Source of the DNA: Sialis fuliginosa
Taxonomy: Eukaryota > Arthropoda > Insecta > Megaloptera > Sialidae
Assembly: GCA_961205875.1 (NCBI GenBank)
Contig: OY540822.1
Location: 12,216,501-12,280,500, forward strand
Length of the DNA stretch: 64,000 nt
Direction of reading: 5' to 3'
How positions within the stretch are numbered: position 1 is the first letter of the stretch; each line of letters opens with the position of its first letter. Made by a program: the position numbers and the translations under genes. Positions 1 through 64,000 of this stretch are shown here, in pieces. Below the pieces are notes generated by a model. The model had not been told where the DNA came from and searched no databases. It was given only the letters and a program-made list of their open reading frames with translations.

Positions 1-436
1 AGGGATTTGAAAAATTTTGAATTTTCACAAAATGGCGGATATTGAAAGTCGAAGTTCTTTATTCGACTAAAATTTCATTCGCATTTTCGGTTATAAAAAA
101 AATAATCGTCCAAAAAAAATCCTTCGTTCATCCGGAGGACAATTATGTATAGAATATGTGAGAAAAATTTCAACCCGATCGGCAAAGCCGTTCTCAAGTT
201 ACAGTGATCACCGACTTCGAAAACATGGTTTCGAGAAAAACGCGTTTAAAGTTTTGAGTACGATTTGCATGCAGATAAAACAATTATTTTGGAACTTACA
301 CTGAATCGTCTATGGACAAGATATTTATCTGAAATTTTCAGAGAATACCTACTTTTGAAATATTCTACTTTGCGAAAATGCAAAAAAATGGATTTTTTCA
401 AAATTCTAACTGGGTCTGCCCTCTTAAATGAGATGA
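1..436. repeat. Terminal part of a dispersed repeat
   Basis: No gene is visible. The end of this block (about 410-432, AACTGGGTCTGCCCTCTTAA) reappears reverse-complemented at 21867-21886. The 'ttttcacaaaatggcgg' and 'tttcgagaaaaacgc..ttaaagtttt' strings reappear near 26008 and 26190. I read this as the right part of an old repeat that begins outside the window; the class is unknown. Confidence 0.4.
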
Positions 437-542
437 ATTATTTGTTAGGAAGGGGTGAGTATTATTACATCAAAAAATGTTATGTTTAGGCGGTATACCC
501 AAAAAATTGAAAATTCCGAATTTTTTTAAATACTCTATAACT

Positions 543-727
543 TGGTCGTGTTATCGGCCAACATTTCGTCACATATTACAGTGGACATCTTCAAGGCTCT
601 TCTAAAAGTGCATAAGGGTCCGCACTCGTTAAATACTGGTTCGAGCGCGGACCCTTTTGCACTTTTAGAAGAACCCTGAAGATGTCCACTGCAATGTGTG
701 ACGAAACGTTGTCCGATAACACGACCA
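543..727. repeat. Fold-back palindrome, 86-bp arms, 13-bp loop
   Basis: Arms 543-628 and 642-727 are near-perfect reverse complements, and the outer ends read TGGTCGTGTTATCGG and CCGATAACACGACCA. The right arm contains CTGAAGA (676-682), then a short GTC/GAC stem, then GAAA (703-706). This is the same architecture seen in the Penelope-like pseudo-LTRs and in two other palindromes in this window. It is probably the head of a non-autonomous Penelope-like element. No coding potential is convincing. Confidence 0.7.
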
Positions 728-1580
728 AACCGACGCGGCTTACACCCAGAAGCCAAGATCCATATCAAGATCACCGCGGAAGCCTCAATACTTTTTTATC
801 AAAGTAGATAGGTACTTTTTATTTCCGTTTTTAAGGTATTTTTTTGTGTAGAATTGATTGGTGTATTTAGAATTTTTATATCTCTTTTCGTTTTCGAGTT
901 ACAAGTCCTAACTTTTTTAATCACATACTTTTTTAATATTATGTTTAATGACATATTTAAATTTTATTAAAATTCGTGGAATCAAAACTTTAATTAAATT
1001 CAGTTATACATTTGAAAGAAAAAGTTGCATATTTTGATTTATGTCGAAAAGTAAAATATTAAAAATATGCAAGAATATATAAAAATATTTTTTATATAAT
1101 GATTCGCGCAAAACCGACATTTTCCTCGTTCTATTTCTCGGCTACGTGTTCGAGACGATAATAAGTTGTTAAATTCAAGGCAAGATTTACCTAGTTCTCG
1201 CTTTTCCTCATTTTAATTTATTTTGTATCTAAAAGTATACATCTAATGATTTTCTCTACTGCTCGTTAATTAGATTTGATTGTTTTGGCACCTGAACGAT
1301 TAATTAAGTATTAATTTTACATCAATTCGAACTACGCGTTCACTTTATCAGTATGTATTACGTATTAGTTGACTTACGCCCGGTATTATAAATAATTGTG
1401 TTTTCCGTTGTCTATGGATTTGGTCTCTAAATGCTGCGAACAAACTAAATTGCTAAAATCCATAGACTGCCAATCGCACGGAAAATACGTCGTAGACTGG
1501 ATTTTTGTCGAAAAACAGTTCGTTTGAGATAAACTAACATATATACCAAATTAACTTCGTAAATGTATTTTATATGTACG
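728..1580. other. Gene-free AT-rich DNA
   Basis: No ORF, RNA gene or repeat boundary can be supported here. A partial self-complementarity around 1400-1480 ('tgtctatggatttggtc' against 'aaaatccatagac') is the only structure seen. Confidence 0.5.
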
Positions 1581-1582
1581 TA

Positions 1583-2060
1583 AGGTACTGGAACCAGTCT
1601 TGGATATGACCCTAGTAATAGTTATTTTTAAATTAAATGTACTGAATTAGAAATATGTGTTGATATTTGATTACTACCATTTCTGAATATTAATCTATAT
1701 ACATTTAACTGATTTGATGACAATTGGTATAATTAATTAATTAATTAATTATTATATTATCATAGCAACTGCTTTACATTGTTTCAAATTTGATGATATC
1801 TTTTGTTTCGTAGTACTTATCATTTTGTAATCATTAGCACTCCGTGCTCATTACTGATTTAACTTTATCCATTACTGGAGAAAAAAAACGAACAAAATAA
1901 AAATGTATAATTTAAAAAATAAACTATATTTGCTAACTTTGGTAATTAAATAGATTAAATAAATAGTTACTTGTTTGATTAGTAACACGAAAAAGAAGCC
2001 CGTAAATCACAAAAACAGTAAACCTTGCTCTTATAGCGGCCATAACTAGTGCCAGTACCT
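1583..2060 (+). mobile_element. TIR MITE (family 1, copy 1), TA target duplication
   Basis: The termini are inverted repeats (AGGTACTGGAACCAGT at the left, ACTAGTGCCAGTACCT at the right) and TA lies directly outside both ends (1581-1582, 2061-2062). A second copy with the same interior lies in opposite orientation at 20451-20958. The TA duplication suggests Tc1/mariner-type mobilisation, but no transposase is present. The interior is AT-rich and non-coding. Confidence 0.75.
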
Positions 2061-2195
2061 TATATGAAAATGTGAAAATATTGATATGACTGTTACATTT
2101 AGATTTTATTTTATATTTATTATATATTCATCGTCTTATGGAATTGAAACTGCTATATGCTTTCAGAGCACTTTTTCCCATTTATCATTTTCATA

Positions 2196-3045
2196 TACCG
2201 GGTGGTCTATTTAAATTGAGACAAGTAAATATTTCGAAAACTAAAGAATTTCAGAGAAAATTTTTGGTACAAAAGTTGCAGGGTTAGAAGGGGGAAAACT
2301 AATGAATGTAAAAAAATTGAACTTGAGTATATGTTTTAAGGTCATTTTGAGGTCAACTTCATTTTTTTAAATGGAAATATATATATATATTTTTGCATAT
2401 TCGTATTCTACAATAAAAAGGAAATAACTTTTGTCTAAAAAGTTTTTTCGAAAACCTTCCTGTTGAAACCACATTCTTCTTTTTTCTTCATCAGTTAGCT
2501 TATGTAGTTCATATAGCGCTTGATCCAAAAAGTTTTGATATTTTACACCATTCAAGTTTCCATAACAACAATTTATTTGGAAAGGCTTTGAGTTTTCCAG
2601 TTTGGCTAGGCTTTCGAATTATTTTGAAATATCTAATTATTATCATGTTGAAAAATGTATTGAAGTTGATGGTTATCACTTCGAATATTTATTATTTACA
2701 TTAATAAAACATTTTAAATTTCCATTATTTTTAGTTTCATTTTTTCTAGAAGATTAATTTCAGATATTTTTTTAAATTAAAATTGGGATTTAAAAAAAAA
2801 CTTTTTAGACAAAAGTTATTTCCTTTTTGTTGTAGAATACGAATATGTAAAAATATATATATATTTCCATTTAAAAAAATGAAGTTGACCTCAAAATGAC
2901 CTTAAAACATACTCTCAAGTTCAAATTTTTTACATTCATTAGTTTTACCCCTCCTAACCCTGCAACTTTTGTACCAAACATTTTCTCTAAAAATTCTTGG
3001 TTTTTTAAATATTTACTTGTCTCAATTTAAATAGACCACCCGGTA
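2196..3045. mobile_element. Fold-back element with about 250-bp arms
   Basis: The left arm (2196 to about 2452) is the reverse complement of the right arm (about 2792-3045). The ends read TACCGGGTGGTCTATTTAAA and its complement, and a 340-bp spacer lies between the arms. TA lies just outside each end, but the ends are palindromic, so the TA could be part of the element. There is no ORF of interest. Confidence 0.75.
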
Positions 3046-3879
3046 TACATACACATACATATATAGCTTCCGCTCCGTCCTTCACTGTTTCGATCTGTGT
3101 CCTCGAACCGCTCCGAAACGGTTGATGGGATGAGTGAAATTGGAATGGGTACAGAAAGACGATATCCAAGTTTCCGAATCGGTATCTGATGGGACGCAAC
3201 GCGCAAGAGCCGCTCGACCGCCGCCAAATTTGAATTTTTAAAACCCATGCATCGCATATGATAGTACACGCGATATGAATTATTTTGTTGACCGAATCGT
3301 ATAATATGTGCAGTGTGTTATACACAGAACCGAATTTAGGCACAAAATTATTTGATCAAATCGAAAATATAACCGCCGAATTATCGTGGGCGACAAAATT
3401 TTTATTTCACAGGAGAAGGTGTTTTTTTTTAAATATGAAGAAAAAAGACAATTTTATTATAAATGATTGTTTAATACTAAATTGAAAAATATTTAAAATA
3501 ATTACCTTTCCATGTCTACGATATGGATTTCCTTATTTGAACCTTAAAAATAACATTTTTCTCTTTAACTATCGTTCCCGAGGTTTTTTTTTGTTACCGA
3601 TATTGCTGATTTTTCTGCCATCAATTCATACCTATCTATGTATACTAAAACTCCAGAACGTTGGTAGTTGTATTGTTGATGTATTCAGTCCAATACTCGA
3701 AAATAAGTATGATTTCAAACCCATTCTTTAAAATAATCTTACATCAAACGCAAAATCTTAACAAAAGGGCTCTGTTACATATATGTAAGGCTGGGTACGA
3801 TTGGGTGAAGGTAAGAGTAAGCCCAAATTTTATAAATAACTAAAAAAAAAGATTATAAGAAGATATAGGTACCTAGTCG

Positions 3880-3950
3880 AAATAAAATCAATAATAAGCA
3901 TTGCGAGCGTAATTTCTATACTCGCAATGTAAAATTTATTGATTTTATTT
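3880..3950. repeat. Short imperfect hairpin
   Basis: AAATAAAATCAATAA..CATTGCGAG (3880-3907) is complementary to CTCGCAATG..TTATTGATTTTATTT (3921-3950), around a 13-base loop. It is too small to classify. Confidence 0.5.
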
Positions 3951-4289
3951 AACGGTATATTTGCTACAGGTAATGAATTATTTCAGAATTTTGAATGGAG
4001 CTTCTTATAATTAACAAAATTTGGGCTTTTTCTTGATTTTTGTATTAATTTTACGAGAAATTTCACTTTTTCTATTATATATAGCAAACCTTATTGCTTA
4101 TCGAAAAATAAATAATAATACAATTTTTTAACGGACATTCTGTGTAAAATAATTAATATATTAATAAATTACTATTACACGAAAACGCAAAACTAAGCTG
4201 AGAATGATTTTTCTAAATAAAGTTTAAAAATATTAATATCTTCCAAAAAATATTTTTATCATTAACTCCACATTTTTCGGAATTTCCGT

Positions 4290-4400
4290 TTTAAAGGAGG
4301 TGGTCCCATATAAATTTTATCAAAAGGGTAAAAAAATAAAACCGACTTCAAAAACTGTTCAATTTAATGTTTATATTACTTTTCAGTGTTTTATTTTTTT
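4290..4400 (-). repeat. Dispersed repeat, Lepidoptera-like type
   Basis: On the minus strand this reads '..gataaaatttatatgggaccacctcc..' followed upstream by 'gaagtcggtttt'. The same order is found on the plus strand at 19960-20172 and 59630-59815. It is a non-coding fragment. Confidence 0.5.
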
Positions 4401-5232
4401 CTTAAAAAAGTTTTTTTTTCTTTCAATATCATTTAAAATTTGATTATTATTTTCTAGAATATTCGGAACGAATCAAGCGCGTAAATGGAGTATCGCCGAA
4501 TTGAAATTGCAAGATTGACCGACTGTTCAATCTATTAATGTATTTTTTCGGGCGTGTATCATAATATGTGAATGTGATGCCACACATGCAATGTGTTAAT
4601 TTTATTTACGGTTTTCCTGTAAATTGTACCAGCATACTCTTTTATCTTTCCATTTGATTTGTGAATAATTCATTTATACCGTGGACTCTACTGTTTGCGT
4701 AATTCTGAATAGCTTTTATCCCATATAAATGTAAAAAAAAGAATAATTAATTAATATCAATATAGCATTGTTTTAACGCCTTAATTTGCAATTAATATTG
4801 CTACTCTAGTGAAACGAGGGTAAATAAAAGGTATTCTGTTTTGTGACACATTTCTCGGAAGTAAAGGGTTGATCCAGAATAGCTTTAAAATATTCATTAA
4901 ATTGTCTAGTTTTACGTATTAAAAATTCAAATCGTTTTGAACAAATATACAGCCAATAATGTACCTACATCAAAAATTAGTTTTAATTAAATAAACGAAT
5001 AATACGTATGTTAATTATTCTATCATTTTAGTTTTCAAGCAGGAACTGCATTATTTTAAAACTGGGACTTAAATTTCAGGAAAAATCTGATTTTAATAAT
5101 TTATAGACATTGTATTTTTAAATAAAAGATTACAATTTTTATATAATACGGATTATTTTCTCCGTGTATATAGTATAAAACAAAATCCCTCGCCACGTCT
5201 GTCTGTCTGTGTGTACGATTTTCTCAGTAACT

Positions 5233-5475
5233 ACTTAACAGATGGTTTTTACTTTCTTATATCCATGTATATGAAATATACATAATATATAAGTAAAGTA
5301 TTGTTAAGCCGATTTTTTCGAAATCCGGATTTTGATGGAATTATCCATATTAACCTTCCCTGAATCTGTCGGTCTGTCGTCTGTAAGCGCTGTAACTCAA
5401 ATACGACAAATCGTAGAAGGATGAAATTGTATATTTAATATTAATTTTTGTCTGGGAAGAAAACGTCCTATTTTT
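5233..5475 (+). repeat. Dispersed repeat, copy 1 of 2
   Basis: It matches 31185-31400 on the minus strand over several blocks, including 'catgtatatgaaatatac', 'aatccggattttgatggaat', 'gtaagcgctgtaactcaaat' and 'tttgtctgggaagaaaacgt'. The copies contain short CTGT runs. It is a non-coding element with unclear boundaries. Confidence 0.65.
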
Positions 5476-5676
5476 GAAAACGATCTTTCAACCGGATACG
5501 TCGATTTGTGAATTTTTCAAATTACTTTGAAACAATACGAAATAGAGAAAAATGGTCTAGTTAAAAATTGTAGGTAATATCAATATCTATAATTTAAGTT
5601 CTTTTCATTTTTTTCGAAAAAAATAATTTTTGAAAAAAAAATTTTTTATTATAATTCGAATGGTTCATAACACAAT

Positions 5677-6077
5677 CATGGGACTTTCTTATACGTATTA
5701 CAGAGATTGAACAGTGTGCGTGTTTGCAGTAGGTACCATGGGACTTTCTTATACGTAATACTGAGAGTGAGCAGTGTGTGTGATTTTAAATAATTATATA
5801 AAAAAATTCTTTCTAGCTAAATCATATGTGCTGAAAAAAAATATATGGGGAATAAATTATACTCAACATTTTTTTCTTATTTCAAAAATAATTCGAAAAT
5901 TCAAAAATTGACAAGAGTAAACATCCGTTTTCAGTTATTACGTTAAAAAAAATCATTTGTTAAAAAATGTAGTGAATAATATAATCTATATTATTCATTT
6001 TATTCAGAAATGTTTTAATAAAATAAGAATCACGTATACTATTCGTTGTTAGGATTACGTATAAAAAAGTCCCGTGG
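5677..6077. repeat. 60-bp tandem duplication and inverted terminus
   Basis: The 60-bp unit starting CATGGGACTTTCTTATACGT at 5677 is repeated at 5737. The reverse complement of this unit start (ACGTATAAAAAAGTCCCGTGG) occurs at 6057-6077. A TIR element 5737-6077 with a duplicated left end is one reading. No target duplication is clear. Confidence 0.5.
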
Positions 6078-6540
6078 TTTCCAAGGCAGATATTTTTATT
6101 ATAAAAAATATTTAATCTAATAATTAATTAGGTCGACTGTACGTACAAAATCATATTAAAATTAACTTTTATAGAGTTAAAACTCCTTTTATTATAAATG
6201 GCACTTTATTAAGTTATCTATTGGCGTTTTATTGAATGGTCTATGATTATATTATTATAGTTCCACAGATATACGCTTTCAAAGTGTAATTGCTCTCGAG
6301 GTTACCTTCTTGTTCTGTCGGGAAAGACATAGTTCTATGTCAGAAATGTATAAGATATTTTTTGTAATGTTTCATCGTCGAAAATCGGGAACAGGAAATT
6401 GAATTTCCCGGGAATTACCGAGAGTTCCTTTTTTAGTATTTTATACATCTAATATACATAAGTTATTTATATACATAAATGTGCCTGTCAACTTTTTTAA
6501 AGATTTCTTTCAAACACCCTCACCTTCGTTAATTTAACAT

Positions 6541-6680
6541 AAATATATAAAGAGATAAATCCTGACTGACTGACTGGATCTAGAAACGTGAAATTTTGGG
6601 GAAGTCTTCCTTCAATGATCTATGTACCGACTTATAAGGAATTTTCTATTAAAATTAGAATCCATGTGTGTTGCGATATT
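6541..6680 (+). repeat. CTGACTGACTGAC-type dispersed repeat fragment
   Basis: 'cctgactgactgactgg' followed by 'ctagaaacgtgaaattt' recurs in inverted orientation at about 58830-59010 inside an orb2 intron. It is non-coding and its class is unknown. Confidence 0.5.
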
Positions 6681-8380
6681 AAAAAAAAGTTCCTCTAACA
6701 ATTCAATTGGTATTAGATTATAAAATTATATAAATGCTTATAAAAACGAATAAAACGCAGGTGGGCCGTATGAATGTAGACATAAATATCACTAAAGTAT
6801 CCCCAAATTTTATTTTTATAGCAGTTTTAGGATATAATCGTTATTATGGATTTTCCATTCTGTTTTTAGATATGTATAATAAAAATATGTATGTCTGAAG
6901 TAAAAATAATATAAGCAAAACTAAGTACGAAAAATGGTGGACAGGTTTAAAAAACATGACGTAATAGAATAATTTCTATTGTCTCATTTCCACGTTTTTT
7001 TTGTAGAAATAACTGTATAAACATTCGTTGCTATAATTAATTCAATAGTATACAAATTGTAATGAAATTACAATTATTAGACGGTACTGCACGAACAAGA
7101 AATTACTTCGAATTTGGGGAATAGATAATTGCTAGATGAAGAAGTTAAGAAAATGAAATGATACAGTTATTTTCAATGAAATTATAAAATACATTTATAA
7201 TAGGTATTTTAAAATAAAATTACGTAACATTGTGCTGCTGCAAAAACTTGAAGAAAAGATTCACAAATTTCCAGAGATTTAATTTTAATTTTCTTGGAAT
7301 TCAGGATTTAATAAAATCGACGAAATCTGTTGGTAATTCCTGGGAGGAAAGATTAAACTTTTTTTATAGAAATTTTTTATAATCATTGTACATATCTCCA
7401 GCTTATAGTTTTAAGGTTGTATTTTAGGGGGTATATTATTAAAAATAAGACAAACTATTAATTACACATTATTTATTGGTCATTTAAAAATAAAAAATAA
7501 ATAGTTTACAATTTTTTTTATCATAAATTATGACATAATTGTGATATTTAAATTAAACTAGCGTCTAGTAATGAGAAAACAAGGGGAAAAATATAGGGAG
7601 GTGAATTTTATAATTTTAGAAAAATTGATACTTACAGGACTCTAACTACCAAATGATTCAAAATTTAAAACTATTCTGTAAAATAAAAATAACTGGGAGA
7701 AGAGTAGCAAAATCCTATTAAATTTTATATGCTAATGTGTTTAAGGATTGGGAATTATATAATGATCTATATGATACATCTATTAGCGTTTTATTTATTG
7801 TTCTACGATTATTAGTTTTGGAGATTTAAGCTATCAAAGTGTGGCATATTTTCGTGCTCCGAAGGTAAATGTTATTAACTATTCTAAAGTTACTGTAATT
7901 TATAGCCGTCGCCAAACAGGAGACGTTTTTTATCCACCCGGTATATATTAATTGGTGTCATACATATGTAGATAATTAGTGTATAAATACGTAGGTTAAT
8001 TGTTAATACTTTTATTTATTTAATAATGACATACAATGGCTGCTACTTCTTGTTCTTCTTCATTATGATAATGTCACAAGAAGATAAATAATAGATAAGG
8101 ATGTATAAACTCTAGATAATATAACATTGAAAACGGAAAAAAATAGATATGTTGTGCTGGTTCGTTATATTTTTAAATATCTGCAGTACAAATTATATTG
8201 CGTACAAATTGTGATGAAATTATTTGCTCTCACGTTTTTCTGTTTGTTTACTAATTTTATACTTGAATTATGATTTATAATACCCCTATATGTTATCTCG
8301 TTTCACGTATGTAGGTAACATTAATGATTTTTAAATACACCGTGTCAGGGTTGGCATTACTGTATCCAAAAATAATTTAA
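6681..8380. other. Gene-free AT-rich DNA with old diverged repeats
   Basis: No gene is supported. Segments near 6226-6320 and 7785-7865 share '(a/g)gcgttttatt..', 'ct(a/c)(t/c)gattat' and 'atcaaagtgt' at matching spacing, and so look like ancient copies of one repeat. The right flank ends in TC at 8381-8382, where the (TA)n of the Penelope-like insertion begins. Confidence 0.4.
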
Positions 8381-8426
<46 letters not shown>

Positions 8427-8442
8427 AATATACCTATTTTGT

Positions 8443-8898
8443 ACGTTTTTAAACTAAATTTTTAAGTTTTAATGTTTTAAAAAAATTGTTTTTATATATT
8501 GTTTTATCTGTTGGATATCACATTTACATATTTTTAGTCTTTTGTACAAGAATGGGTACTTTTTAATATTTAAAAAAAATTTTTTTGATGTAATATGCAT
8601 CTTTTACTACATACATATGGTCACACTAATTACTGTTTAAATTGTAAGTAAAAAAAATATGTTTATATCTATGAATATCTTGTTCATTTGCTTATGTTAC
8701 TTACTTATGTTTATGATTTCTTATAGGGATTATTATTAATTTCTGATGAAGACAAAAATGTTGAAAATTAAAATAAGCGCTATTAATTAAAATGATTTGA
8801 ACATTGGTTTAGTTCTTTAATTAATATTTTGACCTAAAAAAAAACCCCTACAAAATAGGTATATTTAAATAATATCAAGATGGTCATATATATGAATA

Positions 8899-8902
<4 letters not shown>
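8443..8902 (+). repeat. PLE direct pseudo-LTR, left copy
   Basis: It starts ACGTTTTTAAACTAAATTTT and matches 11886-12343 at nearly every base, including 'ctgatgaagacaaaaatg' and the final 'tggtcatatatatgaatact'. From about 8573 onward it is also complementary to the inverted copy at 8925-9222. Confidence 0.85.
8743..8766 (+). ncRNA. Hammerhead-like core motif in left pseudo-LTR
   Basis: CTGATGA at 8743-8749 is followed by one extra A, a weak GAC/GTT stem and GAAA at 8763-8766. Hammerhead ribozymes are described in PLE pseudo-LTRs. This copy departs from the consensus by the extra base and a weak stem II, so activity is doubtful. Confidence 0.35.
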
Positions 8903-8924
<22 letters not shown>

Positions 8925-8936
<12 letters not shown>

Positions 8937-9222
8937 AATATACCTATTTTGTAGGGGTTTTTTTTAGGTCAAAATATTAATTAAAGAACTAAACCAATGT
9001 TCAAATCATTTTAATTAATAGCGCTTATTTTAATTTTCAACATTTTTGTCTTCATCAGAAATTAATAATTATCCCTATAAGAAATCATAAACATAAGTAA
9101 GTAACATAAGCAAATGAACAAGATATTCATAGATATAAACATATTTTTTTTACTTACAATTTAAACAGTAATTAGTGTGACCAAATGTATGTAGTAAAAG
9201 ATGCATATTACATCAAAAAAAT
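8925..9222 (-). repeat. PLE inverted pseudo-LTR
   Basis: It is the reverse complement of about 8573-8880, running from 'tatttaaatatacctatttt' to 'catcaaaaaaattt'. Homology stops inside the start of the RT ORF. With the left direct copy it forms a long hairpin around a (TA)n centre. The hammerhead-like motif is present on the minus strand (9035-9058). Confidence 0.85.
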
Positions 9223-11093
9223 TTAATGTTGTCATTAATAAATTTAATAAATTGAAGTCTGAAGCCATGGTTAATGAAAATCAATATATTAATAATTGTA
9301 TCAATAGTTCTAAACAGATAGTAGATAACTATAATAATAATAAAAATAGAAATTTAATAATAAGTAATAACCATGTTTCTAAATATAATAACAAATATAA
9401 TTGTAAGCTACCAATAGATATTGAATTTAACCCTCTTAAACACAATGAGGAGAATTTTGTTGTTAATTTAACCTCTAACAAGATACCTGATAATATTAAC
9501 AATTTATTAAAACTTGGATCAAATTTCAATTTACCCTATAATAATAATAATCTACCTATCAATGATATGATTATTTCATTTGAATATGGTATTGACAACC
9601 TAGATGAAAATGAAAAAAACTTAATTAGAAATAAATTTATATATAATGTTAATCAGTACAAGGATAACATGAAAAAAAACAATTTTTTGAATAATAAATA
9701 TAATTGTTCTCTAATTAAGGATGTTTCTGATGCAAGGAAGTTTTTTAAGGAGAATGAAAATATCAAAGTGATTCGTGCTGATAAAACTAATAAAACCGTA
9801 TTGATTGATAAAGTAGATTATGATAATAAAATGTATGAGCTGTTAAATGATGGTGAAACATATCTTAAAATACATAAAGACCCCACTAATATTTTCCAGA
9901 ACAGAAACAATAACATTATTCAAAAATTTTATGAAATGGGTTATATTGATCAAAATTTGAGTAACCAACTTAAAGTGCATAATAGTACTCCTCCACAAAT
10001 TTACGGGTTGATAAAATTACATAAAGTAAATAATCCTGTCAGACCTATAGTTGCTTCATATAATAGCCCACAACAAAAATTGTCAAAATTTTTCTCTGAT
10101 ATTTTAAAAAATATTACTGCTAATAATAATACCGTGAGAGACTCTTGGGAATTCCATGAATTTATTAAAGATTTTCATATACCTAATAAATATAAATTAA
10201 TTTCACTTGATGTTAAATCATTGTTTACTAACATACCTATCGATACTACTATTGAGATTATCACTAATAAATGGGAAGAAATAAAAAAATACACTAATAT
10301 TGAGAAGGACGATTTTATTGATGGTTTGAAATTTTGTTGCAATACGTCATATTTCCAGTTTAAAAATCAATTTTATTCACAAATTTATGGAGCACCTATG
10401 GGTTCATCTCTATCTGTTGTTTTGGCTGATATTATTATGAACGAACTACAAGAGTCTGTTTTGAAAAATGTAGATTATGAGATTCCTTTTTTTAAAAGAT
10501 ATGTTGATGACATCATTACAGCAATACCTTCGGATAAAATTGAAACTTTATGCAATAGCTTTAATTCTTTTCATGATAGATTACAATTTTCTTATGAACT
10601 TGAAAATCAAAATAGAGAAATTAGTTTTTTAGATATAAAAATTTTGGTTAACAAACATAATAAAGTTGAAACCATATGGTATACTAAACCTACCTGGTCT
10701 GCTAGATATTTGAACTACAATTCTAATTCCTCTATTGAACATAAACGTAATGTTATTACTGCTATTTTAGACCGGGCAATTAAATTCACTAATTTTAAAT
10801 ATAGAAGTCAAATACTCAACAAAGTTTACAATATTTTCTTATTAAATGGTTATCCCATTAATTTTCTTAAAAACACTATAAATAATAGACTCAAAAGTAT
10901 ACTTTATGGACATAATAAAAATAGTAAAAGTTTGGCTGTTGCAGAAAATTCCAATTACTCTTATGATGATCAAATATATTTTTCATTCCCGTATATACCT
11001 ATTTTATCTGAAAAAATGAAAAGAGTTGTTTCTGGACATAATATAAAAATGATAAACAAAAATAAGTATACTACAAAAATTTTTTTTTTCTAA
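9201..11093 (+). CDS. Penelope-like reverse transcriptase (frameshifted before GIY-YIG domain)
   Basis: The 630-residue frame carries the RT core of Penelope-like elements, which copy RNA into DNA for insertion. Visible motifs are ADKTN (fingers), YGLIKLHK, RPIVAS, motif A LDVKSLFTN (Asp at about residue 337), motif B YGAPMGSSLS, the catalytic YVDD at residues 434-437 and motif D ISFLDI. The first ATG (9201) lies in the inverted pseudo-LTR; an ATG at 9264 would avoid most of the repeat and may be the true start. The reading frame ends at 11091-11093 just after a run of 10 T. The next ORF (11116) continues one frame over, so a single T indel has cut the RT from its endonuclease. Codon use is strongly AT-biased, like the surroundings. 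Confidence 0.9.
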   Translation: MHITSKKFNVVINKFNKLKSEAMVNENQYINNCINSSKQIVDNYNNNKNRNLIISNNHVSKYNNKYNCKLPIDIEFNPLKHNEENFVVNLTSNKIPDNINNLLKLGSNFNLPYNNNNLPINDMIISFEYGIDNLDENEKNLIRNKFIYNVNQYKDNMKKNNFLNNKYNCSLIKDVSDARKFFKENENIKVIRADKTNKTVLIDKVDYDNKMYELLNDGETYLKIHKDPTNIFQNRNNNIIQKFYEMGYIDQNLSNQLKVHNSTPPQIYGLIKLHKVNNPVRPIVASYNSPQQKLSKFFSDILKNITANNNTVRDSWEFHEFIKDFHIPNKYKLISLDVKSLFTNIPIDTTIEIITNKWEEIKKYTNIEKDDFIDGLKFCCNTSYFQFKNQFYSQIYGAPMGSSLSVVLADIIMNELQESVLKNVDYEIPFFKRYVDDIITAIPSDKIETLCNSFNSFHDRLQFSYELENQNREISFLDIKILVNKHNKVETIWYTKPTWSARYLNYNSNSSIEHKRNVITAILDRAIKFTNFKYRSQILNKVYNIFLLNGYPINFLKNTINNRLKSILYGHNKNSKSLAVAENSNYSYDDQIYFSFPYIPILSEKMKRVVSGHNIKMINKNKYTTKIFFF

Positions 11094-11115
11094 ATTAAAA
11101 AATAAAACTGATAAG

Positions 11116-11430
11116 ATGAAATGTTCTAACGTTATTTATAAACTTAAATGTTCTTGTGATTATTCTTACTTAGGGCAATCTAAACAATACTTGCAAAAGA
11201 GAATCAACAGTCATAAATATGCTAAAAATGAAGTTACTGCACTTCGTACCCATATACAACAGACTGGTCACGAAGTTGAATATGGTGATGTTGAAATTTT
11301 AGATTTTCAGCCTATTTTAAAAAAAAGATTACTTAGTGAATCGTTACATATCTTAAAAGAACCTAAATGTCTTAACTCTAGAGAAAATCTTAATCACCTC
11401 AAAGAATCATATCTAAATTTAATTAAATAA
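11116..11430 (+). pseudogene. GIY-YIG endonuclease domain of the PLE, displaced by frameshift
   Basis: The 104-residue frame contains a PLE-type GIY-YIG nuclease, with VIYKLKCSC near the start, YLGQS, an Arg in KRINSH, and a C-terminal half with GHEVEY and NSRENL. In PLEs this domain is fused to the C-terminus of RT and nicks target DNA to prime reverse transcription. Here it is in a different frame from the RT, and the open reading extends back across 11094-11115 with no stop as far as the T run. The ATG at 11116 is therefore probably not a natural start. The copy is inactive unless the T-run difference is a sequencing error or is bypassed by slippage. Confidence 0.85.
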
Positions 11431-11885
11431 ATTTTCTTTTTTCCTCTTTCTTCTTCTTTCCACGTTGCTTTTTGCTTGTATTGTATGCCATTTTTTGGTT
11501 TTTCTATTAATTTTAACTTTTTTCATTTTTGTTTGATTAGGTATATGTTTTAGTTTGATTTTGTTGGTTTTTGTTCCCCTTTTTTTCTCTCTTTTTAAAA
11601 TTTTTAAAAAATTCTTTCTAGGTTACCTTGTACTTAAAATTGACATTTAACATAGATAAGATTTTTGTTTTCCATAGATGTAATAAATATAATTAAGTTT
11701 GTAATACTAGTGCTTTTCTTTCATTGAAACACTAGTAATTTTATTTCTTTTTTCATGTTTGTATAATAAATTTGTAACTAGTTTTAAGTAAAAACAATTG
11801 ATGGTTCTTGTTTAATTAAGTTTTATCTTAGTATAAATACTTTTCAACATGTGATACAATGTGATACGAATTTTATTTATTTTTA
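11431..11885 (+). other. PLE 3' untranslated region
   Basis: This non-coding stretch lies between the stop codon of the endonuclease frame and the right pseudo-LTR. It is T-rich (many TTTTT and TTTCTTC runs), with no motif I recognise. Confidence 0.6.
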
Positions 11886-12340
11886 ACGTTTTTAAACTAA
11901 ATTTTTAAGTTTTAATGTTTTAAAGAAATTGTTTTTATATATTGTTTTATCTGTTGGATATCACATTTACATATTTTTAGTCTTTTGTACAAGAATGGGT
12001 ACTTTTTAATATTTAAAAAAAATTTTTTTGATGTAATATGCATCTTTTACTACATACATTTGGTCACACTAATTACTGTTTAAATTGTAAGTAAAAAAAA
12101 TATGTTTATATCTATGAATATCTTGTTCATTTGCTTATGTTACTTACTTATGTTTATGATTTCTTATAGGGATAATTATTAATTTCTGATGAAGACAAAA
12201 ATGTTGAAAATTAAAATAAGCGCTATTAATTAAAATGATTTGAACATTGGTTTAGTTCTTTAATTAATATTTTGACCTAAAAAAAACCCCTACAAAATAG
12301 GTATATTTAAATAATATCAAGATGGTCATATATATGAATA

Positions 12341-12343
<3 letters not shown>
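11886..12343 (+). repeat. PLE direct pseudo-LTR, right copy
   Basis: It is collinear with 8443-8902 at an offset of about 3442 bases and nearly identical. The hammerhead-like motif is at 12186-12209. It is followed by (TA)n to 12371. Confidence 0.85.
12186..12209 (+). ncRNA. Hammerhead-like core motif in right pseudo-LTR
   Basis: It is identical to the left copy: CTGATGA, one extra A, GAC..GTT, then GAAA. The sequence 3' of GAAA (ATTAA..TTAAT) could form a short stem III. The stem I pairing is weak. Confidence 0.35.
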
Positions 12344-12371
<28 letters not shown>

Positions 12372-12373
<2 letters not shown>

Positions 12374-12480
12374 CTCAACGTGTCTCTGTCCGTCTGTCCG
12401 TCCGTTAGTGCGCTTATCACTCGAGAACCACTTATCCCATTGTTTGGGCGGTATTTTTTCCCATCAAAAAACACGAAATT
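12372..12480 (+). mobile_element. Helitron-like 5' end interrupted by the PLE
   Basis: 'aactcaacgtgtctctgtcc..cgttagtgcgcttatcactcgagaaccacttatcc' closely matches 22105-22165 ('cttaacgtctgtctgtccgttagtgcgcttattactcgag..'). The latter starts with TATATATAAAG, and here the (TA)n lies on the far side of the PLE starting at TC 8381. The downstream end of this element was not found. Confidence 0.45.
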
Positions 12481-14064
12481 CACATTTTTCTATGATTAAA
12501 AAAATAACAAAAATAGCGTCACTTCGAAGGCTGTGACTTGAAAAAGATTACATAAAATATCATTAAATTTTGACAGTATTCTAGTTAAGGTTGGTACTCT
12601 ATGGGAAATATAAGGATTTTATGTTTATTTCGCCATCTGTATGTCAGGCCAAAGACTTTTCAGTCCTTGTAGTACGCAATTATTATATGAATAATGAAGA
12701 AGATATTGTTATACAGTAGAACAAAATTAAATCATACTGTGTAATTTATTTATTTAATGAAAAATAAAATACAGCGACAAGTAATAGGTATTATTACTGA
12801 AAGATACGAGTACGTACAAAATCTAATTGTAAGTATACCAGTCTTGACGATACCATATAGCTTTATTTTTCATATTGATTTTTCAAAGGCAATGAACTTA
12901 TATCAATAACGTTTATATGCATTATGCTCTAGACATTTAATAGGAACTTTTGTACTCTAGTATACTCTCAGAGTTATTTTCCTTTCACGCTGTGAATTAC
13001 TTGTAATTGATTAAAATGTACTTTAAAAATTGGAATACATTTTTTATCAGTTATTAAAAGGTCGATAACCGATATTATGTATATTAATATCGTATACAAT
13101 TCTATTTATATATAATATTTTGGTTTCGTTTTAAACTTTACTTAAAAAAATTAATATTTTGGATTAAAAAAGAACTTAATATAAAAAATCGATACCTTAT
13201 CAACATTTTTTTTTAATCAGTAAAGATAGTGTTTACTATTTGTTTATTTATTATGCAATATAATAATAACCTATTTAAAATTACACGCAGATAATAAGAG
13301 TCAATCTTTCTGGTATCCCATTTACATATATAATTAAGTTTAAATATCTCCCTTCTCCCGTTTATGCAGTATTTTATTTATCGATTTTGTAATATTCGAT
13401 TGTATCTTTATAATAAAACAATATTGTGGAATATTAATATACTCAAACTATTTTAAGATTGAAATAATATAAAACATAGATGGCTAAGAAGTCGATCGCG
13501 ATTTACCAGTCGATTATGACGAATACAGTAGTCAAATAAATTAACCGATCAAAAAGAGGGGAATATTCAAAGGCCTGTGAATATGATAAAAAAATTCATT
13601 TTTCCCATTTTATATAACTCTGAATTTTTTCGCTTTATTTTCGACAGCAATTTGGATTCTTTGATGAGTACTGTGGGAAAAAAAATTGAAGATAAAATCT
13701 AAAATGGCGTTTTGAAACTGAATTGCGTCAGCAGAATTTGCCGAAAAAAATTACCACCGTGTCACCCTAACAGAGATTACAATGTTTTTTACAATTTTGT
13801 TTGTTTGCTTTATAAGCCCATCATTTTACGGAAAATAAATGAAAATTCAATTAAATTCAAAAATCACTAAAGAGTTGAGATTTCAATCTATAAAAAATGT
13901 ATTTTAGTTATTTATGTGCGACTATTTTTAACATAATTACAGAGCTTTGAAAATTGCCCAATTATCTCTCGAAATATTACGATTTTTTTTGATGATCGTA
14001 TTATAAAGTAATATGAAGTGGGGGTAAATTAAATCAAAATATTGTTTTATAGCTAATTTTTATT

Positions 14065-14069
<5 letters not shown>
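12481..14069. other. Gene-free AT-rich DNA
   Basis: No ORF longer than noise, no RNA gene and no clear repeat boundary was seen in this stretch. Confidence 0.5.
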
Positions 14070-14096
<27 letters not shown>

Positions 14097-14119
14097 GACA
14101 GACAGACAGACAGACAGAC
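14070..14119 (+). repeat. Compound microsatellite (CATA)n(CAGA)n
   Basis: About seven CATA units run directly into about five CAGA units. It is followed by 'ccgaaaccataatggatctt..tacggaaccctt', which looks like the edge of a dispersed repeat. Confidence 0.85.
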
Positions 14120-14699
14120 CGAAACCATAATGGATCTTAGTTTTCTACGGAACCCTTAAAACGGTCTATTTTATTATACGAGTTTAAAATATTGTCAAAA
14201 AAAACTATCATTGATTTCATTTGTTTCATATTCTCTAATTCACCGTAGTCAAAATCTTTATCTGTAACTAGCGCATTGGATCCGATGTTATCCGGGGATA
14301 TAAATTTAATCTGTAATAATACACATTATACTCTTTAATCTTCCTTGTGAAACACTCTGGTTCACACCAGGTTCTTAGAATTTGTATGAAAATCAAAAAA
14401 TCAAATAAATCATAATCAATTTCGATATTTTATCTTTCTTTATATTTCAATTTTCATTCAATATATTTCAAAATATTTAATTTTTAACATCTGTCAAAAA
14501 TCATCCAATTGTTTGACAAAATATTTTAAAGAGACGTGATCACAGTAACTTAAATAAAATAAAATATTGAAACCGTAAATTATAGAATTCTTATTCAATG
14601 GCTACTATGTTTTTATTGTATACGACTTGATAATGATTTTTTTAGTCTTTTGATGTTAAATCTTAGGTTACAAACATGCACAGAAAAATTATCTAACTA

Positions 14700-14786
14700 T
14701 TGGTGAAAACCGCATTGAAATCGGTTCAGTAACTCTCGAGTTTATAAGCCTTATATAAACGAACATTCATTTTTATATATAGAGAT
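14700..14786 (-). repeat. Helitron-like or SINE-like terminus, inverted
   Basis: Read on the minus strand it starts TCTCTATATATAAAAATGAA and continues through 'aaactcgagagttactgaaccgatttcaatgcggttttc'. This is the layout of many insect Helitron 5' ends. No matching 3' end was found. Confidence 0.35.
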
Positions 14787-14888
14787 TAATAACTACACTC
14801 TCCGGATTTTGTACCTTAATTTGATCTTAACACAATTTTGTTAATTGTAAAATTAATGGCAGCGCGGCGCGGGCTCCCATACCCTTAA

Positions 14889-15321
14889 GGGCGTTTTTCC
14901 GCCGATGACTGTAATCAAATCAGAGATTTTCCATGTAGACCGGCGATTGCACCGGCTCCGTTAATTACTGCTTCTGTTGAACTCGACAATCGGATGTCGA
15001 GCCAAACATATACTCTCATTATGGTATTTTGACGCTTGATATTTTGATTTTCGATCAGGAAATCAAAAATATCGGTACTCATGCGAATGTAGTATAGAAA
15101 CTTCCATCAAAGTACCTTACAGTCAACAGGTGATGTACCCAATACTGCCTTTTTATATTTGCGATGTATATACTTTCTTCTGAGATATAATAATAGAAGA
15201 AGGTAACGCTTTTTGAACAATGCAGACATGTTTCTATCATTACAACTGCACCGGCACTGAGAATTCCGGTGTGTGGAAACCGGCAACAGCACCGGTTTTT
15301 CCGGTGTGTGGAAAAACGCCC
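14889..15321. mobile_element. Harbinger-like MITE, TAA duplication
   Basis: The ends are GGGCGTTTTTCC and GGAAAAACGCCC, with TAA directly outside both (14886-14888, 15322-15324). The interior contains several 'ccggtgtgtgg' and 'caccgg' words. A 3-bp T(A/T)A duplication is typical of PIF/Harbinger elements. No transposase is present. Confidence 0.65.
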
Positions 15322-15324
15322 TAA

Positions 15325-17582
15325 CTCTCACATACCTATTTAATTCCTAAAAAATATCGGATATCGCCCACGCATATTTAACGGTACATAATCCATGATC
15401 GGGTAACATATCAAGTATTTTATATTTTCAATTTAAATCGATACCGTAAGGGGAAACAAATGTGTATTACATTTTGAAAGTTAATTTTTTTGGCTTGAGA
15501 ATGAATACATATATTGATTAGACGTCGGTCTAGTAAAAGATATATAAATTTGAAATACCCTTAAATTCTTGTGACTTGTTAAAACCGGTTTTTATCACAT
15601 ATAACTTGAATAGGTATATAGTTTAAAATAATTGACTAAATTCCCTACTTTGTGAAAATCAAAATAGCGTAATGTGTTAAGGTGTATATTTTTAGTTATT
15701 TATATTTGTTTTATCATTTTTCACAACGTTAAAGAAGATAAATGGAAGTTGTAGATATTATTTTTAGTTTTATGTATATAACTTTGACAGAGTATTATTT
15801 TTAAATCTTCTAGTTATGTAGATGTTACAATAGATACCTACCTGAATTATTTATAAATTTTTTTTAGAAAACAATAATAATTATGGCTATATACACTAGG
15901 GTGTTTTTTTAATTTTTATTTTTTTCGGTTCCATGTTTTAGCTTTGGATCAAAAGTTAATTGCCTCAAAATTTCAGACCTATGAACAACGGCGCAAAATT
16001 TTAAAAATTTCTCAGCAATATTTTGCTCAATTCACAAATCCAATAACTATTATCATAAAAATTGGATTTTTACTTTTTATGATAATGTTTAAACGTAATT
16101 TTTAATTTCTACGAGTCAATTAAATTTTGATCTAAAGCTAAAACATAGACCAATTTGACCGAAAAAAAATCACCATTATTCGATACATTATATATTAATA
16201 ATGAACATTAATTCGTCAATAATCAGCTAAAATTAAATAAAAATCAGATTTATCGTTTTATTAAATAAATTATATGAATTATAATTTATTCAAATATATT
16301 CTTCATTCAGAATTAGAGTTATTTTTATACATAAGCGTAAATTTATACATACAAAATAATTATTTCGTTTTGCCAGTATTGATTTTTTATTAAAGCCCGG
16401 TATCAAACACTGTACATTATACAGTGAGCACTAATTTAATGTAATTTTCGAAAAATTGGATAACCGTATTATGTTTTGTAAATTGTAACACCATTTGCAC
16501 ATACAGGCGAACATCTATAAGTAGAACCATTCTGAAAAGTCTTTAATATTTTTTATAATTCCAATTTTCATCACGTATGGAACTTTCTCATGCATATTTT
16601 AAGTGTATATGTTTCTAATTATATAAAAACAATTTGGAACATAATTTATAGAAAATAACGTAAAGTAGATCTATAAAAAGCACGAATAAATAATTTAATT
16701 TTTAGAACTCTTTTTCTACCACTAAAAAAAACTTAAACGACACTATTCATCGAAATAATTTTAATAACGAACATTTTAAGGCCATTCCAAAATTTGTGTT
16801 TTTCAAAGTTCCAGAACACTACGCCACTAAAAGAGATACGTTTTTTTTTTTTTTAATCCACTCCCATATTATTGATATGTGACGCCATTGCAGAAGAACA
16901 GATAGGCATATTATGTTTGTACATCCCATCCTAGGTCTGCGTCCATAGCAAGAGGTTTATTTGAATCCAGAACTTCTAGCTAGATATATAAATAGTTCAT
17001 ACTCGAGACTGTATAAACGTGTTCACATTGTGACATACTACATAAACACCAGGCTCACTTTCAGGCGCGCAAATGAGTTATTTCCTTAGGGGGGATTGTG
17101 CAATATCCATATTCGCAATATTTATATATATTAATATTTTTACTTTTTAAATATGTCGTAAGTTACAGAATGTATTAAAACCATGAACTTTGTACACGGA
17201 AAAAACTGTATAATAAATATTACTATGTTATTTGAGGTAATTGAGAGAAAAAAATTGTAATACGCAATGAATTTTTTATGAAAATATAGTAAACTGTAAT
17301 GTTATATATTATAAATTAGATAGATAGATAGTTTTTATTAATTTGTTAGATCGTATAGAATTATATAAAAGAAGTAAGATACAAATATGTTATGTTTATA
17401 AAAAAACAACACGTCTAATACGCATCGATTCAAAAAAATAAAAAACCATTATTTTTATATTTATTTTATATAAATTCTTGGAAACTGTAATCGGCTTTTC
17501 CTTCAAGGAATATTTTAATTGTATCTTCAATTTCTTTCTTGTCAGATTTTCAATATCTTCTGGTAATTGGGTATTTATTCAG
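15325..17582. other. Gene-free AT-rich DNA
   Basis: No gene is supported. A loose inverted relation between 15930-15990 ('gttccatgttttagctttggatcaaaa') and 16110-16160 ('tttgatctaaagctaaaacatag') suggests one more old fold-back. Confidence 0.4.
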
Positions 17583-17739
17583 CAGTGGCGTACCGTAGGT
17601 TTCTCCCCCCCCCCCCCCCCTCCATTTGCATTATATGCTAAATATGAAAATTCAAGACTTTTTTTCAATTTGCCGCTAGCAATCCTCAATTCTGCCTCCC
17701 GGGGCATATGACCCCCACCCCCCCAACGGCACGCTTCTG
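17583..17739. mobile_element. hAT-like MITE with a 16-base poly-C tract
   Basis: It starts CAGTGGCGTACC and ends GGCACGCTTCTG, which are inverted repeats with mismatches. The flanking octamers TTATTCAG and ATATTCTG match at six of eight positions. Inside lie a run of 16 C and a second C-rich run. Confidence 0.5.
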
Positions 17740-18998
17740 ATATTCTGATCTTATTGTTTATAGGACTTTTTTAAATTAATGATAAGATATTGTAAGCTCT
17801 TTATGTTCAAGAAATCATATACTTTTTGAAAGCTTATTTCTGTTCTTATATATATAAGCTATATAGTAAACAATTCTGAAATCTAGATAAATATTAAAAA
17901 TAAATTCTTGTCATATGATGAATAATCTTAACAGAATAAATGACGTTTGCAGTAATGACGTCATTGCATTGTTTAACTTATTGTTTTAGCCTAGCCACAG
18001 ATTGTATATTTACGTCATATAGATTAGAAACTTAAATACAAGTGTGCTTTTCTTAGAAAATACAATTCTTAACAATTATTCTGTTATACTGAAGTTAGTT
18101 TTTACTTTTAAGTGTATAATTATTAAAATATTTAAATGTACATGTGTAAATTAAATTTTTAATACATTAAATGCTTTTTATACTAATCGAATTTTTTCGA
18201 CAGTACACATACATACATATATATGAAATATAATTAATTAAAGTGAATATTTGTAAATTAAATTAAAGTAAGAGGTACACACCTTTATTTTACGTATCAT
18301 TCGTCACATATGTGTTATGAATATTAATAATAAAACTATCAAACGTTTAATTTATCTTTAATTTTTTATTTTAAAATGTTATTTATGGTATTATAATTAA
18401 TTAGGGGTGAGTCCATAGAAGGAATTTTATAAGTTTATGCTAATCAAAACGATATTTTTGATATTAATATCAATTTTTATTAACTTCACTATGTTAAATG
18501 GAGAATTTTGCACACTTGTTATAAGATTTGTAAAATACTCATCAGTACCTGTAACGGGCGTTACAAATTTCGGAAGACTATTTACTACTAATTGTAAGTT
18601 ATTTAATCAGGTAAATCTGCAAAATCTCTTATTTCATTTATGTGTTTTTTTGTATACTGTGACTTTATTAATATATATATAAACATAAAAATGAAGCTAA
18701 ATTGTATGTTAATCTATTTTTAATAATTTTTGATAAGTGTAACGGGTGTTACACACAATTGATATAGATAATTTTTACTTCATTGCTTGGAGTTGTTAAA
18801 TGTTATGTGATTTTAAAAATAATATGTGATAATGAAAAAAGTGTTCTTTCTTATTGTTTCTTACCATTTAGGCGTCAATTTATTAAGAAGTGAACATTTT
18901 AAGCAAAAAATAAATAAAACAAAAAAGTCAGTAAAAGTAGCGGTTAGTCTTCACGTTATAATAATTTACCAAGTTTTGTTAAATTACGTAAATTGTTT
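17740..18998. other. Gene-free AT-rich DNA with paired GTAACGGG(C/T)GTTAC words
   Basis: The word GTAACGGGCGTTAC (18551-18564) recurs as GTAACGGGTGTTAC about 190 bases downstream; each is a near-palindrome. An 81-codon frame at 18437 begins like a signal peptide, but nothing else supports it as a gene. Confidence 0.4.
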
Positions 18999-19006
18999 AT
19001 AAAACT

Positions 19007-19321
19007 CAGGGCTTCGAACCGGAACTGAACCGAAAGCCGGAAAAACGTTAACAAGAACCGGAACAGAACCGAAATAAAAATATCGGTTTTTACGGTTCAG
19101 TACATGTTAAAATACGTGCGTTAACATGATCTTATTTCCCACTTCAATTGTCGTTCGGACTATCATACAAGTACCATAAAATATTTTTAATTATGGTAGA
19201 CAAATTCTTTTTAATACAAATAATTTTTTGTTTGAATTTATCACTCGGAGCTGAACCGAAAAAACCGTTATTTTTTGCGAAACGAAAACCGAAACGAAAA
19301 AAATAACGGTTCGAAGCCCTG
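19007..19321 (-). mobile_element. hAT MITE (family 2, copy 1), 8-bp target duplication ATAAAACT
   Basis: The ends are CAGGGCTTCGAACCG and CGGTTCGAAGCCCTG. ATAAAACT lies directly outside both ends (18999-19006 and 19322-19329). The interior has repeated 'gaaccg' words. The same element, in opposite orientation, is at 39964-40290 in a PMCA intron. The 8-bp duplication and CAGGG ends are standard for hAT. Confidence 0.9.
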
Positions 19322-19959
19322 ATAAAACTTGAGTATATCTGGTCTACTCGTAATTTAGGGACAGATTGGTTTATGGGAAAAATGTAATGCGCATTGAAAA
19401 TGTAGTAAAAATGCATAGTAATTTTAACTAAAGGAAATATCAAATTTTTTCCGTGTGTAGATGTTATAAAACACATTAATTTGTATCCAATATAATTAAC
19501 TTGTTTGTGGAAATCAACCACAAACTTAAAATCAATAATGCGGCACATGGAACTATTAGTTTAATTAAAATGTGAAATATGAATTTCAAACGTGCTTGTT
19601 AATATTATTGGTATAAACTATAAAATTGATATTCCTCGAATTACGCGGATTTGTATTAGTATGCGGTCGCGATAATGGATTGCATACCGTAGGTACTCGA
19701 TGTTTAAGCTTTCATACAAGTGCTAATGTTTAAAATGTTTAAAGGGCTTCATGCGAGACTAAACGTAAATGTTTGTAAAACAATACTGGCTTTTTTCCAA
19801 GTCGATTTAATATTTTACTCTATCTATCTATAAAAGTTTTAACCGGTTTAGTTTTATAAAACACTATTGATTCACACTTGTATGTGTTTCAAAGTCGGTT
19901 AATAACCGCGCGACTGGCAACTATAACAAAAAACTTAAAAATAAAACTGATTTTAAAAA

Positions 19960-20172
19960 AATACTGAACAATATATAATAATTAAATTTCACAGTTTTTG
20001 AAGTCGTTTTTTTTTTCTCTTTTGGTTTTTCTTTTTTGGTCAGATTCTGATAAAATATATATGGGACCACCTCAAACGAACAAAAAATCGTGCATATTTG
20101 TCGGAGTTATGCCCGAACAAAAAAATTCGAATTGAGAACTTCCTCCTTTTTTTGAAATCGGTTAAAAAACAT
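19960..20172 (+). repeat. Dispersed repeat, Lepidoptera-like type
   Basis: It contains 'cagattctgataaaatatatatgggaccacctc', 'gcatatttgtcggagttatgcccgaac' and a terminal 'gaaatcggttaaaa'. A closely similar copy is at 59630-59815 and a fragment at 4290-4400. It is non-coding. Confidence 0.6.
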
Positions 20173-20450
20173 TTTTATAATAAACTATCAACTATATATT
20201 TTCATTGATGCAGGCCTGCCCTAATTAAATTCTAGAATCGCTCTCTAACAGTGAAATTCAGTAGTTTTCGTATCAAGTGAGAACAAATAAATTGATAGAC
20301 AATCAAAATTTTATATTGCCTATAAAATGATATGTATATATATAGACTATAAAATAATCTAGTCCTATGGCAAAAGCTGATATGTACATATATCACTTTT
20401 TCAAATACTTCAGGAGAAGAAAATTAAAGTTTGCTAGATATATCGCGATA

Positions 20451-20958
20451 AGGTACTGGCACCAGTGTTGGCTCCTTTAAGAGAAAGATATACATGAACT
20501 CATATTACTAATAAAACAAGTACCTCTTTATTAAATCAATTTAATTACCAAAGTCCGCAAATATAGTTTATTTTTTAAATTATAGTATTTTTTTTCGTTG
20601 ATATTTTTTCTCTAGTAATAGAAAAGTAAAGGCATCCAGTGATGGACACTTGCTAATGATTACAAAATGATAAGTACTACAACACAAAAGTTATACAATA
20701 AATTGTTAATTTTGAAACAATGTAAAGCAGATGCTATGATAATATAATAATTAATAAATAGATTACACTAATAATTAGTTTAAATGTCCACCATTTTGAT
20801 ACTCATTGGCCAATTGTCATCAAAATAAGCTGTTTTACAGTTAAGTGTCTATAGATTATGATACAGTAATCAAATATCAATAAATATTTCTAATTTAGTA
20901 TATTTAATTAAATAAGAATCCAACACTGGGGTATGATCCAAGATTGGTGCCAGTACCT
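20451..20958 (-). mobile_element. TIR MITE (family 1, copy 2), TA target duplication
   Basis: The ends are AGGTACTGGCACCAGT and ATTGGTGCCAGTACCT, with TA outside both (20449-20450, 20959-20960). The interior is the reverse complement of the element at 1583-2060 over most of its length, e.g. 'aatatttattgatatttgattac' and 'ttttgatgacaattgg' when inverted. Confidence 0.8.
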
Positions 20959-21859
20959 TATTTAACATTAATAGAGTTTGTCCTTATTCACTCACTGACT
21001 CATCAATGCAAAACCCAAGCCTTTGGACGTAAAAAATATGACATTTAACGGATTACTTCCTTTTATAAGCACTTTCTCAGAAAGGATTTTTCGAAATTCT
21101 GTGAATTTCAGGCAAAATACTCTTTATTAAAATAAAAATTTAATTTAAATTAATCTCGTTTTGCAAATATTTACTAAAGTATCGTGTGAAGCCATATTCT
21201 TAAAAAGTTTAAAAAAACATTCAATATTAACCGTGAAAGTCGGTACCTTAAATAACAATTCCTTTTTTTGCCTATTTTTTCATTTCGTTAAAAAAATTTT
21301 AATCGAATCGTAATTTCGAGTGTTTGTTTTGGATTATATTTATTATTTGTTCTTTACAATATAACGTAAATAATTTGAACAGTCCTCGAAGAATTGTCAT
21401 AGAAAGATTTAATCTTTAATGTAGTATAGGAATCGAAAAATATATATAGCAATAGTTATTGAAGCAAATGCAATTACAGTCATGTATGTATTTGTATATA
21501 GACTGCAGACAGTTTGCAACTGTATGTGAAGTGTTTTCATTTACAGTAACATTTCAAATTCAGCTTTTATGTATTATACGTATGTGCAGTACATACGTTC
21601 ATACATCCGTCGATATGTTATGTTAAATAATTTGTTTTATTCTAAAAAGAACATATATATAGAAATAGCTATGAACATTGTATAAAGTTACAATAAAACA
21701 TTTAATTAAATTATTTTTCAAACTACTTTATATATCAATTACATTTACATTTATGTAGTTATTTTTTAAATTTAATCAATTGGTATTAATTATGAAAATC
21801 TGCTGCAGCATGCTATACATTTTCACAAATATCTTTAATAACTAACGATTCAAAATTTT

Positions 21860-22080
21860 GTGATTTAAGGGGGCAGACCCAGTTGGGACTTTTTTTTTAG
21901 AGGGGTCCAAAAAAAAAAAGTGTTTTGCCGTGATCACTGCTGCTCGTCACTAGATTATCATTAATGGATAGGTTAGGTTTAGGTATATTTGTGTAAATTT
22001 CACGATGTCGGAAAATTTAAATTTGTGGGCATGTTGAATATTTTAGGTCACTATAATTTTGAGTAACGCCGGGTCCAATG
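21860..22080. repeat. Fragment of the repeat found at window start
   Basis: 'tttaagggggcagacccagtt' (21866-21886) is the inverse of the end of the 1-436 block. The remainder up to about 22080 has no recognisable feature. Confidence 0.4.
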
Positions 22081-22095
22081 CGCTAGTCCTTAATC

Positions 22096-22816
22096 CTTAA
22101 TATATATAAAGCTTAACGTCTGTCTGTCCGTTAGTGCGCTTATTACTCGAGAACCACTTATCCGATTTACGTGGTTTCTTTTTTAATTCATATGTACATT
22201 CTCTGGCCAGGTTATAGGCTAAAGCAGTGACGATAATAGTAAATCAAGTCGGAAAAAATTTTGCCGTCGGCGCGGTGTTTTGCAATACACTGCCTAAACC
22301 GTTCAATATTGAACAAAATAATGTATTAAAGAATTGTGTAGAATCAAAAGATCTATAATAAACTCCGCGACACCATATATCTAACTTTTGTAATTAAGCC
22401 ACAATGACTGTTTTTATGTTACAAAGAAAATTAAAAATATTTGGGTTCTGTTTACGTAGACTTATGACCTGCAAAACATTAATTGTTGTCGAAATAAATG
22501 ATTTCATCGTCATAAGTACTTAATGTAGATATAATTTGCCCTTTACAACATCCAATTTGGTCGTATAGTTTAGAAAATATCGAAATATATGTTATACGTG
22601 AACATATTATTCGTGCGATGGTTGATTGTCAATTGTTTATTTTATTTTCAATAATTAACTTTTAAATTTAAATAGAACAAAAATTATTTTGACTTTTTGT
22701 TTGGTTTTTATTAAAAAAAAAACTAATCGTGTTTTACTTAATTCTACTATGTATTTTTTAAATCCTAAACAATAATTCCGTAGTCCACGCAAACGAAGCC
22801 GCGCGGGCCCAGCTAG
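22096..22816 (+). mobile_element. Possible non-autonomous Helitron
   Basis: It starts in TATATATAAAG with 'cttaacgtctgtctgtccgttagtgcgc' and ends in a GC-rich 'gaagccgcgcgggcccag' followed by CTAG|T. This fits the Helitron pattern of an AT-rich 5' TC end, a GC-rich 3' hairpin and CTRR. No Rep/Hel coding sequence is present. Confidence 0.45.
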
Positions 22817-23470
22817 TATTAAATAAACGTGAGTAGATATACATAAGTGACACCTCACATATTACATCATTATCTGTCGTGATATTTTCTTCATCACCCA
22901 TGGTCCATTAATCCTGCTGTCATCCTGTATATCATCTCTCTCCGTTGGATCGAAAGAACATGGTTTGACAATATTATATATCGGTCCAATATCCGTTTCT
23001 CTTGAAACATATATTCCTATTTGTATCATATCCGCAGGATGTCTACAGGAAATCCTGTATCCATGTATTTAAGGTTGTTATCACATATTTTTTTCGTAAA
23101 ATATATAAAATGGCGCTATTATGATATTATGAAGCATTTATAAGAATATAAAGATTTTTATTTTACTTTTATAATGCATTTCAAACTGCGTGAAATATAA
23201 AAATATTTTATTTTATTTTAAAAGTTATTATGCAATAAATATGTGTATGCTAATTATAATTAATGTAATCTGAGTCACGTTTTTCTCGATTATTATTGTT
23301 ACACTTATAAATCTCTATAGAAAAGTCATATTTATTAATAACTATGTTTATACAGGGTTAGTGAAAATGTATTTACAAAAATGTTTTTTTAAATCATAAA
23401 AATACATTTTGTCTTTGCGAATTTAATACAAAAATGAATTTTACTAAATACTGCATTAAATATATATGTA

Positions 23471-23702
23471 CTACTAGAAAAACGGAGAAACTGTGGTTTC
23501 TAGTCACTTAAACTAAAAATATACACTTTAACCACAATAAAACAATGTCACTCGACACGTGTTTCGACTTCACAAGAAGTCCTCATCAGGAGCCTAACAG
23601 TTACTAACAGTTCCAGTCTGGATGAGGACTTCTTGTGAAGTCGAAACACGTCTCGAGTGACATTGTTTTATTGTGGTTAAGGTGTATATTTTTAGTTTAA
23701 GT
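23471..23702. mobile_element. Fold-back element with hammerhead-like motifs, 13-bp flanking repeat
   Basis: The arms 23506-23588 and 23619-23702 are reverse complements. AAATATATATGTA occurs at 23458-23470 and again at 23703-23715, which looks like a target-site duplication. The left arm is preceded by a 35-bp unpaired extension (23471-23505), and Penelope elements are known to have an extension of about this size. Each arm holds CTG(G)ATGA, a 5-bp GACTT/AAGTC stem and GAAACACGT. It is probably a non-autonomous PLE head. Confidence 0.65.
23553..23600 (-). ncRNA. Hammerhead ribozyme-like motif (best example)
   Basis: On the minus strand, CTGATGA (23589-23583) is followed by G, a GACTT/AAGTC stem II with a 6-base loop, GAA, a short AC..GT stem III, then C at the expected cleavage position. 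GCTC before the core can pair with GAGT after that C to form stem I. One extra base before stem II departs from the textbook core. The very short stem III is like those reported for PLE hammerheads. Confidence 0.45.
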
Positions 23703-23715
23703 AAATATATATGTA

Positions 23716-24515
23716 TTTAGTATGATTCAATTTTCGATATTAAGTCTCCCACAGACCGAAGCGAAATATTCGCTGCGACTGCGAATAATTCGTGTACTAC
23801 GAATAATTTTCGTGTTCAGTCCGGCGCGGCGCGGCAGAGAGTGCGTTTTTTCAGCGTTTTTATTCACCGGAAATTTAAAACGCGTTCGACAGCGTTTTAT
23901 TCGCTGACGCACTTTTTTGAAGATGTAATTTGTTAGAAGTCATCTTATTCAATGGTGGGCTAAGAAAAGTTATTTATTTTTTATATTTTATATCTTTATT
24001 ATAAAATAATGACCTAAAAAAGTTCCATAGTAAATAAAACAATTATCTAATATTTTTAAAATATACATAAGTTTATCTACAAAATAATTAATATTTAAAA
24101 AATTTTAAGTATAACATTACAACTACAATTTTAATCAAAATATTACCTATTCTACGTCAGTGTCAAATAGCATCGAATAGTGCGTGTATAAGAAAAATTA
24201 AAGACTTGATAAAATAAACGCGCCGCGTCGGTGTTAACAGACTTGCGAATTCCGCAACGAACGCGTTTTTATCCGCGCTGCAGCCGCTCGAGTGTTTTGC
24301 CTTTATCGATAATGTGAGATCGTAACCATTTTTTGTAGAACACTTATTTCAATTTAGTTTTCTTTGAAAAATTAGATTAACGATATCAACAAAAGTCTAT
24401 ATACTTGAAATATTTAAATCGCTCTCCTGAAAACTCACATTTTTGCAGTTATCATGTATTTTATATAAGTGTAAAGAGAGAGAAATATATGATACCACAA
24501 ATGACCTATAGCTTT
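23716..24515. other. Gene-free stretch with CG-rich patches
   Basis: Two patches (about 23745-23910 and 24215-24300) contain many CG dinucleotides, such as 'ccggcgcggcgcggc' and 'aaacgcgccgcgtcgg', in otherwise AT-rich DNA. They may be the two ends of one decayed element. No gene is supported. Confidence 0.35.
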
Positions 24516-24519
24516 ATCC

Positions 24520-25136
24520 ATAGGCGCCGACTCAATCATAGAGGGGGGGAGATGTTTGTTTAAAATGATCACAATGAAATTTTTCATAAAGAAAATTAAT
24601 GTTTGAAATCTCAATTTTATGATTATTTTGATTTTATTATATTATAAATTAAATTTTAAAATCTATTTGATACACGGAATTTTACTTTTTAGTTAAAAGT
24701 ATGTTTATTATATAGAAAATTACGTGAAAATTTAAAATTTTCAAATCGCAGATATGTGTCTCAAACCATTCTCAAAAGTTGTTTGTTTTTTTGAGAAAAA
24801 TAACCGTAACTTTTGAACCAATGAATTTTAGCTGGCGAATTTGAAGTCAACGTGTTAAAATTGAAACATTTGAAAATTGAAAACATTCCAATAAAATGTC
24901 AGTTTTTTTGTCTAATTTTAAAGTATTATACATGTCACTTGATTTTGACACGCTGTATTCAACTTTTCACGTCATTTTCTATACTTTTAACGAAATCAAA
25001 AACACACCAAAATTTGGGGTGATATTTTGTGCATCAAACTTCGATTTGTCACAGAAATATGTATTAACTTATTTAAATCACATGTATTTATTATATTGGC
25101 CTGCGCCTATGGGAAAAAATGAAAAGTCGGCGCCTA
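24520..25136. mobile_element. TIR element with TAGGCGCCGACT ends
   Basis: The left end TAGGCGCCGACT (about 24521) is inverted as AGTCGGCGCCTA at about 25126-25137. The middle (about 24690-25010) is a diverged copy of the palindromic core of the hAT-like element at 27508-28613, e.g. 'aaagtatgtttattatatagaaaatta' and 'tattatacatgtcact'. No clear target duplication was seen. Confidence 0.5.
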
Positions 25137-25139
25137 AGA

Positions 25140-27022
25140 CATTTGTTACGTGACGTCATAAATTTGTATTCATGAAAGAAGAAAAAAAAATGCACATTTC
25201 ATCCGTTACATACTTTCGACTCACTCTGTATAATTTATGTACATATCTAAAAAATGATATAACTAGTAATTTTAACCTTAATTTGAAGTTGCAAACGTTA
25301 TCTTATAAAAATACAAAGTAAGTGTATTAAAACAATTTATCAAGACGAATTTATTCGATAAATGTATGTATCTATCTATCTTATAAAACATGTTACATAA
25401 TATCCTTTGACAATACACATGTGTATGTGGCCTACACATTTCTACTGTTATCATTAAATGTATGAATGTATATTTGTCATAAAGCTTCTGTTTACGTTAT
25501 TTTCTTATGATTATTGTAATATAGGCAGCTTATAACGTAACTTTGAGGATTTTCTTGGAATCAAGCTTCCACGTAAAGGATCAAAGGAGTACAATGTTTT
25601 ATATAGAACGTATACTATTGAGATTAAAACAATACATTTGTAGAAACAGGACCGTAATCAGTTGATATTTTGTTATTTATGAATTCAGAGTACAAAAATA
25701 TGGACTTAAGTGCAATTATTAGTACTTAAGTACAAAGAAGTTTTAAAATGTTAACGTTTGATAAAAAAACTTAAACTTAAATATAATGTATTGACTTTAA
25801 GATATGTGACTCGAAAATTTCACAGGTATAACTAATTAGTTTAGGATCGGGTAAAGGACATTAATTAATACCAATTTTTATTGAAAAATATGAGCCTCTA
25901 TGTGACGACCAGAAAAAATATTTTTCTCTATTATCCATCGAAATTTCGGGATAGGTTATCGGAAAAAAATATGTAGCTATGGTTGTGCGTAGCCGTTTTT
26001 ATTTTCACAAAATGGCGGCGGTTTGAAATTTTGTTCATTTTTAACACCTTTTATTTAATTTAAGCGCTCTTAAAAAATAGTATTTATCAAAATTTCAAAA
26101 TACGGCTACGCACAGACTTAGCCACTGCAATTAAAAAAATTAATCGGTTCATCAGTTTTTGAGGAATCGCTGGAACAAGGTCGAAAAAGGTTATTTCGAG
26201 AAAAACGCATTTAAAGTTTTCTGAGGGTAATAATACCTGGTTTCACTAAATTGACTGAAACTCAAGCATTTTTTCCGTCATAATGGCTCCCTCAAATAAA
26301 TTAAAATTATATGTGTATATCTCACAAGTATAAAAATATAATTTTGACCCCTCACTGATTACGTCCCTGCTTGAGTTAAAATTGAAGAATATGAGTTAGA
26401 ATACAATATCGTATATATGGTGAAAAGGTACAGATAGGTACGAATTGCGAAATATTAATAGATGTATTGTATAGATATTTAGAAATTAGAACAAAATGGC
26501 GGCCTCACACATATAGAGTGCAAATTTAGAATATCACATTCAACGTTACATGTCTATTTGTATTTTTATAATTAAATTAATTATTTTTAACATTCTTCTC
26601 ATAATTTAAATTTAATGACGTCTAACTTTGTAGTTCTGAAATCAATTTTAAAATATTTTCCTACAGTTTCCAATCAATTGTATAAATGTAAGTATGTAAA
26701 GGGGGGGGAGACATTAATTTTTTTTTACTTTCAGATTCTACAATAACCTCTTCCACTCACAGCTGCCAAATTGAAATATTTTATTATATATTGGAAATTG
26801 TAGAAGAATATTTGAAAATAATCAATTTCCGTCATGAAATGACGTTGTCAGCTCTAAGTCTCTCGTTTCCTGAAAACTGAAACGTTGTCTGTGTATTTTT
26901 GCTATTGGAAATAAGATTTGAATATTATAAATTGTAGATACCTATTATAAAATATAATGAGATTCTGATTTGAGAAAAATTTTCAATGATGTAGAAATAT
27001 GTATGTATTAAGAATTCAGACA
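25140..27022. other. Gene-free AT-rich DNA with a short inverted repeat
   Basis: An inverted pair, 'atggttgtgcgtagccg' (about 25979-25995) and 'cggctacgcacagacttagccac' (about 26103-26125), brackets a segment with 'caaaatggcgg'. This segment also resembles 1-260. No gene is supported. Confidence 0.4.
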
Positions 27023-27483
27023 CAGTACCGGCTTTAGCGTGGGTGGGGGGGGGGGGGGGAACTGGACGACCAAAAGTGATTTTTTGTTTCAAATTAGGCA
27101 GATTTTTTTATCTTTATATTCAAAAATTGCTAAAAATATACTACAATGTTAATAAAAATATATTTTTTTAAGAAAAAAGCGACTACACTAGGTTAAAGGT
27201 TAAAGGTTGATGTTTATTTTTTCAAACAAATACTTTTTTAAATTCTTGTAAAAATTATCAGTTTTTATTGATACGAAAAGATCGAAAATTAAAATTTAAA
27301 ATTAATTCGTATTGTTTTTGATTAATAAAATTGTATCATTTAAAAAATATATTTATTTAATTACTAGAGTAAAGAATTATATTTTTAATGATCGACTTGA
27401 TGAACCGATTGTCTCGTGCGTGTTGGGGGGGGGGGGGGGTAAATCTCACCCAGGACGCCAGACTTGCTAAGGCCGGCTCTAGC
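27023..27483. mobile_element. Probable hAT-like MITE with two poly-G runs
   Basis: CAGTACCGGCTTTAGCG at the left corresponds to the inverse of GCTAAGGCCGGCTCTAG at the right. Inside are G runs of about 15-16 bases near each end (27044-27059, 27425-27439). No target duplication was found. Confidence 0.35.
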
Positions 27484-27507
27484 TATTTAGACGAGTTATG
27501 TATCGAA

Positions 27508-28613
27508 CAGTGGCGAGGCGTGAAATTTTTAATAAGGAAAGCATATTTTGTCAAAATGTTTCATAAAAATAAATAAGTACGTAATAACCGTTTTAACAAT
27601 GGGTTTATCGAAACCTCCCCCTCCTATTAACAAAAAAAAACTAGTTATAAAACACTTTAAGTTCAAGCTTTTACTTATTTTCTTGTATTTTAGTCGATAT
27701 TTCTATGACGAGTTGAAGTTCACTGCAGGAAATTTCACTAAAAAATTTTGAATTTTTGATTTCGTTAAAAGTATGTTTATTGTATAGAAAATGACGTGAA
27801 AAGTTGAACTGTTCAAACCGCAGGTCTGTATCTCAAACCGTTCTCGAGATATAGCCTCTCAAAGTTTTAGTTTTTTCGAATTTTTGGAGAAAAAAGGCCA
27901 TAACTTTTGAACGCGTGGTCGGAATTGATTTTAGTTGACGGATTTGAAATCAGCGTGTCAAAATCTATATAATGACATGTATAATACTTTAAAATCCAAC
28001 GAAAAAATTTTGGCCAAAAATCGACATTTTTTTAAGGTATACCCCTTTGAATTTTTTCGATTTTTCGTGAAATTTTTTTTGTCGAGTTTTAAGGTATTAT
28101 ACATGTCATTATATAGATTTTGACACGCTGATTCCAAATCCGTTAACTAAAATCAATTCCGACTACGCGTTCAAAAGTTAGAGCCATTTTTCTTCAAAAT
28201 TTTGAAAAAACTGAAACTTTGAGAGGCTATATCTCGAGAACGGTTTGAGATACAGACCTGCGGTTTGAACAGTTCAACTTTTCACGTCATTTTCTATACA
28301 ATAAACATACTTTTAACGAAATCAAAAATTCGAAATTTTTTAGTGAAATTTCCTGCAGTGAACTTCAACTCGTCATAAAAATATCGACTAAAATACAAGA
28401 AAATAAGACGTAGAGGTATTATAGTTTTATAATTGATTAATGTAAATTAATATTAAATGCTTTTTTGGTTAAAATGTTTGATTTGTGCATAAAGATGAAT
28501 ATTCTAATACTATTTTTATATTATTTATTAACCGAAAACACAGGTTTGTATTATTTTGCCGATAAAGTAAGGGAAGCACTGCTTCCCCTGCTTCCATGGA
28601 CGCTTCGCCACTG
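27508..28613. mobile_element. hAT-like element, 8-bp duplication GTATCGAA, with large internal palindrome
   Basis: The ends are CAGTGGCGAGGCGT and ACGCTTCGCCACTG, and GTATCGAA directly flanks both (27500-27507, 28614-28621). Inside, arms of over 300 bp (about 27672-27998 and 28090-28408) are reverse complements. Small ORFs here are repeats, not genes. It is non-autonomous. Confidence 0.8.
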
Positions 28614-28863
28614 GTATCGAAATAGTTTAATCGAATCAATAATTTAAATGACTGAGTATATTTAGGAAGTTTAACGTAAATCTGACAAATACAAATTATA
28701 GCAACTATTTAATCATGAATAGACCGGTTAATCGTTTTCAAACTATTGTGAATAGATTTTGTGAAGCAAAACCTGGTTTTCTCTTCATCACTGAACGCGG
28801 GTACATGTGTGTGAACTGGGAAACCGGATATTGAGTAGAAGTCATAAAAAATAGTTTACTTTA

Positions 28864-29187
28864 TGTCCGGTATTATAAAGGAGCTACCAAATTTGCTAGC
28901 TAGCAAGCATTTTCAAATGAGATATCAAACTTATATGACAGTTCTTTTAGAGTTTGTTGAAGACTTTGATAAGTTTCGCGCACGCGTTGTAGGTAAATGC
29001 CAACGGTATTAAAACAACAGTGGTGATATTAGGAAAATTATTTTGTACGGTCAAAGATGCCAACTGTGTTACAATTAGTTGAAGTGTGACTGCTCTAAAT
29101 TCCATAGATATTAGTACAGAATTAATACCCCATTTGAAAGTGCTTGCTAGCTAGCAAATTTTGCTAGTTCATTTATAATACCGGACA
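28864..29187. mobile_element. Harbinger-like MITE, TTA duplication
   Basis: Inverted termini of about 60 bp start TGTCCGGTATTATAAA and include GCTAGCTAGCAAG. TTA lies outside both ends (28861-28863, 29188-29190). The interior contains 'agatgccaactgtgttac' against 'aaatgccaacggtatta', a further internal similarity. Confidence 0.7.
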
Positions 29188-29190
29188 TTA

Positions 29191-31184
29191 ATGTACCTGT
29201 ATTGCATTTGCAATAATAATTGTTTTTACGGTCGATACATAAGAGTTGCTTTTATAAACGATAAAATTAAGATGTAGGTAGACTACCTCTTAATTCTCTC
29301 TTAAAGTATAGCAATTACCTCTCTCACTAAACGTATAATTTTCCTTTGGTCTGTTTCTTCATCATTAGGTTCTGATTCTGGTTTATATTTCGCTTGTGTA
29401 AATTGTGAGTGTAACTGTCACATAAGTATATATAATCATTGATTCTTAGTAATTTGTCAATCCACAAAAATAAAATAACGTATGAAATAAGAAATAAAGA
29501 GTAAATTAATAAGAATTTCTTTCTACTTAATCGATTTTTATTAAATTAAATAAATAAGTATCATTTTATTGTATAATTTTAAAATGCAAAACTTTCAAAA
29601 AAGTTGTATGAATTTAATTTTTGCTATTTTTAGAAAGTGTTTTTAAATATAGCTTTAAAACTAATCTACTGTATGAAACATACTGTATCTATTTAAAATA
29701 ATCAAGAATTTGAACCAAAAAAAATGTCATACAAAAACAACATAAATTTAAAAAAAAAACAGTGAATTCATACATACAGCATAATTATCTACATATATGA
29801 TATATTTACTTCCGAATATTAGTGATTCATAGACATGTGACAAGTAACTAGACCGTCATTACTTTTAACCCTTACTCTTATGACGAATATCAATGTGTGT
29901 TTAATAATTTTAGCTTTGGTGATTATTGGAACATAACATTGTTATCAGTTGACGTCTGTGTCTATATCGAGAAAGTTGCAAATTGAGGATGTATTTTGAA
30001 AAAAATATTACAAATATTAAAAGGTTAGTTTTTGTTTGAATTTTATATTATTTAATTTTTCTCCGGTTGAAATTAATAATTAATTTATTATTAATGGATT
30101 AAGTTCGTAAAAATAATATATTTATACTGTCGTAGTTTGCTTTAAAGCCAAATAATTATTAATTGTATAGGTCAGTAAAACAGTTGTTTGTAAATAATAA
30201 AAATAAGAGCAAAAAAGATATTCCTGTTTGTTGAATCTAATTTTTAATTTATTATTTGGCATCCATATTAAAAAAATAACCACAAATAATCTTATGTGTA
30301 TTTATAATAGTTAATAGACAGACGTTTTTAATTATCTTTTCAACATAAAGTATTATAAAATTTGCAGTTGTTTATGTAAAATAATTATCTCGAGGACAGT
30401 CGTTTGGGTTAAATTTTATATTATTTATAAAGTATATCTATCAGAAATATAAATGCAATTAAGGAATGAAAGTGGACTAAAAAAATAGCATGTGTTCTTT
30501 TTTTATTAAAAACGTGTTTCATTTTTTACACATACTTGTATATCATTTGATAACATATGTACAAACTGTACTTAACAGAACATTTGAAATAGAATATGAA
30601 ATGTAACAGTTATATAAAAATATAATAAATAAAAATCGCACTTGAAAATACATATTTAAATTTTAATTGATATAAATCTATAAATAATTTTTAATGAATA
30701 TAGTTAAAAAAAGAACCTGACTATAAGTAATTTTCTTAATTGTTTCTGTTTAGTTTAACCGAAAATAAATTTATTACAAGGGGAGTTTAATAATTATTGA
30801 AAAATAATTAAGCACCTTGACCTGAAATATTTAGGTAAAATATAGACATAGTTATCTATTATTATACATATTTCTTTTTAGGTCACACAACTAAAATAGC
30901 AATAAAATATATTTTATACCTGGTCCATTAATTTATTGACCTTCAGAACTGAACGAAAATTGTATATAGTAGATACGAGAATACTTCTGGTTTTCCTGTA
31001 AAATGTTTCGACAAAATTTCGCTCGTGTATTAGAACTTTAATGATTTCTTTATCTATCTCCTTTTATTTCATAATGTATTATAAAAATATCTCCCTTGGG
31101 AACCACGAGACTTTCTTACACGAAATCCTAACAACATTCTTATTTTATTAAAACATTTCTGACAAACTAATAAGATAAAATAAA
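29191..31184. other. Gene-free AT-rich DNA
   Basis: No gene or clear repeat boundary was seen. A distal untranslated exon or promoter of the downstream calcium-pump gene could lie in this region or in 32055-34551, but nothing in the sequence proves it. Confidence 0.45.
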
Positions 31185-31400
31185 ATGGACGTTTTCTTCC
31201 CAGACAAAAATTAATCTTTTGTCGTATTTGAGTTACAGCGCTTACAGACCGACAGACAGACACACAGACATCATGACGAAAATAGATAGATAATTCCATC
31301 AAAATCCGGATTTTGAAAAATCGGCTTCGCTATACTTACTTATACTATTGTATATTTCATATACATGGTATAAGAAAATAAAAACATACCAAATAGAAAA
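31185..31400 (-). repeat. Dispersed repeat, copy 2 of 2
   Basis: It is the inverted match to 5233-5475, sharing 'acgttttcttcccagacaaa', 'atttgagttacagcgcttac' and 'attccatcaaaatccggatt'. It is non-coding. Confidence 0.65.
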
Positions 31401-31761
31401 CTTGGTAAGCCTGTTTATTATATCGAGTTCGCATCTCCATCTCACCTTTCGCCACGGCCCTGACTGTTAGTATATATTAAAAAAAGGAACAAGGACGATT
31501 ACAGATAAATGATTCTATTGATTTTTTTCAATAGTGTTACAAGCGAAACTTGGTCTCACTGAAACAGTCTCGCTTTTACCGGCAAATATTCAACACAGTT
31601 CATTGTTAATTACATAGCATACGGCTTTATACCCGTAATAGGACATATGATGAATGAACGCATAGTATACAGGCTGTCCGAGAACTCACTTACCACTTGA
31701 TAGTTTTTTGCGTTGACAAAATGGGAGCGTTCATGTCTGATCAAAAAACGAAATAACGAGT

Positions 31762-32054
31762 TTTGATTGGTTGATTCATGGAATTTCTGGTGGAATGTAC
31801 CAGAAATTAAAAGAATGTAATTTTTTAAGCATGTAAGGAAGTGAGAAAGAAGTAACCAGAAAGAGATAGAAACTAGTGGTGACCAGGCTAACCAAAGAAC
31901 TTGTATGTTCACTTCATGTTGAGCGTTTCTGCCAGAACACTAGTTTCTATCTCTTTCTGGTTACTTCTTTCTCACTTTCACACACGTATAAAAAACGACA
32001 TTCTTTTAATTTCTGGTACATTCCACTAGAAATTCCATGAATCAACCAATCAAA
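31762..32054. mobile_element. Fold-back MITE, 117-bp arms
   Basis: The arms 31762-31878 and 31938-32054 are reverse complements with few differences and surround a 59-bp loop. The outer ends read TTTGATTGGTTGATTCATGG. The inner ends read CACTAGTTTCTATCTCTTTC. No coding capacity. Confidence 0.85.
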
Positions 32055-34551
32055 TATTAATATTAAGTATTCTTTTTTTCGATTAAGTACTTGGGCATTT
32101 ATCAATTTTTGAATATTTTTCTGACTTATAAAATTAAAATTTTAAGAACCCCTGGTACATTTAACAACAAAACGTGCTTTTCATATCTGCATACGATATA
32201 GTTTTATGTGTAAAACTTGGCAGATATATAACTTGGCATTGAATACTCTAGTTTAGTGACTTAAAACAAAATGTGTGCAGATTTTTCGTTTGTAAAGAAT
32301 AACATGTTGTGACTGGCTTGCTGAAAATTGGTGGAATGTCAACTATTTTTGAAAAACAATCATTGCAATCGCATTGCATGACCATTAGGCAATTACTGGT
32401 AAAATAAATTAAATATTCACTTTACTGTTTTATGATTCAACACAGGTTATTTCAGACATTAGGTAATATTGTTGAACCCTTTCTCTGCTGAGTAGTTAAG
32501 CCACATTGTTGAGAGTGTTAACCGAGAAATTTCCATGAAAATGTAACGTGTATGTACAGAGCTCTTGTTATCACATTAAATATTCGTTTGATTTTTATGT
32601 TCTCTTAAAAGCAGAAGCATGCTTGACAAAGTAAAAAAAATTATCCTTTTTCTGACTACAGCTCATTGTTACGGTTACTCAATTTTTATTCGAAAAATCG
32701 ATTGAATCTGTTTAATTTCTTTGACTACATAGTTATCTATATAAAGATATAGTAGACAAGTTTGAATGAAATTGTACATAAAATGCGAGGGAAATTTATG
32801 ACAATAAACTATATTTGACGTCCGTTTTTATAGTTATTTGCTTGCTATATAACAAACGTTTGTTCTAGCAATAAAACTGCTTTTTCATAGATACTATACT
32901 AAACACAAGAGTCATTTATTATTGTAAATATAAAGTGAAGCCAACGATTTAAAAAACACATTCGTAATAGTTTATTTCCATCGAGGTTTTCATTTGTATT
33001 CTAAGTATTTTGTAGGCATGCTGTATGTTCATATTAACAGTACATACATGCCTTTTACAATATTTACGTGATTATTTTTACAAACATATTACTGTTGGCT
33101 TACAGTGTATAGTTCGTCTATTGCTATTGGCTATTCCAATCTTATTTCAATGTATTTCCGTTCATAACGAGATTAAAAATAAGCAATAAAGTTTTACAAT
33201 AGATATTTTCTGGGTGCATAAAAGTCTCTGTACTTGTTCTAGTTTTTTGCAAGAGTTTCTTTATTCCAGTTATAGAACTGTATTTAATTAATGTTAATTA
33301 AAAATGTCAGAGAAGTACAGTTATCTGTTTTCTAGATAACTTTTATCAACTTGAGTTTATTAAAATATTATATTTGATTATCTATTTGAAAATATAGATT
33401 AATGTGTAATTTTATTATTATGTACTTCATTATACAAACACCTAGTTGAAATTCGAATCTGAAAAAATATTCAGTCAAAACGTGTTTTAAAAATTAAATG
33501 TAAATCTTTTAATAACTCTGACAGAAGTTTATTTTATTCTTAGAAAAATTCGTCTAGGAAAGAAAAAAAAGATATTGTTGTTATTGAAAATATGCCAAAT
33601 TCGATTTTGTCTTTTAGGTATTTATTCGAATAGTTAGTTTGGAACAGTTTCAAATAAAAACGACAGTGAAAAACGGATAAATATATACAGAACAAATAGC
33701 TAATGAAAAGGTGTGTTTTATATGTAGATTATATTCGTTTATAGACATATGTATCTCGTATGTACCCACTATTTTTGTCGGTATGAAAACTAACCTCAAA
33801 CGTATTGTCGATTCGAAATTGTTTATAGCTTGATTGTTAAATTGTTTAAAGATTCTGTTAAACAATACACAGGTACTATATTTTTATTCATAAAACTTTC
33901 AAATTGACTACTTTTACTGTAATTAGATCAACTGAATTGTATTTATATTAATTTAAATTAAAAATAAATACATTATTTATTTATTTTTACTTTGATGCGG
34001 GATTTAATGTAGGTATACCTTCATAAAAAATGTAAGTACTGTCATAAATTTCCCCTTATGTGTGCATTAAAAATGATTGTATATATTAAAAAAAATTAAA
34101 AACATTGTTTTGGCAGATATAATTTATTTGTAATTAACATTCTATAAATAAATTTTCATACTAAGAAAGTAGAACATAAGTGGTGTTTCAACTGTGATTG
34201 TAATTTTAAAACATGCGGCCTTTTTTTAAACGTACGTTAATCGAATATTATTATTTATTTTATTAAAAACCATCATTTATCGTACACTTTGATTACTTTA
34301 ATTGAAAATGTAATTTCTAAAAATGTTGTGTTGAGAGATTTATTATGTGAAAAGATCTAATATAAATTTATTAATAAAAATAAAACTAGTAAAGTAACTT
34401 CACGTAGAGAAAAAATACAAATATACAAATCTGGTGGAGAAATATTCTAATATAACAATCTGAAAATTACAGTGTATAAATAATTGTAGATACTATTAAT
34501 GTGATGATAATTGATTACAAGTAATAATAATAATATTTTTTTATGTTTCAG
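32055..34551 (+). other. Upstream region of the calcium-pump gene
   Basis: It is AT-rich with no supported ORF. The first recognised PMCA exon begins after an acceptor at 34550-34551, so this stretch is at least partly a 5' intron. The upstream untranslated exon was not identified. Confidence 0.5.
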
Positions 34552-34603
34552 GTTAGTCAGCCAGTGTTAACATAGGGAAGATAAAAAAAAACACGGAAAC
34601 ACA

Positions 34604-46916
<12,313 letters not shown>

Positions 46917-47430
46917 TGATGACCGCGACGGCCCCTCCCGCGCCCGTTCCTGTTCCCGCTCCAGCTCCCGCTCCAGATCCCTTACCCAGCACCCACCCTA
47001 AGGATCGGACTCCGCCGAGTCGCAACGTCGAAGGCCTCGACAGCTGCACCCTGCGTCGCCTTCGCCGTAGGCGGTCCGGTCCCCTGCTGCGGCAGTACTT
47101 ACCCAACTACGCTACTGCTAGTAATTTATTGTTAAGTATTAAGTAATGGTAGTGCGACGTCCCTGGTTTACTGTCGGACGCGAGACACCTGTGCAAGTTC
47201 GACAGTAAAGATTATCACACCAAATCGTTTTTTATTTGACGGCGCGTGTTCGGCCAAGCCTCACCACCATGTGGTCGAGACCTCGCCGAACCGCCGGCGC
47301 CGCTCAATATTATCTTTATTGTTCTTTTTGTTTCCTAGACTTTTCACAAAATGTTTACACGTTGTTTTTTTATCATGAATTTGAGCTTAGATGAAGCAAA
47401 CAACAATGGTTGAAATAAATTAACCATGAT
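46917..47430 (+). other. PMCA: PMCA 3' UTR
   Basis: Non-coding sequence after the stop of exon B; it starts GC-rich with GC(T/C)CC(A/C) repeats and turns AT-rich near 47310. The first AATAAA is at 47414-47419. Confidence 0.55.
47414..47419 (+). terminator. PMCA: Candidate PMCA polyadenylation signal
   Basis: AATAAA about 500 bases after the exon B stop. Other AATAAA hexamers follow near 47710 and 47770, so the actual end is uncertain. Confidence 0.4.
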
Positions 47431-47794
47431 TTGCACTTACAACTATGTATTTCTGTGTGTTTATTATTGCCTTTTAATTCTATCATTACATGTATATATA
47501 TTTCGATTGTTAACTCTATTTAATATATCTTGGATATACAATTTAACAGTGTTGCATTTACTATAGAACCGTCCTTCCCCCTCCCTTATATCCCGTAACC
47601 AACCTAACAATTCAATTGTATTTTCAGCTGTGATGATAAAATAAAATATTTACTGATGTTATTTTTTTAACTTATTTATTTCCATTCCTGATGTTTATTT
47701 ACAGATTTTGAAATAAAAAATGGTTGATTTCTGTAAAAAAATAATAAGACAAAGGAAACGTAAAGAAAAAATAAAATAGGTAGATGATTATTAT

Positions 47795-47800
47795 TTTATT
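47795..47800 (-). terminator. Past1: Candidate Past1 polyadenylation signal
   Basis: AATAAA on the minus strand about 750 bases downstream of the Past1 stop. The PMCA and Past1 transcripts would converge within about 400 bases. Confidence 0.35.
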
Positions 47801-48547
47801 CAAATTTCATAAAATATAATAAAAAATTCATAAAAAGATCTGAAAAAATCAGGAAAAATCAAATAAAATAATTGAATTATAACATAATATAGTTTACTTA
47901 GTCATGATTTTTTACAAATTTCAAACAAAAATATATTATGGAAATTCATAAAACTAAATATAAATCTGTATTTTATACAAAAAGCTTCTGGCGTATTATA
48001 AATTTGTCAAAAATGCATATTCCAAACTCTTCTTTACTCTATATGAAGAGTAATTACAATAAATATCTATTTTATTAAAAATACTGAAGAGATACATTTA
48101 TATAAACGTTATACGCGATCACATGATTAATACTAAATTATTTACATAATTTATTTTACAAAGTAAGACACTTGCCGGCACATTTTTTAAACTTACATTT
48201 CAGACATTGCAAATGTACATAAAAGTATAATCCTTGATAATTTTTATAGAAGACATTTTCAAAAGAAGTGTATAAACTAATACGTGCATAAATTATTGTA
48301 CTTGTAAACAAAATATAATTGCATAAAATATGTTCTTAAGCGTACATCTACAAAATATTCATTTTAGTGATGATTTTTATTGCCAGAAGCTAAACTGACT
48401 TACTTCAGTTTCTTGGTATATAAATTTATTTAAACGTATGTACAGATGCTTTTTTACAAAAATCACAATTGCGTTTTATATAAAATTAAAAATCCAATAT
48501 AAATGTTTTTCAGTGGTAAATATATCCAAATACAATTTATTATTTCA

Positions 48548-48765
48548 CTATACATTATTTTCTACAAGACGCTTTGCAGGAGGGATCAAATGTTGAGGCA
48601 ATTCTATGGGCAGCTCGTGGCCATCTAGTTTGACTTCTATCAAATGCATAGCTAGAGCAAACTCATCAGCATCCAGCAGTCCATCTTTGTCCACATCAGA
48701 TAGTTTCCATATTTTACCCAAAACTGTGTTGGGTAATTTAGATTTGACCATTTGGGATTTGGCAG
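48548..48765 (-). CDS. Past1: Past1 exon 3 (EH domain, stop)
   Basis: 218 nt; acceptor TTACAG. It encodes VKSKLPNTVLGKIWKLSDVD and the EF-hand, ending RLVENNV with TAG at 48548-48550. Confidence 0.95.
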
Positions 48766-50651
48766 CTGTAAAATTATTTATATATGTAAAATAGATAAAC
48801 TGCCTTGACTCTACAATCTTACTGTATTATAAAAACGACAGACAATAAATTATATGGTATTTGAATATTTGATTCAATACATAAATCAAACATGATAATG
48901 AACAACAAGGAAAAAGAATGCAATGGATAAATTAGTTAATAGATGTGTCATCACTACATACACTACATACTACAATACTATTCAAATTACAATAAATTTG
49001 CATAAAAGTTAATTCATCAAATGGATAACGTCCTGCTTTCCAATTACTCTGTAATACATACTTCTCAAGTATAATTTTTACAATTATTATCAGTAAATTA
49101 GTAACATTAGAAAATTACCTTATCTGTAATGATAAAACGATTATACAATGTGTCAATACTGATAATGATAAATAAATAATAAAGTAATTACCAGCTCCAG
49201 TGATTTTTCCGTCTGTAGGAGTAAGAGTCTTAAAGATCTCGTCGTATTCAGGTTTGTTCTTGAGGACGATCCATTCTGGCTCTCCGTGACCTGCATCGAT
49301 CCCTTCACCTCTCTTATATCCGAAGGGAGTGATTGTGTCTGCTACACCGTCAAATGCTCCACCTAAAAATGACATTTGAATAGGACAAAGGATAATATGA
49401 CCTTGTAAACAAATACTTCTTACCTTTGAGAACAGGTTCAGTTGTTACAGTCACCTCTTCTTGGGGTATCAGCGCCATCAGTTTTGCTATGTCTTCCGCT
49501 AACATTTTGTCTACTGTTTCAAGTAATTTGATTTTAATAGGAGAGAATTTAGTAAAGTCATGATGCTGCAGATTCTCTTGCATTTTCTTCAGTTCTGGGA
49601 AATCTCCGGGAGATATTTGATGTTCCCTTTGCAGTCTGTCGAACGTTTGTCCGAGTTTACTTATCAGTTCTTTTTTCTTGGCATCTTTGCCAAACACGGC
49701 CGGCATGTCTTTTTTCAATTCTGCGATTATAAATGCATGGACCTTGGCTAATCGAGCTCTCTTGATCAAGTCATTGAGTTTCCTGAGAGCGGCATTGCGA
49801 GGCAGAGACTGTATGTCTTTGAAGAGATCCTGCTCCTCGGCTTCAAACAGCTTCCTGTTCCCATCATACCGCAGTGGTTGGTCCCAAAAGGAGCCTATGT
49901 ATACTCTGGCTACTTCTGGGGTTTGCAGAACTTTCCCCAGGGACCACATGAGTGCTCCGTACACTCGCATCAGCTGCTGGTGGTCGATCATATCAGCTTT
50001 GTTGAGGACTATTCGAATCTTGTCGTCATGGCCCCTCAGAGCTTCTATCGAACGTCGAAACTCGTCAGATATGTCCAATTTGTGCGCATCAAACAACAAT
50101 ATTATTCTGTCCACTCTTTCGGCAAACCATTCTAAGACCCCGGTGAAGTCATAACCTCTGTCTACACGTTGCTTCTCACCGGACAGAATCCCGGGTGTGT
50201 CGACTATTGATATGCCTTTCAAGACGGGTGAAGATACCATCGAACATTGGAATCTGTTGAGGAAAGCGTTACCGAATTTGGACAGTGGTCGGAACTGTCT
50301 TTTAGGGTCCACTACTAGAGCATTTCCAGGAATGACACCGTCTTTATCATCATACATGACAGCAATGAACCTGTCAGTTGTAGGTTCAGGACCGATGCGT
50401 ATGCCAGGGAAGTCACGTTCTAATAGGTACTTGATAAATGTAGTTTTACCTGTCGAGTACTGGCCTACTAACAGTATCATGGGTTTTGCATCAAAATCGG
50501 TATCATCTAATTGCGGCGAGTGGAAATCGTGGAATTGATAATGCTGTTCCAGAGGTAGCAGTTTATTTCTATAAACAGCTTTTAATCCTTCGACGACTGT
50601 ATCAAACATTTTTTCATTTTTGTCACCTTCTTTACGTAACCAACTGAACAT
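48548..50651 (-). CDS. Past1: EHD-family dynamin-like ATPase (Past1/EHD1)
   Basis: EHD proteins are membrane-remodelling ATPases of endocytic recycling. Three coding exons (50651-49424, 49362-49192, 48765-48548) join in frame with GT/AG borders to 538 residues, close to the 534-550 usual for the family. Visible parts are the N-terminal MFSWLRKE, the P-loop GQYSTGKTT at residues 63-71, DTPGILSGEKQR, the NKAD guanine-type motif, and a C-terminal EH domain with one EF-hand loop DVDKDGLLDADEF that binds NPF-containing partners. The ATG at 50649-50651 gives the family-typical N-terminus. It is divergent from LIPT1 and convergent with PMCA. Confidence 0.95.
49192..49362 (-). CDS. Past1: Past1 exon 2 (linker and start of EH domain)
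   Basis: 171 nt; acceptor TTTTAG. It encodes GGAFDGVADTITPFGYKRGE and KPEYDEIFKTLTPTDGKITG, phase 1 to 1. Confidence 0.93.
49424..50651 (-). CDS. Past1: Past1 exon 1 (G domain and helical domain)
   Basis: 1228 nt, from the ATG to the donor GTAAG at 49423-49419. It carries the whole nucleotide-binding domain and ends in TTEPVLKG, phase 1. Confidence 0.95.
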
Positions 50652-52272
50652 TTTGTGGCTTTATTTATACTTTCACAACAATCGAAATTTAAATATTGTA
50701 AGCACACCAGCAACACCCACAAATGATAGTTCTCGATCTGTCATCCAAACCAACATAGACTAAACAGAATGTATGTAGTAATTTTGTATACGTCACAATA
50801 ATTTCGGTGAACGTTTCTGAATAATTATTATGCCTCGTACTAAAGTATAATCGCAGATCGGTCAGATGGTTAAATAAACTGTTTTATGTATATTAATGGA
50901 TGTGTCTGTGTTTAGGAGTGTACTGGGACGTCAATTATAAAACAAGAGATAATGTAGACGGAATGTTATCTGAAATAGCTGTATAAGAATATTTAAAAAA
51001 TGAAATAATATTAATTATTTTTCCTGGAATACACTTTACACTTATAGTACTTATTCTTGGATATATTTATGATTATAATTAATTAATTACTAACTGATAA
51101 AACAATTCGAACTGTTATATGAATATTTAAAAAAAATAATAATATAGGCGTATCAATTTTTATCAATTTAATAACGAATACCGACGATATCAATAAGTAA
51201 ATAATTTTTAAAGAAACCACGTACTGCGATAATACATTATTTACACATGTATTTTTAAATTATTTTAATAAGTGCATGTTGAATATCACATTCGTTATTT
51301 AATTAGTGCTAATTAAATGTGAATGTATCTTTTCAATTAGGGATTATAATATTAACAATCATCTTTAATATTGACCATTTTATAGTATATAATATATAGA
51401 ATTAACAATAAAAACATCAATATTTTAAATATAAATCGGACACTGCTAACATATTTTGTACATTCCTAGCTTGTAAAAGTTTTACAAGTCATTCGTGAAA
51501 TTACAGCTTTATCTCTATGAAATTTAATATTTATATGTTGGCAACACTGTCATAGTGACATTTGTCAAATGACATTAAAACGGATGATTGTTTTTTCACG
51601 TGCATACAGCACAGCACTGCAGTGATGAAGATATCAAAACGATTGAACTTTGATTTTATGCCCTATTCATGTGACCCAGAGAGATTCTCTGTCGGACAGC
51701 AGATAATAAGCCGGTATAAAAGCAAAACAACGTTCGAGACTGTGCTCATATATCGTTGAAAGTGAACTGCAGCTGAACAAATGAATTGTTTTGGAAGATT
51801 TCACACGTGACAAACGAAAGGGCACGTGATACTTTGTTCTAGTTTCGTTACTTAGCTGACTTTATATAGTACGTTATTCGTGAGTGCGCTAAACTTATTG
51901 ACAATTTTTTCTAATTATAAATTTAGTGATTTTTCGTCGCCTACTTAGGCCTATAATTTTTATTTAGAACCTGTTAACACTAGGAGGAATGCCAAAAATC
52001 TGTGGAGACTGTCTGGGAATTCGGTTTCGCACAAACCATTTACACCAGACGTGGAAGTGGCTGCACCAAACCATCACCCTTCACGAGTACCTCGTCGCCC
52101 TCAGCTCTGCTGATGCGAACGCCTGCTCCTCGATGAACTATAGCCAATAGTGTGAGTGTGTGAAACTTCTGGGACTTGCACAGTGCACAAACTGAATTCA
52201 AAGACTATTTAATCTATTGTTAGATATATCGCTTTTATAAATACACCGGTTTATAAATAATCATTGCTCAAA
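50652..52272. other. Divergent upstream region between Past1 and LIPT1
   Basis: 1.6 kb of shared upstream DNA. The half near Past1 is AT-rich. The half near LIPT1 has a TATA box (51715), two CACGTG hexamers (51599-51604 and 51823-51828), and short ORFs without similarity to known proteins. Confidence 0.5.
51715..51722 (+). promoter_or_regulatory. TATA box, candidate promoter
   Basis: CCGGTATAAAAG is a good TATA consensus with a GC-rich 5' side. It is 558 bases before the LIPT1 ATG. A start near 51745-51755 would give a long 5' UTR or an untranslated first exon. It could equally serve a separate non-coding transcript. Confidence 0.4.
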
Positions 52273-52791
52273 ATGTTGCTCAGAAACATATCCCGTGCGT
52301 CGTACTATTCTGCAAACATATCGAAGAACATCGGCACTCTTCTGATGCGCTCAGTCTCAAACAGAGCAGAGACTAAAGGCAGCACAAAAGCTACCGTTAA
52401 GAAATCCGTTTTCATATCACAGTCTACAGATATATACACTAATCTAGCTCTAGAAGATTGGCTATACAAAAATTATGATTTTGAGAACCACCATGTCTTG
52501 ATGCTGTGGTGCAATGATCCTTGTGTGGTTATTGGCAGACACCAGAACCCCTGGATGGAGGCTAATATAGGAGCTCTGCAGAGCATGGGTGCAACATTAG
52601 CTCGCAGGAACAGTGGAGGCGGCACAGTGTACCATGATCGAGGAAACTTAAATCTGACTTTCTTCACTTCTAAAAACAAGTACAACAGAAAGCATAACTT
52701 GGAAGTGATTTCCAAGGCTTTGTATAAGGAATGGTCACTGAAAACTAATATTTCTCCACGAGAAGATCTAGTTGTGGATGGAAATCTGAAG
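52273..52791 (+). CDS. LIPT1: LIPT1 exon 1
   Basis: It encodes the targeting region and most of the catalytic lobe with RRNSGGGTVYHD. Donor GTAACG, phase 0. Confidence 0.95.
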
Positions 52792-54180
52792 GTAACGTCT
52801 TTAATATATGTTATGTGACTGGGTTTTGATGAAATTATTCAGGTTTCAGGTACAGCTGCAAAATTAGGACGTCTGAATGCTTATCACCATTGTACTTTAC
52901 TTGTTGATGCAAATAAAACAAATCTAAGACGTGCTCTACAAAAGAAAGACGTAAGTTCATTGACTGAGTAATATTTATTTAAGCAGTGCAAATGTTTTTA
53001 TTTTATCTTTAAAGTTGTTAAAGTAATGCTTTAAAAATAGACAACTCAACTAAAAATGATTTACTATATTTGCTTACTTAGAGAAACAGTTAAAATTAGT
53101 TGAGTAATCTGTAAACTGTTAATAATAAAAATGACAAAAACAATTTGAAAAAAATGAGAATTGAAAAACAAGTCCATGGGTTATTTCAAAAATCTGTTTA
53201 CATTTAATTTGACAAATGCCAGGTCAATAAATTATCAAACAAACAGTCTGCGGGAGACATTTATATCTGGGGCAAATCCTTTTTTGATAGTGTGTCTTTA
53301 TCTACAGTTGGGGTTAACGAGCAATGCTACAAAATCAATCCCGTCTTCTATTGCGAATCTGAATGATAAGAATCCACACGTAAATGTGCAGACTCTGATG
53401 TCAGCTGTTGGCTGGGAATGGCTCAAGACGCCAATCACAGACAGTGCGACTGGAGAAACGGTTCTACAAAATGGTTTTCAAATGATCAATCCTACTGATG
53501 ACTGGTTCCCAGGTACACTGTTAGATAAGTCAAGAGTCAAGACCCCCCTTTGTTTAGAAATAAATTTCCTATTTTTATTTATATTTAGATATCACTTGAC
53601 CTCAAGTTTATTTTGATAATGTTATCTATTTTAATATTTATTTCTCGTTAGTTCTGATTTTAACTAAAATGCAATCTATTTTTATCCATTATTAATTATG
53701 CTTTTATGTAATTTCAAAATTATGCATTTTGCAATAGTTTGAATTATTTTTATTTTTCCACTCTGCTGTTATCTGTCCTTAACAACAGTGTATAAACAAA
53801 TGATTTAAATATTTATTAGTCATCTACTTTCAGGGTTGGAAAAACTGCGTCTGGATTTAAAAGATTGGAATTGGGTGTATGGTAAAAGTCCAAAATTCAC
53901 TGCGACTAAAGATGTAAGCCTTGTAGCAACTAAAGACAAAAACTGGGATTTAAAATTGAAAATGCAAGTAAGCCAAGGCAAGATTGAAGGAATCAGTCTA
54001 TTTGTGCCTGCCGGCCTATCTACAATGGGGTTTAGCGGGGACGCAGTCGTCGTCTCTGATTTGGAGGGTCAGAGATTTGACGAAACTGCTGTCACCACTC
54101 TACAAAATTTATTTGCAGCTAGTGCGAGTGCTGAAAAAAAATGTGATAGCCAGTCCCAGACGGTGAAGCATGTGATTTAG
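52273..54180 (+). CDS. LIPT1: Mitochondrial lipoyltransferase 1
   Basis: LIPT1 transfers lipoyl groups to E2 subunits of 2-oxoacid dehydrogenases in mitochondria. Four exons (52273-52791, 52843-52950, 53308-53512, 53834-54180) join in frame to 392 residues; the human protein is 373. The N-terminus MLLRNISRASYYSANISK is rich in Arg/Ser without acids, as in a mitochondrial targeting peptide. Family motifs are LWCNDPCVVIGRHQNPW, the lipoyl-binding RRNSGGGTVYHD, and GTAAKLGRLNAYHHCTLLV. The stop is TAG. I chose the ATG at 52273 because the upstream frame has no ATG. Confidence 0.95.
52843..52950 (+). CDS. LIPT1: LIPT1 exon 2
   Basis: 108 nt; acceptor ATTCAG, donor GTAAGT. It encodes VSGTAAKLGRLNAYHHCTLL, including the conserved lysine loop, phase 0 to 0. 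Confidence 0.93.
53308..53512 (+). CDS. LIPT1: LIPT1 exon 3
   Basis: 205 nt; acceptor TCTACAG. It encodes LTSNATKSIPSSIANL and SAVGWEWLKT, and ends DDWFPG at phase 1 before GTACAC. Confidence 0.92.
53834..54180 (+). CDS. LIPT1: LIPT1 exon 4 (stop)
   Basis: It encodes the accessory C-terminal domain, with LKDWNWVYGKSPKF and KIEGISLFVPAGL, ending VKHVI with TAG. Confidence 0.95.
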
Positions 54181-54376
54181 CTTATATGTAATTAATTGTT
54201 GGCAACCCTAATATAGAGTGTCTACTATATCAAATGACTTTATTTTATAATTTTATATTTTTTATTATTGTTATTGATGGGTAGACGTTCTGAAGAATAT
54301 TATTGTTTGTGTGATTTAGTATTTACTCCTATATTAATAAATATAGTTATCTAGTTGTTGAGGTTTATTTGTTAAA

Positions 54377-54382
54377 AATAAA
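54377..54382 (+). terminator. LIPT1: LIPT1 polyadenylation signal
   Basis: AATAAA 197 bases after the stop, followed about 20 bases later by a GT-rich 'tgtgtttt'. Confidence 0.6.
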
Positions 54383-54679
54383 GAATTTATTACATTGAAA
54401 TGTGTTTTATTTAATGAAAAACATATTGTGATAAAAGTTATTTGTTTTCTGTTGTTTTGTCTTTGATATTATGATTTGGCCAGTCCTGACCTTCATTTGA
54501 AGTAGACATGTCCTTCAGACGACTGAAAAATAATGATAGTGTCATTATGTAAGTAGATAAAAAAATGGAGTACAGATTTTTCCATTGGATTATTGACTGA
54601 AAATGGTTCATTAACCTCTGTTGGTACCATTGACAATGTATTTAGATTTGTGAAGTTGGCAACAAAATATAAATTTATA

Positions 54680-55510
54680 TGTACCATAGACATAGAGAAT
54701 GGACCAGGCATCTGACCTGAGAGCAAGATTCTGAGAGCAGAACCGTGTCAAAAGAAAGAGATAGAAACAGGTTTGGAATATACTTGTTCTTTTTTTAAAT
54801 AGGAGTGTAACTATTTCATTCTTAGTCCCGAACATTAAAAATATTCATAGATATTATCATATATTAAACACACTAGTATGTTTAATATATGATATTATCA
54901 TAAAATATTAATCTACTGTTGATTAATATATGATATTATTATACTATATGTATATCAAGAGGTTAAAATAATTAACGTTATAAAAAATTTTATTTAAAAA
55001 AAGAAACAATTATTGATTTCTAAACAATATAAGTTTCGAATTTTTATAACCAATTTTAATATCTTGTTCTAATATCAAAAAAAATATTTAAAATTTTGTT
55101 AAGTAAATCTTGTACATATGTGCTGTTTGTAAGTGCAATTCACCTCATAATTTTGTAGCAACCACATGCGAATTGATTTAAAACTATTTTTTATTAATAT
55201 ATATTTAAGATCAATTGATTTTTTTTAATTTCCTCGATGAAATCTGAACCATTATAGTATGTTTATTGTTTATATTATTTACTTTTCTAATAAAAAACTT
55301 ATTGCACAAAAATCACAAGATAGATATACAAAAATATATCTGACAGAAATACTACCCTGAACTATAGTAAGCTACCAATCAGATTCTTAGAAAAAGAGGT
55401 AGATATATTCCAAACTACACTGCATCTCTCTCTCCTTTTTTGAACAGATGTTACACCATTGAGATAATACAGAATGCACTGTCCATTCTCTATGTCTATG
55501 ATATGTACTA
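54680..55510. repeat. Diverged inverted repeat between LIPT1 and orb2
   Basis: 'catagacatagagaatggacc' (about 54688-54708) is inverted as 'gtccattctctatgtctatg' (55480-55499). 'tttggaatatact' (54771-54783) is inverted as 'tatattccaaact' (about 55406-55418). An old fold-back element is likely. Confidence 0.45.
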
Positions 55511-57779
55511 TATCTGAAATGTAATTTGTACCTTCTTTTAAATTGTTTGGTGGTTCTAAATTTAAGTGAATTAAGAAAATTAGCTAATACGTGCATGATC
55601 TGTATAAGGTAAAGGGAAGGGAAAGAAAGGTTCAATATTGTACATTTTAAGTTGAAACACCTAATAAATAAAAGCAATACGAATACTGCTAAATACAATT
55701 TATTCTAGAATGTTTATAAATGTTCGCATTACACCTTAATGCAATTACATTATATGACTTATTTAATTTTTATATAAAAATTTATACAGTTAAAAAATTA
55801 AAAAGGTAAAAAATCCAGTAGGGATATTAAAAGTTTTGCGTATCATTTAGAAAATCTAACGGACAGCAGAAGCGTGTCAGTATCTTTGGTACGGTCTCGT
55901 ATTATACTGTCTTGGCTACCGCTTTCTGCCACGCCCTACTGTCTATTGCACAAGAGTTACAATTTACTAAGAAGATTATATTAGTAACAGTATATTACAA
56001 ATAACAAAATGTTTCACATTCAAAATATGATTTATAAAAACCATCAATAAAAACTTTGGTAATAATATCTACATATCGATGCAATTTTACTATTATAATT
56101 AACTATGAATTCTAGGTATTGTTTAAAAATTTATTTAAATTAGATATTATATATCACACGATACGATACAAATAAGAAGAATTATTTATGTTATTTTTTT
56201 CGTGGTGTCACCCCGGTGACCCAACACGACTTGCAACTCGAACAAAAAACAGAAACAGACATCTAAAACCAAACACCAACAATGTGTGTGTCCAGCAAAG
56301 GACAATCCATACACGATTTTGATTTAAATAATCAACATTGATAAACATCTTTAAAACAATCGCACTCTGCCCCCGATAAAACAATAGAATAAATCACAAA
56401 TACGGTAACAAAAGAGTCGACTCGATAAATAAACGGTTTGTTCGTAGCCCGCACAACTAATGGACGGAAAACAAAACAGAACGAGACTAGGGCAGAGGAG
56501 AATCAATATAATAGTATAATATAATAATATGATATACTTATATATATATAACATTACATGTTATCGCATTGTACTAACTAAATCAGTTATAACTTAATCG
56601 TTAGTTGTGTCCTTAATGATTTAGGAGCTAGTAATCTTTATGACTTAGTGGTGCTTATTAGACTATAATTGCTATCAGACTAAACGGGGCGCTTCCCTTC
56701 GTTCGCCACCCGAATAACAAAACTTCACCACCAACAGCATTTGAACTATGTGTGTAGTTTTTAATATGTAGATATCTAAATTTTCTATTCTTTACAATGG
56801 AATTAACTAGTACGTTATGTTATAAGATTATATTAAAAGCAAAGTCACTCGAAAATTTGGTAAATTTTTTATAAAAACACTATAAAACGTTATTAAAAAA
56901 TTTAAGAAAAAATACGAATTTCAGCTAATTAACTACAATTGTCAACTGTCGTCTACGAGAGGTCAACGCTCGACCTGGTCAAAACGTCAAGCCGGTCGGC
57001 CTCAGCCTCTCTGACCGATTTACGTACCTTCTAAAACAGAACTCAAACTCGATATAAAATGCACAAATGAAACACTGGCTTGGCCAGAATCTAAATTCCA
57101 CAAAAACCTCTCAAAATATATTTATATAGAAAATTATATGTATTCTCATATTTATATATATATAATATTTATATATACCCCTTTAAATACGAAAAACCAG
57201 AATGTACTGAGCGATACGACCCTGCCGGTCTAGCTGCATCATATATACACGTGTCGACATTATAAATATATTATATAAAACATCATCCTTACTCGAATAA
57301 ATAATTAAAGCTAGATTCCGATCGACAACTGACACAACTGAACAATTCCGTCGTTCGTCACGCGGTCAAAACATAATAATAATTAAACCATCAATTTAAA
57401 ATAATAATAATTTCAATAAATATCAGAAATAAACTGTATACAACTGACTAGCAATATCTAACATTCAATAATAAAAGAAACATCAACAAATATATTATTT
57501 AACCGTCGGACCGGGTGTACCTACTACGGCACATTCCAATATCTAACAGATATACATACCAACAAATCAAGTCACACGTTTGCCATACATATATAAATAT
57601 AGTAAAAATGCGACAAGTGCGAACCGATAATCAAAAAAGTATTTACTAATATTGACATAGTTGTTTAAGAACCGGCCGATTACAACGACTGGCTTATAAG
57701 TAATAGTGATAGCTATGTCGCGCGTCTCTCAAGACTACAACATACATAAATTATGTCTATCCGTCTAAATGCCCCTGCG
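55511..57779 (-). other. orb2: Probable orb2 3' UTR
   Basis: 2.2 kb of non-coding sequence downstream of the orb2 stop. The first part after the stop (56900-57780) has many short GC-containing words; the remainder is AT-rich. A minus-strand AATAAA is at 55699-55704. Long 3' UTRs are usual for CPEB genes, but the end is not proven. Confidence 0.4.
55699..55704 (-). terminator. orb2: Candidate orb2 polyadenylation signal
   Basis: Minus-strand AATAAA about 2.1 kb after the stop codon. Alternatives exist in this AT-rich region. Confidence 0.3.
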
Positions 57780-57896
57780 TTAACACCAACGGAACGGTAC
57801 TGCTCGCGGTCTGTCGGCACCTTCCTTCACCAGAGGCTTGTGGAACTCGCGGCCCGGCCTCGAGTGGATCGTAGCCCAGCAGTTTTCACAATAGTA
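57780..57896 (-). CDS. orb2: orb2 last coding exon
   Basis: 117 nt; acceptor TTTTAG. It encodes YYCENCWATIHSRPGREFHK and ADRPRAVPFRWC, with TAA at 57782-57780. Confidence 0.95.
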   Translation of the reverse strand, partial: YYCENCWATIHSRPGREFHKPLVKEGADRPRAVPFRWC

Positions 57897-60800
57897 CTAA
57901 AACATAACAGACAATCAGTATCAATACACATCTCACTACATCAACTCATCTTACTTGCAGACACGTTACGTTAGCGCAAAAGAACGGAGCAAACTTGCCG
58001 CCGCATCTTTGACCTTGGCATTCGTCGCACATTTGGTCATCCAACACGTACGGTTTCACTTCCACCCGTTTGTCGATGTCCCCATGTTGCAACTGCACAA
58101 ACCTAGCGCTTATGGCTGCTATGTAACTCTGTTGGTTACTGAACGCTACTCGGCCCGCACCTTTCGGGTATTTCAGTTCTGGGTCTGTGTCTATTCCTGC
58201 ATAACACACTCCTCCATACAGTCGGTCCATTATCATAGCCAGTTCCACTGAGAATACGAAAACCAAAATCGTCAATATCTCGGCTCTTATGCGAAATAGG
58301 GGGTTGTTTTTCCCGCTAAAACCTCTTTTCCCGAAATATTTTTCCCACCAAATTGCATGAAACTAATTACAACCCTCCATACGTGACAGGGGATGAAATA
58401 TTAACTTATTATTTTTTTATTTTTATTCATTACCTATACAAAATCGTAAATATCTCAGATCTAAGTTAATAATTGCAAAAATCTACTCCCGCCATTAGGG
58501 GTTGAATGTCGAAATTATTATTTTAATAAGATACTATTTTGCCCGAATTTACCTTTATAACTAAAGCAACTATGCAGATAAACCATATCAAAATGTCGAA
58601 ATTTTTATTTTAATTGAATATTATTTTGTACGAATTGACCTTACTATCATAACAAGTTATGTAGATAAATATATCAAAATTTTAAAAATTTAACACCAAT
58701 CCCCTCCCCCCCCCCCCCAAAAAAAACCTTAGGGGTTGATTTTTCGAAAATCTATTTGTCTTATACAGTATCTATGCCAAGTTTCATTCGAGTGAATACA
58801 AAGAAAACAAATTTCTCATACAAACTTTTCCACACTCTTTTACCCCCGTAGGGATTGAATTTCGACAAATCCTTTCTTAATTGGTTCTAAGAACATAAAA
58901 GGAATACACCTCTGAAATTTCACGTTTCTAGGTACAAGGGGTTTCGGCTCAGCGATAATGAATCAGTCAGTCAGTCAGTCAGGACATGTTATTATGTGTA
59001 TATAGATTTAAAAAAAAATACCCCCCTTCCGGTTGATTTTTTTGGGTGCGCTATTGTTCTGAAACTTACCTGCTTTGAGTGGGCGAGGAACTCCTCCAAC
59101 GAATACAGTTTTACGGGGATCTAGAGGCATCGAAGCGTCCAGAACGAAATCTGCATCAGATAAACGCCACGGACGGATTTGAACAGGCTTATCTTTTATT
59201 GTGGGTGACGACACGCACAAGTATAGCTTGTCCTCGTCAGTGATACAAGCGTCGATCAGTTGTTGGACCGACGTTTCATCCTAGAAATGTTTACATAGAA
59301 TGTAAGTCGTAATTCAACTACTGCTAAATTAACGGACTCTAATTACCTGGAATAGCAAAAATGCGTATCCTTTCGGTGGGAAATAAGATTTGCTTTCAGC
59401 TTTGTGAGGCCAGTCGACAACCAGAGGTCCGAACCGGCGGAAGCTTGCTGTTATTTCATCCTCGTCTATATCAGGGGGAAGGCCTCCAACAAAGACTTTC
59501 CGTGAAAAACGTTCACCCCCTTCAGATCCCTAAAATCATCAAGTAAATTATAATATATAATATTTCACTGTTTGAAAGCCTAAGACTAGAGGCTATAATA
59601 TGATAACATTTACAATTGACCGACTTAAAAAAACTATTTTTTTCTCAAAGTGTTTTTTATTTTTGACTGCGTATCTTTGAATTCCAGTGTCGGATTCTGA
59701 TAAAATTTATATGGGCCCACCTCGGGTATATTTGTCGGAGTTATGCCCGAACATATTTAAAATATATATATTGTCGAATTGGAAACCTCTTCCTTTTTTG
59801 AAGTCGGTTAAAAATAATTAAAGATTAAATCAACAATTTATATTAAATAATTAAAACAATCGTATATTAAAAAAAATTACAATTGATATTTTCTAATAAA
59901 AATATATAAAAATGAAAAGGTTTTAATTTCGAAATAAACGCGCGCGAAGCCGCGGAGAATTCTTATTCAATATGCAAAAAAATCTATTCTATATTTTAGG
60001 ATCGAGTTGAATTTCGAAATTTGGCATACCTGAGAATGTGGAGAAGACCTAGATGGCGATGATAAAGAAGCTGGAGGGCCACTGTCGACCAAATGTCCAG
60101 CTTCTTCTAAAAGAACACTAGTCTGATCATCTAAATTAAAAAGAGCCGCATTACCACCTGAAAAAAAATATAGCAAATAATTCAATTTATATTAAACCTT
60201 TATTTTATTACTTTTGTACATACCTTGCAGTGGTCCCAAATTTTGTAACGGGTTAGTATTTATAAAACCTGAAAAATAAGTATCGACGTTAAAATGCATA
60301 TTGATTTTAAGCCGTACAGTGACGTAATAAGAGCAAGTTGACCCAGATACAAAAAAGTGTTGTAATTTTTTCTATATTTCTATGCATTGATAATACTATC
60401 ACCAGATATCATATCATATTATTTTACTCTACATTTATTTTTATTTTTATGCCATTATGAATGTATCTTAAATCTTTACTGAATGGGGTCCTGTATGTAA
60501 TTTATAAATGTTTTTCTTTATTTTTACAAAATAATTTTCCATTGCGTTTTCATTGTTTTAAATCAACAAAACGTACAATTTTACGTTACTCTATATTTGC
60601 TTTGTAGAATTAACTAAATAAATACAAATATTATGGCAATTTTTCATAAATATAAAATAAATGTTAGCAATCCATAGATTTCCAAGAACGCGTATATATT
60701 TTTTTGTTTGGTTATCGCCCTAGATATTTATAAAAAAAAATTTTCTCCTAACGAAAACAGAATTATTATATTTATTGAAATCATTGATTCAAAACAGCAC

Positions 60801-60925
60801 AAAAAATTACCTTTGACATCGTTCGACTCGGAGGAGGCTCGCATGATGTCGTTCAAATAGTGTTCTAAACTTCTCATATTTTCCAATGCATTTGTGTTAT
60901 TTGTACTGACTGGCCCTCGGCCCTC
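57780..60925 (-). CDS. orb2: Orb2/CPEB2-4-type translational regulator, C-terminal exons (5' partial)
   Basis: CPEBs bind U-rich elements in mRNA 3' UTRs to control polyadenylation and translation, for example at synapses. Exons in transcript order are 60925-60811, 60268-60224, 60157-60030, 59529-59347, 59280-59070, 58247-57955 and 57896-57780. All are joined in frame with GT/AG borders. They give the MRSLEHYLNDIMR region, RRM1 (KVFVGGLPPDIDEDEITASF, KGYAFLLFQ), RRM2 (KTVFVGGVPRPLKAVELA) and a Cys/His zinc-binding domain (CDECQGQRCGG, YYCENCWATIHSRPG). The protein ends PFRWC and TAA. Close agreement with the CPEB2-4 subfamily separates it from orb/CPEB1. The Gln-rich N-terminus lies outside the window or in exons I could not find. 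Confidence 0.93.
57955..58247 (-). CDS. orb2: orb2 exon (RRM2, zinc-binding domain start)
   Basis: 293 nt; acceptor CTCAG, donor GTAAG. It encodes VELAMIMDRLYGGVCYAGID and DDQMCDECQGQRCGGKFAPF, ending VTCLQ. Confidence 0.96.
58830..59010 (-). repeat. CTGACTGACTGAC-type repeat in orb2 intron
   Basis: The minus strand reads 'cctgactgactgactgactg' then 'ctagaaacgtgaaatttc', matching 6541-6680. The intron also has a C-run (about 58707-58719). Confidence 0.5.
59070..59280 (-). CDS. orb2: orb2 exon (RRM1 end, RRM2 start)
   Basis: 211 nt; acceptor TTCTAG, donor GTAAGT. It encodes KLYLCVSSPTIKDKPVQIRP and MPLDPRKTVFVGGVPRPLKA. Confidence 0.95.
59347..59529 (-). CDS. orb2: orb2 exon (RRM1 start)
   Basis: 183 nt, phase 0 to 0; acceptor TTTTAG, donor GTAATT. 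It encodes SRKVFVGGLPPDIDEDEI and DWPHKAESKSYFPPKGYAF. Confidence 0.95.
59630..59815 (+). repeat. Dispersed repeat in orb2 intron, Lepidoptera-like type
   Basis: It contains 'ggattctgataaaatttatatgggcccacctcgg', 'atatttgtcggagttatgcccgaac' and 'ttgaagtcggttaaaa', like 19960-20172. It is directly followed by AT-rich DNA and a 'cgcgcgcgaagccgcgg' Helitron-end-like string at about 59939. Confidence 0.6.
60030..60157 (-). CDS. orb2: orb2 exon (Ser/Pro-rich linker)
   Basis: 128 nt; acceptor TTTCAG, donor GTATGC. It encodes GGNAALFNLDDQTSVLLEEA and SLSSPSRSSPHSQ, before RRM1. Confidence 0.85.
60224..60268 (-). CDS. orb2: orb2 45-nt exon
   Basis: It encodes FINTNPLQNLGPLQ; acceptor TTTCAG and donor GTATGT, phase 1 on both sides. 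It could be skipped without a frameshift, like the short alternative exons of vertebrate CPEB2-4. Confidence 0.75.
60811..60925 (-). CDS. orb2: orb2 exon with MRSLEHYLNDIMR
   Basis: 115 nt; acceptor CTGCAG, donor GTAATT. It is the most 5' orb2 exon I can support in the window. It encodes TNALENMRSLEHYLNDIMRA and SSESNDVK, phase 1 at the 3' end. Confidence 0.85.
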
Positions 60926-61540
60926 CTGCAGAAATAACGCCAAATTACAATCAAATCAAATATCACAATCTTACAATTCCACGGCTAACAGCTAAACGGC
61001 ATTCAACACAATATTAATACTACAATCAGCAAAAACTTATGTGCACGTAATATGCATATTTTAAAGAATAGTTTACAATTACCATTTTGATGAATTGTAT
61101 TAAAATATGTATGTATGTATTATGTCTCCAGTGCTTCTCAAACAGTCATTTTCTAATATCCCGTTATCCAAATAAGTGTTATTAAATTAGTAATCTTTAA
61201 ATTTTAAATTAGTACCTTTATAAATTATAACTACATGCAAGATTACTCAACAGGAAGTATTAGCAGTTACCTCGAGATACGTCTTTTTGTATATAAAATA
61301 TTTAATTTAACCCCCTCGAAACCATGAAACATTCGTCTGAATTTTTTTGTCTGAAAAATCGTTGATTAAAAATAGTCTTTACATTATATTATATTATACA
61401 TTTTTAGATAATAAAGAGGGAGGAAAAATTATCCCCGACAAATGCGCTCAAAAAGAAAAATATATAATAAAGTAATTAAATATTAAAATGATTCATATAT
61501 TACTTAAAAAAATAATATAATAGTAGTGACGTTACATATA
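60926..61540. other. orb2 intron sequence, no further exon found
   Basis: I looked on the minus strand for further orb2 exons with an acceptor, donor and the expected Gln-rich N-terminus and saw none between 60926 and 64000. Confidence 0.45.
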
Positions 61541-61728
61541 AATAAAAACAAACTAGTTTGTCTAAACGTCAAAATTTATTTAAGAAAAGGTAATCGCAAG
61601 CTTTCGATTCACAGAATCATCGTCAGGCTATTAATAAAGATTTAAATAATCTGTGAATCGAAAGCTTGCGATTAAGTACCTATTCTTAAATAAATTTTGA
61701 CGTTTAGAAAAACAAGTTTGTTTTTATT
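61541..61728. repeat. Fold-back palindrome with hammerhead-like motif
   Basis: The arms 61541-61618 and 61648-61728 are reverse complements with small differences, and the outer ends read AATAAAAACAAAC. On the minus strand the left arm has CTGACGA (61626-61620), one T, a GATTC/GAATC stem and GAAA (61605-61602). The right arm keeps the stem and GAAA but has lost CTGACGA. Confidence 0.65.
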
Positions 61729-62668
61729 ACTTAAAAAATATATGAAATTATTAAAGAAACATAATAGAAATAATAATTGATAATTAATGTTTACTCGATA
61801 ATTACTTTAACTTTTTTTGGGCGCTTGTGTCAGAACTGCATTAGTCGAGGGTTTTACAATCGGGTGACCATAAAAAATATCTTAATAAAAGTCAAGCGCA
61901 TTTTTCGGTAATATTTTTTCTTCTTGACTGCAAAGTTATGTCACGCAATTTTTTTCTAAATGGAAATATAGGTCATGTTTGGTATCATTGGAAAGACATT
62001 GTTTTCTCTTTACTATAACATGTGAAAATATCAGTCGTGTATTTAAAAGAAGTAATTGAAAAGTTTAAGCTAAACACCAATATTGAATGTCGAATTATTG
62101 ATAAAAGGAAAACGTATAAGTTTTATAGCGAGTTTTAAATATTTATTAGTTCCGATATTTATATTTCAATTCACTGCCTACTTTATAGGTTGTTTTTAAA
62201 TTATTTTTATCAAGAAAACCACTGAAGCGATTTGAATTTTTCCGAGAAAAACCACAAAGATACGTTTTCAGGGTGCTAAGAAGTTACGTTAAATATAGTA
62301 AAAAAATTGTTTTAACATTTATAAAAATAATAAAAAAACAAAAGACGATGGCCATTAGTGAAAATCGGTTACTTATTTTATTAAACATCAATATTAAGTC
62401 ATATTGGTAAATGAATAATTATTGTTTTACTAAAAAAATGTTTTTGAAATTTTCATGTGATGGTTTATATATCATCAAATACCCAATTTTAACAATTATT
62501 ATACTAATTTACCTGGAATTTAAACATATTTATCAAAATATGGGGTTGTCAAAATTCTGTTTTCATAACGAATATGAAATTCTAAGATGTAATTTTCTGT
62601 CGTTTTAATAACTATACGAATAATTAACACGGACAGGATAATGTGTTACTTGCAAAAATATCACTAAT
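61729..62668. other. Gene-free AT-rich DNA
   Basis: No gene or repeat boundary is supported. A 65-codon frame at 62411 has no features beyond AT-rich codons. Confidence 0.45.
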
Positions 62669-63217
62669 AGTCCTCGGTCCCGGCTTTAAATTTTGAAATA
62701 AAAAATACTCCTCTGAAATTTCGTGGCGTAACCTACAACTTTTTTATCTTCGAAAATTCTGAGAATTGGGACGTTTTTGATCTGGCATGCGTCAAACATT
62801 TTTAGGGCGTAGATAAGGGCAAAATACCATTGATTTTTGTAGGTTAGTATAACTATAATATTTTACTATTATTTATCTAGCAATTGTGCAAAAAATATTG
62901 GGGCATTTAGCGAGACCTACACCCTCAACATGTCAAATTCATGATGTTATATAATTTATAAATAATTACTTATTACTGATATGTGTACAATTGCTAGATA
63001 AATAATAGTATAATGTTATAGTTATACTGGCTTTCAAAAATCAAGGGTCTTTTGCCCTGATCTACGCCCTAAAAATGTTTGACGCATGCCACATCAAAAA
63101 CGCCCCAATTCTCAGAATTTTCGAAGATAAAAAAGTGGTAGGTTACGTCAAAATGAATCCACTCACGAAGTTTCAGAGTATTTTTTATTTCAAAATTTAA
63201 AGCCGGGACCGAGGACT
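62669..63217. mobile_element. Fold-back element, about 220-bp arms
   Basis: The arms 62669-62887 and 62987-63217 are reverse complements, with outer ends AGTCCTCGGTCCCGGCTTTA and inner ends near 'tttatctagcaattgt'. A 99-bp spacer separates them. No target duplication was identified. Confidence 0.8.
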
Positions 63218-63455
63218 AAGTCTCGAGCAACGCCAGGCTACTCAGTTAATGTCAAAATAAAAAGAACATTTTTTTTAATGATAGCAAATATTTATGATTT
63301 ATTACCTATATTGTTTCATGACTTCATAACAACGTATTTACGAGGAAAACAAAAATTACTGTCGGAAAAATACGCTTGAATTTCCCACTGAATTTTTAAG
63401 ACATTTTGGTCATCCTGTATATTAAAATTCAATACAGTATTTTTTAAAGTATATA

Positions 63456-63621
63456 TAGTGAAATTTTGTTAGTACGTTTTTGAAGGAACTTGAATAAAAA
63501 CACGTACTAACGAGAAAAACGTACTAGCGAAATATTTTAAACATGGGGTCTTATGGAAGAATGCCAGGACCTAAAAAAACAAAACGTACTATGGCGCAAA
63601 CGTACTAACGAGGTTTCACTG
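63456..63621. mobile_element. pogo/Tigger-like MITE
   Basis: The left end (T)AGTGAAATTTTGTTAGTACG and right end CGTACTAACGAGGTTTCACTG are inverted repeats of the pogo/Tigger CAGTG type. TA lies outside both (63454-63455 and 63622-63623). Internally 'cgtactaacgag' and 'cgtactagcga' repeat. Confidence 0.65.
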
Positions 63622-63623
63622 TA

Positions 63624-63891
63624 CACGGAAAAAATATACTGTAAGAATTACAGTTTTTCCTGTCTATCCCGGATAGTAAGCGAATACATATAATATTTTA
63701 CTGTCTGAAACTGTAATAATATAATTTTAAGTTGTAATGTTTGCAATTTATCCATCAAATTGAGTATTATATTACATTACAGTCTAAAATTGTATAATTA
63801 CAGTTTCAGAGAGTAGAACAGTATATGTTTTCGCTTACTATCCGGGATAGATAGGAAAAACTGTAATTCTTACAGTATATTTTTTTCCGTG
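63624..63891. mobile_element. TIR MITE with CACGGAAAAAA ends, TA duplication
   Basis: CACGGAAAAAATATACTGTA at the left is inverted at the right as TACAGTATATTTTTTTCCGTG. TA flanks both ends (63622-63623 and 63892-63893). The arms of about 80 bp also share 'actatccgggatag'. It abuts the preceding MITE and shares its TA. Confidence 0.8.
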
Positions 63892-64000
63892 TAGTTTCAT
63901 TTTCAAATTTCTGTAAAATGATATCTTAATTCGTTTCAGATAGAAGTTAAAATCAAATTTATATATGGTAGAAATATAATATTAAAATCAATATGATAAA

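Follow-up and report, generated by a model that had tools for sequence, protein, structure and literature searches.

Hammerhead-bearing fold-backs in the genome of Sialis fuliginosa are, in general, probably each one insertion of a Penelope-like element (PLE), or of an RNA moved by a PLE, made when both strands of the target prime on a single RNA (a probability of about 0.8). The arms lie head-to-head with their 3' ends facing outward, and in each family two 3' end sites occur, a short one (S) and a long one (L), 27–36 nt apart. Among the two-armed insertions of families F1–F6 in which both ends could be classed, 53 of 55 carried one S and one L end.

A minimal hammerhead in six families

The initial annotation of the window—i.e., the whole stretch of 64,000 nt that was analyzed—described a recurrent hammerhead-like motif, which we found at six sites: 676 (+), 8743 (+), 9058 (−), 12186 (+), 23589 (−), and 61626 (−). 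The recurrence is real. In a whole-genome pattern search, CTGANGA-N{8,28}-GAAAC matched 8,602 times in 392 Mb (4254 + 4348), while the reversed pattern matched 1,186 times (607 + 579), and these counts rule out a chance origin of the motif. With one free position, the F5 pattern gave 1,332 matches, and the F6 pattern, taken exactly, gave 393, against 0 for each control. Within the window, a loose pattern was mildly enriched, with 7 matches found and 2.23 expected (7 were reached in 3 of 100 shuffles); the seventh match (35938) lies outside all four window fold-backs. The exact F1 or F2 motif was not found in viral contigs. The copies in the window and their parts are as follows.

542..793: F1 fold-back insertion; the (−) arm spans 542-632, and the (+) arm, 657-793, has the L end
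676-706, + strand: F1 hammerhead core, intact; the (−) arm core instead reads TTGAAGA
8435..8906, + strand: older F6 copy, 5'-truncated, L end, hammerhead 8743-8766
8926..9224, − strand: F6 insertion, (−) arm, S end, hammerhead 9035-9058
9221..12348, + strand: F6 insertion, (+) arm, L end, PLE ORF region, hammerhead 12186-12209
9198..11090, + strand: open frame with reverse-transcriptase domain RVT_1 (Pfam)
23472..23702: F2 fold-back insertion, (−) arm 23472-23602, (+) arm 23621-23702
23457..23470 (left) and about 23702-23715 (right), no strand: F2 target-site duplication, TAAATATATATGTA
61514..61728: F5 fold-back insertion, (−) arm with L end, hammerhead 61602-61626
61498..61511 (left) and about 61725-61738 (right), no strand: F5 target-site duplication, TATTACTTAAAAAA

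The corresponding inverted repeats are 542-628/642-728, 8560-8847/8954-9241, 23501-23603/23605-23707, and 61541-61592/61677-61728. The F6 arms at 8926-9224 and 9221-12348 belong to one and the same insertion. In each of the F1, F2, and F5 fold-backs, a single arm holds an intact CTGANGA core: the F2 (−) arm has the L end and the hammerhead at 23562-23589, while its (+) arm has the S end and a broken core, and the retained portion of the F5 (+) arm, which has the S end, starts at stem II. A microRNA precursor was considered for the F1 fold-back and rejected; mir-4776 matches at 596-674 scored 39.2 and 35.9 bits against a gathering threshold of 97.

Six families were distinguished (F1–F6, four of them in the window), in each of which stem II connects the core elements CUGANGA and GAAA. 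The fixed layout of a PLE-type hammerhead that had been proposed holds in all six, in that the core and stems I–III form in each. The annotation's point that the stems differ in sequence and still pair, made for stem II, extends to stems I and III. With registers chosen by the analyst, stem I is 2–5 bp (mean 1.3 when swapped between families) and stem II is 3–6 bp (swapped mean 2.4, a weaker contrast than for stem I); stem III is palindromic, i.e., self-complementary, in 6/6. The NUH triplets preceding the predicted cleavage site are GUU, GUC, GUC, GUA, CUU, and UUA, with GUC belonging to F2 and F3 and UUA to F6. Of the stem II pairings given earlier for the window, GTC/GAC (3 bp) and GATTC/GAATC stand, while GAC/GTT is really GACA/TGTT, and GACTT/AAGTC, read as 5 bp, is really GACTTC/GAAGTC (6 bp). 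Rfam 15 gave no hammerhead across the whole window at the gathering threshold or at E ≤ 10, a search that minimal forms are expected to escape. Judged on their sequence, the families are predicted to be minimal type I hammerheads of the kind known from PLEs (Cervera & de la Pena 2014 and Lunse, Weinberg & Breaker 2017, as cited in a section of PMC7761336). In that section, such minimal forms have, as here, a type I layout with a very short stem III expected to act as a dimer, and they occur as thousands of scattered copies, of which some lie in the pseudo-LTRs (pLTRs) of PLEs.

A possible difference from those forms is that all six families here carry one extra nucleotide before stem II. This constant base, already singled out in the annotation, separates CTGANGA from the first stem II pair at all six window sites. 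Among 39 distinct motif sequences, hand-picked from 100 places listed of 8,602 and including many F1 variants, none paired by at least 3 bp in the textbook register, and 19 did so with one extra base. A viroid hammerhead described by De la Pena & Flores in 2001 is said to carry, like the families here, one extra core nucleotide, placed before stem II. The suggestion that the base could define a variant is not borne out: it is lineage-wide here, but on present evidence it makes no new hammerhead class, since known alignments, in the portion of PMC10085705 that treats them, have at most one or two nucleotides inserted between CUGAnGA and the adjacent stems.

PLE membership is also indicated by coding sequence. 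F6 adjoins a reverse-transcriptase ORF (RVT_1, E 1.2e-8 in the 631-aa window frame), which is broken near 11090 in the window. Pfam gave no match on the following piece (11101-11427) or on the whole 889-aa F6 ORF of another copy (L024), and no GIY-YIG match on the F6 frames. A copy of F2 (L040) adjoins a candidate GIY-YIG ORF (PF01541, 23.0 bits against a cut-off of 22.6), and no ORF was found in the short stretches examined for F1, F3, F4, and F5. The PLE hallmarks of pLTRs, an inverted partner, an optional tail on one of them, and a target-site duplication (TSD) are present.

Arm ends and target sites of the fold-backs

We classed the arms of 77 clusters, of which 28 were one-armed and 8 had an end at neither S nor L. 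The latter include the window F1 copy, whose (−) arm ends about 35 nt before the S end. In F1–F5, 40 of 41 two-armed insertions with both ends classed were split between S and L, with S on the left in 20 and L on the left in 20; in F6, 13 of 14 clusters were split, one pair (L104/L105) being read by eye. The arm tables left out tandem duplicates (L004–L006), and the samples comprised five F5 loci selected by hand (three pairs, two single) and ten F6 clusters chosen from 34. The F6 cluster at C3:33.66 Mb ends in S on either side, and its arms differ; it is treated here, by assumption, as two insertions. The S arm was the longer in 21/40, the L arm in 11/40, and the two were equal within 3 nt in 8/40. 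A TSD of at least 8 nt flanked 32/40 two-armed insertions, compared to 31/1558 re-paired flanks, and was seen in just 10/28 one-armed copies; the runs range from 8 to 15 nt.

As for the order of the arms, F5 close pairs were (−)(+) in 19/19, among 100 matches listed of 1,332, and F6 clusters with both orientations were (−)n(+)m in 26/28, among 100 matches listed of 393, the remaining two being two such blocks in succession. For F1–F3, where 73 of 100 places listed of 8,602 were used, close pairs were (−)(+) in eight cases, (−)(−) in two, and (+)(+) in one, the same-orientation pairs being mostly local tandem copies. The two arms of an insertion have a common source, as judged from variants shared in F1 (17 shared non-consensus sites versus 4.9 when re-paired; 0/2000 shuffles as high), and the only two genomic occurrences of variant 197G are on the two arms of a single insertion. 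Sharing between arms was not significant in F2 (184/2000 shuffles) and F5 (308/2000).

DNA transposons of the Foldback or MITE type, carrying the motif by chance, would also have inverted repeats and TSDs. However, their terminal ends should be alike, whereas in 40/41 one end is S and the opposite end is L; moreover, TSD runs and arm lengths vary, and two of the families are linked to ORFs for reverse transcriptase or GIY-YIG. We regard this origin as having next to no probability. Self-priming was proposed earlier for Penelope in Adineta (PMC3846280, in part): a cDNA or antisense template would fold back and be copied into head-to-head arms, which would account for inverted arms, palindromic centers, and identical arms, as set out in that part of the paper. 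A copied arm should, however, stop where the first began, giving like ends, and the ends are unlike in 53/55; a PLE protein that extends both target strands in vitro (PMC11167929) also speaks against it. Self-priming is weakened because the arm ends are unlike, and we consider it improbable.

The annotation had read the fold-back as a selected structure. Because the arms have unlike 3' ends, the insertions are flanked by TSDs, and the centers are variable, it appears instead to be a by-product of insertion. Under two-strand priming, the PLE enzyme would cut both target strands, both of which would then serve as primers; a single RNA would yield one cDNA that begins at S and another that begins at L, and these would be joined to each other at the center of the fold-back. 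Since the starts are neighbors on the RNA, the arms duplicate the same sequence. Short palindromes would result from copying halted just upstream of the hammerhead, and long arrays from copying through several units. The hammerhead would be retained for the need of the parent elements, the fold-back itself being functionless. An Anolis PLE protein has been shown in purified form to cut the two target strands and to extend them, and its two start sites bound the genomic tail (PMC11167929); for Adineta, the sections of PMC3846280 on structure describe a tail on one inverted pLTR, TSDs, and head-to-head order.

Arrays of the young F6 element and the RNA template

F6 is a young element, as 30 sampled units differ from one another at 0–2 sites over 1866 nt, and it builds (−)n(+)m arrays, in which one side holds up to six units and the opposite side up to four. 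In 4/6 informative arrays, a rare variant was common to every sampled unit, and in 2/6 it was not. A circular template would explain the arrays: a single RNA circle made by the hammerhead would be copied round and round from both cut strands, with starts about 36 nt apart, one per strand, giving head-to-head multi-unit arrays. We hold this tentatively, at somewhat below even odds. The hammerhead itself would probably cut multi-unit RNA as a dimer via its self-complementary stem III.

The same arrays might arise if two-strand priming used linear RNAs, several units long and transcribed from an array already present, with no role of the ribozyme in making the template. Small-family arm ends cluster 13–22 nt upstream of the core, resembling an RNA 5' end, and 8/10 mapped F6 arm ends lie within a span that starts about 340 nt upstream of the ribozyme and finishes 224 nt downstream of it. 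RNA carrying an inactive ribozyme inserts in vitro, where no RNA reads ended at the cut site (PMC11167929), and the units of one array (C14b) differ at one site. Against this, variant 140G is confined to a single array, in which five tandem units carry it, where one transcription error would mark one unit, and the central ribozyme-to-ribozyme distances of 30 F6 pairs range from 199 to 6055 without a short-range peak (7 at ≤700). To linear templates, too, we give odds somewhat below even. A putative fixed RNA start, taken from F2, where TATATATAT is followed by TCAGTC and the common arm end, was tried and set aside.

Arrays could also have expanded after insertion by unequal exchange, with units homogenized by gene conversion. 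Local tandem growth does occur, as seen in 187-bp F1 repeats at two loci (L004 and L073) that take in flank or both arms; however, F6 units are young, and yet oppositely oriented arms share variants and unit length. We consider such growth unlikely. A retrozyme reading of the 187-bp tandems was dropped because host flank (L073) or both arms (L004) form part of the repeated unit.

Relation to known elements

L1 twin priming, in which one RNA is primed by both target strands, yields inverted sequence with TSDs. In the two-strand priming favored here, by contrast, the starts are neighboring and the outcome is seen in most classed multi-arm copies. Adineta Pen (PMC3846280, in part) and Anolis PAc (PMC11167929) resemble the present elements in their inverted pLTRs (one of which may bear a tail of about 31 nt), TSDs, AT-rich targets, tandem copies, and a ribozyme in the pLTR; what differs here is that the one-short-one-long rule has been counted (53/55) and that arrays reach six plus four units. 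Metazoan retrozymes, as sketched in a portion of PMC7229834, likewise place a type I hammerhead in repeated non-coding animal DNA, but the short copies in this genome have S/L ends and are inserts of PLE type, and the 187-bp F1 tandems are not circular-RNA units.

The role of minimal hammerheads is called still a mystery in a passage of PMC7761336. With insertion by two-strand priming as the likely origin of the palindromes, an old puzzle about PLEs becomes testable. Given a very young F6 family and hundreds of ribozyme copies, the insertion rules can be deduced from this genome. The one-short-one-long rule counts against the published self-priming idea and ties the genomic picture to the two-strand extension by a PLE enzyme in vitro. 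If the RNA circle is true, the function of the PLE hammerhead would be to make the template, and tandems, inverted pLTRs, and the one-sided tail would share one explanation.

A hammerhead-like fold with one extra nucleotide

The initial annotation described a hammerhead-like motif (CTGANGA, one extra base, a stem-loop and GAAA) recurring in four fold-backs and read it as a selected RNA or DNA structure. The motif was found at all the places named, and all four fold-backs were confirmed as inverted repeats. Within the window, a loose motif pattern gave 7 matches against 2.23 expected (at least 7 in 3 of 100 shuffles), a mild enrichment that is settled by the genome-wide count: across the 392 Mb in 20 contigs of the genome in which the window is C14:12216501–12280500, CTGANGA-N{8,28}-GAAAC occurred 8,602 times against 1,186 for a reversed-pattern control, so the motif is real and beyond chance. 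Copies fall into six families, F1–F6.

Motif copies by family
F1: window 676, motif copy
F2: window 23589, motif copy
F3 and F4: outside the window, motif copies
F5: window 61626, motif copy
F6: window 8743, 9058 and 12186, motif copies

In representatives of all six families, stems I, II and III were paired with differing sequences, stem III was a perfect palindrome (ACGT, ACACGTGT, ACGT, ACACGTGT, AGCT and AATT for F1–F6), and the triplet preceding the expected cut was NUH. True partners paired over 2–5 bp in stem I and 3–6 bp in stem II, against means of 1.3 and 2.4 bp when partners were swapped between families, a contrast stronger for stem I than for stem II. Judged from sequence, this layout is that of the minimal type I hammerhead of Penelope-like elements (PLEs), with putative self-cleavage; dimeric cutting of such hammerheads is reported in work cited in PMC7761336. 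Both the ribozyme and the kind of element are already known.

We considered the extra base in 39 distinct motif sequences, hand-picked from 100 listed places and including many F1 variants. With one extra base, 19 sequences formed a stem II of at least 3 bp, compared with 3 at two extra bases and 0 without any (shuffles, ~2.5 per register); for a stem of at least 5 bp the counts were 11, 2 and 0, respectively (shuffles, ~0.4). One extra nucleotide before stem II is general in this genome, and known hammerhead alignments, according to PMC10085705, include insertions of this size at the same position. A further hammerhead-like family (CTGAAGATGG...), seen in the left flank of locus L037 (C14:4.686 Mb) and at C1:2444102 and C1:2444341, has one copy with two extra bases ahead of stem II.

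Fold-backs as insertions with unlike ends

The fold-backs are products of insertion. Sampled copies have head-to-head arms whose CTGANGA faces the centre, and every family has two alternative outer 3' ends, a short one (S) and a long one (L) equal to S plus 27–36 nt. Ends were classed in 77 clusters from sampled F1–F5 loci and the window, accepting S within 7 nt and L when up to 9 nt short. The 41 two-armed F1–F5 clusters with both ends classed comprised 20 S/L, 20 L/S, one S/S and no L/L, the lone S/S cluster (locus L067) having its second end 6 nt past S; the rest were one-armed (28) or had an end at neither site (8, including the window F1 copy). Among insertions with unlike ends (S/L or L/S), 32 of 40 were bordered by exact duplications of at least 8 nt, where re-paired flanks gave 31 of 1558; for one-armed insertions the figures were 10 of 28 and 10 of 754.

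For F6, the target in the ends seen was (TA)n. Of the 14 F6 clusters for which both ends were retrieved, 13 were S/L, namely ten chosen clusters (nine classed by script, L104/L105 by eye) plus C10, C6 and the window. The exception, at C3:33.66 Mb, has S on both ends and unlike arms (two SNPs; unit length 3576–3577 versus 3562), and is probably two insertions.

Fold-backs lacking the motif also occur in the window, at 27674–28407, 2194–3047, 31745–32071, 62724–63150 with 62668–63218, and 63629–63885; in the largest, arms of 364 nt are 93% complementary and separated by 6 nt. The 43-nt perfect arm at 62668–62710 is probably a dispersed repeat, because it resembles a flank of locus L057. Elsewhere, F1 insertions are amplified in tandem at L004 (C1:304248–304653) and L073 (C1:1485132 onward); the period is exactly 187 bp in each case, although the unit holds both arms in one place and host flank in the other. 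By eye, an open frame in the F1 arm at window 676–793 begins at an ATG overlapping the ribozyme core (CTGAAG-ATG) and extends as far as the L end; the Anolis PLE likewise starts its ORF within its own ribozyme (PMC11167929).

Array order and shared variants

F6 forms tandem arrays with a unit of ~3.56 kb. Of 393 exact ribozyme copies, the 100 listed made 34 clusters, 28 with both arm orientations; 26 of these 28 read (-)n(+)m, and the other two were two such blocks in succession. Adjacent F5 pairs under 2 kb apart (100 listed of 1,332) were (-)(+) in 19 of 19 cases, with 0.57 pairs expected by chance, and F1–F3 pairs under 400 nt apart (73 places) were (-+) in eight, (--) in two and (++) in one. 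F6 unit length tends to be common to both arms of an array: arm-to-arm differences in seven clusters were 0, 6, 1, 0.5, 0, 0.5 and 2, the last from the discordant C3:33.66 array pooled with the one next to it, against a between-array median of 10. Both arms had the same unit length in C10 (3563) and C7 (3562), and one array held single units of 3587 and 3650 alongside 3585.

Thirty sampled F6 units had 0–2 differing sites per 1866 nt. Variant 1112A was carried by five units of the C14:3.55-Mb array, two in minus and three in plus orientation, and also occurred at two other places; 140G was confined to the C3:33.68-Mb array, in five minus units; 197G was confined to C6, one copy per arm; and 518T was in four units at C3:30.3 Mb, two in each orientation, and in one other copy, about 99% identical. 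Four of six informative arrays agreed with a single template; against it, two sampled C14b units differ at one site and the arms of the discordant C3:33.66-Mb array differ. No variants occurred in the sampled units of C10 and C5a. F1 arms of one insertion had 17 non-consensus sites in common, a number reached in 0 of 2000 shuffles, where re-paired arms gave 4.9, and F2 and F5 pointed the same way, not significantly. Variant sharing within arrays could also have come from gene conversion, or be explained by a source array absent from this haplotype.

Penelope-like elements and proposed two-strand priming

The F6 ORF of the window copy has a reverse transcriptase domain (RVT_1); the whole 889-aa F6 ORF at L024 had no Pfam match and, against solved structures, weak reverse-transcriptase matches only (E 0.03–0.06). 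In the F6 protein search, all 70 scored of 694 candidate places were at 100% rounded identity. An F2 copy extending further upstream (L040) has an ORF with a candidate GIY-YIG domain (23.0 bits; cut-off 22.6); the ORF stops ~55 nt short of the ribozyme, and TATATATAT and TCAGTC lie in the interval. No ORF was found within the short stretches fetched for F1, F3, F4 and F5, which have the ribozyme, the two-end rule and target-site duplications (TSDs) in common with F2 and F6. Other window ORFs noted by eye, at 36347–38475, 49350–50660 and 52261–52818, presumably resemble calcium-pump ATPase exons, an EHD-type GTPase and a lipoate ligase.

Adineta Penelope, as described in PMC3846280, similarly has head-to-head order, TSDs and a tail on one of two inverted pseudo-LTRs. 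Self-priming, put forward in 2013 as the source of inverted arms (PMC3846280), predicts like ends. The Anolis PLE protein, when purified, cuts both strands of the target and extends each of them, with no visible between-strand difference in start site; the genomic tail is delimited by the two start sites (PMC11167929). We propose that each target strand would prime one cDNA on the same RNA, one from S and one from L. A circular template is favored by variants that all units of a multi-unit array carry and by 30 central ribozyme-to-ribozyme distances spread over 199–6055 nt. A linear RNA is favored by small-family arm ends clustering 13–22 nt upstream of the core, by 8 of 10 mapped F6 arm ends lying in the interval from ~340 nt upstream of the ribozyme to 224 nt downstream (the sample being small and biased towards this region), and by ribozyme-dead RNA inserting in vitro, with RNA reads at the cut site not found (PMC11167929).

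A limited search of PMC11167929, the accessible part of PMC3846280 and literature listings, which leaves absence unproven, found neither the one-S-one-L rule nor two-strand priming put forward as the origin of inverted PLE copies. One cDNA started at S and one at L on the same RNA would yield head-to-head arms that end differently, flanked by a TSD and joined at a variable centre, as seen here.
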